A stretch of DNA of 64,000 bases from contig OX335643.1 in NCBI GenBank assembly GCA_946894095.1, positions 7,365,036-7,429,035 on the forward strand, written 5' to 3'. This stretch comes from Incurvaria masculella (lineage: Eukaryota; Arthropoda; Insecta; Lepidoptera; Incurvariidae). The translations under genes were made by a program, and so were the position numbers. The notes below the pieces were generated by a model that saw only the letters and a program-made list of their open reading frames with translations, ran no database searches and had not been told where the DNA came from. Positions 1-64,000 of the stretch are shown here, piece by piece. How positions within the stretch are numbered: the stretch's first letter is position 1; each line of letters opens with the position of its first letter.

Positions 1-544
1 GCTTGGATAATATCTAAAAGAGTACGATCTATTTTCTAGGCATCTGCTGATAACATCGACAATGCGGTGTACTTATTCGACTGTGTCGTTCGTGTTTCGA
101 GAGCTGTGAGTACTGATCCATCAAAAACCCAATTTGGACCAAACCCCAATATGTTTCTACGAGTGTTCTATTTCCGGTGTATCGACATGAGAATATGTGT
201 TGGTTTTTAAGTTGTTTGCAATATGAGAACTTTTTTAATTTTCATGCAAGCCCCAAGGATAAAAACACCAAAATACGACTGCAGTCCAAACTCATCGATA
301 TTGGACATTCACCAAGGTATGCTATGAATGATATACACTTGAGAACTCACTTTAAATAAGTATGTCATGATGGTGGTCAGTGTTTTAGGATTTTTTTACA
401 GCAACGCTGTTTTTTTGGTTGAACGTTTGCCTGTCTCATTCGGTCTTGAGGTTTCCTCTCTCTATTTACATTCGATAAATAAATAAATTTTCATAAAAAG
501 AAAAAAAAAATGTTTAAACATTGTGTCAAATTTTGGTGTTGCAG
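1..544. other. Intronic sequence left of the first visible Sos exon
   Basis: AT-rich sequence with no exon that I can support. It must be Sos intron, because the exon at 545 opens mid-codon. Confidence 0.6.
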
Positions 545-653
545 AGACAATCGATGGCATCATAGTGACAGATACGGAGAAACTCAGCAAAAATACAGCA
601 CGTGAGGACTGGAAGAGGTACCGCAAGGAATTCCTGCAGCCGGTCAAATTTAG
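545..653 (+). CDS. Sos: Sos exon 1 of window: REM domain segment
   Basis: Follows a TTGCAG acceptor and ends at a GTACGT donor. Reads [14 protein letters not shown], then [14 protein letters not shown], matching the Sos stretch that precedes the REM helices. It starts with the last two bases of a codon begun in an exon outside the window, and ends in phase 2. Confidence 0.93.
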
Positions 654-3600
654 GTACGTAACATTCTCGAGATTTTTAAAAATATTGCTATTATTTGTTT
701 AATTCATTTGCAGTGTCAATTTGAAAACCGAACTTGATTTTTTTGACCTGTTAGGTATCAAAAGAATATTTTTATCTCAAAAAAATGGTCGAACTATAAA
801 GTTTTAGATATAGAAAACTAGTAACTGTGGGTTGGTAACACCCCATGGGTGGATGTCTGCAATAAAATTTACAAAAATCAAAGTATACTGTTCACAAGGT
901 GTAAGTACAAGGTATAAGTAGGTAGTAGTGGTATAAGTACAAGTACAATCTTTAGCTTCTGCTATGCATGTATAGTAGAGATGTATGCATCCTCAGCTCT
1001 AGATGGGTGATCTAGACCGATACTTAGGAAAGAGGGTGTTAGTCAAATGATGTCTGTGTGTGAAAGTGGGTGACATGTAAGTGGGTGCGAGGGTAAGTGA
1101 GGGTGTGTGTGTCTTCGATTGTTTGTGGAATGTATTTGAAGTTACGTGATTGTCTGTGTAAGAGTATCTGTAGGTGATCGTGGATGGGGTGTAAGTGTGT
1201 GAAGGTGGGTGAGGTGTATGAGAGTGTGGCGGTGTGTAAAAAAGGGATGGCTCGATGCGAGGGTGGGTTTGAATGCATGTTAATGTGAAAATACTATTGT
1301 ACTAAACCTATGTCAAATGCAGGGTTATCAATGTGCTGCGGCATTGGGTGGACCAACACTTCTACGACTTCGAGCGAGAGCCGGTGCTTCTCGAAAAACT
1401 GAAAGTGTTTCTCGAGTCGGTCGACGGCAAGCCTATGAAAAAGTGGGTGCAGAGCGTGCTCAAGACTGTTCAGAGAAAGGTAAATTGATTGCATCTGTGT
1501 TATTGATTCCTCGCAGTTTGGTTCGGACTTCTTGAGCGTGAGATGTGGGTTCGATACCTGGTGGCTGCACAACTGCCATTCTCGATTAGTCTTGGATCAG
1601 TGAATTATATAAGTAACAGGAATGCTTTACGGTAAATGAAAACATTGTGAGGAACCCATCACTTCAGTTGTGTTAGGCTGAGTTGGATATGAGCATTTCT
1701 TCATGAATACGAGCTCCTCCAGGTTTGTAATTCATGTAAAATTAGGCTCTCTTCCACTACTAGTGTTAGGGTTAAGCTCGTCCGAGTTGGTACCATTGCA
1801 TTGAATGAATAGATAGTCGAAACGGCTCTGAAAATTTGTTCATATTTTCCATCCAGTTCATTGCAGTTGTGCTCATGAAGGGAAGGTGCTGGCTTGGCAT
1901 CTAATTCATTTGGTGATGCGGTTTGTTGGGACAATATCATAATGGTGGGTTTGGTATTGCCACCTGTGGTCAATCACATAAAAAAATATCATCATTGTCA
2001 TTTTGTGTGACTAAAAACATCATTGTCATCGTATCTGGATACTCTGATACCGAATAGCTGTGCTCAGAAGCGAGACATGGCACCATTGATTATGTTTTTT
2101 AAAAAGCTGTAATGGGGCCCAGTTCTAGAGATGTTTACTTACCAATTGGGTTATAAGTACAGTCTTGTAAATGAAAGAAAGAGGTGATCACTGTTGGTAA
2201 TGAAATCATCCGTTCCGTAGACGCAGGGCGCGACGGAAAGCGAGCCGAGCGCGCCATGCGTCCAGCACGTGTTTGACAAGGCGCCTCCGGCGACGGTGCG
2301 CCACCTGTGCGAGGCGCCCGAGCGCTACAACTGGCACCCGTTGGCGCTGCACCCGCTCGAGCTCGCGCGGCAGCTCACGCTGCTCGAGTTCGATCTCTAC
2401 AGGACGGTGAGTGCGAAAACGTTGCTGCGAAAAAAGTGTACAGAAGTGGTCCAAGAATACATCCCTGGGGCACGCCAGCGGTTGATTTCGTGAAATGTAT
2501 AGGTGCAGGAGGATTCCTTGGCTTAGGCATGACAGGTGTGTGGGAGTTACCTGTGGAGAGCCTTCGATGCTTCACTCCTCTTCACATAGGTGCAAATGCG
2601 TCTTGGCAGCCGTCTTGATGATCGTATCCGTTTGAAGGATAGAAGAAAGTGCGGAGGGGGGAGGGGGGATGCTCTACCTATTCATATTCTGGAGGATGCC
2701 TGCCATGAAGACTACGCTGGAGAACTCTATATATTAGCCTCGCTTCGATCTTGGCACGTCTAGATTCTTCTGTCGTGTGACGGAAGAAATCTGTAGAGCG
2801 TATACCGATAGTCCTCTTACTCCGATTTTAGAGCAATTTTAAATATTTTATGGTATTTTAAAGAGGTTGTTGTTTCAAATTTAAAGAATCGCAATTTTTT
2901 CTTACTAGATGTTTTTACATTATACCAAATCCTTTGTATTCTTGCAGGTGAAACCGTCAGAGTTGGTTGGAGCTGTATGGATGAAGAGAGACAAGGAGAA
3001 GACCAGTCCAAACCTGCTGAGGATCATCAAGCATACCACCAATGTGAGCCGACCCTTGCAGTTCTTATATTTATAATATTAGAATTAACCGATTACCTAG
3101 AATCTATGTTAATTTTGAAATAGAAATGCAATAGAAATAAATAATTTAGTAATATCTAGTAATAATATTTAATAATAACAATTAGGGTGAAATCTTAGCA
3201 GTCAAGGAATGTGACATGTAAGTATGTATAATCGACCGTGAAGCAAGTACACATTAATTAAAGAAAGATCCCTGTAAAAAGAACTACACATGGCAAGTTC
3301 AACCGCCCCTAAGCCACGAGCCACTCACTTCAATTCGATAAGCGAGCGATGTGTCCCCTGGCAGTTCACCCGCTGGATGGAGAAGTGGATCGTGGAGAGC
3401 GAGAACGCGGAGGAGCGCGTCGGCGTCGTGTGCCGGTTCATCGAGCTGGCGTCGGCTCTGCGCGCGCTCAACAACTTCAACGGTGTGCTCGCGTGCGTCG
3501 CCGCCATGGAGAGCGCCTCCGTTCACCGCCTCCGGAGCACCTTCCAGGTCAGTTGCCTTCTGTTCATACAGCGCGGCTCCTGCTGCCTTTACGCGCGGTG

Positions 3601-6600
3601 ACGCAACAGAGGGAGGACAGCTCACTCACTGGTTAGAGGTGCCTTCTGTTTATGTCTGTTTGTACAAGGATTTGGTGGTTTATATTTTAATGAAAACATT
3701 GTTTTGGGTGGTTGTGCTGAGGACCAATGGAAAAGCCAAACACACCTCACACAACCACGCTCAGCGAGGCACCATACCTGTAGACTGAAAGATAGAACTT
3801 GTTCAAATTACCTTTTTTGAGGAAATGCACCCACCGGCAATAGTTCCGTATCCTGGCGGTGCGGCAGAGAAATGAGTGAGAAACCATTCGTTCTCAAAAG
3901 CCTAATGTCTGGACACCCACATTGGATTTTTTGTAATAAAAACCCATAATCTATATAATTGATTTTCTCGATGTTATTCCAAAACTGATTTATTCCAAAT
4001 TATGCCAGTCAAAAAAAGTTGTGGGAAAGAAAATATCAGAAAAACATAACCTATAATATTTCGTTTCATACTTTGTGGTGGTCAGTTACATTAAAATTAG
4101 TTTGAAGACAAACAAATGGTCTTCTTTTCCTCGAAACATTAGTCTAACTACATCATGTACTCCATGACTCTCATTCTCACTCTACTCTCATTTAGCTAAA
4201 AACCGCGTAAATAAAACTGGACAGGAATGACAGTTTTGACATTTTAAAGATGTGACATCTACAATAACGTTTGATTATTGATTATTCATCATTCACTGCA
4301 CTCGGATTGTCATATTTTATTATTATGATTAGCCAGTTAGACAATTACAGCAAAGAACTGGTGAGAAACTTCGCGGGAAAATTTAAAATAAGTGATTGCC
4401 ACGGTTCACAGTCATGAACAAATTATTGGTTTTTATATTTTTTTATTCCTCGTAACATTAATAACAAATATGAACGTATGTCGCAGTCGATCCCGGTGCG
4501 ATTGGAGCGTGCGCTGGACGAGTTCCGCGAGCTGGGCCAGGACCACTTCCGCAAGTACCAGGAGCGGCTGCGCAGCATCAACCCACCGTGCGTGCCCTTT
4601 TGCGGCATGTACCTCACCAACATACTGCACATAGAGGACGGCAACAAGGGTATGTTGTTGTTGATGTTGTTATTTGGTATGGAATGGTAGGTGTGGTATC
4701 AGCCATCCTTGTCCAATTAAATAAAAAAACGGTTGTGGCAATTCGTATTTTCCAATATTTTAATCCAGTTTGTATCACTTCGTCCCGCAGACTTCTTGCC
4801 CAACACGGAGCTGATCAACTTCTCGAAGCGGCGGAAGGTGGCCGAGATCACGGGCGAGATCCAGCAGTACCAAAACCAGCCGTACTGCCTCACCATCGAA
4901 CCCAAGACTCGGGTGAGTTCGCATCGGAGTCCTCTAACCCGGAGCTACGGTAAATGTACCTTTTTCAGGAATACATATTTCGAATTACATAAAAAAGATC
5001 CAATTACTCAAGGTCAGACCTTCGGAATATTTATTTTACCTCATTTACTGAAATTTATAGCTTTTGCTATTATTGATCCCTTAAAGATTGTCATAACTGT
5101 ATTTTTAAAAGAAGGATAATTTGTACAAAAAAGGTGGTCACTTCTACCCATATTTTATAAGGTGTTTGAAAAATTTGTAGAGATTAGACTGAACTCAATA
5201 TAATCTAAACTTTACCAAACATGGTATATTAAATTGGAAGCAATTTTATTTTAGTAAGGGTATGTTAGTTGGATAAATTAGTTATGAGAGTTTTGTATGG
5301 ATCCAAATATACATGTGGTATATTTTGTGATCTCTCCAAGGCTTTTTACTATGTAAATAATGACAAATTAATTATGAAATTAGATCATGATGGTTTTAGG
5401 AATTACATTTGTTAAGTCATACTTTTGCAATAGGCAGCAGATTTCTGATCTGCAAGGTACAAAATCTAACGCAGAACCCATCAACAATGAGTACCGCAGG
5501 GTTATATTCTAGGTCCCTTGCTTTTCCTTTTCTATGTTGATTATATTTTCTAGTTGCGTATCAGACTATGTAGAATTAGTAATGTTTGCTGATAATATTC
5601 CCTTAGTTTTATCCATTTTTGGCAGTATCTATGGCGTGCCAAAACGCCGTAATGAAACGCGTTATTTCTGTTCGAAGTTTGTATAACGACTGAATGAATG
5701 CTTGGGAGCGGCGCTGGTGCAATGTATGTGCGTTTGTGTATGTGGTAGTGTGTATGTGCCTGCGTGTATGTATATTGCTGAGTGGGCACCACACTCCTCC
5801 CCCCTTAGTGTTGATATAAGTTATTTCTGTTCGAAGTTTGTATAATGACTGAATGAATGCTTGGGAGCGGCGCTGGTGCAATGTATGTGCGTTTGTGTAT
5901 GTGGTAGTGTGTATGTGCCTGCGTGTATGTATATTGCTGAGTGGGCACCACACATTCATTTATGTATTTTCTTCCATTCTTGGATTCGTAATTCATTTAT
6001 ACACGGTGTAATGGCCTTATATTATGACAGTATATGTATTATTACATTAAGTCTTCTATAATCACTTCTTAAGGTGGCCCATCCCGCTCATCTCCCCATA
6101 CAAAAGGGGAAAGAAGATCACGCCCATATTTCTCGTCAGAGATCCAAAATTTTGCTCAAAATAGCTTTATTTGATCGAACTAGATGTCTGATGACCATTG
6201 GCATTGTAAAATTGTGTTTGGTTTCTAAGTTATAAGGTCTGAAAGTTCGCTTTATTCGCGCGTTTTATACAATAACTTTGGAGGTGGATTACGCAATGAT
6301 AAAGTAAGAACATCTTAAAAAGATTAGTCATCAGACATAGCCTATTTAATCAAGATTTATAATCTATTTGGTTTTTGTTCGATTTTTTACTGCAGCGGTC
6401 GTGGTTTACTTATAGCTACAAGTCGTTTTGAAATTAAAATTTTCGTAATTCTTACCAAATCATACACTATGCACATTGTCTTTTTTGTGGACATGTTGCA
6501 TCTTCCTCATCACGGAGCCTGTCTTATTCTTTGAAACAGAGAAGGTCCCAGAGCGCAACAGCACGGTTTTGTACCGTGCCCGCGAATGAGTTAGGGCCGC

Positions 6601-9600
6601 CGGGTTGGGCCATCTTAAGACGCTGTGACGTGGCTTGCGCAGGCGTTCCTGGAGTCGCTGAACCCGTTTCCCGACATGGAGGACAAGGACATCACGGACT
6701 ACCTCTACGAGCAGAGCCTCAAGATCGAGCCGCGGCCGCCCGTCAAGCTGCAGCCCAAATTTGTGAGTGCACCACCTCTCGGGTTATTTCGTTACCGTCG
6801 CTTTGTTCTGACGATAAGGAACTTAATATGCCGGTCCTAAATGGGTACAATATCTTCTGTGTTGCGAATACTACTTCGGAGGGTGATTCTAGGGGCAAAA
6901 ATTAAAGAGAGCAAGTTGCTTAGGCAGCAATATAAAATGGGAAGACTTGGCATCGTCAAATATCGGTTCCGACAAATCGTGTTACTGCTAAGATGCATGC
7001 GTGCGTGACATTGGGGTCAGATGGCCTCGGACTGACAAAGATAGATACAATGCTATTTACCGCGAGAGTGAAAGAGCTAACACTATTTAGCCATGATGGC
7101 AATTCAGTGACACATTCTAAGGTGCTTTGCCCAATCTTCCCATTTATATGGCTGGCTTATTGCTCATTAGAACCACCCTGTGAAGTAAATCTAGTATTGA
7201 CTTCTTCTACATGTCACACGTGTGGTTTTGGCAGCCACGCCGCTACCCCGAGCTGTCGCTGAAGTCGCCGGGCATCAAGCCGTCGCGGCGTCACACGTCC
7301 GGCGGCCATTCCCACCATCACGACAACGCCGACGACACCACCAGTGAGCGCACTTCATACACTCTGTAGTCTCGGTTATAGATGACGTTCTTGACTAGGC
7401 GATTAGCTGGGCTTAGGCCTGCCTCCGCTAATAAATATCTCTTTGAGGGTTAGGGTTCTGTGGGGTTACCCTGGTCGCCGGGTGAACAGGCAAGTGCTTA
7501 AATCTGTCGGTTAGTTGCATTTCGTACCATGATAATTGGTAAATTTTACTTCACTTCGTATCACAATTAGCATGGTACTATATGCAACTAATCGTCAGAA
7601 TTCATTTTCATCAGGCGAGTTAACATACTATGGTAACACCCTTGGGGATAACCTAGGAGCTTAAAAAAATAAAAAAAACAGACAATGCTAAAAAATTTTT
7701 TAGGAACTAGAGATGGATGGCTCTTACCACGCTGTCATGCTATGCTAACAGGGCCATCCTTATATTGTACGGCTACATCAAACTGCAAAGAAAAAAAACC
7801 TATAATTTTCATTTCTGCGTCGACCATCTTTCATTTAATGGGATGGTACCTATAGGGACATAGTAAATACAGTAGGGGGGTGTTCAGTTTTATTTGGACC
7901 CTGAACCACTTCCAGACTCAACGGTCGAGAATGGTTATCAATCCAGAGGGCTCGTATACGTGAGAAAATTCACTTATTCAATATTTGAGCCCGGACCTCT
8001 GGAATGCAAGGCAAGACCCGGCGCCACTAAGTTTAGAGCCGCTCCATACGTTTACTGATGCGTGGCTGCCGGGCAGGTGTGTCTCAGCTGTCGCCGACGT
8101 CGGCGGCGGGCTGGGGCGCCGACAACACTTCGATGGCTTCGCTCAACTTCGGCTCCGTCGTCAGTCTGCAGCAGGAACCCGACGAGCATCGAACCGGTGA
8201 GCTACTGGACTATTGACGACTGCTATTTGTCCAACTGCACTAAACAGCGAAGCTGACCCAGACGGAATTCAAGGTATTGTGAGTTAAAAAACCCGCCAAG
8301 TACGAGTCGGACTCGCACACGAAGGGTTCCGTACCATCGTACAAGATTTAACACAAAAAAATCACGTTTTTTGTATGGGACCACCCTTTAATGATTATTA
8401 TTATTTTATTTTACCTATTTGTTGTTATAGCGGCAAAATAAAGACACACTCTGTGAAAATTTCAGCTGCCTACCTATTATGAGATACAGCCCTGTGACAG
8501 ACGGACGGACGGACGGACAGCGGAGGCTTAGTAATAGGGTTCCGTTTTTACCCTTTGGGTACGGAACCCTAAAAACTGGGGGCGAGGATCAAAGTCAAGT
8601 TTGACTATCGTATAAGGCTGGTCGCCAGCATTATATAATTTAGGTCTAAGCCACATCAGTGATAATCAGTAACTGCACTGCCCCCTGTATCTCACCTTGA
8701 AGGCATGTTTTAAGTTTTTACCGACCAACATTGATGTTGATCATGTTTTATGAATTGACTGGAAATATTTCAAAATACATAGAAAATAAAAGATCATAAG
8801 TATGTTGGTCACATTACCTCAAGTGGTGTGATTGTAACATGCCTACACTGTGTCTGAGTCATAAGATCCCGGTAGAAAGGTCTAGGCGGAGGTGTCGGTC
8901 GATGGGAAACAAGCTGTACTAGTGATGGAGAGACTGTTCCTGATGCGATACGAGTAATCTAGTTCGTTAGAAGTGAAACAGTTCACTAGCGATAGTGAGG
9001 GAGTTTAGTAGTTGAAGTGACGCATTATGCATTCATATACAGTTCAGGCCAAACTTAAATGTTTCTCTAAAGCTCACCCGTGTACTCTATGCCCTTCTCT
9101 TGTAGAGCGTTTCTTGTACGCGCGAGGCGCATATAAGTTTGGCGCGTACTGTAATTATATTGTTTCTTTGTGAGTTTGTTAGTAACTCGTTGAATAAATG
9201 TAAAATTGTTGGCCTTTGGTGTATTTGCCTCTAACTTGGAATTTAAAGATCAAACATATCTTATCCTTCTGCCTACCCTTCTCGGAAGGGGCATTACAAT
9301 ATGCAGGCTTTAATGTCTCCCCGTCGTCAGGTCGGCACGAGGAGCGAGCGTCGCTGCCGAGCCCGCGGCTAGACCGCTCCGCCACCAACGCGTTCAGCAT
9401 ATTCGACCGGACGTTCGGCTACCGGCTCGCGTCTACTATGAGTCTCAACAGGTTTGATATTACCTTTCTTACCTGTTGGCAAATCTAACATTACCATCTA
9501 GTTACTTATTTAAATGCTCTAAAAAGAAGAAAATAAACTTGGGTTTCAATTTATTACTTTATACAATGTATGTGATATAAAACCTTGCCTCAAGATTAAG

Positions 9601-12600
9601 TTACACCATGTATTCTTGTTCATTTACACTGGTAAATCTTTTATATAACACAAGACAAGCTTTCATATCAAATAAATTATTTAGTGTTATTGATGGGTTT
9701 GATTAAATTTAAAGTTTATTTTCTTCTTTTTAGAGTATTTAAAAGAAACTAAAAAAACATGTTTTTTACTATTTATGTTTTTTTTTTTTCACAAGTGTTG
9801 AAGCATGTTTCTAAGTAATTATGCATTGTCATGAGAACCTAATGTGTGTGCCAAATTCGAGCCCAGTGGAATTGGGTCAAATGTAACTTGCGAGTATCCA
9901 GGACATGCGAGTGAAGTTAAATGAAAGCTTTTGATAAAATAGAAATCTATGCTTGCACTCTGGCAGAGTTTTAGAAGGCAGTTTACTTTGAAGCTGCTTA
10001 GTTTTGAATAATTTGTGTATTTTATCTATAATTGCCTACAGCCTTTAATTACCACCCCAGTAATTATGTTAGGTATATTGTTGCATTAATAAATAAACTC
10101 TGGCCCAAGATTCAGTTAAAGTTACCACTTGATAGTATCAATATTATGTGTGAGAAAGGTAATAATAAATCCGTTTTTCAAAACACGAATTTGTCACCAT
10201 TTTTTTCATTGGTTTTAATTTGCTCTTTAAATTAAACTAAATTCTAAAGTGCCGATTATCTCGTCCAGGTATTGATTGCAAGCTGCTAATATTCTCTTCA
10301 GTAGTAGGTGAAATGACACTTAGCCCCTTATATCCTACTCACTGATTAGTGGCCGATTGACCAAAAATCACTAATTGTGGAAAGTTTTGTTAGATATTTT
10401 AAAGTTTTTTAGAACTATTGTTAATTAAATCTATCAAATAAAATATCCTGATCTAAAAAATAAAAAAATATATATAACTAGAAAAGATCAAAACACTGTT
10501 AAAATAACAGAACAAACTCGCGACAATAATACGCCATCAAACTCGTGATGATAATAAAATCAAATTGCACCGTCAGGCACTCAGCGAACCCGGCTACGTC
10601 GCCGTCGGGCCGCGAGCCCGAGTCAACGAGCCCGCGGCTCCCCTCCACCTCCATCCCGGAGCTCTCGAGCCGCATGCTGGAGAACTTCACGGGCGCCGCG
10701 CCTGTCTCGCCGCGGCGGGACCCCAAGCAGAGCCCGCACCCGCCCAACGGCAAGCGCCCGCCGGCGGACCCCTGGTGTGAGCAGAGGTGAGCTCTGCACA
10801 GTGTTCTCGGGTGCAAGGGCGATATTATCCCTCGAAGAGATTACTTCCGGCCGACGTTTAGGTGTTTGAGAGATATGATAATATATATCTCAATCCACTG
10901 GGCTATCTTCGTAGCCCAGTGGCGATTCGATAAGCTGGGTGAAGGTGCTTTCACCCAGCTTAGCTTGATGAGCGCGGTTGGCTTCAATATGTGATATAGC
11001 ATTGCAGTGCAGTGTTTTTAATAATTATTATTGAGTCTATTCGAAGTTCTAAAAACCATTTTTTTTAATGATAATCCGGTATGGGGTGGCTGTGCTGAGG
11101 ACCAAAGGAGCTTAGAAAGCCAAACATACCTCAACAACGCTAAGTGAGGCACCATAACAGCGGATTTGCAGACTATCGCTGAGCTATCAAAAGTGTTCAT
11201 ATTACGCTTGAAGACTCCCCGGTTATATGTATGAGGAAATGCTACCGCCGGCAGACAGTTCCATATTCAGGCGGTGTGGCAGAGAACTGAGATTGAGAAA
11301 TGGTTCGTCCTCAGAAGCTTAATGTCAACCACAAGGAGTCGCTCTGATTATCTGCGGCGGGTGCTCCGGATATATGTAGGATAGGGAGAAATAACAGATG
11401 TAAGTTCCACAGAGCAACGTCCATGGTTAGTACCTCTAGAACAGACTGAGCGACCCAACAGATCGTCTGTGGCTCGGGGACTCCGAATCACGAATTCTTA
11501 TGTATTCATGCAGGTTGAACTTCGCCAATGACCCGCCGCCGCCGCGGCTCAACGACCTCTCCTGCGAGGCGAAGCACCAGCGGATCGTGCACGAGATCAT
11601 CGCCAACTGCGGCAACGGCGAGCGCGCCGGCGCCGCCAAGCCGCCGGCGCTCTCGCCGCGCAACCCGATCGTCGACGCGGGCGTCTTCTACGGTACGGAC
11701 GGCGGACACCACTTCGGCGAGTTCGGCTCGCCGCGGCGCGGCGGCGCGCCCCGCTCCGCCGAGCTCGCCGAGCTGCGCGTGAACAAGCCGCCGGCGCTGT
11801 CGCCGCGCAACGCGCGCGGCGCCGGCGACGTCGACCGCAGCACCAAGCCGCGCACCGAGTCCGCTACGGAGGACGAGGTTAGCATTTTGCTGTTAAACTG
11901 TTGCAGTCCGTTCATTCGATGTCCACCAAGATTTTAGCGCAAAAATCGCCTAATGGTATTTGGCGAAAGAAGTTCGATATTGACCGTGATCTTGGCACGA
12001 AAATTGCCTCATTGAAAAAGGCGAAAGAAGGTTGATATTGACCAAGATTTTGGCGCAAAAATCGCGTTAGGGTAATGGGCGAAAGAATTATATTATATTA
12101 TAATAATTATTATTATTATTATTATTGATAGGCTAGCAGCTTTAAGCTGATGCGCCTATATTGAAACCTGAAACTGATGCCTAGAAAGATATTGACCGAG
12201 AGACCGCGCAATACGTGCAGTCCTCACAAACAGCACCTGTTCACGAGCATCACGCCGGGCGCAGCCATCGCCTCTGTCAAACATATTTTAGGGAAAGAGG
12301 AGACCCGAACCTAGTGTGCTTTGAGCTTTTCCCTGAGCTTTTCCTAAAGCTTTATAAAACATATGTGCAACCTATGTTGGAGTATGCATACCAGATCTGG
12401 AGTCCCTACTTCAAGAAAGATATTGACCTGCTGAAACGAGTACAACGTAGAGCAACAAAAATGCCAACTGCACTGAAAAACCACTCTACAAGAATGAAGA
12501 AAACGGGGAGATCTTATTGAAACATTTAAAATTCTCAACTCTTCTTACAACTCTACCAATCTACAAGATATGTTCACCCTTGCTAATACTAAAAACCTGA

Positions 12601-15600
12601 GAGGACACTCACAATCGGTCGAAGCAGAACCCTCGACGAAACTTTCTTGCCAACAGAGTAGTAGAATCTTGGAACAGTCTTCCCAGTGAAGTTGTAAACG
12701 CTGTCTCCGTAAATTCCTTCAAAAATAAACTAGACAATCATATAAAATAAAAAATAAAAAATATAATCAATAAATAAATAAGTGTTGTGATATAGGCGCA
12801 TCAGCTTAAATAGCCTATCAATAATAATATAATAATAGTGTCACCGCAAGCGAGACCTTAAAATGAGGTCAACATTGACAGATGGCGCCAAGTTATTACT
12901 ATTTAAAGTTGTGGTCGCAGGCTGTATAGTGATGAGAACAAAAGATTATGGGTTTGAAGGTAACGCTCGCTTGTCGGCAGGTGCCGCCGCTGATGCCGCG
13001 TGGGGCGGCACCGGCGGTCGGGGGCGACGCGTCGCCGGAGCGCGCGCCGCCTCCGCCGGGCCGCGGCACCGCGCGCGCGCTGCCTGCCGTCGACCCAGAG
13101 CGGCCGCCGCCGAGCCCTAAGACGGAGCCGCTCGTCCGGTGAGTGGGCTGTGGACTTTACTGTTTTGCCTGAGAACTTCTTACAAGATGGGCATTATCAA
13201 TTTCTTGATTTCGCCTATAGAGCTAGGAAATTAATTTGTGTTGGAGCGGGCACCGATGAAGGCGCTGCTTTGACGTCGACTCGTCGGAAGTAAGGCCTAC
13301 CTTCTGGGACGAGAGGTTGCTTCGCTCGATTTGCGACTGTTGTTGGTTTCTGCTGCTTTTGCGATCGCTGAAACTTCACTATTCAAGGCAGTTATGTCGA
13401 CGATTTCCCACAAGCACGCTAAACGCGACTTCTGCTCATGAAGGTTTGCTAGTTCTGTTCAAAGTGCTGTATCACAGGAACACCTTACTTCCTCGCGGAT
13501 CTACAATTCGATCTGTCACACACTGACAGACCAAAAGACAAGACAACTCTAATGATTCTGATAACATGATTTCTTAGGGGGTAGGCAAACGACCTTTCTG
13601 TACAGCAATCATGCAAACTAAACAATTGATGTAGGTAAAACTTGAGCAGGTCGGGGGATCGATGTGACTTATACATTTTTACTTCAACACAGGAAGGATG
13701 CAGAATTATACGAAATAAAAAATATCATATACTAGTGAATTTTATCTGCGGGTTCATTCTAAGAGGGCCATTCCTGACGGGACTAACTTATTGCCTGGCG
13801 GGCATGGCACAAAATCGGGGTATTGCACTCTGGCACCGGGTCTGTTGCAAAGAAAAAGTCGTGATGAGGAAGGAGGATGTAACTTGTCCACAAATCAGAC
13901 AATGTGCATAGTGTGTGATAGATTTAAAAATTGAGAGAATAATCAAACAAAAACTACAATAATGCACATCGGACGTTGGAAAGAGGCAATCGGCTAGTTT
14001 CAGTTTTTAGACCGTTGCCGCTCTCTCATGTTGTCACTCAGTACCTGTATAATATGTGCGAGAGAGATGTGCATTATTTTTGCCGGATTATGTAAATTTA
14101 TTTTGAATTTTCATGAAGCAAGCTGGGCTTGATGAATAAGATTTTTAGGTGTGTTTGTTTTTACCTAACTGGACATGAATCCTCTGAGTCCTTTGATCTA
14201 TAGGGTCGGTGAGCAATGGAATCACCTCCCTGCCGAGGTACGCCAAAGTACGATCTGGGGTCCTTAAAACGTGGTGTGAAGATGCACCTGGCTGGCTGGC
14301 ATGGTTTTCGCACTAAACTTGAAAGTTTGCACCTTAATAGGTCCTCCAGGAAACGCGCCTAACATAAAAAAAAATCACACCCACCTTCCAACCCGGGCAG
14401 ACTTAACCCTACCACCTAGTAGGGGAAGGACCTACAGTTTTACATGGATTCCAGATCAAAGAAACAGCTCGCATTCGTTACGAAATGCAGTTTTTAACAG
14501 AAAGAGAAAGAAAGTGGTGTGTGTACGGGAAGAGAATCGAACCCATAACCTCTGGCATAGAATTCAATTCCGTCCCCTGAGTTACGAGCCGCCAATGGAC
14601 TATGATTTTAGAACAATTTTTTTTGCCCTGGATGCAAGCCAAACTTATACATTATCACAGAGTGGTCTGTTCTGTTATCAAAAGTATGAATTCGATACAA
14701 TGTTGTGGAATTCGACACGAGTACCAGATGGCTGTAGAGTAGATTTGGGTCCTCTTTGATACGTCGTCGGTTGCGTTCGGTCGTCATTTTGAATCTGTTT
14801 TCTCGGAGGTTCGTATTGATTTTTGTTTAGAAATATTTCTTGCATTATCGGCACCTTATTCGGTATACAATTGTGCTCCAAACTCAACTTTATGTTACAG
14901 TCAACTCACAATCTATGCCTTGCACATAAAACAGTTTATCTTAAATGTATTTTATTCAAAAGTTATGTTGTGGGGGTTTCCACAGTAAAGAAGATAATGA
15001 GGTTATCGAGCTACATACAACGGTGTGCGTCTGTTTCCTTATTCAAATTAAGAAATAGTTTTCTGAAATTTTGCACATTCAATATATCAACTGAGCACTA
15101 AATCCGTACACTTTTGTTTTGTTATTACATAACTTATATCCGTGATATACGCCTCTAAAATGTATATATAAATTCAATAAGGCATATATCACAGGTACAT
15201 GATAAGTTATAAAAAAAAAACAAAAACAAATTACAAGCGGTCCCAATGAATTTCTTCTCGCACATGTAGCAAGAGCCGAGTAAAGGATTCGTCTTTCGTG
15301 GTTTGGAGTCCACAGACTGTACATCTGCTTCTTTGCTTATACTTAATCGTCAATTCCGCCCGGCTTGGCACCATCTCATTGAAAGAACGATGGTCAAAGC
15401 GGCAATAAAAATTGTCCATATTTTCCATCCATTTATTCGATGCTTACAAACTATTGCATATATTTTTTGGGACTCATCATGTTTGCGTTTTTACTCCCAA
15501 CGTTTATCAACATAAAAAAAACAATGGAAGTCTTAAAACTTACAAACGATTTTACAAAGTTTGATAGATAACTGCTACTCACAAATAACATCATAGGACA

Positions 15601-18600
15601 TTGTATGTGTATGTATCTCAAATTAGGATATCTAGTCTTCAGTTATTAATAGTCTATGGTGGACTCTTAAATGTTTGCATAGTTTGAGCGGCTCGTAGCC
15701 TAGTGGCGCAGGGGACTGGCCTAGCGTACCAGAGGCCCGGGTTCAATACCAACTTGCACCACTGTCTTTCTCTTTCAGAGTTCGATAAGTGCATTTCGTC
15801 ACGAATACGAGCTGCTCCATGGTTCGGAATCCATGTAAAACTGTAGGTCCCCTTCCCCTACTAGGTGGTAGGGTTTAAGCCCGCCCGGCTTGGTACCATC
15901 GCATTGGATGAAAAGATGGTCGAAGCGGCAATGAAAAATTGTCCGTGTTTTCCATCCAGTTCTATGTAGCCGTGCTCATAAAGGGAAGGTCCTGGCATGG
16001 CACCTAATTCCTTCGGGAATGTGGTGTACTGGGCTAATATCATAACGGTAGTTGTGTGGTATTAGCCATCCATGTCAGGTCGCATAAAAAAAAAAAAATA
16101 GGTTGTTAAGTTGACGACGGCTTTTACACCAGAGAATACTAGTAATATTATACATTAAGTAATTTATATTTTTAATTTATTTGTTCTGAGGGTTGCTGTT
16201 TCTTTTGTTCTTGTTATTTGCCTTAAGCTGTTCTACAAAAAATTGTTTGGCAGTAGCATTTAGATCAAAGTATGTATTTCATTATTTTGAACGGAAAACC
16301 AGTGAAGTTTCTTTGCGGATTCTTCTTAACTGTGTTGACCAAATCCGCGGATCTATCCGTTTGTGACGTAACTTTGTGTAGTTTGACTACCAAACGTTTA
16401 TATTAATAAAATTTAACTTTGATTTGAAGTGGTAACTGCCTAGAACTGATGGAAATATTTGCACGCAACCAGAAAGTTCATCTTTGAGGTAACAACTTAA
16501 AAGTGAAGATCACAGCATCTAGAACGAATATTCGTAAAAACTATATATCCAACCGAGTAGTAGAGGCATGGAACAAATTTCCAGAGGATAGATTAACGCG
16601 GTGACCACCAATTAATAGAAAAATTGACTGGATAACCATGTCAAACAATATCAAAAGTAAAAAAAAAACAATCTCAATCTCTACAACTAAACATAACAAG
16701 ATAATCATTGGATTGGCATCAGCACATGCTGATTGTCTAAACCCTGTTTTCACCACCACCAGTTACCTCAAATCCGATAAGTAACTTTCGGTTACATGGT
16801 ATATTTGTATGGTGTAAGCGAAAAGTTAGTTTGGGATTTTGGTAGCTAGAGGTGGTGGCAACGGGCGTTAAACTTATAGATAAATAATGAAATGAAATGT
16901 GTGTGTTTGTGTGCGTCACAGGATGCCAACGATGTCTCCGAAGCGGTCGCCGGCGCCCGCGCCTCCAATAAGCCCGCACGTAAACGTCTCACCTGGCGCG
17001 CACAGGTACACAGCAGCTTGCAGTCAAATACAATTATTGTATACAATGCTCTTTAACCTAACTTTAACCCTTTCCCCGCCAAGGTTTTCTGGCATAATCC
17101 TCAATACTCCACACTACAATTATTTCTATAATATGCAGTCTTGAATTGTTGTTTGTTTTGTTGCAAATAGTGTGTTTCCACTGTTGAACAAGTATGTACT
17201 GTGCAATTATGTAAATAAAACACATTATTTCGTAATCAGTAAAGTTTTATTAATGTTTGAAGGGGAGTAGTTTTCTGTCGGATATATCCGACGATGGCGC
17301 CTGCACAATGCCTTGCTCTGACGGCTATATACGTTCCTGGCGGGGAAAGGGTTCACCATTCTAAATTTCTAGAATAGGAAGCTCTTTGGATTTCATAAGA
17401 CATAGCTATATGAAGAGGTGTCCTTTTTTGGAGCCCCACTGCTTGTTAAACTCCTGTTAACTGCAATGCGGGCCGTGTGGATATATGCAAGTGTAGTGCT
17501 ACACGCAAAGTGTTAGCAAATGGGCGATGACCAGGAAGCACCGCCGGCCGCACTCTGAGGTCAAACATTGATCCCAACAATTTGATGTGGATCCAGTTTA
17601 GGTTAGGGTTATTACTGATGCGTCGGCGTACCACCTTCGTAGCACGTTGACCAAGGTGAGAACCCTCAGTAAGGTAGGTAAAAATCGGCCAAGTGCGAGT
17701 CTGACTCGCACACGACGGGTTTCGTACCATCGTGGGACCCCCCTTTAAAGTTTATTATTTTTTTAATTTTAACTATTTGTTATATAGCGGCAAAATAAAT
17801 ACACACTCTGTTAAAATTTCAGCTGCCTACCTTTTTTTTTTTTTTATGTGACCTGACATGGATGGCTAATACCACACAACTACCGTATGAGCACGGCTAC
17901 ATTGAACTGGATGGAAAACACGGACAATTTTTCATTGCCGCTTCGACCATCTTTTCATCCAATGCGATGGTACCAACCCGGTCGGGCTTAAACCCTACCA
18001 CCTAGTAGGGGAAGGGGACCTACAGTTTTACATGGATTCCGAACCATGGAGCAGCTCGCATTCGTGACGAAATGCACTTATCGAACTCTGAAAGAGAAAG
18101 ACAGTGGTGCAAGTTGGTATTGAACCCGGGTCTCTGGTACGCTAGGCCAGTCCCCGCGCCACTAGGCTACGAGCCGCTCAGTTCATGAGATACAGCCCTG
18201 TGACAGACGGACGGTCGGACGGAAGGACAGTGGAGGCTTAGTATAGGGTCCCGTTTTCACCCTTTTGGGTAGGGAAAGTCGCAAATTTTGTCTTGGTAGA
18301 TCTCGATGGCGAGGTAACATCATGTATGAACTAAACGTTGTGGTTTGTCTTCAGGAACGCATTTAGTTTCCCGACGCGCGCGGCCCCAGCGCCTTCGCCG
18401 GGCGCTCCGCCGCCGCTCACGCCGCACCACGGTCAGTATTATGCCCGACTTTGTGTATACGGGATGGGAAGTGACCTCGGAACAGAAAACCAGTTGGTGT
18501 GACCTATGTTACCCCTGATTTGAGCATAGAGGCATAGGCAGCGTTTCTTAAACTGGGGCCCATAGACCCCTATGCCTTTTTGGAAGCAGGATTCCAACCT

Positions 18601-21600
18601 GCGACCAGGTACATCAGCCAACGAATATCTCGATTACATTCCATCTAAATTTAGATTTTAAAAACAATAAAAACATTGCTTGCTTTGGTCTTTCGGCTAA
18701 TAAAAAAAAGTTGGAAAAAAGTTGCAGGCCAAAAGTGCTGCCAGATTCACCTCTCGAAATTACAAGACCCTATGCAGAATCATCCTGCATTATAATTTTA
18801 TGTATTTAATGGATACGAAATTGTTATTATTATTGACCTAGTCAACAGCAGTGTTGATTGCCCACAACTGATAGCTGAAATCAAGTATAATGCTCCAGTC
18901 CGCCGCACGCGTCATACTCACCTTTTCTATACGCCACTAAAACGCACCAAATATGCTCAAAATTCAACAATAACACGATTAACTAACACTTATAATAATC
19001 ATTTTAGTTCACAAGATATATTTACTTCAAGTAAAAATGTATTTAAAATTGCAATAAAAAAAGAAATAATACTTAATAGACTAAAAGATACATAGGCAAA
19101 ATTTCAATAACTTAATTTTTATCTTATACTATGTGTCTCTAAACTTGTAACCTTTTACACAAACACACCCTAACACATACCTGGCTTTAATTTCTGTATT
19201 TAGTATTTAACGATCAATTGTTTAGTTTTTAAGCTGTTGGTGTACCTAAATAAATTAAATAAAAATAAAAATCATTATTTTGCTTCCACTGTTCCAACTT
19301 ACTTGATATTTGGTATCTAATATTAGACTACAAATATCTGTGTCGACGACTTTGTAAATGTATTTTAGGTCAAACCACAGAGAAAACAAAATTCGTAAGG
19401 TAAACTGGGGTAATTCCGAACGCTTTTTACGATATTTTACTTCGGCGTCAAATTGTGCATTATCAGTGATACTTTTCTTTGAAGGTTTTTTTTTTGTAAG
19501 GTAAGAATATTTTAATCTTTGTTAATCCGTGCGAATAGAGTTATATTCTCAAAGAGCAAAAATAAAATAAATTAAAATGCGCCAGAAAGCAGAACCTTCT
19601 AATTCCGAACGTAAAAATCTAATTCCGAATGATGAGTGCCTAATTCCGAACGTACATATTATTTTCATAAAAATTCGAAAAATTATACTTTGGAAAAAAG
19701 GAATAGTTACCAAATAAATCTAGACATGTTATAATTCACATAACTGGTCATTTTTACCAAGATTTCCATAAGAAAACGATATTTCCTCTCTGTGTTCAAA
19801 CACCACATTTAAGGCGCCGCTCTCCTAAAATGTAATATATTATAGTAGCATTTTCGGTATTTTTAAATTCACAATTAATCCAACCTGGCTTGTCAATATA
19901 ATTTTATGCTACCCTGTGCCAATATTTAAGAAAAAAGTCAGATTACCTGTTCGTCTCTTTAGATTTTCACTTTTGTTTGACAAATTATTTTATTTTTACG
20001 GATAAACAGTCCTCAGCTTAATTATTTAGCTCAACGTTTCGTCTACTACGCTGCGGACATCTTCTGGATTCGCGACTGTCGTCTGCTTTATCCATAGAGC
20101 GCTAGGAGTACTATGAGCGAATCCTGAAGATGTCCACGTCGTGGTGGAGCTAAGTAAGCTGAACACTGTTTATCCGTAAATAAAAAATATTTTGTCAAAA
20201 AATAGTGAACATCTAAAGGGACAAAAAAAAATCGTAACCAATTTAAAAAAAGGTGGAATCTTTGATTTGTGGTAAAGCTTACTTCCTTAGGTGTGATACA
20301 ATTATCATTTATCAATTCGGTTTCAATTTAAATCCGAAGCGCTATTGATTCACGTCAACTCGCTTAAGCCGCGGTTTTGAATTTAAACTGAAACTAAATA
20401 GACAAATGAACATTTTTATTTTTAAAATAAGCCGAACCACCATTTTATTTTTATTTTTTAGGGTTCCGTCCCCAAAGGGTGAAAACGGAACCCTATTACT
20501 AAGCCTCCGCTGTCCGTCCGTCCGTCCGTCCGTCCGTCCGTCCGTCCGTCCGTCCGTCCGTCCGTCCGTCCGTCCGTCCGTCTGTCCGTCTGTCCGTCTG
20601 TCACAGGGCTGTATCTCAGTAACCGTAACAGGTAGAAAGCTGAAATTTTCACAGAGTGTGTATTTATTTTGCCGCTATAACAACAAATAGGTAAGATTAA
20701 AAAATAATTAGAATTAAAGGGGGCTCCCATACAAAAAACGTGATTTTTTTGTTTTTTTTTTCTACGATGGTACGGAACCCTTCGTGTGCGAGTCCGACTC
20801 GCACTTGGCCGGTTTTTTTTTATTTAACACTATAAATGCCAATTCCTTAAACATAAATGTGCCTACATGCCTTAGCATGCACCCGAAAAAACCTTGATGT
20901 GAATAAATAAGTAAGTATCTCCCCTTAAGTGAATAGTATCGTTCGGAATTAGGGCATTATATGGCAAACTGTTTGACCCTAATTACGTACGAGAAAAATA
21001 CTGTGAAATAGTTTTTTTTTAAGTAATAAAATTTTTAATAACATTACTTTATTATTTTGAACCGCCAAACTAAGTATGTTTTTTTGGATTTTGGCAGAAA
21101 AACGTGTTTCTCTGATTATTGAAAATACTTACTTTACCCAAATTCTTTAGTCTTTAAAATGTTAAAAATTAACCGGTTGAACGACGGATTTTGGTAAATA
21201 GACTTGAAAAGTCTTTATCTTTTCTAATAACTAATCAGAAATTTGCTAAGCAATGTGTTTTCTGTGCAAATGTTATAGTAAATAGGTAATGGAAATACCT
21301 AATTGCGAACGTCGTTCGGAATTAGATAGTCCATACAACAAATCATCGGAAATCCGAACTACGATATTTCTACAATTCTAAATAAACACCTGAAATTTTA
21401 CTCACTTCAAATCACAGAAAAACTTATCACCTTCCTCACTATATCAAAATAGTCTTGCATGTCATGATGTTTGCCGCCGCTAAATCACTTCTGAGAAGAC
21501 GTCACCCGCGGGATTCGCGCCAAAATTGTATGGGCGTACGTGGCAGACGCTCTCCGGCGCGGGACTGAGTGAATTTTAACAAATTTGACTAATATATATT

Positions 21601-23954
21601 CTAATTATTGTAAGCCATTATCTTCCTTAATAAATTCTGGATGTTTTTGCTTTTAAATTTTGTGTCAAATAGCACAAAAATAATAGAATACAGACAAAAT
21701 AAAAGCGTTCGATAATTAGGTGGGATTTTTTAACTCGTTCGGAATTACCCGATTTTACCTCATGAAGATTTTCTTTTTGCTTTCATTTCATTCAGTTTGA
21801 ATTTTCCAAAAAAACGAAAGCGCGCAGACACAGATATTTCTTACCTGATATTAGATATTAAATATCAATTTAATTGAAATAGCGGTTTCCAAATGATTAG
21901 TAAACGACGTTTGTATGGGGGACATAGCTTACGGGCCGTTCTTAAGGTGCCCGACTGTGCCCACGGGTTTTCGAACTTGGGGGGCTGCGAAATCCATGCC
22001 GGCCGGCCAGGTGCTTCTTCACACCATGGCCGCGGTCCGAATTGCGCTCAAACGCTGCCAGCGTGAATACAGTTGGTCCGAGTTGCACTGACAGTGCCCA
22101 GGGCCTCTATTATGAGTTACAAATCACTTATCGAAATATCGCTGAGCTTTTCGATTCTGCAGGTTTACACCATTGAATAGAGCTGGAATTTGGCCATGGA
22201 CATTTCGCCAACTCTATTCAATGGTCTAAACCTGCTGAATTAAGAGCTCAGCGAAATTTCTATAAGTGATTTGTAACTCATAACAAATAGAGGCTCTGAG
22301 CATGCCGTCAGAGTCTGAGCGCAATTCGGACCGCGGCCCATGTTTGAAGGACCCCAGGTTGTACTTTAGGGAAAATACCTCGTTCATTCCATAGTTTTCA
22401 GATACTATAGATAGAGGATTTAGAGGATCGGTGGGTTCTTATTTTTGGAATGTTGACTGTGAATATGTGCATTTTCTTCCCGTTCCGCGTTGAGCGAAGG
22501 TAGAAAGGGGACGGAGGTACAGCGTTATGCAGCTTCCTTTCCCGTCAGTGATCCTACCTATCGCATGGCGCACTTGTGTCGTGTCTCGTGCTTGATGTCG
22601 TGTCTCGTGCTTGATGTCGTGTCTCGCACTTGATGTCGTGTCTCGTGGGTTGCAGCGTGCAGCACGCCGCCGCCGCTGCCGCCGCGCCGCCGCCGCGACT
22701 CCACGCCCGCCCCGCCCACGCCGCACGCGCTGGTAACCTCATCATTATCACCGACATTTTTGGCCCTCGAGAACCAAATTTGAAAGCTTAGGGTGCCAAT
22801 TCTGGGTCCTTGAAAATAGTTTTATTTGAGATTACCATTTTTGGGTCCCAAACCAAATGTTTAATTTATGGGTGCCTTTTCTTGCTTGTGGGATTATTTC
22901 GAGCGTACCATTTTTGGCTCCCGAGAACCAAAAGGTTTTTTTTGATGGATACAATTTTTGCTACGGTCAATCAAATTTTTTTAGTTTAGGGTGCCATTTC
23001 TGGTTCCCGAGAACGTAACATTTTATAGTTATGGGGTAATTTCTGTCTCACGAGAACGAAACTGTCGGCTGTAGTGAAATCAGCAATGTCCTTTAGCCGC
23101 TCGACATAAGGATGGTCGTGGCACGACATCTAGTTACCACATGTGTGAGTCATCCATGCCCAGTTTCATATAAAAATGATGCCCATCTGACGTCCGTGTG
23201 TCGCGCAGCCGGCGGCGGCTCCCCCTCCCCCCCTGCCGCCGCGCCCCGCGCCCGCGCCCGCGCCCGAGCTGCTCCGCCCCGCGCACTCTACCATCCTTCA
23301 GCGGCGACACCACAACAGGTCCGTACGCGCTCCCCTACTTGTCATACTCGTGCGGCGTGTAAACGACCGCCAGTCATTTTTTTACCACGTAATATGTGAT
23401 GTAAAACCTATTTGAGGAATATGTTTTTTGACTTTGATTAAATTTATTAATTCAAGTAGAACTGTTCAAACACAAACTTCGCTAGATCAAGTGCGTCAAA
23501 CTTATTTCGACCTGAGCACTGCGTTAGTTTCCATTTTCTGTAAAAAAAAAATCCCATTTAAAAAAAATTACTAAATTAGGAAATGGAATTGGAGTTATTT
23601 GATGATACACTATGATCTTATTTTTACTTAGACCCAGCAATCATATTACATTAAAAATTCTAATCGGAAAGATTGTTTTCTTAAATCTTGACACGAACAA
23701 GCTATGATCTACAATATTTAGTTTGACGGCTTACCGCGTGTGTGAGGAGCAGGACGTCCTGCTCGACGTTTCGATATCGGTTTATGTCCCACTTAAGTTT
23801 TAAAATATTAAGCTATGATCTGTCTGGAGTTCTATTTGGATTTACTGTGGTGCCCGACTGTATATAATGTGCGTGTTGTGTGTACAGCGCGGCGCCGCGG
23901 CTGCCACCGAAACCGCCTCCACCGGCCGCCGTCACGCCGCCCTCGCAGACCTAG
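545..23954 (+). CDS. Sos: Son of sevenless (Ras guanine nucleotide exchange factor), C-terminal ~876 aa, 19 exons
   Basis: Sos loads GTP onto Ras at the membrane downstream of receptor tyrosine kinases, recruited by the SH3 domains of Drk/Grb2. Exons: 545-653, 1323-1479, 2221-2406, 2948-3043, 3365-3547, 4487-4649, 4791-4912, 6643-6762, 7235-7343, 8077-8196, 9331-9451, 10577-10786, 11514-11877, 12981-13138, 16922-17005, 18355-18431, 22656-22732, 23209-23318, 23888-23954. Every intron is GT-AG and all phases agree through to the TAG at 23952-23954. Seen in order: the end of the REM domain ([13 protein letters not shown]), the Cdc25 domain ([48 protein letters not shown]) and a Pro-rich tail with [25 protein letters not shown] and LPPKPPPP. 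These closely match SOS family sequences as I know them. The histone fold, DH, PH and start of REM lie to the left. Tail exons are very GC-rich against AT-rich introns. Identity is secure; the start is outside the window. Confidence 0.96.
1036..1262. repeat. GT/GGGTG-rich low-complexity tract in Sos intron
   Basis: A degenerate tract of GTGTGTG, GTGGGTG and AAGTGGGTG units in the intron before exon 2. It has no coding signal of its own. Confidence 0.6.
1323..1479 (+). CDS. Sos: Sos exon 2: end of REM (RasGEF-N) domain
   Basis: Reads [19 protein letters not shown] and then [14 protein letters not shown], the hallmark helical stretch of the Sos REM domain that buttresses the catalytic domain and holds the allosteric Ras site. 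Acceptor TGCAG, donor GTAAAT. It ends in phase 0. Confidence 0.95.
1500..1990 (+). mobile_element. Diverged tRNA-derived SINE
   Basis: Carries a B-box-like GTTCGATACC near 1550, a CATGAATACGAGCTCCTCC block and a GAGTTGGTACCATTGCATTG block shared with the full SINE at 15688-16099, and ends in an A-run at 1979-1987. Older and more diverged than that copy. Confidence 0.6.
2221..2406 (+). CDS. Sos: Sos exon 3: start of Cdc25 domain
   Basis: Contains [20 protein letters not shown], the start of the RasGEF catalytic domain. Two acceptors lie 6 bp apart (TAG at 2218-2220, CAG at 2224-2226) and both keep frame, giving or losing Thr-Gln at the exon start. I chose the upstream one without decisive evidence. 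The donor is GTGAGT. Confidence 0.94.
2430..2580 (-). mobile_element. Small LINE reverse transcriptase remnant in Sos intron 3
   Basis: Minus-strand translation reads [18 protein letters not shown], which matches the conserved reverse transcriptase block (GVPQGS-LGP) of non-LTR retrotransposons. It starts almost directly after the exon 3 donor. Only this block is recognisable. Confidence 0.5.
2948..3043 (+). CDS. Sos: Sos exon 4: Cdc25 domain
   Basis: Encodes 32 residues in phase 0/0: [16 protein letters not shown], then [13 protein letters not shown]. This matches the family helix that leads into the catalytic core. TTGCAG acceptor, GTGAGC donor. Confidence 0.95.
3365..3547 (+). CDS. Sos: Sos exon 5: Cdc25 catalytic core
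   Basis: Encodes 61 residues in phase 0/0, including [19 protein letters not shown] and [22 protein letters not shown] is a conserved RasGEF core motif. TGGCAG acceptor, GTCAGT donor. Confidence 0.96.
3705..3912 (+). repeat. Interspersed repeat family B, copy 1
   Basis: Shares GTGCTGAGGACCAA, CTCAGCGAGGCACCATA, TGAGGAAATGC and GTTCCGTATCCTGGCGGTG-like blocks in order with 11083-11332, and partly with 58340-58530 and 62030-62215. No coding content seen; class unknown. Confidence 0.65.
4060..4345 (-). mobile_element. LINE 3'-end remnant in Sos intron 5
   Basis: The segment around 4290-4345 (CATTCACTGCACTCGG, then GATTAGCCAGTT) is the reverse complement of 40130-40200, where AACTGGCTAATGATAAAATG precedes CCGAGTGCAGTG. 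Both look like the 3' end of the same retroelement. Confidence 0.45.
4487..4649 (+). CDS. Sos: Sos exon 6: Cdc25 catalytic core with PCVPF motif
   Basis: Encodes [16 protein letters not shown] and [29 protein letters not shown] is a conserved RasGEF block at the Ras interface. The exon ends in phase 1 at GTATGT, before the shortest intron of the gene in this window (141 bp). Confidence 0.96.
4791..4912 (+). CDS. Sos: Sos exon 7: Cdc25 helical-hairpin region
   Basis: Encodes [20 protein letters not shown] followed by NQPYCL, a block almost invariant among Sos proteins. GTCCCGCAG acceptor, GTGAGT donor. It ends in phase 0. Confidence 0.96.
5160..5625 (+). mobile_element. Decayed non-LTR retrotransposon reverse transcriptase fragment
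   Basis: Translation with frame breaks shows FCDLSKAF (5323), [12 protein letters not shown] (5491) and FADN (5585), in the order and spacing of the reverse transcriptase palm blocks; the catalytic FADD is mutated. It lies in Sos intron 7 in sense orientation. Confidence 0.75.
5661..5953 (+). repeat. 134-bp unit in direct duplication with a 25-bp spacer
   Basis: 5661-5794 and 5820-5953 are the same 134 bp except for one C/T difference (AACGAC against AATGAC), separated by 25 bp. Within each unit is a GTGTGTATGTGCC-rich core. Near identity implies a recent duplication. Confidence 0.9.
6069..6618. mobile_element. TTAA-flanked MITE, copy 1 (550 bp)
   Basis: Bounded by TTAA at 6069-6072 and 6615-6618, with terminal inverted repeats GGTGGCCCATCCCG and CGGGTTGGGCCATC. 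No coding capacity. An inverted copy of exactly the same length lies at 40760-41309. TTAA target duplication is the habit of piggyBac-type elements, but the termini do not start with CCC, so the superfamily is open. It ends 24 bp before Sos exon 8. Confidence 0.88.
6643..6762 (+). CDS. Sos: Sos exon 8: end of Cdc25 domain
   Basis: Encodes [20 protein letters not shown] and then SLKIEPRPP, the end of the catalytic domain. Only 24 bp separate its acceptor boundary from the end of a TTAA-flanked MITE (6069-6618), so the branch region must lie in or next to transposon sequence. Confidence 0.95.
7235..7343 (+). CDS. Sos: Sos exon 9: start of Pro-rich tail
   Basis: Encodes [20 protein letters not shown] followed by a His/Asp-rich stretch. 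Matches the YPLKSPGVRPS-like segment after the Cdc25 domain in animal Sos. It ends in phase 1 at GTGAGC. Confidence 0.93.
7462..7642. mobile_element. Fold-back MITE in Sos intron 9, related to 37500-37727
   Basis: Outer arms GGGTTACC...GGTAACACCC and inner arms around GTTAGTTGCATTTCGTACCATG / CATGGTACTATATGCAACTAA can pair. The inner arms and the GGTGAACAGGCAAG block recur at 37500-37727. Confidence 0.65.
7700..7865 (-). mobile_element. Diverged SINE fragment (antisense)
   Basis: GATGGATGGCTCTTACCAC, GTACGGCTACATCAAACTGC and CGACCATCTTTCATTTAATG follow the same order as the body of the SINE at 17832-18178. Confidence 0.55.
8077..8196 (+). CDS. Sos: Sos exon 10: linker in C-terminal tail
   Basis: Reads [20 protein letters not shown] and then [14 protein letters not shown], low-complexity and Ser-rich. 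Phases 1 in and 1 out fit both neighbours. Little is conserved here, so the assignment rests on splice phase, open frame and GC content. Confidence 0.88.
8286..8575 (+). mobile_element. GGAC-tract moth repeat, copy 1
   Basis: Runs from CCAAGTACGAGTCGGACTCG through GCGGCAAAATAAAGACACAC to a GGAC tandem tract, ending GGGTACGGAACCCTAAA. Copies lie at 17680-18277, 20455-20818 and 36725-36934. I know this as a very common lepidopteran interspersed repeat; its class is uncertain. Confidence 0.85.
9331..9451 (+). CDS. Sos: Sos exon 11: C-terminal tail
   Basis: Reads [20 protein letters not shown] and then [12 protein letters not shown]. Acceptor GTCGTCAG; it ends in phase 2 at GTTTGA. Supported by phase continuity and sharply higher GC than the flanks. 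Confidence 0.88.
9500..9750. mobile_element. Fold-back repeat in Sos intron 11
   Basis: CTCTAAAAAGAAGAAAATAA near 9519 is matched in reverse complement by TTATTTTCTTCTTTTTAGAG near 9718, giving arms of about 35 bp around a 180-bp loop. Confidence 0.65.
10577..10786 (+). CDS. Sos: Sos exon 12: Ser/Pro-rich tail
   Basis: Encodes 70 Ser/Pro-rich residues, including [20 protein letters not shown] and [15 protein letters not shown], with several Ser-Pro sites of the kind MAP kinase modifies in Sos feedback (family knowledge, not shown here). Phase 2 in and out fits its neighbours. GTGAGC donor. Confidence 0.9.
10896..10961. repeat. Two consecutive perfect hairpins
   Basis: CACTGGGCTA (10896-10905) pairs with TAGCCCAGTG (10912-10921) over a 6-base loop. 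AAGCTGGGTGAA (10932-10943) pairs with TTCACCCAGCTT (10950-10961) over another 6-base loop. They lie in Sos intron 12, 110 bp after the exon 12 donor. Role unknown. Confidence 0.85.
11083..11332 (+). repeat. Interspersed repeat family B, copy 2
   Basis: The longest copy of the family in the Sos part of the window. GCTGTGCTGAGGACCAAAGG, GTGAGGCACCATA, ATCGCTGAGCTATCAAAAG and GAGGAAATGCTACCGCCGGC recur at 3705-3912, 58340-58530 and 62030-62215. Confidence 0.7.
11514..11877 (+). CDS. Sos: Sos exon 13: longest tail exon, with repeated KPPALSPRN
   Basis: Encodes 121 residues: [20 protein letters not shown], then two exact copies of KPPALSPRN about 49 residues apart flanking a Gly-rich segment. The motif carries a Ser-Pro site and a Pro-x-x-Pro-like core. 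It ends in phase 0 at GTTAGC. GC-rich throughout. Confidence 0.92.
11928..12087. repeat. 58-bp tandem repeat, 2.8 copies
   Basis: Units 11928-11985, 11986-12043 and 12044-12087 share AAGATTTTGGCGCAAAAATC, GGCGAAAGAAG and GATATTGACC. It begins 50 bp after the exon 13 donor. Noncoding. Confidence 0.85.
12107..12836 (+). mobile_element. LINE 3' fragment (reverse transcriptase C-terminus) between inverted tails
   Basis: The plus strand reads [20 protein letters not shown] and [12 protein letters not shown]; in another frame [19 protein letters not shown], the usual end of Jockey/CR1-type reverse transcriptase ORFs. Frameshifts are present. A ~50-bp GATAGGCTAGCAGC...GATGCGCCTATA block at 12121-12160 is repeated inverted at 12788-12830, as if tails of two opposed LINE copies flank the piece. 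Confidence 0.78.
12981..13138 (+). CDS. Sos: Sos exon 14: first SH3-binding motif
   Basis: Begins [11 protein letters not shown], a Grb2/Drk-type Pro-x-x-Pro-x-Arg site equivalent to the first SH3 motif of SOS proteins, then an Ala/Pro-rich stretch including [13 protein letters not shown]. Acceptor CGGCAG; it ends in phase 2 at GTGAGT. Confidence 0.92.
13759..13985 (-). mobile_element. Diverged partial copy of the TTAA-flanked MITE
   Basis: TAAGAGGGCCATTCCTGACG, ATTGCACTCTGGCACC, GTGATGAGGAAG and GACAATGTGCATAGTGTGTG align in order with one end of the MITE at 40760-41309. Confidence 0.65.
14190..14310 (+). mobile_element. LINE C-terminal fragment
   Basis: Reads [15 protein letters not shown] and then [13 protein letters not shown], resembling the end of non-LTR retrotransposon ORFs (VW-N-LP-EV). 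A single short open block. Confidence 0.5.
14370..14612 (-). mobile_element. tRNA-derived SINE, antisense
   Basis: Contains CCTACCACCTAGTAGGGGAAG, GTTTTACATGGATTCC and, near the tRNA-like end, GAATCGAACCC (B box in reverse) followed by GAGTTACGAGCCGC. Same family as 15688-16099. Confidence 0.75.
15265..15440 (+). mobile_element. SINE body fragment
   Basis: CCGCCCGGCTTGGCACCATC, GATGGTCAAAGCGGCAATAA and TGTCCATATTTTCCATCC match the SINE body at 15890-15960. The tRNA-like head is missing. Confidence 0.6.
15688..16099 (+). mobile_element. Full-length tRNA-derived SINE
   Basis: The head has a polymerase III A box TAGCCTAGTGG (15697-15707) and B box GGTTCAATACC (15740-15750), spaced as in a tRNA gene. 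The body runs to a poly-A tail at 16085-16099. Best preserved of about ten family copies in the window; the copy at 17832-18178 is nearly the same in reverse. Confidence 0.88.
16530..16640 (+). mobile_element. LINE C-terminal fragment
   Basis: Reads [18 protein letters not shown], the same ORF end seen at 12107-12836, then decays. Confidence 0.5.
16737..16872. mobile_element. Small fold-back MITE, copy 1
   Basis: Arms CCTGTTTTCACCACC and GGTGGTGGCAACGGGCG pair imperfectly; the core holds AGTAACTTTCGGTTACATGG. Copies at 47856-47994 and 47586-47699 lie inside the Ig/SH3 gene. Confidence 0.75.
16922..17005 (+). CDS. Sos: Sos exon 15: Pro-rich tail
   Basis: A short exon reading [20 protein letters not shown]. 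Phases 2/2 fit exons 14 and 16. It lies after a 3.8-kb intron packed with repeats. GCGTCACAG acceptor, GTACAC donor. Confidence 0.88.
17680..18277 (+). mobile_element. GGAC-tract moth repeat, copy 2, split by a SINE
   Basis: The left part (17680-17831) and right part (18179-18277) join into one repeat like 8286-8575. The SINE at 17832-18178 sits between CTGCCTACC and ATGAGATACAGCCC, so the SINE came later. Confidence 0.85.
17832..18178 (-). mobile_element. tRNA-derived SINE, antisense, nested
   Basis: Poly-T at 17832-17845 (the tail in reverse), then the body, then GTATTGAACCCGGGTCTCTG and CCACTAGGCTACGAGCCGC (B and A boxes reversed). Inserted into the GGAC-tract repeat. Confidence 0.86.
18355..18431 (+). 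CDS. Sos: Sos exon 16: Pro-rich tail
   Basis: Reads [20 protein letters not shown] and then LTPHH, which resembles the GNAFFPNSPSP...PPPP segment of animal SOS. It ends in phase 1 at GTCAGT. Confidence 0.91.
18535..18612. repeat. hAT-like terminal sequence remnant
   Basis: CAGCGTTTCTTAAACTGGGG followed by CCCATAGACCCC resembles the CAGNGNTTCTYAA termini of hAT-type elements. A second similar end lies at 26808. No partner terminus was identified. Confidence 0.35.
18833..19275 (+). mobile_element. LINE 3' end with reverse transcriptase C-terminal frame
   Basis: An open frame of about 85 codons ends at TAG 19093-19095 and reads [20 protein letters not shown] and then [14 protein letters not shown], a typical Jockey-like ORF end. 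It is followed by a 3' UTR and an A-rich TAAA tail near 19250-19275. Confidence 0.72.
19956..20220. mobile_element. Fold-back MITE nested in the 2.36-kb element
   Basis: Arms of about 60 bp: TTTAGATTTTCACT...TTTTTACGGATAAACAG pairs with CTGTTTATCCGTAAAT...AGTGAACATCTAAAG. The core has AACGTTTCGTCTACTACGCT, a block also found near 35840 and 36160. Confidence 0.75.
20455..20818 (-). mobile_element. GTCC-tract moth repeat, copy 3, full length
   Basis: The complete element in reverse: GGGTTCCGTCCCCAAAGGGT, a GTCC tandem tract of about 17 units (20512-20580), GCCGCTATAACAACAAATAG, then GAGTCCGACTCGCACTTGGC and GGTTTTTTTT. Longest tract in the family here. Confidence 0.88.
22025..22342. mobile_element. 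Nested fold-back element before Sos exon 17
   Basis: Outer arms GCCGCGGTCCGAATTGCGCT (from 22029) and AGCGCAATTCGGACCGCGGC (to 22337) are perfect reverse complements. Inner arms (22103-22160 and 22240-22294) contain GAGTTACAAATCACTTAT / ATAAGTGATTTGTAACTC. It can fold into one long hairpin. Confidence 0.82.
22420..22520 (-). mobile_element. LINE fragment similar to 40387-40662
   Basis: GGTTCTTATTTTTGGAATG and GTGCATTTTCTTCCCG match GTTTCTTATTTTTGGATCG and GTGCATTTCC at 40590-40640, part of a LINE ORF end. Confidence 0.4.
22656..22732 (+). CDS. Sos: Sos exon 17: SH3-binding motif [10 protein letters not shown]
   Basis: Reads [20 protein letters not shown], the family VPPPVPPRRR-type SH3 ligand. 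Two AGs lie close together (22655 and 22662); only the first keeps this frame. It follows a 4.2-kb intron, the longest in the window, and ends in phase 0 at GTAACC. Confidence 0.93.
23209..23318 (+). CDS. Sos: Sos exon 18: SH3-binding motif PPPPLPPRP
   Basis: Reads [20 protein letters not shown] and then [16 protein letters not shown], a third Pro-rich SH3 ligand. GCGCAG acceptor; it ends in phase 2 at GTCCGT. Confidence 0.92.
23888..23954 (+). CDS. Sos: Sos last exon: LPPKPPPP and stop
   Basis: Reads [20 protein letters not shown] and then QT, followed by TAG at 23952-23954. LPPKPP is a fourth SH3-type motif. GTGTACAG acceptor. The stop is followed at once by a CAA-repeat tract in the 3' UTR. 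Confidence 0.92.
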
Positions 23955-23961
23955 TCACCGC

Positions 23962-23992
23962 CACAACAACAACAACACACAACAACAACAAT
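23962..23992 (+). repeat. CAA microsatellite in 3' UTR
   Basis: A run of CAACAACAACAACACACAAC-type units starting 8 bp after the Sos stop codon. Interrupted once. Confidence 0.85.
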
Positions 23993-25863
23993 TTTAACAA
24001 CAGCAGCGCCAGTGAGCAGAGTTGAGTTCCAATGTGTACAGACTGTTTTAAGGGCAGTCCCTAAATTATTGTAAAAAAAAAATGGGATGCACCGAACAAT
24101 GTTGAATCACGCTTTTATGGCGTAGTCCAAATTACGCTCACAGCGAACACAGATTTAAGGGAAGCCGGTCCAAATTGTTTTGCGCACATGGCTGTCCGCA
24201 ATGCTTATGACTGCTGTGAGCGCAAACCAAAAATATAACTAATTTCAAACTGACCCACCCACGTGGAGCTACTGCGCGGTCCGATTTGAATTGTCAACGT
24301 TTACAATGCTCACGTCGAACACAAACATCCTGATTCAGGTTGCACTCTCCAAGCTGTCAGCATTACAAACGATTCGGATAGTTCGTGCGAGCGCTTACGG
24401 GAACAAAAAAAAACAAACATGGAACAAATTAAATTACTTCAAACTGTTCCCCTCAAAGTTGAATTGAAACCATTCCGCTAAACTGAACTTGACCGACACC
24501 TGAGAGACATTTAATGGTTTGTGAAAAAACTCAGTCGAAAGACGACATAACAATATAGGATGTCGAGATGTGACACTGACAGTTGTTAATACAGTTCCCT
24601 ACAAAGCGTAAGCACTGTGGACTGCATTAAGTGACGTAACAATGACGTCATATAGTTCACGGCACGCCATTTCAGCGTGAATTGGACCAGTAGAGAACGC
24701 GATATCGGTAGCGTTACCTCAAACCAGACTGAGAACTGTCAGATTTGACAGTTGTTTGACAGCGCTCATACTGCAGTGCGTCATTATAGAAATCATATCA
24801 TTGACAGGACGACGTGCACTTTGAGTGTTATTTGGACCAGCTGTTAGTGTAATTCGGACCAAGCCCTTAACGTGCTAACGTATCGCAGATTTTATGTTGT
24901 CTATCTTTAATGCACCAAAGCCCGGTTTGTGCAAACTACAAAAAAAGTTAAACATTCAAATAATTAAAAGTTATAAAAACACACTCTGTGAGTTTCAGTC
25001 CATCAAAACATTGTTAGGCTGTATGCGTTGAACTCAGAACGATACTTAGTATTTAGATATTGTGCAATATTTTGTACATTGTGCTTCCGCAAACCTGACA
25101 TTGTATATAATTACATTTATTGATAGAAAGTTTACGTTCCATGTTCGTACTATGAGTTATAAAAATGATCTCTTGTTTTTTAGTGAGTTTGACTGACGTG
25201 TGCGGTTCCCCTGAATTAAATTTCGTAAGACCTTTTCGTTCCCGCCACGATGGGACGTTTTCCAAAATATCTACGCAAAAATAATATTAATATTTTATTT
25301 AGATTTTATCAGTTTAGTTATGTATGATGTAACAGTGGTCACAGAAGGGTTAATACAAACAGTAAAACTTGAAATTTTACTGTTTTTTTAACTTAGAAAA
25401 TGTTTTAGATTTCATCAAATTTCAAATCAAAGTGACCGATAAAACAGGCTGACGGTGGGAAAGCAGGTGGCATTTACACGGGCCTGGCTAGCGGCGAGCT
25501 AGCGTCCAGAATGGACGGAAGAGGGCAGTGACTGCTGTGACACCTTTTATTGCTAAATCATCATCATTCAAAACAATATTTCGACATTCATATATTTGTT
25601 TATTTAATTTCATATTAAGATTTTTTAAGTAATGGATGAAATATGGAAAATGACCTTTTATTGGAGTAATGATTTTTAAACATGGTATCCCTTTTTGAAA
25701 GGGCCATACCATTATGAAACTTTAATGTTTGACATGTCAAATACATTTATTTACTTGATGGAATTAAATAAAAATTGATGAAGGAATGTGGCTTGATATA
25801 ATTATTCCGTAAAACCAATGTATTATTGTATGTATTGATAGTGAAATATGATATTTTTGTTAC

Positions 25864-25869
25864 AATAAA
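25864..25869 (+). promoter_or_regulatory. Sos: Candidate Sos polyadenylation signal AATAAA
   Basis: Canonical hexamer in TTACAATAAAGACT, about 1.9 kb after the stop. Other AATAAA hexamers nearby make the choice uncertain. Confidence 0.35.
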
Positions 25870-25889
25870 GACTATTTATGAAAGAAAGT

Positions 25890-27157
25890 CTAGAAATAGT
25901 AATAATAATAGTTTAACGTTTTATAGTTCAAAGATAGCTGAAAGTTATCAAATAGTTTAAAAATGTGGATCTATATCCATACCTTATACTAAGCATTTAT
26001 AGAACATAACATAAAAGATCCAAGTATAAGAGATGACTTTGCCATACCTCTACGTACAATGTGTTATTATTATTAATAATTAAATTTGAGTTAAGCACAA
26101 TATGTATAAATCAAATTGTAAAAAAAATGTGTGCAAAACTAATGTTTTATATTTACACGGTGGGAAAATATATGTGACTGTACAAAAATAGTTTTCGTTT
26201 TAGTGATGCATGTATTATCTATGTTTAAGAAAGTTGTATGATACAAAAAAAAGATAATTAACGTCGTAATAAGTAAGGTTTATAATATCTAAAGATTTAA
26301 ATATTGAAAATAAATCATATTATACGGCTTGTTCAAATTATGTGAGGTGAATGCAACAAAACTATATTACAAATATAAATATGTAAATAGACAGTTACAC
26401 ATTTTTGTTTATTAAATGTTGGTCAGCTGTATAGTCGCTTTTGGCAAGAATAACTATCGTGTATATATAAACTTTATATGTTACTGTGACATTAAAATCG
26501 TTTTCAAACAAATCTAAAATTCGATAGGATACGTACGTATTAAACTGCTCCAACTATACCGCGGTCATGGAATGTTTGCCAATTTGATATCTGTCAGATT
26601 TCATACCCTGCATTCCGAATTGCTTGCATGGCACTCACGATACGCGTTTGCGATTGTCCTAATTAGTACCTTTGTGAACGTTATCAAGACATGGGTGGCG
26701 TCACTTGAAACCGAACACGGACCGTACAAGGCGCGGTTGTTATTCAGTGGTTATTTGGTCGCGTGAATTTGTGTCCCAAAACCAAGATCGCGTAGTCCAT
26801 TTAGATCAGCGTTTGTGAACCTTTTTGTAGTCATGGAACCCTTGCAAATTTATAAAATATGGCAGGCCCCTTCCGACGTTAATTTTAGGTTAAGACAAGG
26901 AGGCATTTTGAAAAAAAGGAAAAACAAAGATACCCCTACCTTTTCAACTCGGTCACAAATGGTATTTATTGTCATCATATAAAACATGAACCCTTAGTTT
27001 CAGAAAACCTGAGTTAGACGATACCATAAATTAAAGAGGAAGGAATAGAATGCTAATGTCATACCAGTGTTGAATAGTGATAATAAAAGTCTACAGAAGG
27101 CGTTTCAATTCACATTTCAGAAGACATTCAATACAAACAAACGAATTATCAATGATA
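25890..27157. other. AT-rich intergenic DNA
   Basis: No gene seen. From 26808 (CAGCGTTTGTGAACC, then CATGGAACCCTT) there is a hAT-like terminus followed by AT-rich sequence. The rest shows nothing I can name. Confidence 0.5.
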
Positions 27158-27159
27158 TA

Positions 27160-28444
27160 ATAGGTCGGGGAAAAAGTCTTTTCGCATTATAGTATGTATG
27201 AACTTGTAATAAAATCTCTTTGGCTATACTATTTGTATCTGGCTGGTTTTGGTATCATTGAAAGTTTAAATTTTAAAGAACATAATTCCAAATTCAAATT
27301 AGGAAAATGTGTGATTCTCATTTGTTTTTCGTACTGTCAAAATGAGTGAATCTAATGAAGAAATTCGATACATTTTGAAATTTTACTACAAAAAAGGTAA
27401 AAATGCAACGCAAGCCGCGAAAAAAATTTGCGATGTTTATGGACCTAGTGCAGTGTCTGTGAGAGTAGCACAAATTTGGTTTAAGCGTTTTCAATCCGGA
27501 AATTTTGATGTCAAAGATGCACGTCACTCTGGTCGCCCTATTACGGATAAAATGGATGCCATTTTTGAAAAAGTGGAGCAAGATCGGCATATCAGTAGTT
27601 ACGACGTAGCTGAAGAACTAGGAATTGACCACAAAACAGTTTTGGCGCATTTGAAAAAAACTGGGTACACAAAAAAGCTCGATATTTGGGTACCTCACGA
27701 GCTCACTGAAAGAAACCTAATGAACCGTGTACTCATTTGTGATTCTTTATTACGACGTAATGAAACCGAACCATTTTTGAAGAAGCTGATAACTGGTGAT
27801 GAAAAGTGGATCACGTACGACAAGAACGTGCGAAAAAGGTCGTGGTCAAAGGCCGGTCAAGCTTCACAGACTGCGGCGAAACCCGGGTTAACTCGCAACA
27901 AGGTGATGCTGTGTGTGTGGTGGGATTGGAAGGGCATTATTCATTATGAGCTGTTACCACCAGGCAGGACCATCGACTCTGAACTCTACTGCGAACAACT
28001 GATGAGATTAAAGCAAGAAGTTGAGAGAAAGCGGCCGGAATTAATCAACAGAAGGGGTGTGGTTTTTCATCATGATAACGCTAGACCTCACACATCTTTA
28101 GCCACTCAGCAAAAACTAAGAGAGTTTGGCTGGGAGGTGTTAATGCATCCGCCGTATAGTCCTGACCTTGCACCTTCAGATTTCCACCTGTTTAGGTCTC
28201 TTCAGAATTCTTTAGGCAGTGTCAGGTTAACATCACGAGAGGACTGCCAAAACCACTTGTCGCGGTATATTGATCAGAAGTCCCAATATTTCTATAGCAA
28301 TGGGATCATGTCCCTACCTACAAGATGGCAAAAAGTTATCGAACAAAATGGTACCTACATACTTTAGTTAAATGTAAATAAACCATATTAAATTTTTTTT
28401 TGAATTTTCTTAAAAAATGCGAAGAAACTTTTTCCCCAACCTAA
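27160..28444 (+). mobile_element. mariner transposon, apparently complete (1285 bp)
   Basis: Flanked by TA at 27158-27159 and 28445-28446. Terminal inverted repeats ATAGGTCGGGGAAAAAGTCT on the left and the complement of TTAGGTTGGGGAAAAAGTTT on the right match over about 28 bp with a few differences. It encloses one uninterrupted transposase frame. Length and TA target site are typical of mariner. Confidence 0.95.
27342..28367 (+). CDS. mariner transposase, 341 aa, DD34D
   Basis: Cut-and-paste transposase. The N-terminal ~115 residues hold the two helix-turn-helix units that bind the terminal repeats (VAQIWFKRFQSGNFDVKDAR, then HKTVLAHLKKTGYTKKLD). The linker has the family signature WVPHEL. 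The catalytic triad is D153 (TGDEKW), D245 (HHDNARPH) and D280 (SPDLAPSDFHLF), with 34 residues between the last two. It starts at the only suitable ATG after the 5' terminal repeat, and 341 residues is normal for the family (about 345). No stop or frameshift is visible, so it may be recently active. Subfamily not assigned. Confidence 0.96.
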   Translation: MSESNEEIRYILKFYYKKGKNATQAAKKICDVYGPSAVSVRVAQIWFKRFQSGNFDVKDARHSGRPITDKMDAIFEKVEQDRHISSYDVAEELGIDHKTVLAHLKKTGYTKKLDIWVPHELTERNLMNRVLICDSLLRRNETEPFLKKLITGDEKWITYDKNVRKRSWSKAGQASQTAAKPGLTRNKVMLCVWWDWKGIIHYELLPPGRTIDSELYCEQLMRLKQEVERKRPELINRRGVVFHHDNARPHTSLATQQKLREFGWEVLMHPPYSPDLAPSDFHLFRSLQNSLGSVRLTSREDCQNHLSRYIDQKSQYFYSNGIMSLPTRWQKVIEQNGTYIL

Positions 28445-28446
28445 TA

Positions 28447-28660
28447 TTTAATTTACAATGACATTACTTAATTTAAAATGTAAAGTTTTCATCATGCATA
28501 CTTATGCAAAATTTGGAATCAAGCTAAGTTTAATGACGGTGTAACTATTTCTGGCAATGATTGTAGATGGCGCTGGTTAGAAATGTATGGTACCAGCTAA
28601 AAAAAGCTGTTTTTGGCGAGTTTTGTATGTTGCATGACATGCTATCTATACATTCCTCTT
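28447..28660. other. Intergenic DNA beside the mariner
   Basis: AT-rich. A GTAGATGGCGCTGGTTAGAAA block at 28564 also occurs in part at 30933 (GTAGATGGCGCTATTTAACC), so some of it is repeat-derived. No gene. Confidence 0.4.
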
Positions 28661-28960
28661 TAATCTATGACGATACTAGGTCTGGAGGAATCTCCGAGAT
28701 CCACTGTGGTTAGACAGCCTCTGACACATGCCGTCTGCTCATACTAGTTCGTGGCTGTAGTCAGCTTTATCAATATCATGTGTCCCGTTATACACGTTAG
28801 AGGGCACAACTTAAAGCTGAACCGATCTGCATCAATTTCTAACCGAAACAATTCTTGGCGAACAGAGAGAACAGGCAACAGACTATTGAAACAAGCTGCC
28901 GGAGGAGGTCATAAGTGACGACCGACCAGACGAACACTAAAGGAAAAAAATAAGTATAAT
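28660..28960 (+). mobile_element. Decayed LINE ORF end
   Basis: CTTGGCGAACAGAGAGAACAG and TGAAACAAGCTGCCGGAGGA translate, with frameshifts, like the NRVV-WN-LPEEV end of Jockey/CR1-type ORFs. Heavily eroded. Confidence 0.45.
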
Positions 28961-30790
28961 AATTTAAAATGGAAACAAGTGCACTCTGAAAAAAAATCAT
29001 GCCATCAAAAAATCATATATATTAATAATAATATATTTTTTATAATTATGTGGTGTGTAGATTGTGCAGGCAATTCGGAACTGTAGGTATGTAATATTTT
29101 TTTTTGCTCTAATATTTTTAGTAAATCTGACACACTTTGTCATTTTCGTGTGAATTTTGATTTGAGAACAAATACAATGCAATATTTTTTATCATAATTA
29201 CAATTTTTTACCATAATTTATGCACCACTTCAAGCTATCTATTTTTTTTTCTTTTAACTTTCGAATTGTTAATCTATGGATGGCCTTGAAATAATTGATT
29301 TTACATTTCACAGATGAAAATAGCCAATGCTTACATTATAAACGCTTATTAGTATCAAAGTGACAATTGGTACAAATTGTGTCAGTATGCATATTTGGTT
29401 AGATGTTTTTTAATCTTTCATCTCATCAGTACAGTTATTATATATTTATTATTAACTTCATAAATACATTAGCATTTATGTTGGAACAACTATAAATTTT
29501 CACTCTAATCTTTTACAAATATCGAAATCACGTTACCAACGTCGGCTTAAAGGAAACCTCGCTTATGTAAGCTAATATTCAAGACGGCATTTTTCGTTAG
29601 GTCTTTTCACTTTGGACCATGCTCGGTCACTAAAATAAAGTAACCTTTGATTGTAGGCCCAAATAGCAACATACCTTTACCATTTAGGTCTTTAATTAAT
29701 ATGTCAAACATTGCCCATTGTGGGGCCTTTGCATAAAACTTACACAATAGAAAATCTGCTATGTAGCGTGCGCTTCCAATTGGAACGATATTTAAGGTGG
29801 GAATAGTGGCTTTTTTCATCCAGTTTTTTTTATTAACTATTGTTTCGTTGATTTAGCATAGTGCGACTCACAATATCTGAACAATCCACCATTGAAAGTT
29901 AATATCACATGCACACGGTGTCCGTGCATAATCTGGACTGACGTATATTTGTATATGTTTTATTTAATTGTATTCAGTCTGTACCGGCATGTATGAGTAT
30001 GGATAGCGATAGTGTGCGAGTGAGATGTGGATAGATAAGACACCATTTCAGTCCGTTTCTCCTTCCAACCAGCTGTGCACTTTTTGACCAATGTGAAAAG
30101 GGTATTTAGTATTTTTTCCAGAAAGTGCAAATTTTAATAATTTTTTCTTGAATCAATAGTCCTAATACAACACAGATATTTTTTGTAATGGCAAGCAAGA
30201 GGCCATTGCGAAGCTAAGACACCCTGGCCTGAATCTTTAGTTTTCCGGACTGTGTGGAAGTAGTTGGAATAGTGGAAGATTTGGATGATAACTTGTACTG
30301 TTCGTGTGAGATGTCTTGTGGAGTTGAAAATCCAATGCAGTGGCATCCGGTTCATGTTAATATTCAGGGCAAATCTGTTTCTCATTTGGCAAGGAGAAGA
30401 GTACAACAGAAAAGTGGCTAATTGTGTGAAACACAAATTGCCATGTTGCAGAAGAGGCGAAAATCTTAAAAAAAATTATTAAATTATGAATATATAAACT
30501 TTTTATCGCTTCAGCCCAATAGCCAGTGTTCCCCTCTTAAATTATTTGGACGCGAATCAATTGTGATAGATTTATCAGAGATGAAGTGACATATTATGGT
30601 GTATTGACAGTGATGAAATGCGGTGCCCCTGATCTTTTGTTTTAACGGCACTGACAGAGGACGGTATGACAATGAACAGTAGAGAGAATGATAAAATAGA
30701 TAATTATATTAACTTGCATAATGTGTACAGACAGCGTCTTATTTACTGTACCTCGCGTATTATTCGAATGTTCTGAAATTGTGCAACATT
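28961..30790. other. AT-rich intergenic DNA
   Basis: Short open frames only, none with a recognisable domain. I see no gene, RNA or clear repeat. Confidence 0.45.
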
Positions 30791-30794
30791 TGTT

Positions 30795-30935
30795 GGCGAT
30801 GAAATGTGGCCTAGCTGTGAGGACTATTTTGGGATCTAAATGTTGCAGGTTCGAATCCTTTTCCGGGTGATTGTTAGGCAAAACCAATATCTGCTCACTT
30901 TCAATATGCAATTATAATTCTTTCATGTAAATGTA
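30795..30935 (+). mobile_element. Possible tRNA-derived SINE head
   Basis: TGGCCTAGCTGTGAGG resembles an A box with an insertion and GGTTCGAATCC (30849-30859) is a perfect B box. The surrounding stems do not fold as a functional tRNA, so a SINE or pseudo-tRNA fits better. Confidence 0.5.
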
Positions 30936-31189
30936 GATGGCGCTATTTAACCTAAAATTATTGGAAAACAGAGTTTAAATTTGATCTGTCCCATAGCAAT
31001 CCTCACAGCGAATGGGATATAAATAAGATGAGGGATATATGTTGCAGTATCAATAATTAACATAGTGGGCTTAGCTATAAAGAGTTAATACATGAGAGTA
31101 GCGTGACTAGATCCGACCAAACCACCTTGTAAAATATATTGAATAATATTATATCAGTTTTGAGGTGTCTTTTATTTCTTTGTCAATTT

Positions 31190-31425
31190 TTTTTTTTTAT
31201 ATAACTGGACATGGAAGGTTGATACCACACCTGTCCTTATGATAATATCCCAACACACCTCATTCCCGAAGGAATTGGGTGCCATCCCACGATTTTTTAA
31301 TACAATGCGATGGTTCTAACAAAATAGAAAGAAAGTGGTGCATGAACGGGGCGGGGATCGAACCCATGACCTCTGGTATGGAGGGCAAGTCACCGCGCCA
31401 ATGAGCCACAAGCCGCTCTAGTGCA
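31190..31425 (-). mobile_element. tRNA-derived SINE, antisense, internally deleted
   Basis: A T-run at 31190-31199, ACTGGACATGGAAGG, CATTCCCGAAGGAATTGGGT, then ATCGAACCCATGACCTCTGG and GAGCCACAAGCCGCTC. The middle of the body is missing relative to 17832-18178. Confidence 0.75.
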
Positions 31426-31524
31426 AATGCAATGTGCAAAATGCAAAAGTCTAAATACAATGGACAGATTTTAAGGCAATTTGAAACGCTTCAACAAGAT
31501 CTATCTGAAAAGTTGATAGTATTT

Positions 31525-31635
31525 TTTTATGCAATCTGACATGGATGGTATTACCACACAACTACTGTCTTGATATTAGCCACATGCAAACCATTCCCGA
31601 AGGAATTAGGTGCCATGCCAGGACTTAAAAAACCA
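31525..31635 (-). mobile_element. SINE tail fragment, antisense
   Basis: TTTTTTTATGCAATCTGACA, GATGGTATTACCACACAACT and CCCGAAGGAATTAGGTGCCA match the 3' part of the SINE family. It breaks off at CCAGGACTT. Confidence 0.7.
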
Positions 31636-32099
31636 TACAAAAACCGGTTTATTTCGTCGGATTAAAGTTAGACCGCCCACTCTGAATACAGCTGGACGTC
31701 TATTCTTGGCATTCAGTCATTGCGGATTGAGTAGAGTTAACAGAAGAAGAATTTACTTTAACATTACTTTGGCATTCTAGAAACCGATCGCAGCGCCACA
31801 CGGAATGAGTGGGCACGGAATTAAACGTTTACATATGTATTAGTCGTTGTTTGTATGGACGATGAAAACTTTGGCATTCTGGGAAGATTTTGACAGCTGC
31901 GTTTAACTTTACTGAATCATCAAAGTTTCCGCAGCTCAATACATACTATCGTGTTATTAGTGTGCAATTTTACCAAAGAAGGCAAGTGGCGTTATTTTAA
32001 GACGTTGGGGGGGCTGAAGGAGGCACAATAAAGAATATATCGTGTAAAATCGGTAGACACGCGCCACCGGCCCGGCGCGCTCTCCGTGTACACGGAAGC

Positions 32100-32232
32100 G
32101 TGGTGCAGAATGGGCAAGTCATCTAGGTAACTGAAGTCGTTTCATCTGACCCATGAACTATTTGAAGAGCTTATTCAGCATCGGGAGCCCCACCTACAAG
32201 ATCCCACCCACGTTGAGGATAATTCGTGCTCC
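32100..32232 (+). other. Possible coding remnant before a GTATGT
   Basis: An open block reads SFHLTHELFEELIQHREPHL and then QDPTHVEDNSCSKK before a good donor-like GTATGT. It vaguely recalls the first helices of PIF/Harbinger-type transposases, but I cannot confirm that. The frame opens only after a stop, so it may be chance or a dead element. Confidence 0.2.
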
Positions 32233-32239
32233 AAAAAGG

Positions 32240-33400
32240 TATGTAACGCCCGACCAAAATTATAATGCACTCATACCTATTCTAGGTTATGTTATGCAGC
32301 TTTGAGTTGATTAAAGCGGTTTAAATTGATTGATTAATTTACCTAACACTTTCAACCTATCCACCCCAGCTATGTAGGTACTAGAAAGGCAATTGTTATG
32401 GAAACCAGAAATTGTTTTGGAAATTGGTAAAATAAATGCATAACAAAACCTCTCTAATTTCAACTTATGAGACTGGCATACCTACCCTGTCTTGTTGCAA
32501 TTCTGAATACAATGCCTTTATTAATGTATGCATTTTTTCTCAAACATTTCTAAATACTTGGCCAAAAATTCTCCTACTCCGTGACCCTGCCTGGACAATG
32601 GCTAAGTTACTATATTCGTTTATTTAAGGTTGAAACTTTTTTGATGCCCTTGCATTGGTTCAATGGCCGGCTGGATCTTGGCCAGTCTCCTCAAAGCTCA
32701 AGCGGCTGCGAAGAACCAAAAATAAGTCACGTTTAGTTTCTGCGCAGCCGATTGCCCTTGGAGGTGACCGGCTAAGATCCATCAGCCAATTAAGCCATCT
32801 TTGTCTAGTTACATGAAAACAGTGGGTGAGCTTGAAACATCCGATGGCTTGAAACAATGCTCCTAAACAAACGTAGCTTAGAAACAATTTAAACACCTCT
32901 GTCCCGTGAATGTTACCTCACTTGGTCAATCAATATCTGTATGAATCTTTGTTTTGCGTCAGAACATCAATGCTTAGCATGTTCAATCAATATTAACCGA
33001 TTTTAGATACCAAAAATATTTTCAAACGAAATGTGTGTATGAAGCGGAATTCATTTATTTACTTAACAAGTAAATTCTTCATGCATTATGAAGAATTTAC
33101 TAGATCAATTCCGCCAGACCAAAGTATGAGGCTGTAGCGAACCATACAAAGTTGTTTGTACACAGAACGCAATACGCACTTTAAGCTTTAGTTGCAGCAA
33201 AAACCTTTTCAGAATTTCAGATTTATTGGTTTGGTTAACATTTTTAAAATAATATTTTTATTTACCAGCACCATCTTATAGGGTAAACCTTCTAATCGCG
33301 ATATTTAGATTTTCACTGTTGTTCGACATAATACCTACTTTATGTTTAGTGGTTATGGTGCTGTCTCTACAACAAACAAAAAAACAACAATCGTTGTTAT
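32240..33400. other. Intergenic DNA without recognised features
   Basis: Moderately AT-rich with only short open frames. A short hairpin, AGTAAATTCTTCATGCATTATGAAGAATTTACT, covers about 33069-33102. Confidence 0.4.
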
Positions 33401-33404
33401 TAAT

Positions 33405-33506
33405 ATTATGTCTGCCTACAGAACCAATGCGGTAAAAATAACTAAATAAGTAAATAAATAAATAAAATAGTAAATAAATAAGAAAAACAGCTAATCTGGT
33501 TGTATG
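33405..33506 (+). repeat. Left arm of a 102-bp inverted repeat pair
   Basis: ATTATGTCTGCCTACAGAAC through AACAGCTAATCTGGTTGTATG matches the reverse complement of 35655-35756 with about two mismatches. The core is TAAATAAATA-rich. Confidence 0.9.
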
Positions 33507-35654
33507 TAGCTGAACGCCCCCTCTTGTGTCCCGCGCCGCCGTCTCTATGCGGATCGGGTGGAGCCTGGAGCTGCAATGGGGTGCAGGGAGTGCAGGATCG
33601 GGATGCAGCCTCAACAAAATGCACTGATATCCGCACAGAAGAACATTCTAACAGTAGTATAGATTGACAATGCCATGAATGCGTGGTGCTGGCAATCGAC
33701 ACTACTTTTTTCAAACGATGCCAAAATTAAAAACACCGTTGCCATAGCAAACAAAATTCAGTTTGATAACGGCGAATGCCGAAATATTACTGCTTTTACG
33801 ATCTATATGTTGTGGTTCAGGATCGGCTCCCGATTTTAGTTTAGTTGACCTGAAACCTTTTATGTGTTGTAAAGGCGCAAACAGGGTTGGCACAAGCAAA
33901 CTTAAATTGTCAGTTCGATTTTTATTTTTGTTTTCATTTCAGTATTATATATTGAACTAAATTTTATTTTAAAAACAAGTAGGGCTGCCACAAAACAATA
34001 GTCTACGTACTGTTTATTATTTTTTATAATGTCGTTTAGGGTGTTTGTATAATATGTCTTAGTTCCGAGGCTGTGCTAAAAAGGTAAATCCTTGAAAATG
34101 GTCAAAATTTTACATGTGACAGACAGCTCGTTTCCATAAAGATTAAAATTCTCAAGTCGTTTCTTGGCTCAAATGTCCTTTTGTCATTGACTGAGTATTC
34201 ATTTCTTCAACCTGCTACATTTAATCATAGACTTATCACGACTTACTTAATCATCTTCTTAGGGCTATTATCAAAAAATATGTAAATGTAAAACTTTATC
34301 ATATACATAAAACCAATCCGGGGATTAAAGCCGCGACAAAGGGACAAAAGCGTAATAAACTGAACCTATTTGAAGGAAATTAAAAAAATTGTAAAAAGAA
34401 AGAACTTAGTGGTTTATCAAAATACCATCACACATTTACGGCAAACGGCAATAATCATCAACAGGTTTTACATAACACTGTACTGACTATTATTTGGACT
34501 ATTTTTTAGCATCTAAAACGCATTGAATGAAATTTTTAAATGCATAAAATGCAAACATGGACAATTCAAGAATAATCAATATTATTAGTTTTGCAAAGTT
34601 TGACCCATACTTGCAATACATTAATGATTCCCTCTTTGTGTTTATTTTATTTTATGATTTAAATATTTACAAATTGTGTATATTTGACTTTATTAATTTA
34701 TCCTTAATATCGATGATTTTTACTCAGAAAAACGATGGTTTAAAGAATGATTCCATTAATATTTTTTTCATTTTCCCGCTTGCAAATTCGCGAAAAGATT
34801 ATTTGATGCCTTGTTAACTATACAATCATGGTACTACTTGTTCTGACCACTAGCACTAAATAGGAACCTCTTGTCATCTATGAGAAACTTTGGATTCTCT
34901 GAAAAAAGTCATAAGAAACGGTAACATTTTTTTTATTTATAGTATGTATAAATTATTGTTTTATATGTTTGTATTTTTTTTTTATATTATTAAAAATTAA
35001 TGAATACAGAAAAAAGAATAAAACACAACCAAAGATTAAAATATTCCTCCATCATCGGCGCAATTGGCAACGTGCCGATGACGGAGGCCGCGTTCCCCCG
35101 CTGAATGGCTAGGCTGATCTTCTGCCTAAGATAACTCGTAGTTCGATTTTGCTGAACTGTATGAATATATGAATAAACTATGAATAGGAACCTTAATATT
35201 TTAATGTACAATACAATATATTGTTATTTATTTTTGTGATCATTTTTGGCAACCCTGCCGTTTTCACTTTCATTTTTCATTTAGTTTTGACGCGCCATTC
35301 TGGTCAAAGGGCTTAGCATGCGCGCATCGTTGATGTGTCATGATGGATTAGGATGAATTTTGCACTATATCTACGACCAGACGTCACAAATGTCACCTTC
35401 CCTTTTTCTCACGCTATAACTAATTCAATTTAAGGAAATTGTTGTCTCATTTCATTCTTCCGCGATTAGATGAATCTATTTGTCACTTTTTCGCATGATG
35501 CATTTCCTTATACCTTTGTCCTGCTCTTTTACCCTTTACGTATTAGAGTTTGGTGTGCATGTAAAAGTATAGGTGTGTGAGTTTTTTTAAAAATAGGAAC
35601 GCTTTTGAGCTATCATCAGTATGGAGGTACCGTATCCATTCTTTTTCATCTAAG
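33507..35654. other. 2.1-kb segment enclosed by the 102-bp inverted repeats
   Basis: AT-rich, no transposase frame. The right half includes CATCATCGGCGCAATTGGCAACGTGCCGATGACGG near 35052, a short inverted repeat. I cannot tell whether this is one element or two solo copies facing each other. Confidence 0.4.
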
Positions 35655-35756
35655 CATACAACCAGATTAGCTGTTTTTCTTATTTATTTACTATTATATT
35701 TATTTATTTACTTATTTCGTTATTTTTACCGCATTGGTTCTGTAGGCAGACATAAT
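35655..35756 (-). repeat. Right arm of the 102-bp inverted repeat pair
   Basis: The reverse complement of 33405-33506, nearly identical. Followed by ACTTTATGTTTACGGATATACAG. Confidence 0.9.
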
Positions 35757-35765
35757 ACTTTATGT

Positions 35766-35910
35766 TTACGGATATACAGTGTAAGAGTTGACTTCTGACT
35801 GGACGATGCGTCAGGTCCTCGACACCGCGGTCCTGATGATGTCTGCAACGTGGTGGACAAAACGTCGTAAAGAAGTAAGCTTTTACACTGTATATCTGTT
35901 AATATCAAGT
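35766..35910. repeat. Fold-back repeat with AACGTGGTGGACAAAACGTCG core
   Basis: GGATATACAGTGTAA at the left pairs with TTACACTGTATATCTG at the right. The core GATGATGTCTGCAACGTGG plus GACAAAACGTCG is shared with 36150-36185 and, diverged, with 20040-20140. Confidence 0.7.
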
Positions 35911-36280
35911 ATTATTTCTAATCGCTAATTACAATGAAGATTTTGTTTTTGCTTTCATCTGATTCGGTTTGGATTTTTCAAATTGAAGCCGTTCTCAAAG
36001 CAGCTGCCCAGGTTGTACTTTGGGAATAAACTATGGTAGGGAGTGCTTTCCACAGTGTACTAGAGCTATATTTGCTGCTGATGTTTCATTATGATTGCTC
36101 CCAAAATATTATTATAAAAATGTTTTCGGATAGACAGGTCGCGCCGCGGCGCCGCCAGTCCTGAAGAAGTTCACAATGCGGTGGACGAAACGTCGACTTG
36201 AACAAGTAAGCGATTTATAACACTTTCCATCCAAAAACATGCTTCCAAAACGTTCAAAATAAGAACAAAGGATCCAGATT

Positions 36281-36416
36281 TTATTTATTTCTTAGATCCA
36301 CTAGAGCCTCGCAAATCATGGCTGCTGATATTTCTTCCAGGCAACCTTCCTCCACTGCTGCTACATGTTCTGCAGTCACTGGCGCTCCTGGCACATCACC
36401 GACAGCGACAGCTGGC
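36281..36416 (-). other. Possible orphan terminal coding exon, unknown
   Basis: The minus strand after TTTAATCGCAG reads PAVAVGDVPGAPVTAEHVAA and then VEEGCLEEISAAMICEALVD, ending LRNK and TAA. Base use looks coding and the acceptor is good. I do not recognise the family; it could be the last exon of a transposase or of a small host gene whose other exons I did not find. Confidence 0.28.
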
Positions 36417-36724
36417 CTGCGATTAAAACAAATATATCTTATTTCACGAAGACCTTATGTACCTAAGCTGATGCGGTAGGTTATTTAGTCCGTATGAATC
36501 GCCTTCAGCGATGAATCGGACATACTGCGGTCAGCCTACCGGAGTACGAGTGCCCCTACCTTTTTTATTTTAATGACTATCCGTCACATCACATGAAGAA
36601 GATCTTGATATCAAGAAACTGTAGAGTTACAAAATTTAAATGTTTGAGGAAACTTTATCTTTATAAACCACATACATTATTTTATAATTTATTATTCCTG
36701 CCCAGCAATCGAAAAGAAATAAAC

Positions 36725-36934
36725 ATCGTACAAAATTTAACACAAAAAATTACGTTTTTTGTACGTTTCATTTTTATTATTTTTAAATTTTACCAATTTG
36801 TTGTTATAGCGGCAAAATAAAAACACACTCTGTAAAATTTCGCTGCCTACCTATTGGACGGACGGGCGGACGGACGGACAGCGGAGGCTTAGTAATAGGG
36901 TTCCGTTTTCACCCTTCGGGTACGGAACCCTAAA
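36725..36934 (+). mobile_element. GGAC-tract moth repeat, copy 4, 5'-truncated
   Basis: CGTACAAAATTTAACACAAA, GTTATAGCGGCAAAATAAAA, a short GGAC tract, GCGGAGGCTTAGTAATAGGG and GGGTACGGAACCCTAAA. The conserved GAGTCGGACTCG end is missing. Confidence 0.85.
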
Positions 36935-37499
36935 CATCACGTGCCGAGTAAGTAGAGGGTCTAGGCGGAAGCAAGGCACCCACATCGAGCCACTTTTGTT
37001 CATAGCAGTGATGGACACACGGAGATGAGCTCCATGGACTCGAACATGATTTGTCCATTGTCCAGTTACATTAAAAAAAAGTATGATTGCAGGGAGAAGA
37101 TAAAGTTGACAGCATTGCACAACTACACTTTAGAAGCTTCGCTTTAAGTACTTACATGTTTAGTTGGTGATTTAACATAATATATGTCTACCAAAGATTA
37201 AAGGATACACCTCTGGTTCAAGGAAAAGGTGAACAGTCAAAATACTTTAACTTTAGCCAGGAAACATAGGCCTATATAAATATATAAAAAAATAACTAAG
37301 AATGTGTACTATTTATCATGTTAATAAAAAACTATAACATTTACAAGGTAGGTTGTATTTTACACAATTCATTATTACCTTTAACCGGAAGTGTATCTTT
37401 AGGACTTTAGTTGACTGTACACTGTACACAGGTGAAGGGGCCACCAGCTAATGATTAAATGTTTTCCAGTAACAAAAACATATTTAAAAAAAAAATAGC

Positions 37500-37727
37500 T
37501 TTTTGTTGTAACTCGCAGGGTGAATAGCAGGTGAACAGGCAAGAGAGTGATTAAATCATCTAACATTTAGTTGCATTTCGTACAATCCTAACTGTCAAAC
37601 GACGTTATATTCCGCCAAGTGAACTGTTATTTACCAGTTGGCATTGTACGAAATGCTAGTTAACGTCAGATTAAATCACTCTTTTGCCAGTTCTTCTGCT
37701 ATTCACCTGGCGAGTTATTTACAATGG
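37500..37727. mobile_element. Fold-back MITE, copy 2 of the 7462-7642 family
   Basis: GTAACTCGCAGGGTGAATAG pairs with CTATTCACCTGGCGAGTTAT, and GCATTTCGTACAATCC with GGCATTGTACGAAATGC. Better preserved than the copy in Sos intron 9. Confidence 0.82.
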
Positions 37728-37849
37728 TTACTTCATTATTTCGGGGAGCGCGAGTGCCGGGGAGCCGGTGAAGAGAATGTTGTGTCAAGTGCATGAGTGG
37801 ACGGGCTGCGACCCTCCAGCTACTTTCCTCCGAAGCTAGGAGTGGATGG

Positions 37850-38105
37850 CTTCGATTCTTGGTGGTAATAACTCTGGGCGGCCATAGCTGCCGTTGAAGC
37901 GTAGGTTCCCTTACTTAATAGGTGGTGTGGTTCAGGATTAACCCAGCTTGGTACCATCGCGTTGAATGAAAGGTGGTTGAAGCGGCAATGAAAGGTTTCC
38001 ATCTAGTTCAATGTTGCTGTGCATCAAAAGAAAAGCCCTGCCATGGAACATTGATCCCATTAGGTAAGTGTTATGAGCCAATCATGTCCAGTAAAATAAA
38101 AAAAT
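37850..38105 (+). mobile_element. SINE body and tail, sense
   Basis: CTTACTTAATAGGTGGTGTG, CCCAGCTTGGTACCATCGCG, GGTTGAAGCGGCAATGAAAG and a final AAAATAAAAAAA follow the SINE body order. No tRNA-like head. Confidence 0.65.
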
Positions 38106-38109
38106 CCCA

Positions 38110-38690
38110 GGTTGACATATTGTTTCCATGTGGTTTTTTGCTTTCAATTTATCTGTAATGGATGGTGGCATAAATAAAAGGGAAGGAGATATGCCATCTC
38201 GCGCGCCTACTATGAGACCCGCTGTCTCCAATTATCAAAAACTACCAATCCAACAAGCGTACATGCCACATGCAAACATAGTCGCAGACGCATTGGTGGG
38301 TTTGTCTGGGTGGGAATTGACTTGAACGCTAGAAATCTAGGCTATATTATTTAGTGTATGTATGTATTAATATGTAAAATATGATTGTATTATGCGTATA
38401 TATTTGTAATAATTTTATAAGTTTAATATATTGTATTATATAAGTAGTTATTATAGATATAAGTAGTTTATATATATATTATTATTTATATGTGTTATAA
38501 TTAAGTACTTAAAATTTTTATGTGTTGTATAGATGTTCTGGTTTTTTTTCTCTTGTTATTTGCGCCTACCCTTTTCTGTTCTCAATATTGTAAGGTAGGC
38601 TGGGAGAAAACGACTTTAGGCATTAAGCTCTACCTTTTGTACACTTTATCGTGCAATAAACGTTATTATTATTATTATTTTTAGAGCACA
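38110..38690 (+). mobile_element. Probable LINE 3' end with ATT-repeat tail
   Basis: 38340-38520 is very AT-rich. 38600-38660 has GGCATTAAGCTCTACCTTTT, GTACACTTTATCGTGCAATA and then an AACGTTATTATTATTATT tail, the style of lepidopteran LINE 3' ends. Coding part not identified. Confidence 0.4.
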
Positions 38691-39255
38691 TTCGCGCTCG
38701 GTGGCGATGGTTCGACTGTGTGGCAGAAGACGTGTCGGCGGATTTCCATACAATTAATTATATGGTCACTTTGACCATACCGCGGAGACATGATATCGAA
38801 CGCATGCCAAGTCTTCTTCTTTTCTTTTTACTGGATGCTGGTATTTCAGTTTTAAGTATTTATTAGAAAATATAAAGGTAAGTATTATGTTATGCGTTTT
38901 GAATTGGTATCATCCTACTCGTATTAAGTTTATCGGATCCCAAAATTGGATGAAACAATATATATAGATTACTTTCAAATCATGTATGTTGGTAATTTCC
39001 AGAATAACTTTAGAAATTCGTTGGCAACACTAAGGAAGTTACCTGTGACTATAGCATTTACATTCTATGTCGTTATGTCATTAACCAATGTACCACCAAG
39101 AAAATTAAGAGTACCATTGTACTCTTAATTTTTTGAAGGTGGTAGCATTTAAAGAGTTAATATTAAATATTTTTTTAGCTGTAAGAATAAATAATGTATT
39201 TTGACTCTTTGTTTAGTGGTCGCTTTAATAGTTCATGACAGAAAAAAAAATAACA

Positions 39256-39500
39256 AAAAAAATAGCCGACTTCAAAGAAAAAGCATTAAAAAGTAAAAAA
39301 TAATTCCCATGTTTGTAGTTACGATTTTTGTTATTTTTTGAGTCGGCGTCAGCCGGGCACGCGCTGCGCCAATCAAGAGAACCTTGGCTACCTTGGCTGA
39401 CACCGACTCAAATAACAAAAATCGTAACTACATAAATGGCAATATTTTTTCACTTTTTAGTGCTCTTTCTTTGAAGTCGGTAATTTTTTTTGTTAATTTT
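39256..39500. mobile_element. Long fold-back MITE
   Basis: Arms of about 100 bp: GCCGACTTCAAAGAAAAAGC and GTAGTTACGATTTTTGTTAT, then GAGTCGGCGTCAGCC, are matched in reverse by GGCTGACACCGACTC, ATAACAAAAATCGTAACTAC and CTTTCTTTGAAGTCGG. Confidence 0.85.
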
Positions 39501-39835
39501 TTTTTATTTGTTTATTTTTAGTGAATCTGAAGTACACTTACTAATTTGTACACGTCCTTTCCAATAAAAAAAGAATCACCGAAATCGGTTGGCGTTGAGT
39601 TATTCGTCCATTTGTCGCGCACATCTTAATACAAATTTAAGACTTATATGATTTTCTCATGGATATCATTGTCAGAACTTAACCAAATTAAAATGGGACC
39701 ACTTGGGAAGCACTAGCTTTCATTTAAAAAAATAATCATCAAAATCGGTTCACCCAGGCAAAAGTTATGAGGTAACAAACATAAAAAAAAACCAAAAAAA
39801 AAAACATACAGAAGAACTAAAACGTACAAAGTTTT
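39500..39835 (+). repeat. Interspersed repeat 3' part (LINE-tail-like), copy 1
   Basis: CACCGAAATCGGTTGGCGTT, TTATATGATTTTCTCATGGA, ATCAAAATCGGTTCACCCAG and GTTATGAGGTAACAAACATA. The second half recurs at 62810-62955. Common at 3' ends of lepidopteran LINEs, from memory. Confidence 0.6.
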
Positions 39836-39839
39836 CACT

Positions 39840-40090
39840 ACTTTTTCATGTTGCCACTGGAGTAAGGTCTTTGCTTGCGGCGACGCTAGGTTCGGGTCTC
39901 CTCTTTCCCTAAAACATGGTTGACACAGGCGATGGCTGAGCCCGGCGTGATGCTCGTGAACGGGTGCTGTTTGTAGGGACTGGCTTGTCTTTACAAATAA
40001 ACTGATATTTGTCATGAACTGTTGCATATGATTTTAATTGTTTGTACTTTATACTTTTGTAAACTTTGACTAAGTGGACGTTGAAAAATA
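39840..40090 (-). mobile_element. LINE-related repeat, antisense relative to 12213-12312
   Basis: GGTTCGGGTCTCCTCTTTCC, CAGGCGATGGCTGAGCCCGG and CGTGATGCTCGTGAACGGGT are the reverse complement of 12220-12312, which precedes the LINE fragment in Sos intron 13. Confidence 0.65.
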
Positions 40091-40386
40091 AACCAGCGGA
40101 GTTTCTTGCCAGTTCTTCTTCGCTGGGATTGCCGAACTGGCTAATGATAAAATGATAAAATATGACAAATCCGAGTGCAGTGTACTGTACTGTCTATGGA
40201 TGATGAATAAATAATAAACAATAAACAATATGAAGGTGCACTTACAAGCACTTTTGAAAGCTAGACAAACTTTGCTAAAACTGAATTAAAACTAGATCAA
40301 CCCAGTGCTAAAGCTCAGCTAATTCGATTTTCATAGGCATAATCTATATGTTTTAATATTCAAAAAGAGAAAATAAAACCAACTCT

Positions 40387-40662
40387 TCATGTATTCAAAG
40401 TATTTATTTTATTTAAGGAATTCCAGATATATTTATTGTTTTGTTTTAAATGCTGCAAAAAACACGCCAGCCAGCCATATGATTCTTCACACCAAGTTTG
40501 AATGACCTCAGGATGTACTTGGGCAAATACCTCTGCATGGAATGCATTCCATAGTTTACCAACCCTATTAATAAAAGATCTGGAGGATCGGTCGTTTCTT
40601 ATTTTTGGATCGTCCAAAGTGAATGGGTGCATTTCCAGGCTACTCCCAGTTGATTTCATTCT
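40387..40662 (-). mobile_element. LINE ORF C-terminal fragment
   Basis: Minus-strand frame of 90 codons reads MKSTGSSLEMHPFTLDDPKI, then RSFINRVGKLWNAFHAEVF and CEESYGWLACF, a LINE ORF end (F-NRV-KLWN). It overlaps the likely 3' side of the Ig/SH3 gene. Confidence 0.65.
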
Positions 40663-40759
40663 TAAAATATGATATATTAATGTATATACAATCGTTGTTA
40701 TTTTAACATCTAGAACTGTACTTGCATTTTAAGACTGAACGGATACATTTTATCCGTTG

Positions 40760-41309
40760 TTAAGGTGGCCCAACCCGGCGGGCCTAACTCATTCGCGAGC
40801 ACGGTACAAAACCGTGCTGTTGCGCTCTGGGACCTTCTCTGTTTCAAAGAATAAGACAGGTTCCGTGATGAGGAAGATGCAACATGACCACAAAAAAGAC
40901 AATGTGCATAGTGTATGATTTGATAAGATTTACGAAAATTTTAATTTCAAAACGACTTATAGCTAAAAGTAAACCACGACCGCTGTAGTCAAAAATCTAA
41001 CAAAAACCAAATAGATTATAAATCTTGATTAAATAAGCTATGTCTGATGACTAATCTTTTTAAGATGTTCTTACTTTATCATTGCGTAATCCACCTCCAA
41101 AGTTATTGTATAAAACGCGCAAAAAATTCAAACTTTCGGACCTTATAATTTAGAAACCAAACACAATTTTACAATGCCAATGGTCATCAGACATCTAGTT
41201 CGATCAAATAAAGCTATTTTGAGCAAAATTTTGGATCTCTGACTAGAAATATGGGCGTGATCTTCTTTCCCCTTTTGTATGGGGAGATGAGCGGGATGGC
41301 CCACCTTAA
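40760..41309. mobile_element. TTAA-flanked MITE, copy 2 (550 bp)
   Basis: TTAA at 40760-40763 and 41306-41309; exactly 550 bp like 6069-6618 but inverted. Termini GGTGGCCCAACCCG and CGGGATGGCCCACC. It ends 40 bp beyond the stop codon of the Ig/SH3 gene, so it probably forms part of that gene's 3' UTR or polyadenylation region. Confidence 0.9.
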
Positions 41310-41348
41310 GTCGTTGCGGTCTATAAGTAGTGAATTCGGATAAGGACT

Positions 41349-41549
41349 CTAAGCAACAGCCTGCGCGTCCCCTATGGGCGTGAGGAACCTATGCTCCACC
41401 ATCTCCAGCCTCTCGCTGATGTCATTCAGGTTGGAGCGCAGTTCTGAGGTTGAGTTCGTGATGAGGTATTTGATGTCCAGCAACTGCTCGTCGATAGATG
41501 TCAATGCGGCGCAGCCGACACAGTTGGTAGAACTGGTCGGATCTTCGTG
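41349..41549 (-). CDS. Ig/SH3 gene, last exon: coiled-coil C-terminus
   Basis: After TTTTTTACAG it reads HEDPTSSTNCVGCAALTSID, EQLLDIKYLITNSTSELRSN, LNDISERLEMVEHRF and ends at TAG 41349-41351 (67 codons, phase 0). Spaced Leu/Ile residues suggest an amphipathic coiled coil. The CVGC pair just before it could lock a multimer (inference). One NST glycosylation sequon. No membrane segment. Confidence 0.8.
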   Translation of the reverse strand, partial: HEDPTSSTNCVGCAALTSIDEQLLDIKYLITNSTSELRSNLNDISERLEMVEHRFLTPIGDAQAVA

Positions 41550-44500
41550 CTGTAAAAAAGTGAGATAATATTTGAGTCAATATTCAAGGTGGATGCCAAT
41601 TCACAGCCGGTTAATCATCATACGGCCAATGGAAAGGCGTCAGAACAGCCGCCATATTTCGTGCAAAGAAACGTGCCATTTCACGTAAGACATGAATTTG
41701 GTAATTTTAATCCAAGGCAAGCCTGATCGTAAAGATTTTAAGGCGAAATCTGCGTTACCGGCTCGAATTTGAGTTCCACAGCTCTGACGGCTGCTAGCTG
41801 GTCGTCGCTATTTCTCAGCTCGCAGGTGTACCAGCCCGCATCCTCAGGCTTCATGTTGGTAATCTGTAATGTCAAGGGAAGGAACACTGTAAGTAAAGTA
41901 GGAAGGTGTGAAGCGGAGAAGGACGGGTGCAGAGATAGTTAGGGTTCTGAGTATGGCGAACAGAAAGCAGTTAAATTACACGACAAGGTGACAGCCACGG
42001 TAAAAAAGTTTGAGTCAAATATATTTATTTATTCTTTTTTAAAACCCAAATCAATTGTATTTTCATTGCGTAATTTCGGATAACAGTATTTCAATAATTC
42101 AAGGTTTTCCGTTGAGAAAATCGCTTTGACAATCGCTATAAAAGCGGTTTTCTCGACTGAAATAACCATTATTCCTGAGGAAGGAATTCCCAGAATGGTA
42201 CTACATGGAACTTTTACGTTTTAAATCTTTTGCTATTTGGAATTAACGATGCATCCCATCTTACCTCCAGAGTATTAGTTGTCGGTAGGTAGTCTCGGAA
42301 GATCTTGATGCGTGGGTTCCTAACCTCAAGGTCGACACCACGAGAGATCCTCACACCTCCCTTAGCCTGGTAACAACAGATATGTTTGATAATTAAATAG
42401 GTTATTTTTCAGAAAAGTAACATTTTCATTCTCTATTCGGTAATCACTATCGTATTACAGAAATATACTATGATAATATTATATACACGTGTTTCTCTTT
42501 GCTTAACTGGTAAGTTTTAAAATTACACTGCTAATGAAATAACCAGAATGTTGAGTCAAAGTCTTTTAAAGGAAGAAGGATTGTGTAAACAAATTAAATA
42601 TTGAAATTTCATCAAAAAATTGCTTTTTAAAATCATATATGCAAATATAAATAATATACTTACAGCTTTTGAAACCTACTATCCTCTGGGTTTTTTATAG
42701 CCAATGACAGATTTTCGACTTCAGGACCTGGTAACCCTGTCGAGATAAGTTAAAAAAAATGCGACAGGTTATAGATGCATACATAGGATGTTTCGGGATT
42801 GGTAGGAAAACTTTGGGAATGTAACCGATTTACTTAATTGGCTCTATTTTAACGTTAGGAAACGGTTGTTATTATTGGAATTACAGCTTTTTTTTTTTAT
42901 GTGACTGGACATGGATGGCTAATACCACACCTTCTGTCATGATATTAGCCCAACACATCACATGGGAACTAGGTGCCATGCCAGGACCTTCCTGTTATTG
43001 CACGGCTACATTGAACTGGATGGAAAACACGGACAATTTTCATTGCCGCTTCGACCATCATTCATCCAATGCGGTGGTACCAACCCGGGCGGGATTAACC
43101 CTACCACCTAGTAAGTAAGGAAGGGGACCTACAGTTCAACGTAGAATCCGAACCAAGGCCAGCCTCTCAACGGTCGAATGGTCACCCATCCAAGACCAGA
43201 CCGGACCCAGCGTTGCTTAACTTCGGAGAGCGATCGCCGAAGTGTCGCGCCACTGGGCCACTGAGGCTGACAACCACTGGGCCACTGAGGCTGACAGAGC
43301 TAGCTAGATTCACTGACAGAGATTTTTTTAAGTGAACTAGCCGTGTGCGAACTTCGAGACAAAGGAGTATCAGTATGAGATGCGAGAGGATGGGTATAAC
43401 TGAACTGTTCTCGATTATGTGGTAACTATGACACACTTACCCAGCTCAGGTACAAATCGCTACTGGACATGTTAACGGTACATATTAGCTTCTCGCCGTT
43501 GCCAACTCTTTCCTTCTTGATTATGGTGGTGGCGTAGGATCTGACACAGTCTGTTGTGACAAGGAATATTTTGATTATTTTAAGTATCCTGAATGAGAAG
43601 TTTTGATGAAACATATGTGATGAAAAAGTTATTTCATTTCACAAATTGGCAAGTTTTTAGTTGTGTCTATCTCGCAAATTGTGGATTGTCTCAGTGGCCA
43701 CATCAGGAACCGAGTCTAACACACCTGATACCTATGGTAGTTATGCTATTATTATGATGTTAACTTTACACACCACTAAATACATACTTCATTTATTTCA
43801 TGTGGCATAATTAAAAGGTTTTTCCAAAATTTGTCTTAAATTACAATTTTATCATTTTAAATTTAAATTAAATTTTAGTATGACACTTGTTAAGTTAAGT
43901 TTAGTCTTCAATAATTATTTTAAAAACTCACAATTTTTTTTTACATTTTTGCATCACAGAAGTAATGCATCCAGCCATCTAGATCAAAGTACCCGAAGAT
44001 CAAATCAGGTTCTCGTTCCAAATTTTCAAGGTTATTAATCAAAAGCTAAATGATTTAGAAAGACTCTTCCCAAGTTATAACCATTTACCAAGCACAAACT
44101 AAGACTTATCAAAATACACAATTTTACAATAAATTTTAGACTTTATTAAAATAAATAAAAAATCATAGTTTAATACTTTTTTGTCCTAGCTACTTTAGTA
44201 TTATTTAAATTTTAAATATGATTGGTGTCTTATAGCATGCGGGTGAAGATGTTCACACCAATGCAATATATATCATCACCCTAGACGCCACATATTGGAC
44301 TTTGACCCACTAACGTTTTCCTTGTAAATTGCAATGCCAACTGTGGCGCAGAAGGTGATGCGCTCTGTGCATTTGATGGGGGTATGTAAAGTTGTTAGAA
44401 ATTTGTAGAAATATTTACGGAGTGAACCTGAAATGTAATTCGTAAAAGTTAAGTTTGCTTCAAGCAGCTTCAAGCAGGTATGTAGAGAAAGATATGAACA

Positions 44501-47500
44501 TGGCTGTAGAAGAACGGAAAAAATGTACTGTAGTCGTACAAAATGGAGCTCTTCATCACTCTATTGTTAAATTAGTCTGTGTAAATAACCCTCCCAATTT
44601 TCTGGTGCCAGATAGCTTTTGGAGAACGAACATTCAAAGCTGTTGTAACTGATGGCTGGTTACAGTCTATTACTACTAGAACTGTAACTAACAGTACGTT
44701 GTGCTTACTTGAGGATATCTCCGGACCGCTTTCACCGACTGAGGCGATCTTGATGACAGCCCTGGGGTTGAAGGTCCATGTAGCGTTGCACAGTTCCACA
44801 CTAAATTGGTCACCAAAATATTCAGACGATACTCGTCCTATTTTTCCCAAAGACTGAAAAAAGTTGTCTGATTAAAGTCAGAAACAATCTGATCAAGAAC
44901 TATTTAGAGTAAGATATCAAACAATAACCTAATGTCATTCTATTTTCTAAAGTTATCAAATATACTGCCACATTGGTGTTGTCTATAGCATTATTATTGA
45001 GCAGGCTTAATACGAGTTTTCTATCATCATAGATTAATTAGTCCCTTTAAAGCCCGATTGCAGGAAGAGACTGCTGAGTTAATCAATATTCAAACGCGTT
45101 ACTTTTAAACAACCGCTTGAAGTTCACTCAGCTCCCTTCCATACTGTCCATTAAAAGTGTCTTGTTTAATCAAACGTTGACGGTGATTTAGATGTTGTGT
45201 CCTTTCGTGCACTCGGCCCTAAATGGCTTCGGTTAACTGCTTCGCTAACTTACTCCATTTAAAGAACCATAATAAGGTTTACACCCGTCTATGAATTTGA
45301 TATATTTGTGTGAAAACATATTTTCTTAGAGGGAAGAACTCAAAATACAGTTCCTTTTTTTTAACCGTTTTTATTTAGTTTGATCTCTTATATTTGTTTT
45401 AAATATAACTGGCGGCTTCTAAGTGATGAGCTTAAAAATATTGTTTTTATATTTAACCGATATCAGTGCACAGACGCTGTGCACTGCTCATGTAATGTGA
45501 AAATCTTTATGGTGAAAAGAAAGCATGGTGACCTATGCATGTAATTGTAGATTTTGAGGTAAATGGGCGTAAAAACGGACAGGACAAATACCATTTTTTG
45601 TCGATTTTGACCTTTGTCGAGCTTTCTTTAGTTCTCATTATTTCTGAATAATACTTGAAACATAACTTGAGATCATTATTTTGAAGGCGAATTATTTTGA
45701 AACATGGCGATTGAGTTTTTTTTTAATAAAAAAGAAGTTTCAATTATTTTGGTATTAAACAATTTTCGTCTCATCCGACTACATCTCATTGATATACACA
45801 GAGTCAATGTGATGGAGTCGGATGGAGATATCAATTTATTAACACCGTAAATATTTATTATTACCTATTATTTACAATATATTAAATTTTTTCTACTTGT
45901 TGGTTAAATTACATAATCCTATGAAATATAATCAAATTTAACCTAAAACTGGATAGAACCTTAGTGAGGTCCCACCTGGGACTAATCTTATAAGGCCACT
46001 CCGAGCTACAAAGACAGAAACCGCCGAAAGATTCCCGTGTTCGAGAATAGAACCGCCCAATATGGATATCGATTATTTCTAGATTTTTGGCATAATTTTT
46101 TGGAACAACGCTGTTTGTGGACATAACAATTGGCACGGTGGTGGTTTTCCGTGCACGCCATATGGCGATAACCTCGTGGGCCTGTTCATCAGTTTCTCAT
46201 TTTCGGCCTTGTCGAAGTTTTCGCCATGTGTTATTGTTATGTCTACGAGGAAAATATCGTTGGACTTGGGATCGACCAAGAAAATATCAGGCTTACTGCG
46301 CTTAATTGTCCTATCGGTTTATATAGGTCGATCCCAATAGAGCTTATTGTTATTGTTATTTATAAATACTAGCAGCTTGAAGCTGATGCATGTTTCATGT
46401 TTCTTAAAAAAAGTTTAATACTTTAAAATACCTCATCCATTTCAGGGACCCACTCTCCGTGATTTACTTGGAGCTGCTCTACGGTCTCGGCGTCGTTGAG
46501 CACCCACACTAGGTCCCCTTTTGCGAACCTGTCCCCCGTCGCTGCCTCTGTGGTCGTCATGAAGGTGGTTGGCAACTGGTTGGCCTCAAATTTCGTAGTT
46601 GCGGTAGCCGCTACTTTGCCGCCTGTCGTCACCTCACAGGTATACCAGCCCGAGTCGTCCGGCTTTATATTGTCAATCTTAAAAAAGACAGCATGTTTTT
46701 AAGTACATCGTAACTACATAACGCTTATTCGTCCTTTCTAATTCTACCATCGCTCAACGTGAACGTGGAGGCAGTGGGAAACTGGATCGTACTCCCTGCT
46801 CAGTTATTTACCCAAGTGCAACTTATGGCCCACAATTTAGGTTGTATTAGGTTATGATAAAGTTACAAACAAATTTTAAAGTTACAATCACCGTGTATCA
46901 TCTGCATTCGTGGTTGCAACATCCAAAAACGCGTCTTTGCTTTTCTTCAACACTGTAACCTCTTTGATCAAATATTACGAAAGCCACGACGCAGATTTCG
47001 CTTGTATATTTTCTTAAGTTAGTTATAACGCTTTCTCTAACTCTGTAACTCATCATATTTAGGAAAAAAATCTGCCCGACATCAGTCCTAAACGACATTG
47101 ACCCGAGCGGAGACGGGTACTTCAGCTAGTGTATTATACAGATTATCTGCTAATGGCATGATATTTCTTTTAATAACCGAATTAACTTATTTCAAAACAG
47201 ATTTGGTCATGGGCATTTGTACCTGCAGGGTGTATCTTGTGTACGAAAAGCTAAACTCTTCAATTATGTTGAAATTCTCCATTTCACTGATGTCATCATG
47301 AGAGATGCGTTTGCTGTCCTTTTTCTGTTAACAATAATAATGTGCTTTGTTAATATATTTAAATATTAATAATTATTTTTGACAAAAAAAAACACAATAT
47401 ATACCTACAAATCAGAACTGTATATGTATGCATTAAAATGGTTTTAATTGATTGGAAACAACACTTACCCATATGACATGTGAGTCGACAGGTATGTTGA

Positions 47501-50500
47501 CCACTGCTCCACTGTATGCTGACAGTCGCGTCGGAATGGACACAATCTGATGGAATGAGAAATGGCGGCATCACTTGTGTTATGTCTGGTTTCACAAAAA
47601 TCCCAAAGTACCCTTTCAGTTAGACCATAAAAATACGCAATGTAACCGAAAGTTAATGATCGGGTTTCAGGTAGTTGGAGGTGGTTAAAACGGGGATTAG
47701 TCATGTTTGGCTGCTCGTAAATTGGGCATACAAATTATGATATTTATTGCATGCTTAGGTAATCATAGCCTTTTTGTAATAGTGTTAAAAACGTACTGCA
47801 AACGATTTCATTTTTGCGACCAATTCTGACATAGGAAAGACATAGGAAGAAACTTCTAAACCCTATTTTCACCACCTCTAGTTACCTGAAATCCGATAAG
47901 TAACTTACGGTTACATTGCATATTTACAGCGTGTAACCGAAAGGTACATAACTTTGGGATTTTTGTAGCTGGAGGTGGTGGAAACGGGCGTAAAACGACT
48001 GCATGAGTAGAATAGGAGTAAAAACTTTTTTTTTTTTATTTGATTTGGTCAATCTTGAAATAAATGGAAATAAAGCGATGACAACATTTAGTAACCTTGT
48101 TCATGGCTTGGACATTTTGTGCGACTAGGCGATATATATGCATGAAGCGAACACTATTTTAAGTCACAGATGAAAGTGAAACGCTTTCGCCTGACGTACT
48201 CAAACATCAAATGTTATGTTATGTTAATTAGAATATTAACATTTTAGTATTAATTAATAGTGCAATTAGAGTAATTAGAAAGAGAAAACACTGAATGACT
48301 CGTGGCTGTCATTTCATAAGTACGAAAGTTCACCTGTAAGTCACCGGTGTCTCACAGGTATAGTCCCACATACGTTATTTTGCGCCTGGCTGAGGGCACC
48401 ACTGTCTTTTAAGAGTTACCACATGAATAAAAAATACCCCATTGATCGGGAAAATATTTACAGCCTGCTGTAAGAAAAACATTTGAGGAAATGAAAATTA
48501 CTATTTTAGGTAAAATGTTATTCAAAATATAAAGAAATTTGATCTTTCATCATTTTAATAAAAAAATGGGTGTTTTAGAAGTCAGGTTACTTACTACCGC
48601 TAGTTCTGTTTTCTTGAATTCTATGAAGAAAATAAATCCTAACGTCAATCCCAGTGTAATAACTCTGCCAAATGATATTTTTTGCCATCCAATTTAGATT
48701 AGACTTTATACATATATTTTTTTATTTCGTTATAATCGAACAAGGAGTTTTCGAGTACAGCTCGCGATGGTATCAAACCACTACTACTACTACCCTTCCG
48801 GGAAAACGGCGTAATGGTATGTATGTATGGCTAACCTACACACACAAACATATCTTCACAAACTAGTAATTACTTACCAAAAAAATACCCTCAGCTTAAA
48901 ATAAATAAGCAGTGGGTAACTTGCATTGTTATAATGGCAACACGTTCCCGTACCGCAAAGATGACAGTTCAAGATTGCGACCGTTTAGTTCCGATTTTGG
49001 CCACGCGCAAAAAGAGCTATGTGGCACTCTAAGAACCTCATGAGCAGACCCCATAATCATAAAACGAATCATGAAAGTCATGGCACAATGGGTGTCTTGG
49101 CGCACTCATTGGCAGTTTGGCGAACTGATTGATGAAGACTTTTATTTTGTACCCGTAATAATGTGCAAATCGACACAAGAAAGTGAAAGCCAAAAAATCG
49201 TGGTTGCGTTGGGCGTTGCTATTTTTTCTATTTTTGACGAAATCGTCCTAGAAGCCACTTTTAATCGCCGCCGAATCGTCTTAGACGAATTGTCAAAGAC
49301 GCATGGACCTTGGCTTGGAAAAAATCAAGTTCCACTAAAGGCAAATATTATGCTAGTATTCAGCTTAAAATCCCAGTAAAACCATGGTTCCATATATATG
49401 CAGAATTATCAAAACCGATACCTCCACTATATGTCGTCTGAGATTAGGACATAACTGCTCTCCTGTTCATTTGGCCAGACTCCGGCTTTATTTGATCAAA
49501 CTAGATGTCTGATGACCATTGGCATTGTAAAATTGTGTCGGTTTCTAAGTTATAAGGTCCGAAAGTTCGAATTTTTCGCGCGTTGATTACGTAATGATAA
49601 AGTAAGAACATCTTAAAAAGATTAGTCATCAGACATAGCTTATTTAATAAAGATTTATAATGTATTTGGCTTTTGTTAGATTTTTGACTACAGCGGTCGT
49701 GGTTTACTTTTAGCTATAAGTCGTTTTGAAATTAAAATTTCCGTAAATCTTACCAAATCATACGCTATGCACATTGTCTTTTTTGTGGACATGTTGCATC
49801 TTCCTCATCACGGAGCCTGTCTTATTCTTTGAAACATAGTCGGTCCCAGAGCGCAACAGCACGGTTTTGTACCGTGCCCGCGAATGGGTTGGGCCCGCCG
49901 CGTTGGGCCACCTTAAAGCTTATTTCAAAATTTGTAAATATTAATAATATTAAATTATGAATATCAGTTCAAAATATTTTACTCACTTTATCAGATTGTT
50001 TTTTGTTGTTATTATTTCAACAAAGAATAGTGTTTTTGATCTTATAATTTTACTAAAGAAGTAATGTTTTTGTATTTGTATTTGTATAGAAGTAATTTTC
50101 ATATCGTGGAGCCCTTTAGACTGAGACGCTGGCATAAATACGCAACACACACGCGTTATTGCCAAAATGGCCTTCCACCCGTGGTGTGAAGTCGCCGAAA
50201 AAAAAGGAGAAGAAGATCGTCTCAGAAGTGATCCAAAAAATTGCGGCGCCATATTCCAACGAATAGTATTTGTTATTAGTATAGCTTTTCTTTACAAGAT
50301 GGCGCTAGGCCCGTCATCTTTCAGCTAATAGAGCCGTATTTTTTGCAGTAATAGTAGTATACTAATTAGTAATAGGGTCTCTTCTACCAAGTATTGATTA
50401 GCTTAATCCTCACATTAAAGGGCCTTTCTTACCATCTCGTAATCGATAACAGTACAAGATAATCGGCACTTTAGCAATAAAGGCCCTTTATGTGTCGATT

Positions 50501-53500
50501 AAAATAAATCAGCACTTGTTGAAATCCAGGCTAATGGCTTTGTAAATTTACCTGAGGATACTTCCGGCATGCTGCTCCCAGCCGAGGCGAGTTTGGTGAT
50601 GGTATTGGGTCTATACCACCACTCAGTACCACATATTCTCACATAGACATCGTTGACAATGTCCTGCGTTATAACTCTTCCAATTTTTCCCAGCGTCTGC
50701 GATATGAACCAAAAAGAAGCCACAGATCAATATATTTTTTTAAATATTATTGTAAGGAAGCGTCAAAACAGTTATAATTTACAATTAGCAACTTTTGCTT
50801 TAAGCCTTACCACTATCTCAAACATTTTATTGAACACACTTTTATTAGCTTCAGGTGAAGATGTATCTTTGCAAAAAAAATATCCATCTCAAAAAAAAAA
50901 ACTTAACCTTACATACATAAATAGCCACACTCTTACAATCGCCACACTCTTCTCACGTTCACACAACCAACTTACGCATCTTACAAACATTCCCACAACC
51001 CTCTCGTTCTCATCACCGCACGATCTCTCATAATCTGTCCCATTCACACTTAGGGAATTTTTCATAAAAAACTCTTAGGCCTGGTTTTTCAATAGTCAGA
51101 TAAACAGCCAGATAATTATTCGACGGATTTATTTACGCTTCTGCTTATCCATTCAATCATAGATGGTCCGATTTTTCAATAGTCAGATAAATGCAGACTG
51201 ATCGGGCTAGCTCGATTTTTCAATGGTGAAACAAAGGTCATTGAAATTAATTTCAAACAAAGTAAAGGTCAACGAAATTATATTGAACAAAAACACAAGC
51301 TGCTGTCTATCTTGACAAATTAAAATATGTGAAGTGGTATCCTTTACTAACATAAGAGCTATTTTACTGAGCTGTCTCTCTCTAACACTACTTCTTGAAG
51401 TTGGTCATGAGAAATATTGCCACCATCGAAAATAAATCTCCTTAGCTATTAACTGACCTTTGTTTCACCATTGAAAAATCGAGCTAGCCCTATCAGTCTG
51501 TTAAAGAGGAATAATTTTATTGGCTTGTTAAGTATCCGACCATTTATCTGACTATTGAAAAATCGGGCCTAAATATAGTAAGTCCATATGCTTATTAGTA
51601 AAATTATGGTGACAAAATTGTGATTGAAAATATAATTCTCCGGCAATGACTATGCGTCTTTTGACATACGTAAATTTGTGCTATCAGTCCAAAAAGTACT
51701 ATCTGAGGATTGAAAAATTGGCCCAATAAATTTTCGCCATATAGTAATTTAATTTCACATGCAGTGAGCAGAAAACGTGATAAATACAATAGACACACAA
51801 CTAAAACTAAAATTACAAGTAAAATACGACTAAAAACAAAAATCTAATGCTTACTACGCTTAAGAATTGCTAAAGAAGAACTGAATACATATACATCAGC
51901 ACGATCCTGCGTTTTTTTAGATTTCGGATTTTTTTAATGGTTAGCTGGTTTTTTTGTCTCCAGAAAAACCCCTTGAAGTAGGTAGTGTGCGCCCTCAAAA
52001 TAGTAATCTGTATAACTGCTTTATGTATTTGTCACTTCAGTTATAAATAGTTAACTTCCTAGTTTTGGGGAATTGTAGTAGAAATACCAACGAACGACCG
52101 TGGTGCCATCTATATGTTCCCACAGCATTTTGACGGATAGATCAACATGAGCAACAGTAGCAGGGTCATGGTTTTACCAACAAATTCGTAGAAACTTACC
52201 TGACGCATGTCGTCGGGAAAAGGTAAAATTTCAAAGCGCTTTTTAACTGTCTCCTCGTCGGAGAACACCTGCACTACGTCTCCGTATTTAAATGATTCCA
52301 GCGCAATATCAGGCGTCGCGGTATTAATCTTCGGGTAAATTGGTGTTGTCTCCTCAATGTTCCAAGCGCGTGCCTCGCGGGCTTCGACATCTACTGCGGC
52401 GGCGGCAGCAACCAGATCTTCTTCTTCCTCAGTAACGTCGGTTCTTAGCTCGCAGGTGTACCAGCCCGCATCTTCAGGCATAATGTCTATAATCTGTAGA
52501 GACATTGACACGTTGATAATTTTTTATGAATTAAATATTGTTTAATTTATTTTAAGCACTATTACGTATTAAAATATTTGCATCCGTGTATTTGATTTCA
52601 TTATTACGGTGAATCTACCAAAGAAAATAATCCCTTCGAAATTTCTGATGTGAGAAAACATTATTACTATTACCTACTTATACATGATTAGATCGGTCAT
52701 GCGCTTCTTCAACGTCAAATTTGTAATCGAAAAGAAGCTGTAAAGAGATCCAATTTTCTGCCAAGCATCACTAGTCTTTCGCCCATGTATGTATTAGATT
52801 TCAATTTTCCGGTGCAATTACATCAACACGTAGGTTATGCACTTCGTCAAGGACAAATTAGTAATCAAAGATCATCTGTAAAGAGATGCAATTGTCTGCC
52901 GAAGCATCATGAGAGACATGTGGTGATCGTTCCCAGTTACCTAGGTTATTATGATAAAATATCTTTATAGGGTTTCACAGACTATTTCCATTTAATCACT
53001 TTTCTTGGTCTAGAAAGGATGAACAAAATTGTTGATTTAAAATTGTTTTCAATTTCCTCTCCGCCAAGCACAAAATATCTATTATGAAAATGGCTTTGCA
53101 TTTCATTTGTGTGTCGTCGGACGTTTACCGGACGGACCGTTTGTTGCATATAACCATTTTAAACAGTCGATTCGGAAAATTAAACATTCATTGTAGTGTT
53201 TACTGATACTTGGCTAAATGATGATATAAATAATGCTGCATTTATGGACAATAGATATAATGTGTATCGCAGAGATCGCTCCTCGTGCGCCTATATTTCT
53301 GTAAAGGAAGGAGGTGGAGTTATGATAGCTATTTCAAACAAAATTAAATGTGTTCGTGTACAATCTTGTGAAAGTGACTTTGAAGATTTGTACGTAGTCA
53401 TACATATTTAAAAGTGGAAACGTTGTCAAAAAGTTATGTTTATGTGCTATCTATATTCCTCCCCCTCCCAAATTAACTATTCTAAAAGCTTTCCTTGAAA

Positions 53501-56500
53501 GACCTTACTTCATAGGATCATTTCTATAGTAAGCTCTTCGCAAAACGAAAGCTTTCCTTGATGGTGTCGACATGATGTTAGAAATGTGCGACGTCATTAT
53601 TATTTTAGGTGATTTTAATTTTAGTTTCTTAACATGGCAAACTGACACTAACTCTGGAGCTACTGTACCTTGTGATGTAAACAATGAATTGGGATTTTCG
53701 CTGATCGATTATATGTCACTTAATAATTTGCACCAATTTAATTACCTTAGATATTGTAATAATAGAAGTTTGGACTTGGTGTTAACAAATATATCAGATG
53801 TTAGCCTCAATAGACCAGTTGAGTGCCTAAGTAAACTTGATCCACACCACCCACAACTAGAAATTAATGTCAATATGGATATCCAAGAATCTCTGCCACA
53901 GAAATGGAAACCGAGTTATAACTTTTTTAAAGCGGATTATTTATCCATCAACGAGGATATCAGTCAAATAAATTGGGTACATGAGCTTAATACTTGTAAA
54001 AACGTCGATGATATGGTAAAAACTTTGTACCAACATCTCCAAGATATTATTGAAAAATACGAGCCAATGAGAAAACCAAAATGCCTAAAACAGCAAACCT
54101 TTGGTTCAACAAAACTTTAAATAAGCTCTTTTCAGAGAAAGAAAAACTTAGAATAAAATACAACAAGTATCAAAACCCCCGTGACAAATACGAATATGAT
54201 ATACTGCGCAAACATTTTTACTCTTTTAATTACAAATTGTATATAGAGAACATGGAATCTAATGTAAAAAATAATCCCAAGGCCTTCTGGAGCTTTTTGA
54301 AAAATAAGCGAAAAAGTCCAAACATTCTCCCCTCCAAAATGATTTACAGGGATGAAGTCGGTACATCTGGTGGCCAAATAGCCAACCTATTTGCTAAGAA
54401 TTTTTCCTAAACTTTTACCAACCATTCGTCACAACCGGTTCATGCAGCAAATACCATAGACGACATTCCTCCCCTAAACTGTATATTTATCTCCGAAAGA
54501 ACCATATTCAAAAAGTTGACACAGCTAGATCAGAATAAAAGTGCAGGTCCGGACGGTATTCCCTCAATCTTCTCAAAAAGATGCGCCTCGTCACTTGCTC
54601 TCCAATTGAAAGACATTTTTAATAGATCCCTCAAGGATGGATATTTTCCGTCGATGTGGAAGGAAGCTCGAATAGTTCCGGTATATAAAATGGGCAAAGC
54701 CAATGATGTGTTAAACTACAGACCAATTTCGTTACTATCCAACTTTTCTAAAGTATTTAAATCTCTCGTAACTCCCATCCTTACATGGCATACAAAACAT
54801 GTGGTATGCGTCCAGCAGCACGGTTTTCAACAAAAAAAAAGTCCGCGACCACAAATCTAGTTAGTTACCTTTCAACCGTCACCGAGCATGTTGATAATCG
54901 TACTCAAGTTGACGTTGTGTACAAGGATTTCAGCAGTGCATTCGACAAGGTTAATCACTTCCTACTACTCAAAAAATTGTCAAAATTTTGGGTAGGAGGA
55001 AATATTATTGAATGGTTTGAATCATATCTCAAGCAAAGAGTACAAAGGTGGTTATCAACGGGTGTGAATCTTGCTGTTATAACGCTATCTCTGGAGTACC
55101 CCAGGGATCTCATCTTGGTCCAATACTTTTTACGTTATTCATCAACCATATTGTGAAATGTGTACGTAACAGTGAATGCTCACTTTTTGCTGACGACCTC
55201 AAATTATTTCGTCTAATACTTTCACTTTACGATGCACAGTTATTACAAGAGGACCTAAATTGTATTGATGATTGGTGCAAAAACAATAATATGGTACTCA
55301 ACTTAAGTAAACGCTATCACATAAAGTTCACAAGAAACAGAAACATTGTTGAGTCTCAGTACAGGATCAGAACAAACGTTATTAAACAAGCGGACCAAAT
55401 TCGAGATCTTGGAGTGATCCTTGATAGCCATCTGAAGTAAGCAGCGCACACTGACAACATAGTGTCCAAATCAGCCAAAATGCTAGGATTCATAAAATGT
55501 AAGATGTAAAAAAAATTTATTTGATTTAATGTCTCGATCCTATGATTTGTGTTTCTTTTTTATTATTATTTTTATTTTTATTGCGACAATATGTTTTTTT
55601 TATTTTCAGAGTATCCTATTTATAGTTCAATAAGTTAATAATTACCCTAATTTTTAGTCAGATAACAAAGGTTTTTCACACCAGGCTTTTTTTTTTAGTC
55701 TAATTTCTTTGTAATTGTCTTTTTGTGTAAACTGTTGGCATGCGTTGAAATAAATAAATAAATTTTAAAGGTTTTCAGACACACACTGTCCGTGGAAATA
55801 GTCCAAATTGTTGCATTTACGAAAACGGAGCGTGGGAATACTACCCGCCAGGTGGGACGACGACATCAAGGGCATCAGCGGAAAGCAGTGGTTCCGTACC
55901 GCTGAGGACCGGGAGGACTGTGGAGGACGGGAGGCGTATGTCCAGCAGTGGACGCAAACACGCTGACTGACTGACTGTTGCATTTACAGAATAATTAATC
56001 GTGCACAGTCACTATTTCATGTCCTGTTCTACCCTTGTTTAGTTTCCACAACGTCTTTATAGAAAGGTCGTTTGCCTATGTACACCTGGAACAACCTTAC
56101 AGTTGTCTTGGCCTTGGTCCGTCAGTGCTGTGACAGATCGAAATATACTTCCGGAAGAAAGCGGTTTGCCTGTGAAACAGCGACTTTAGATTGAGAACAC
56201 AAGTGGTCACGAGAAGGTCGTGTTTAGTGGGCTTATTGGAAATCGGCCAGTTCAGTGCGACGCGTAACTTGTCAGCTCGGCAATGCTGATCGCGTGAGTG
56301 CGTGTGCAACGCGTCGAGTGTCCGCAATAGGGCGCACGGAGAGCGCGAGAAGCCTGCCAACCAGCGAGCCCTATTCCCAAGCCACAGTACAAATAAGAGG
56401 AGCAGTATGACGTCTCTGCCGTGTCCTTGAAATAAATACCTACGCCGCCGCCCCGCCGCCGCGCCGTCCGTACGGGCTGCCGAGCACTCGCTTCTGATTG

Positions 56501-59500
56501 CATTCCGCCAGACATACCGTCGCTTGTATGAAGACAAACCAAGAAGGCGATGGTAGAAGCAGCGTTTACGTGCATAGCCTCCATGCTATGCACCTCTGAT
56601 CTGCAGGCCTATTCCTGAAATTCCGTAACCAGGAATCAGGAATCATGAGTCTACAAAACAGCTTTTATAGCGGTTTTCAAATCGATTTTCTTGCCGAAAA
56701 GAATCCGAAGCATAGTATTTCAATTTAATCAAGGTGATCGGTCGAAAAAATCGATTTGAAAACCGCTATAAAAGCGGATTCTAGACTCAGGATTCTTGAT
56801 TTCGGAATTCCAGGAATAAGGCCTGCTGTACGGTGCCTAAGCTGGATCCAGTAGGTAAAGGGCGCCTTCATTGGCCGAAAGAACGTCCTGATTCGAAAAC
56901 GATTCAAATTGGTCGGAAACCTGTTCGACAGGTTTTACGTAATTCAAAATAGGTCCGAAACCTATTTTATATGCAGATATATTTGTGTAAGGGGTTTCTT
57001 TATTGCATTTTATTTGTTCCACCTAATACTGTGACTATTTCAATAAGCTTGTTTTCTTAAATATAAAATATATTCGACAGTCTTCATACCTGCAGAATGA
57101 TTGTTTTCAAAAAATAATAGGTTTGGACGATGATGCGAGGATCACGATCATTGTATTTGTCATAATCACGAGAGATCCGTTTGCCGTCCTTAATCTGTTG
57201 ACAAAAACAATGATTATCATTGTGTAACACATACATGCTAACAAAACAGGAACAATACGTTAATTAAACACTTACCCACAACACATGAGAGTCGTCTGGT
57301 TTGTTGACCACCGTGCATGAGAGTTGCAGGTTGCCATTAAATATGTCCTTCGTAATGGTCACGGTCGCTTCGGATTGGATGCAGTCTGTGAAATAAAAAC
57401 GTTACGTCGCTTTTATTTCAAACTTTTGTCTCCTGTCAACTCTCCAACGCATATGTGTGGTTGTAATACAGTGTGATTTAATTTTAACTTACCACCACCT
57501 TACATCAATCGTATATGTTTTACTGTGAAAACCCGAACTACGGTAAATCCTAAGATTCACAAGTACAACTGAAGATTTACAGTCGTATTCAGAGGGAATT
57601 GTAAAAATTTCGTACGCGGACTAGCACCGGACTAAACATACGAAATGCTTTTTTCCGGCAATAATCCCCGGATTAAAGTTAGTTAGCCCACTCTGAATAC
57701 TAACTACTGTTAATGGTTAAAATCCGAACTGTTCTAAGATCATCGTTAATAATTAACCAAGGCACAATTTTGCAAGTGGCAAGTGGTCGGATTTTAATAA
57801 ATTTATTTTATTAAATAAATTCTCATTCACCCTAACTCATAATTATATTGTCGTGTACAGGAGGTTATGTGTGTAGGATTGATACACCCACTCAGAAAAC
57901 TACCACAATTACGTGATAAACTTACCTGATGATATCTCCGGTGTACTGTTCCCAGCCGGGGCCAGTTTGGTGACGGAGTCGGGGCTGTACCACCACATAC
58001 CACCACATATTTCAACCGCAATATCTTTCACTGCGTCCACCATTGTAATTTTTCCAATTTTTCCCAGCGTCTGCGATAAATAATTAAACAAGATTGTAAC
58101 ACCTGCTGAACAACCGGAAAAGAGAAAAGTCAAATATTTGTTGTCATATATCGTAATGTTACTCACAATTTTCAGAAATTTCCAGTAAAAATTTTATAGA
58201 TATTTCATTTCACGTAATATATTTTAAATCATAACATGCAGGACTGACATTTTTGCCAAGTTAGCCAAAGCGTCCTTAAAAATAAAGACAATAATAAATT
58301 ACGTAATGTAGTAAAATTTCAGTTTTTGCTTTTTGAAAAACTCTTATAAATGGCTGTGCGGAGAGACCAAAAATACTCCGAAAAGCAAAATTTACCTCAC
58401 TTCACGAAACCACGCTCAGCGAGGCATCATACCAGCAGATTTGTGGACTGTTGCTGAGCTATCAAGCTTGTTTAAAGTTATGTTTGAAGACACCCGACGG
58501 CAGACAGTTTCATAAATATGAGTCTCAGTAACATCTACATTTGAAGCATTGTAATCAGATTTTTGAAAATAATCAGCAAACGTTTTTGGTCGTGACATTT
58601 GTCGGAAGCAGAGGCATCACAATGAAAATGGTGCTGAAACTCAAATTAATGAGATAACGCTAATGGCGTATCCAATTGTCAAGAAAGTTCCATATTACAT
58701 ATTTCGTTATAAATACGTTCCGAAATGTCTTGTAAAAAAAAATTCAAAATTCATTTATTTGCAAATCGTTACAACAGAATATAGATTTCTAATTCCTGCT
58801 CTCTACTTACATCGTCAAAAATTTACTGTATTATTAAATTATTACATTATATTATATTATTACATTACATTAAAATATTATCTTAATTAGCCGTTAATTA
58901 TAAAGCCTAGCTGTGTAAGCTTTAGGATCCATGTCAAAAGTAACATTGTAAAAGATAGTTAATTTCGGTAGACCACGGTAGAAAGTCAGCGTTTATTTCT
59001 AGAGTTTAAGAGACTGGTAAGACAAGAGCTTTGACAGCAGGACAGTTGGCGCTACAATTAATCCCGTCATTAGACCGTCACAACTAACCTTTTTCATTTC
59101 GTAAGTGAATCCTATGCGACTTCCAAAGCGCCTCTTGATGATGATGATGATTTTTGCTTGATGGCCTCTGTCTACTGTTGTGTAGACAATTTTGCCAGTG
59201 TCGTGTTGTTGGGTGACTTTTGGTGTCACCCTATTTTAACTCTGCCAATTACTGTGGAGATTCATGTAGGAGTGGTCAATTTATTAAAAAACTTTGCGTG
59301 AACAAATTTTACCTATCTGAGTTTCGTATGTGCTATTAGTAGGGAATAAGAGGGATGTAATAACGACTCCTGGGGAACAAAGAAAAAATACATGGTTATA
59401 GTCTCAAAAAAGGGGGAAACTAAAAATTACAGCTTAATGTTATGGTTTTTGATAAAATAGGACAACACTTTTAGGTAGGATGGATGAGAAAGGGTCAGAA

Positions 59501-62500
59501 GGCAGCTTATATTGGTAGGGAGAGGGATTTTAAATCTTGGAAGTATTGTGTACAGTGATGGAGTATTTAAAGGGCAGGAGAAGAACATATGGTTTAGGTC
59601 TCCCTCCGCGAGCCCACATTCGCAGAGGGAGGAGTCCCTTACCCGTAACTTTGCTAACATCACAGGGGTGCAGCAGTGTCCTAAACGCATTCTACAAATT
59701 ATAGAGGTTTCACTCTTCGACATATATTTGTGTTTCGAGAACCATGGCTTGATAGGGATATCAGTTTGCAGTTGAGCATAGTGGCGGCCCCTCTCTTTCT
59801 GCGTTCGGGACCATACGCGACACCAATCCCTACGTAGCGTGACCTTGGGAAGGGAGAGTAAGTCATTGGGGTATACTATGAATGTCCTTCTGTCTCCGGT
59901 CAGTATTGCCTCTTTAGCTAGGGTGTCGACGAGTTCATTGCCGTCAATGCCTACATGACTCGGTACCCATGCAAGCAGGACTTCAAGGTTTTCTTCAAGG
60001 CATCCGACCAGGGCTTCTTTAATGTTGAGGATAATTTGGGAAATTTTGGCATGAAATGGATATTGATGGAGGGCTTGGAGGCAGCTTAAGGAATCCGTCA
60101 GTATAACTGTCTTGGGAAATTTCTTACTTCTAATAAAGTTGATTGCCTCACAGACAGCAACACATTCACCTGTGAAAACAGATGTCAAAGCGCCTCTTAA
60201 CTGTGTCCTCGTCGGAGAGCACCTGCACTAAGTCTCCTTCCTCAAACTCTCCCCTCGCCGCATCAATCGTTGTCTCTCTCTCCATCGTTGCTTTTCTCTC
60301 CGTCGTTGTCTTTGTTTCCGTCGGCGTTTCTGTCTCCGTCGTCGTCTCTGTCTCCGGGTGGGATGAACTCATCACGGTCGCTTTGGATTGGGTGCAGTCT
60401 GGTGGAATGGAAACGTTATGCCTATTATATTTGTAACTTTTGACGTATGCGTTACTGTAAAAACCAGAAATACGGAAAATCTAGATTTCTAAGATTAAAC
60501 GGGTGAAGGTATTCAGAGTGAATTGTAAAATTTTAGTACGCGGACTAGCGGCGGACTAAACATACGAAATGCAATTTTTCCGACGATAATCCCCGTATTA
60601 AAGTATTTATTTTATTAAATAAATTCGTTACTCGTCGCCAATGGTATGTATGCACTTTAAGGATATCACGGGAATCAGGAACAATGAAACGCGTGCTTGC
60701 GAGATAAACAGTGGCAACTCACTCTTTATTAAAGGCATGTCGGGTAGGTCGCGAAACACACACATGTAAGCCTACGCACACACTTACGCAGGCCCCGCGT
60801 AGCAACGTGCATACCATCATTCAACCTAATAATTAATTATATTGTGGTCTACAGGCGGTTATGTGTGTACAATTGATACACCCGCTGAGAAAACTACCAC
60901 AATTACATGATAAACTTACCTGAGGATATCTCCGGTGTACTTTTCCCAGCCCGAGCCAGTTTGGTGACGGAGTCGGGGCTGTACCACCACCTACCACCAC
61001 ATATTTCAACCACAATATCTTTCACTGCGTCCACCATTGTAATTTTTCCAATTTTTCCCAGCGTCTGCGATAAATAATTAAACAAGATTGTAACACCTGC
61101 TGAACAACCGGAAAAGAGAAAAGTCAAATATTTGTGTGAAAATTTTATAGATATTTTATTTCACGTAATATATTTTAAATCATAACATGTAGAACTGAAA
61201 TGAAATGAAAATGAAAAAATACTTTATTTGCAGCCATACGGTACAAAAAGGCGGAAATTAATGCCATAAGGCATTCTCTACCATTCAACCTTAGAGATGT
61301 AGGAGAGGTGCAGTGAGGCGGGCAAAAAAAATAACCGTAAAACAAAATGAATTAGCGAAAATATTAACTAATCCTAAAAATAAGGATTTATATATGAAAA
61401 TAAATTACATACAAATATGTACATACACTTAAACATATTAATAGATATAAGATACAAATACACATATATTATTTTAGATCATATGAACAGATTTACACAT
61501 AAAAATATATATATATATATATATTTGATAAATAGTGGTAAAATAAAAAATAAACTCTTGATTTTTGAGAACAATGTGACAAGAAACAATCAGGAAGTAA
61601 GGAAATGACATTTAAGACGCTCTTTAAATATATTAATTGACTGAGATGTACGTACATCAAGTGGAAGCTGGTTCCACATACGTGCAGCGCTGACAGCGAA
61701 AGAATCTGTGTAGAATGAAGAACTATGTCCCGGAATATCAAGAAGCAAATTATATGAGGATCTGAGAGGTAGGCCATGAGAACAGAGGAGTTCTATGCTG
61801 TCAGTAAGATATTTAGGAGCAGCTGGATTATTCAATAAACCAAAGAGAAGGGAAAGAACATGGGTATTTCTGCGTTTACGAATGTCAAGCCATTTAAGTG
61901 AGGCGCGAAAATTAGAAATATGATCATTCTGATATGCGCCAGGTGTGCAAAATCGTCCTTAAAAATAAAGACAATAATAAATTACGTAATGTAGTGAAAT
62001 TTCCGTTTTTTATTTGTGAAAAACTGTTCTGAGAGACCAAGAGTACTCCGAAAAACAAAATGTACCTCGCCTCGCGATACCACGCTCAGCGAGGCACCGT
62101 GCCAGCGGATTTGTAGACTGTCGCAGAGCTATCAAGCTTTTTTAAAATTATGTTTAAAGACTCCAAGGTTATATGATTGAGGATAAACACCCTACGGCAG
62201 ACACTTTCATTAATATGAGTCTCAGCGACATCTACATTTGAAGCATTGTAATCAGATTTTTGAAAATAATCTGCAAAAGTTTCTGGTTGTGACATTTGTC
62301 GGAAGCAGACCGTCACAACTAACCTTTCTCATTTCGTCAGTGAATCCTATGCGACTTCCAAAGCGCCTCTTAACTGTATCCTCGTCGGCGAGCACCTGCA
62401 CTAGGTCTCCTTCCACAAACTCTCCCCTCGCTGCATCGATCGTTGTCTCTCTCTCCGTCGTTGCATCTCTCTCCGTCGTTGTCTCTGTTTCCGTCGGTGT

Positions 62501-63417
62501 TTCTGTCTCCGTCGTCGTCTCTGTATCCGGGTGGGATGAACTCGTCTCACCGACGATGTACCCCGGGACAGTGCGGGCGCTGACCTTCACCACAGCGATG
62601 GCGGCTTCATTTCCATCTTGATCCACAAGTTCACATTTGTACCAGCTCAAATCCTCAGGTTTTACGTCATTTATCTGTGTGCAGTTCCAAACGAGCTCAA
62701 TGTTTTATATGGTACGAGTGATGCTGAAACCTCTCAAAATCCATGGTACTCGTAATTATTATTATAATAGGGTTATAATTCAACCCTAGACTAGAGGAAC
62801 ACATATGTGCGCAAGACTTATATGATTTTCTCATGGATATTAAAAAAAATATCATCAAAATCGGTTCACCCTGGCGAAAGTTATGAGGTAACAAAGATAA
62901 AAAAAAACATACAGACGAATTGATAACTTCCTCCTTTTTTGAAGTCGGTTAAAAATCACTCACATGGACACATGTTACAACTAAACCGAACTTATAACGA
63001 ATTAAAGCGAAGGAAATACTTTTTCACCAACCAGGTAATTGACACTTACAAAGCAAGTGTTACGTGCAATTTTAGTGAACAGTTTTAAAAAATAGACTTG
63101 ATGCGTTCATAAAATAGTTTAAAAAAAAAGTTCACTACCAATTATGAACTAAAAAGTACATGTATCCGTTTTAAGCTAATAGTGTACTTGAATCATAATA
63201 ACAGTAATTATAAAACCGATATAATAACAAATAAAATTAAAATGAAGAGCCGTTGGCTGAATACACGTATTTTATTCTACCGAATGTAGAATCCAATGTA
63301 AAAATGATGTGTCCACATTACCTGCAGTGTCAAGATTTGCGATGCCCCTTCGAGACGCTCTTCAATGTCAACTCTACCAAATAAATGTTCGTGATAGATG
63401 ACTTCGTCCCCCTTTAC
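41349..63417 (-). CDS. Modular Ig / Mind-bomb-type SH3 repeat protein, 17 exons, 5' end outside window
   Basis: Not recognised as a named gene. Exons in transcript order: 63417-63322, 62674-62324, 61064-60920, 60398-59089 (broken), 58070-57926, 57385-57276, 57194-57090, 52493-52200, 50696-50552, 47546-47469 (frameshifted), 47324-47223, 46677-46432, 44853-44709, 43550-43441, 42366-42265, 41863-41759, 41549-41349. A module is four exons: DC plus strand-B Cys to the C-strand Trp; strands C'-E; strands F-G (EDAGWYTCEL), linker and SH3 first half (GDLVQVL-DEDTV); SH3 second half (LGKIG...W-Y-P--VTKLA). SH3 blocks match the repeat domain of Mind bomb ligases (Pfam SH3_15). Introns are GT-AG with consistent phases. 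Extra Cys residues and Ig domains suggest a secreted or surface protein. No signal peptide or membrane segment is in view. Confidence 0.82.
41759..41863 (-). CDS. Ig/SH3 gene, module V: Ig strands F-G
   Basis: Reads ITNMKPEDAGWYTCELRNSD and then DQLAAVRAVELKFEP. D-GWYTC is the Ig strand-F signature with the second disulfide Cys. Phase 0/0. Unlike the other modules, this exon stops without the linker and SH3 half. Confidence 0.88.
42265..42366 (-). CDS. Ig/SH3 gene, module V: Ig strands C'-E
   Basis: Encodes 34 residues in phase 0/0: AKGGVRISRGVDLEVRNPRI and then KIFRDYLPTTNTLE. Equivalent to 57090-57194 (IKDGKRISRDYDK...). GTTACCAG acceptor, GTAAGA donor. Confidence 0.85.
42888..43165 (-). 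mobile_element. SINE, antisense, in Ig/SH3 gene intron
   Basis: A T-run at 42890, GTGACTGGACATGGATGGCT, GCACGGCTACATTGAACTGG, GGAAAACACGGACAATTTTC and CCCTACCACCTAGTAAG. The tRNA-like head is missing; unrelated sequence follows. Confidence 0.8.
43441..43550 (-). CDS. Ig/SH3 gene, module V: Ig strands A-C
   Basis: Reads CVRSYATTIIKKERVGNGEK, then LICTVNMSSSDLYLSW. Has the module-start Cys, the strand-B Cys (LICTV) and the strand-C Trp at its last codon. Opens in phase 1 after 44709 and ends in phase 0 at GTAAGT. Confidence 0.87.
43560..44700. other. Intron between modules V and IV
   Basis: AT-rich, with no exon, RNA or clear repeat that I can support. Confidence 0.5.
44709..44853 (-). CDS. 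Ig/SH3 gene, module IV: SH3 second half
   Basis: Reads SLGKIGRVSSEYFGDQFSVE and then LCNATWTFNPRAVIKIASVG. LGKIGRV...W-FNP--V-K is the second half of a Mind bomb-type SH3 repeat. 145 bp, phase 0 to 1, like its three paralogs. TTTTCAG acceptor, GTAAGC donor. Confidence 0.88.
45900..46320 (-). mobile_element. LINE C-terminal domain fragment
   Basis: The minus strand reads PKSNDIFLVDITITHGENFD and then KAENEK; in another frame PIVMSTNSVVPKNYAKNLEI. These match the conserved post-reverse-transcriptase region of some LINEs (LVDI-IPH--N--KA-EK; VP-V-GA-G-VPK). Broken by frameshifts. Confidence 0.65.
46432..46677 (-). CDS. Ig/SH3 gene, module IV: Ig F-G, linker, SH3 first half
   Basis: Reads IDNIKPDDSGWYTCEVTTGG, a Thr-rich linker, then KGDLVWVLNDAETVEQLQVN and HGEWVPEMDE. 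Of all the modules this is closest to Mind bomb repeats, which carry GHG-W---M before LGK-G. The acceptor is a slightly unusual TTTTTTAAG. 82 codons, phase 0/0. Confidence 0.87.
47223..47324 (-). CDS. Ig/SH3 gene, module IV: Ig strands C'-E
   Basis: Reads KKDSKRISHDDISEMENFNI and then IEEFSFSYTRYTLQ, 34 codons in phase 0/0. KRIS aligns with the same position in modules III and V. GTTAACAG acceptor, GTACAA donor. Confidence 0.83.
47469..47546 (-). pseudogene. Ig/SH3 gene, module IV: first Ig exon, 32 bp shorter and out of frame
   Basis: Splice sites are kept (CCATCAG acceptor, GTAAGTG donor) and both ends align with 57276-57385 (GACGCGACTGTC; GTGGTCAACATACC...CATGTCATATGG). The middle is 32 bp shorter, so the start frame (DCVHSDATVS) no longer meets the end frame (VVNIPVDSHVIW), and the strand-B Cys block is lost. 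If included, the transcript shifts frame. It could also be an assembly error. Confidence 0.75.
47586..47699. mobile_element. Small MITE, partial copy
   Basis: AAAATCCCAAAGTACCCTTT, GTAACCGAAAGTTAATG and GGTAGTTGGAGGTGGTTAAA match the family at 16737-16872. One arm is shortened. It starts 40 bp upstream of the broken exon 47469-47546. Confidence 0.65.
47856..47994. mobile_element. Small fold-back MITE, best copy
   Basis: CCCTATTTTCACCACCTCTA pairs with TGGAGGTGGTGGAAACGGG. Core AGTAACTTACGGTTACATTG / CGTGTAACCGAAAGGTACAT. Same family as 16737-16872. Confidence 0.8.
48000..48990. other. Intron sequence without recognised features
   Basis: AT-rich, with small repeats such as CACTACTACTACTACCC near 48780. 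No exon seen. Confidence 0.45.
48990..49484 (+). mobile_element. LINE RNase H-region fragment, sense
   Basis: VKDAWTLAWKKSSSTKGKYY, ASIQLKIPVKPWFHIY and then TICRLRLGHNCSPVHLARLR, with frame breaks, parallel the same stretch of the ORF at 59427-60188 (RTQKERGRHYAQLQTDIPIK, ICRMRLGHCCTPVMLAKLR). It is cut off where the MITE at 49486 begins. Confidence 0.75.
49486..49916 (+). mobile_element. TTAA-flanked MITE, copy 3, one end missing
   Basis: From CTTTATTTGATCAAACTAGA to GCGTTGGGCCACCTTAA, aligning with 6175-6618 in the same orientation. The first ~110 bp are absent, replaced by the LINE fragment ending at 49484. Confidence 0.88.
49917..50551. other. Intron sequence before the module III SH3 exon
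   Basis: AT-rich. AAAGGGCCTTTCTTACC and AATAAAGGCCCTTTATGTG (about 50416 and 50476) form a short inverted repeat. No exon seen. Confidence 0.45.
50552..50696 (-). CDS. Ig/SH3 gene, module III: SH3 second half
   Basis: Reads TLGKIGRVITQDIVNDVYVR, ICGTEWWYRPNTITKLASAG and SSMPEVSS. 145 bp, phase 0 to 1. Keeps the extra Cys before the Trp pair. GTAAAT donor. Confidence 0.88.
51075..51572. mobile_element. 498-bp fold-back MITE with nested inverted repeats
   Basis: Ends TTAGGCCTGG and CGGGCCTAA. GGTTTTTCAATAGTCAGATA is matched by TATCTGACTATTGAAAAATC-type sequence at the other end. An inner pair, CTGATCGGGCTAGCTCGATT plus TTTCACCATTG-type arms (51200-51245 and 51460-51500), nests inside. Confidence 0.88.
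52200..52493 (-). CDS. Ig/SH3 gene, module III: Ig F-G, linker, SH3 first half
   Basis: Reads IIDIMPEDAGWYTCELRTDV, an acidic EEEED and Ala-rich stretch, then YGDVVQVFSDEETVKKRFEI and LPFPDDMRQ. 98 codons, phase 0/0. The linker differs completely from the Thr/Glu linker of modules I and II. Confidence 0.88.
52685..52925. repeat. Imperfect ~130-bp tandem duplication in intron
   Basis: GCGCTTCTTCAACGTCAAAT, AGCTGTAAAGAGATCCAATT and TGCCAAGCATCA near 52695-52770 recur diverged at 52838-52910 (GCACTTCGTCAAGGACAAAT, TCTGTAAAGAGATGCAATTG, GCCGAAGCATCA). Confidence 0.7.
53140..55765 (+). mobile_element. Degenerate LINE with endonuclease and reverse transcriptase
   Basis: Lies in the intron between module III exons 57090 and 52493, antisense to the gene. 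Endonuclease blocks: FTDTWLNDDINNAAF, EGGGVMIAIS, VIIILGDFNF, then NRSLDLVLTN and LDPHHPQLEI. Reverse transcriptase: LDQNKSAGPDGIPSIFSKRC, WKEARIVPVYKMG, NYRPISLLS, DFSSAFDKVNHFLLLKKL, SGVPQGSHLGPILFTLFIN, LFADDLKLF. Several frame breaks and an internal deletion make it non-functional. The tail region ends in AAATAAATAAATAAATTTT near 55765. Jockey/CR1-like by block sequence. Confidence 0.9.
55790..55985 (+). mobile_element. Second LINE C-terminal fragment
   Basis: Reads RWDDDIKGISGKQWFRTAED and then REAYVQQWTQTR, resembling the C-terminus found in many insect LINE ORFs (RW-DDI---G--W---A-DR--W---E-YVQQWT). It sits directly after the tail of the LINE before it. Confidence 0.7.
55990..56600. 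other. Intron with a GC-rich island
   Basis: 56220-56530 is much more GC-rich than its surroundings (GCCGCCCCGCCGCCGCGCC at about 56445). It contains long open frames on the minus strand with no recognisable domain and no splice-consistent place in the Ig/SH3 gene. It may be a repeat or a relic of a GC-rich exon. Confidence 0.35.
56603..56826. mobile_element. 224-bp fold-back MITE
   Basis: GCAGGCCTATTCCTG at the left pairs with CAGGAATAAGGCCTGC at the right, and CTTTTATAGCGGTTTTCAAA with TTTGAAAACCGCTATAAAAG. Near-perfect palindrome around a short loop. Confidence 0.88.
57090..57194 (-). CDS. Ig/SH3 gene, module III: Ig strands C'-E
   Basis: Reads IKDGKRISRDYDKYNDRDPR and then IIVQTYYFLKTIILQ, 35 codons in phase 0/0. 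A canonical Ig C-C'-D-E pattern. TCAACAG acceptor, GTATGA donor. Confidence 0.87.
57276..57385 (-). CDS. Ig/SH3 gene, module III: Ig strands A-C
   Basis: Reads CIQSEATVTITKDIFNGNLQ and then LSCTVVNKPDDSHVLW. Module-start Cys, strand-B LSCTV and strand-C Trp all present. 110 bp, opens in phase 1, ends in phase 0 at GTAAGT. Confidence 0.88.
57926..58070 (-). CDS. Ig/SH3 gene, module II: SH3 second half
   Basis: Reads TLGKIGKITMVDAVKDIAVE, ICGGMWWYSPDSVTKLAPAG and NSTPEISS. Differs from the module I exon 60920-61064 at 4 of 48 residues, and the flanking intron is also nearly identical. Its partner first half is broken. Confidence 0.85.
58340..58530 (+). repeat. Interspersed repeat family B, copy 3 (in duplicated segment)
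   Basis: CCACGCTCAGCGAGGCATCA and GTTGCTGAGCTATCAAGCTT. Its sister at 62030-62215 was made by the segmental duplication, not by independent insertion. Confidence 0.7.
58614..59074. other. AT-rich insert specific to duplication copy A
   Basis: Absent from the sister copy between AAGCAGA and CCGTCAC. Contains TTATATTATATTATTACATT low-complexity runs and a LINE-tail-like TTCATTTATTTGCAAAT. No coding content. Probably a mobile insertion of unknown type. Confidence 0.55.
59124..59136 (+). repeat. Target-site duplication, left copy
   Basis: CAAAGCGCCTCTT, identical to 60186-60198, flanks the LINE insert. The intact paralog at 62324-62674 has this sequence once. Confidence 0.9.
59137..60185 (-). 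mobile_element. 5'-truncated non-LTR retrotransposon (RNase H end) inserted in an exon
   Basis: 1049 bp bounded by 13-bp duplications. On the minus strand it starts inside an RNase H domain and ends in an ATC-repeat tail next to the left duplication. A 5' truncation with a simple-repeat tail is typical of target-primed integration. It probably belongs to an RNase H-bearing clade such as I or its relatives. Confidence 0.9.
59427..60188 (-). CDS. LINE ORF2 C-terminus: RNase H and zinc-knuckle-like tail
   Basis: 254 residues truncated at the left. RNase H blocks: TGECVAVCEAI (catalytic Glu), ILTDSLSCLQAL (Asp), LAWVPSHVGIDGNELVDTLA (His, Asn, Asp). The first Asp block is missing through truncation. 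Then RMRLGHCCTPVMLAKLRVRD and CECGLAEGDLNHMFFSCPL, a Cys/His motif common after RNase H in these elements. The frame is uninterrupted, so the insertion is young. Confidence 0.88.
   Translation of the reverse strand: MTSVFTGECVAVCEAINFIRSKKFPKTVILTDSLSCLQALHQYPFHAKISQIILNIKEALVGCLEENLEVLLAWVPSHVGIDGNELVDTLAKEAILTGDRRTFIVYPNDLLSLPKVTLRRDWCRVWSRTQKERGRHYAQLQTDIPIKPWFSKHKYMSKSETSIICRMRLGHCCTPVMLAKLRVRDSSLCECGLAEGDLNHMFFSCPLNTPSLYTILPRFKIPLPTNISCLLTLSHPSYLKVLSYFIKNHNIKL
60186..60198 (+). repeat. Target-site duplication, right copy
   Basis: Same 13 bases as 59124-59136. In the coding sense it reads AAGAGGCGCTTTG, part of the KRRFG codons of the SH3 half. Confidence 0.9.
60920..61064 (-). CDS. Ig/SH3 gene, module I: SH3 second half
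   Basis: Reads TLGKIGKITMVDAVKDIVVE, ICGGRWWYSPDSVTKLARAG and KSTPEISS. 145 bp, phase 0 to 1. Phase and sequence show it follows 62324-62674. Confidence 0.88.
61196..61957 (-). mobile_element. LINE 3' fragment inserted in the duplicated intron
   Basis: The minus strand holds a ~121-codon open frame: FCTPGAYQNDHISNFRASLK, DIRKRRNTHVLSLLFGLLNN, SAARMWNQLPLDVRTSQSIN, a Jockey/CR1-type reverse transcriptase C-terminus, then a 3' UTR with an AT run (61505-61526) and a TTTCA-repeat tail. The sister intron at 58070-58330 lacks it, so it inserted after the duplication. Confidence 0.82.
62030..62215 (+). repeat. Interspersed repeat family B, copy 4 (in duplicated segment)
   Basis: CCACGCTCAGCGAGGCACCG, CGCAGAGCTATCAAGC and GACTCCAAGGTTATATG. 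Partner of 58340-58530. Confidence 0.7.
62324..62674 (-). CDS. Ig/SH3 gene, module I: Ig F-G, Thr/Glu linker, SH3 first half
   Basis: Reads INDVKPEDLSWYKCELVDQD, then a linker of TETETPTET-type repeats of about 30 residues, then EGDLVQVLADEDTVKRRFGS and RIGFTDEMRK. 117 codons, phase 0/0, ACACAG acceptor. The linker may be O-glycosylated if secreted (inference). It is the intact paralog of the broken exon 59089-60398. Confidence 0.88.
62800..62955 (+). repeat. LINE-tail-like repeat, copy 2
   Basis: GACTTATATGATTTTCTCAT, ATCAAAATCGGTTCACCCTG, GTTATGAGGTAACAAAGATA and CCTTTTTTGAAGTCGGTTAA. Same family as 39500-39835. Confidence 0.65.
63322..63417 (-). CDS. Ig/SH3 gene, module I: Ig strands C'-E (first visible exon)
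   Basis: Reads VKGDEVIYHEHLFGRVDIEE and then RLEGASQILTLQ, 32 codons in phase 0/0, in the position of 57090-57194. TGCCAG acceptor, GTAATG donor. The matching first Ig exon must lie beyond 64000. Confidence 0.8.
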
Positions 63418-63519
63418 CTGGCATACGAGGAATGCATGTTATGAATATCATACATCTTTTGATGTTGAATATTTTCCTAAATTAGCTAGTTATTTCTGAT
63501 AATATAAAACTGAAATTCA

Positions 63520-63676
63520 TACAGGGTGTTAGCGGAGGTATGGTGTTCCTTGGCAAATTTGGAGCAAAAAACATTTTTGTGTACGACTGAAAATAATGTT
63601 TTCTACCTTTTTTGCTCCAAATATGCCAAGAAACACGTGGTTAACATTTGGACCATACCTCCGCTAACACCCTGTA
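63520..63676. mobile_element. 157-bp MITE with perfect 25-bp terminal inverted repeats
   Basis: TACAGGGTGTTAGCGGAGGT at the left and ACCTCCGCTAACACCCTGTA at the right, extended by ATGGT/ACCAT. Arms continue inward as TTGGAGCAAAAAA / TTTTTTGCTCCAA. TA bounds the CAGGGTG ends, as in Tc1/mariner-type MITEs. Perfect ends imply recent insertion. Confidence 0.93.
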
Positions 63677-63751
63677 TAATGTTAGTAAATATTTTTTTTT
63701 AAATCGCAATTAGGAAAATTATGCAGGTGTGATTCAAATAATCTATAGCAT

Positions 63752-64000
63752 TTAAGGTGGGCCATCCTGCTCAACTCCCCATAAAAACGGGGAAAGAAGA
63801 TCACGCCCATATTTCTTGTCAGAGATCCCAAATTTTGCTCAAAATAGCTTTATTTGATTGATGACCGTTGGCATTGTAAAATTGTGTTTGGTTCTAAGTT
63901 ATAAGGTCCGAAAGTTCGAATTTTTCACGCGTTTTATACAATAACTTTGAGGTGGATTAAGCAATGATAAAGTAAGAACATCTTAAAAAGATTAGTCATG
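63752..64000 (+). mobile_element. TTAA-flanked MITE, copy 4, cut by the window end
   Basis: TTAAGGTGGGCCATCCTGCT, then GAAAGAAGATCACGCCCATA and GGCATTGTAAAATTGTGTTT align with 6069-6310. The right part lies outside the window. Confidence 0.88.

What the first reader, a model, noticed from the sequence alone, without database searches (positions are those of the whole stretch)
41349..63417. A multi-module gene that alternates immunoglobulin domains with Mind bomb-type SH3 repeats
Seen: repeated exon sets in which Ig hallmarks (strand-B Cys, C-strand Trp, EDAGWYTC) are followed by GD-V-VL-D--TV-----------M--LGKIG-------V-I-G--W-Y-P--VTKLA. Known: the second pattern is that of the SH3-like repeats of Mind bomb E3 ligases (Pfam SH3_15), which are cytosolic. 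Inference: a chain of Ig and SH3 modules in one protein, probably extracellular, is an architecture I have not met. It could be a lineage-specific adhesion, immune or matrix protein. Module IV keeps the HGEW---M signature and makes the relationship most visible.
Basis: partly seen in the sequence, partly recalled or inferred. Interest (0 to 1): 0.88.

Follow-up and report, generated by a model that had tools for sequence, protein, structure and literature searches.

The report
Immunoglobulin beads alternating with Mind-bomb SH3s
A stretch of what is likely a moth or butterfly genome carries repeated exon sets that fuse immunoglobulin domains to a domain best known from the ubiquitin ligase Mind bomb; the predicted protein is likely a secreted or surface chain of binding beads, a domain pairing for which our limited searches found no precedent.

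Summary
On the minus strand, 63417 to 41349, lie five related exon sets. Sets I, III and IV encode immunoglobulin (Ig) sequence followed by an SH3_15 domain (in set I the Ig part rests on alignment to the others); set V is Ig plus a predicted coiled-coil tail and stop; set I runs off the window. The join needs no splicing inference: one uninterrupted exon (46677-46432) matches Ig at residues 1-29 and Pfam SH3_15 at 51-80. The SH3 parts match human MIB1 (4tse; 1.4e-24 for spliced IV, 2.6e-13 for III) and resemble the second, not the first, of its two REP repeats. Set III is a complete phase 1-0-0-0-1 cassette. Fourteen exons (749 codons) hold no internal stop; random placements average 42.

Corrections: set II has lost its Ig core and its SH3 exon is split by a likely retrotransposon with a 12-bp target duplication; set IV's first Ig exon lost 32 nt and its frame. 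I-III-V still reads through. Location is untested: the 5' end lies outside the window and the genome server did not complete. Best reading: a multivalent, likely secreted or surface binding protein. None of 5 protein hits and none of the papers listed showed Ig with SH3_15; both searches are of limited reach.

The parts
63322..63417 (-). Module I exon 2 (Ig middle strands), 96 nt, phase 0-0
   Evidence: AG/GT borders, open frame
62324..62674 (-). Module I exon 3: Ig end, Thr/Glu-rich linker, first half of SH3_15, in one uninterrupted exon
   Evidence: (SH3_15 with exon 4); alone no significant Pfam match
60920..61064 (-). Module I exon 4: second half of SH3_15, ends in phase 1
   Evidence: SH3_15 22.7 bits alone, cut-off 24
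60187..60398 (-). Module II remnant: start of Ig exon 1 joined directly to the linker and SH3 part of exon 3 (Ig core missing), up to the insert
59137..60186 (-). Insert with an RNase H domain, likely a retrotransposon, splitting the module II SH3 exon; the 12 bases AAGAGGCGCTTT stand on both sides
   Evidence: (RNase_H 4.6e-08)
59089..59136 (-). Module II exon 3, part after the insert
57926..58070 (-). Module II exon 4: second half of SH3_15
   Evidence: SH3_15 20.7 bits alone, below cut-off
57276..57385 (-). Module III exon 1: first Ig strands with strand-B Cys and C-strand Trp
57090..57194 (-). Module III exon 2: Ig middle strands
52200..52493 (-). Module III exon 3: Ig end (DAGWYTC), linker, first half of SH3_15
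   Evidence: alone no significant Pfam match
50552..50696 (-). Module III exon 4: second half of SH3_15, ends in phase 1
   Evidence: alone no Pfam match
47469..47546 (-). Module IV exon 1, 32 nt shorter than module III exon 1; frame broken and strand-B Cys lost; AG sites at 47518, 47506 or 47503 would keep frame with a truncated Ig
47223..47324 (-). Module IV exon 2: Ig middle strands
46432..46677 (-). Module IV exon 3: Ig end plus first half of SH3_15 with HGEW...M; the clearest fused exon
44709..44853 (-). Module IV exon 4: second half of SH3_15
   Evidence: alone 15.2 bits, below cut-off
43441..43550 (-). Module V exon 1: first Ig strands
42265..42366 (-). Module V exon 2: Ig middle strands
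41759..41863 (-). Module V exon 3: Ig end, no SH3 part
41349..41549 (-). Last exon: NCVGC motif, heptad-patterned predicted coiled coil, stop codon

Best explanation
The minus strand carries repeated exon sets that fuse Ig domains to SH3 domains resembling the second REP repeat of Mind bomb, and the predicted protein is likely a secreted or cell-surface, multivalent binding protein. Shown by sequence: the Ig-SH3 fusion, the resemblance to the second REP repeat, the open frames, the matching phases of the intact exons and the lesions in modules II and IV. Inferred: an Ig gene captured a REP-type SH3 between phase-1 introns; the Ig-SH3 unit multiplied as a cassette; the C-terminal Ig and coiled coil bring chains together; the SH3 beads, whose REP relative in Mib1 binds short tails of Notch ligands, act as peptide- or protein-binding sites. 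A cassette that begins and ends in phase 1 can be skipped without loss of frame, which would let the gene tolerate the broken modules II and IV.
For: Fused exon with both domains. SH3_15 and Ig hits on spliced modules. Second-repeat resemblance: alignment scores 111-180 to REP repeat 2 against 28-72 to repeat 1 (with free end gaps repeat 1 rises to 51-95, still lower), and 100% ultrafast-bootstrap separation from repeat 1. Complete 1-0-0-0-1 phase pattern in module III, same phases in intact exons of I, IV and V. I-III-V translates without a stop. Ig Cys pair 62 and 61 residues apart in modules III and V. No stops in 749 codons. dN below dS wherever both could be computed, e.g. exon 4 III/IV 0.526 and 1.591, exon 3 III/V 0.288 and 0.955. 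Hydrophobic residues at 8 of 11 a/d positions of the tail in the best of 7 registers tried. In PMC11887331 the results 'strongly suggest' that the C-box of Delta binds the REP domain of Drosophila Mib1 (passages).
Against: No signal peptide seen (5' end outside the window). By eye, no transmembrane or GPI signal in the tail. Three N-glycosylation sequons in 751 residues, about what I would expect by chance. Sets II and IV are damaged. dN/dS in exon 4 of I against III is near 0.8 and in exon 2 III/IV near 0.9. The best Ig matches in PDB are titin (IV, V) and myomesin (III), recalled as cytosolic. The tree puts I and III beside mollusc SH3_15 repeats (69%) and IV beside MIB repeat 2 (42%), so direct descent from Mind bomb and a single capture are not established. 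No Pfam Ig hit in module I. No expression data, no ortholog.
Confidence: 0.48

Rival explanations
1. It would be a cytosolic scaffold, like titin, myomesin or palladin, in which Ig domains and SH3 domains are both normal intracellular modules; the REP-type SH3 may keep binding Notch-ligand tails and act as a Mib1 competitor.
For: SH3_15 is described from cytosolic ligases (PMC11701565, passages; the cytosolic location is recalled). Titin is the best Ig match of modules IV and V and myomesin of III. The Cys of the second MIB1 repeat is kept in all four SH3 copies.
Against: Complete Ig Cys pairs in III and V, though cytosolic Ig domains may keep them too. Extracellular Ig proteins (DSCAM, DCC, Robo, Dpr-interacting proteins) match as well. 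The Thr-rich linker and the tail with NCVGC fit secretion better (inference).
Confidence: 0.27
2. The locus is a decaying gene: an Ig-SH3 gene that once worked and is now losing modules through deletion and retrotransposon insertion.
For: Module II lost its Ig core and holds an insert; module IV exon 1 lost 32 nt. Retroelement frames lie in the locus. Exon 4 I/III dN/dS near 0.8.
Against: Zero stops in 749 codons over 14 exons; those 14 have AG/GT borders, or AG and a stop for the last; modules III and V are intact; I-III-V reads through; AG sites inside IV exon 1 could keep frame.
Confidence: 0.2
3. The Ig exons and SH3 exons belong to different, interleaved genes.
For: Introns are long (up to 4.6 kb) and hold mobile elements.
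Against: One uninterrupted exon carries both domains, with the same layout by alignment in two more copies; the exons lie on one strand in matching phase.
Confidence: 0.02
4. An ordinary insect family that public annotation already holds as uncharacterized proteins, so that the pairing is new only to these searches (not exclusive of the other readings).
For: Two of three protein searches scored only the 7997 and 7995 candidates sharing most words, and returned few animal Mind bomb proteins (two, none), so insects are poorly covered.
Against: No protein with both Ig and SH3_15 among the 5 hits, no hit among 33 candidates, and no such paper in the listings.
Confidence: 0.3

Closest known systems
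Mind bomb (MIB1) REP region, Pfam SH3_15 (PF18346); structures 4tse, 4xi6
   Same: Sequence of the SH3 repeat: GD-V, HGEW---M (module IV), LGKIGRV, W-x-x-x-P, K(V/L/I)A; closer to the second repeat than to the first
   Different: No ankyrin or RING match in the exons scanned; single SH3 copies separated by Ig domains; the gene ends in Ig plus predicted coiled coil
Immunoglobulin superfamily, I-set / Ig_3 proteins (titin, DSCAM, DCC, Robo type)
   Same: Ig hallmarks and Cys pair in modules III and V; phase-1 module borders
   Different: The Ig in sets I, III and IV is followed by a Mind bomb-type SH3 domain
Dreissena proteins P0004 and P0005 (SH3_15 repeats with an LSDAT/SLOG match)
   Same: SH3_15 of second-repeat type without a ligase domain recognised by Pfam; tree places modules I and III beside them at 69%
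   Different: No Ig match
Snail FREPs (Ig, coiled coil, fibrinogen)
   Same: Ig plus coiled coil layout (recalled; PMC7588048 seen in listing and start of abstract only)
   Different: No fibrinogen match here; Mind bomb SH3 instead

Membership tests
SH3_15 domain family | Pfam gathering score reached | tested here: met
   39.8 (I), 24.1 (III, marginal), 50.6 (IV), cut-off 24; module II exon 4 alone 20.7, not met
SH3_15 domain family | SH3-like fold | not tested
Inferred from similarity to 4tse
Immunoglobulin superfamily | Ig profile above cut-off with B/F Cys and C-strand Trp | tested here: met
   modules III and V. Module IV just passes V-set (26.2, cut-off 26) and I-set (24.9, 23.7) without strand-B Cys; module I (no exon 1 in the window) has no Pfam Ig hit
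Mind bomb E3 ligases | Ankyrin repeats and RING fingers C-terminal to REP | tested here: not met
   none in the module exons or the last exon, which ends in a stop
Mind bomb E3 ligases | N-terminal MIB/HERC2-ZZ-MIB/HERC2 | not tested
   5' end outside the window
FREP | C-terminal fibrinogen domain | tested here: not met
Secreted or surface Ig proteins | signal peptide | not tested
   The genome search did not complete, so upstream DNA could not be taken
Cytosolic muscle Ig proteins | intracellular location | not testable with these tools
   no 5' end, no expression data

The most novel reading that the evidence does not exclude
A ubiquitin ligase's Notch-ligand-binding domain was moved outside the cell: an insect lineage captured a Mind bomb REP-type SH3 into an Ig gene, multiplied the Ig-SH3 unit as a skippable phase 1-1 cassette, and uses it as a secreted, coiled-coil-clustered recognition protein whose module set varies by splicing and by gain and loss.
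Probability: 0.33. Interest if true: 0.8.

Novelty: new variant of a known kind. Interest (0 to 1): 0.58.

Why it matters
In the ECOD paper Pfam SH3_15 is illustrated by ubiquitin ligases (Mib1, KEG, ftr97), with 102 more instances in 48 proteomes, 'especially concentrated in plants' (PMC11701565, passages). Finding it in repeated fusion with Ig domains would show that a substrate-recognition module of a Notch regulator can become a stand-alone binding bead, and would offer a clear case of exon cassettes growing and decaying side by side in one gene.

Tried and rejected
Rejected: separate genes for Ig and SH3 exons (fused exon; layout). Rejected: membership in Mind bomb ligases (no ankyrin or RING match). 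Rejected: first REP repeat as the nearer relative. Unresolved: one capture or two, and whether Mind bomb itself was the donor. Module IV scores closer to MIB repeat 2 (180, 167) than to its sister modules (114, 109), module III about as close to a Dreissena repeat (124) as to MIB repeat 2 (128, 111); the tree groups IV with MIB repeat 2 at 42% and I+III with Dreissena at 69%. Exon peptides against the whole window gave no hit below E 0.05 outside the listed exons. Only three TGG|GT(A/G)(A/G)G ends lie on this strand above base 41000, all three the exon 1 copies. A candidate exon 42736-42664 would break the frame. Relatives in viral contigs: none of 27 pattern matches; in bacterial and archaeal contigs: none of 57. 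Protein searches: 3 hits of 7997 scored, two with Mind bomb domains and one Ig; 0 of 33; 2 of 7995, both Dreissena SH3_15 proteins without Ig.

Full report
WHAT IS THERE. The window is animal DNA, most likely from a moth or butterfly; that assignment rests on repeats recognised from memory, not on a call. On the minus strand, in transcript order from 63417 down to 41349, lie five related exon sets. Borders were placed by hand from the sequence and checked by script: the 14 intact exons have AG before them and GT after them, except the last, which ends in a stop. Modules III (four exons) and V (four exons) are complete. Module I lacks its exon 1, which must lie beyond base 64000 if it exists.

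IS IT MORE THAN CHANCE. The 14 intact exons hold 749 codons without an internal stop in the phase-matched frame, while both other frames of every one of them hold at least one stop. Twenty thousand random placements of the same exon lengths on the minus strand of bases 1-41000 gave a mean of 41.9 stops per set and no stop-free set. The exons were picked as open frames, so this control is generous to them. Pfam finds SH3_15 at 39.8, 24.1 and 50.6 bits in modules I, III and IV (cut-off 24) and Ig models above cut-off in III, IV and V. In module IV, V-set (26.2, cut-off 26) and I-set (24.9, cut-off 23.7) pass narrowly. In module I no Ig family reached E 1; its Ig part rests on the similarity of its exon 3 to exon 3 of III, IV and V. 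Module III's SH3_15 score is marginal, but its match to MIB1 structure 4tse is 2.6e-13; for module IV it is 1.4e-24.

THE FUSION NEEDS NO SPLICING. Exon 3 of modules I, III and IV is a single open exon. In module IV (46677-46432, 82 residues) Pfam places Ig at residues 1-29 and SH3_15 at residues 51-80, the latter above cut-off (25.2 bits) on this exon alone; the Ig part alone stays below cut-off. PDB search of the same exon returns MIB1 (6.4e-06) and Ig proteins such as DCC (0.001) side by side. Exon 3 of I and of III alone gave no significant SH3_15 or Ig match; there the assignment rests on alignment to the other modules and on the spliced modules.

MODULE LOGIC. Module III has four exons with phases 1-0-0-0-1. 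The intact exons of I, IV and V keep the same phases; II is split, IV exon 1 is broken, and V ends in a stop. A unit that starts and ends in phase 1 is the classic shufflable and skippable cassette (established knowledge). The SH3 domain is cut by an intron one residue before LGKIG in all four copies.

WHERE THE SH3 COMES FROM. Against two Mind bomb proteins (P0001, P0002), modules I, III and IV score 127-131, 111-128 and 167-180 to the second REP repeat, and 66-69, 28-37 and 67-72 to the first; with free end gaps the first repeat reaches 51-95. A 13-sequence tree separates all from the two repeat-1 sequences with 100% ultrafast bootstrap. It does not settle the donor: IV sits beside MIB repeat 2 (42%), I and III (together 99%) beside Dreissena repeats (69%). 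Those two Dreissena proteins carry SH3_15 without Ig and without a ligase domain that Pfam recognises, so the domain has left ligases elsewhere.

LESIONS. Module II has lost its Ig core: the start of exon 1 runs straight into the exon 3 linker. Its SH3 exon is split by an insert with an RNase H domain, with the 12 bases AAGAGGCGCTTT on both sides; a retrotransposon is the likely reading. Exon 4 of modules I and II is nearly the same (92% in protein, dS 0.06), so they are recent duplicates. Module IV exon 1 is 78 nt against 110 nt in III and V; the loss removes the strand-B cysteine and breaks the frame. Three AG sites inside that exon (47518, 47506, 47503) would keep phase and give a truncated Ig. 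Thus I-III-V reads through, and a chain with a partial module IV is possible; which is used is unknown.

SELECTION. Wherever both could be computed, dN is below dS: exon 4 III/IV 0.526 and 1.591, exon 3 I/III 0.457 and 1.038, III/V 0.288 and 0.955; dS above 1 is saturated. Exon 4 I/III gives 0.327 and 0.415 and exon 2 III/IV 0.549 and 0.603: weak constraint or fast change. For exon 1 III/V and exon 2 I/V no dS could be computed.

LOCATION AND FUNCTION. Evidence on secretion is weak both ways. Ig Cys pairs are 62 and 61 residues apart in III and V, but cytosolic Ig domains may keep them too. There are 3 sequons in 751 residues, about what I would expect by chance (rough estimate, no call). The Thr/Glu-rich linker of module I and the final NCVGC plus heptad segment (8 of 11 a/d positions hydrophobic in the best of 7 registers) fit a secreted oligomer without proving it. 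The best Ig matches in PDB are mixed: titin and myomesin, and also DSCAM, DCC, Robo and Dpr-interacting proteins. In PMC11887331 (passages) the REP domain of MIB1 is reported to bind the C-box of JAG1, and results 'strongly suggest' the same for Delta in Drosophila, while Mib1 without REP still rescues nearly completely; so the related region is a peptide-binding one of secondary weight. I commit to a multivalent, likely secreted or surface binding protein at 0.48, with a cytosolic scaffold at 0.27 and decay at 0.20 as main rivals.

LITERATURE. 14 papers hold the term SH3_15 (13 listed); by title the others listed are unrelated, and only the ECOD paper was opened (PMC11701565; passages). It names Mib1, KEG and ftr97 and 102 further instances in 48 proteomes. 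Five more searches aimed at Ig with Mind bomb or SH3 repeats showed no paper on such a fusion by title and abstract start: 20 of 13,218 listed; 20 of 36; 20 of 24; none found. (12 of 16) looked for silkworm Ig surveys and (10 of 99) for REP work. Passages of PMC11843878 concern C. elegans MIB-1. Most subscription papers are not in that library.

LIMITS. The own-genome search did not complete in 20 tries, so there is no 5' end, no count of further modules, no mib1 intron comparison and no ortholog. The protein collection returned few animal proteins and scored only word-sharing candidates, so the lack of an Ig+SH3_15 relative is weak evidence.

Noticed in passing
window 2200-13200 (+): Exon-like frames of a Ras guanine-nucleotide exchange factor of Son of sevenless type; one of them (about 3340-3560) matches human SOS1 at 2.6e-15, the others were judged by eye.
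   Followed up: partly
window 27318-28364 (+): Uninterrupted mariner-type transposase frame (349 aa; HTH_48, Transposase_1).
   Followed up: yes
window 53184-55440 (+): Retrotransposon fragments (reverse transcriptase 2.8e-12; endonuclease-like below cut-off) in the intron between module III exons 2 and 3.
   Followed up: partly
window 53499-53660 (+): Borderline Rfam U3 match (34.3 bits, cut-off 34) lying inside that retrotransposon; probably chance.
   Followed up: partly
window 43170-43300 (-): Stretch that resembles the 3' part of 5S ribosomal RNA (recalled), perhaps a 5S-derived short element; Rfam gave no match at E up to 0.1.
   Followed up: partly
window 42664-42736 (-): Exon-like stretch with AG/GT borders (73 nt) between module V exons 1 and 2; its use would break the frame.
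   Followed up: partly
P0004, P0005 (Dreissena proteins): Large mollusc proteins with repeated SH3_15 domains and an LSDAT-like (SLOG) region, another non-ligase home of this domain.
   Followed up: partly
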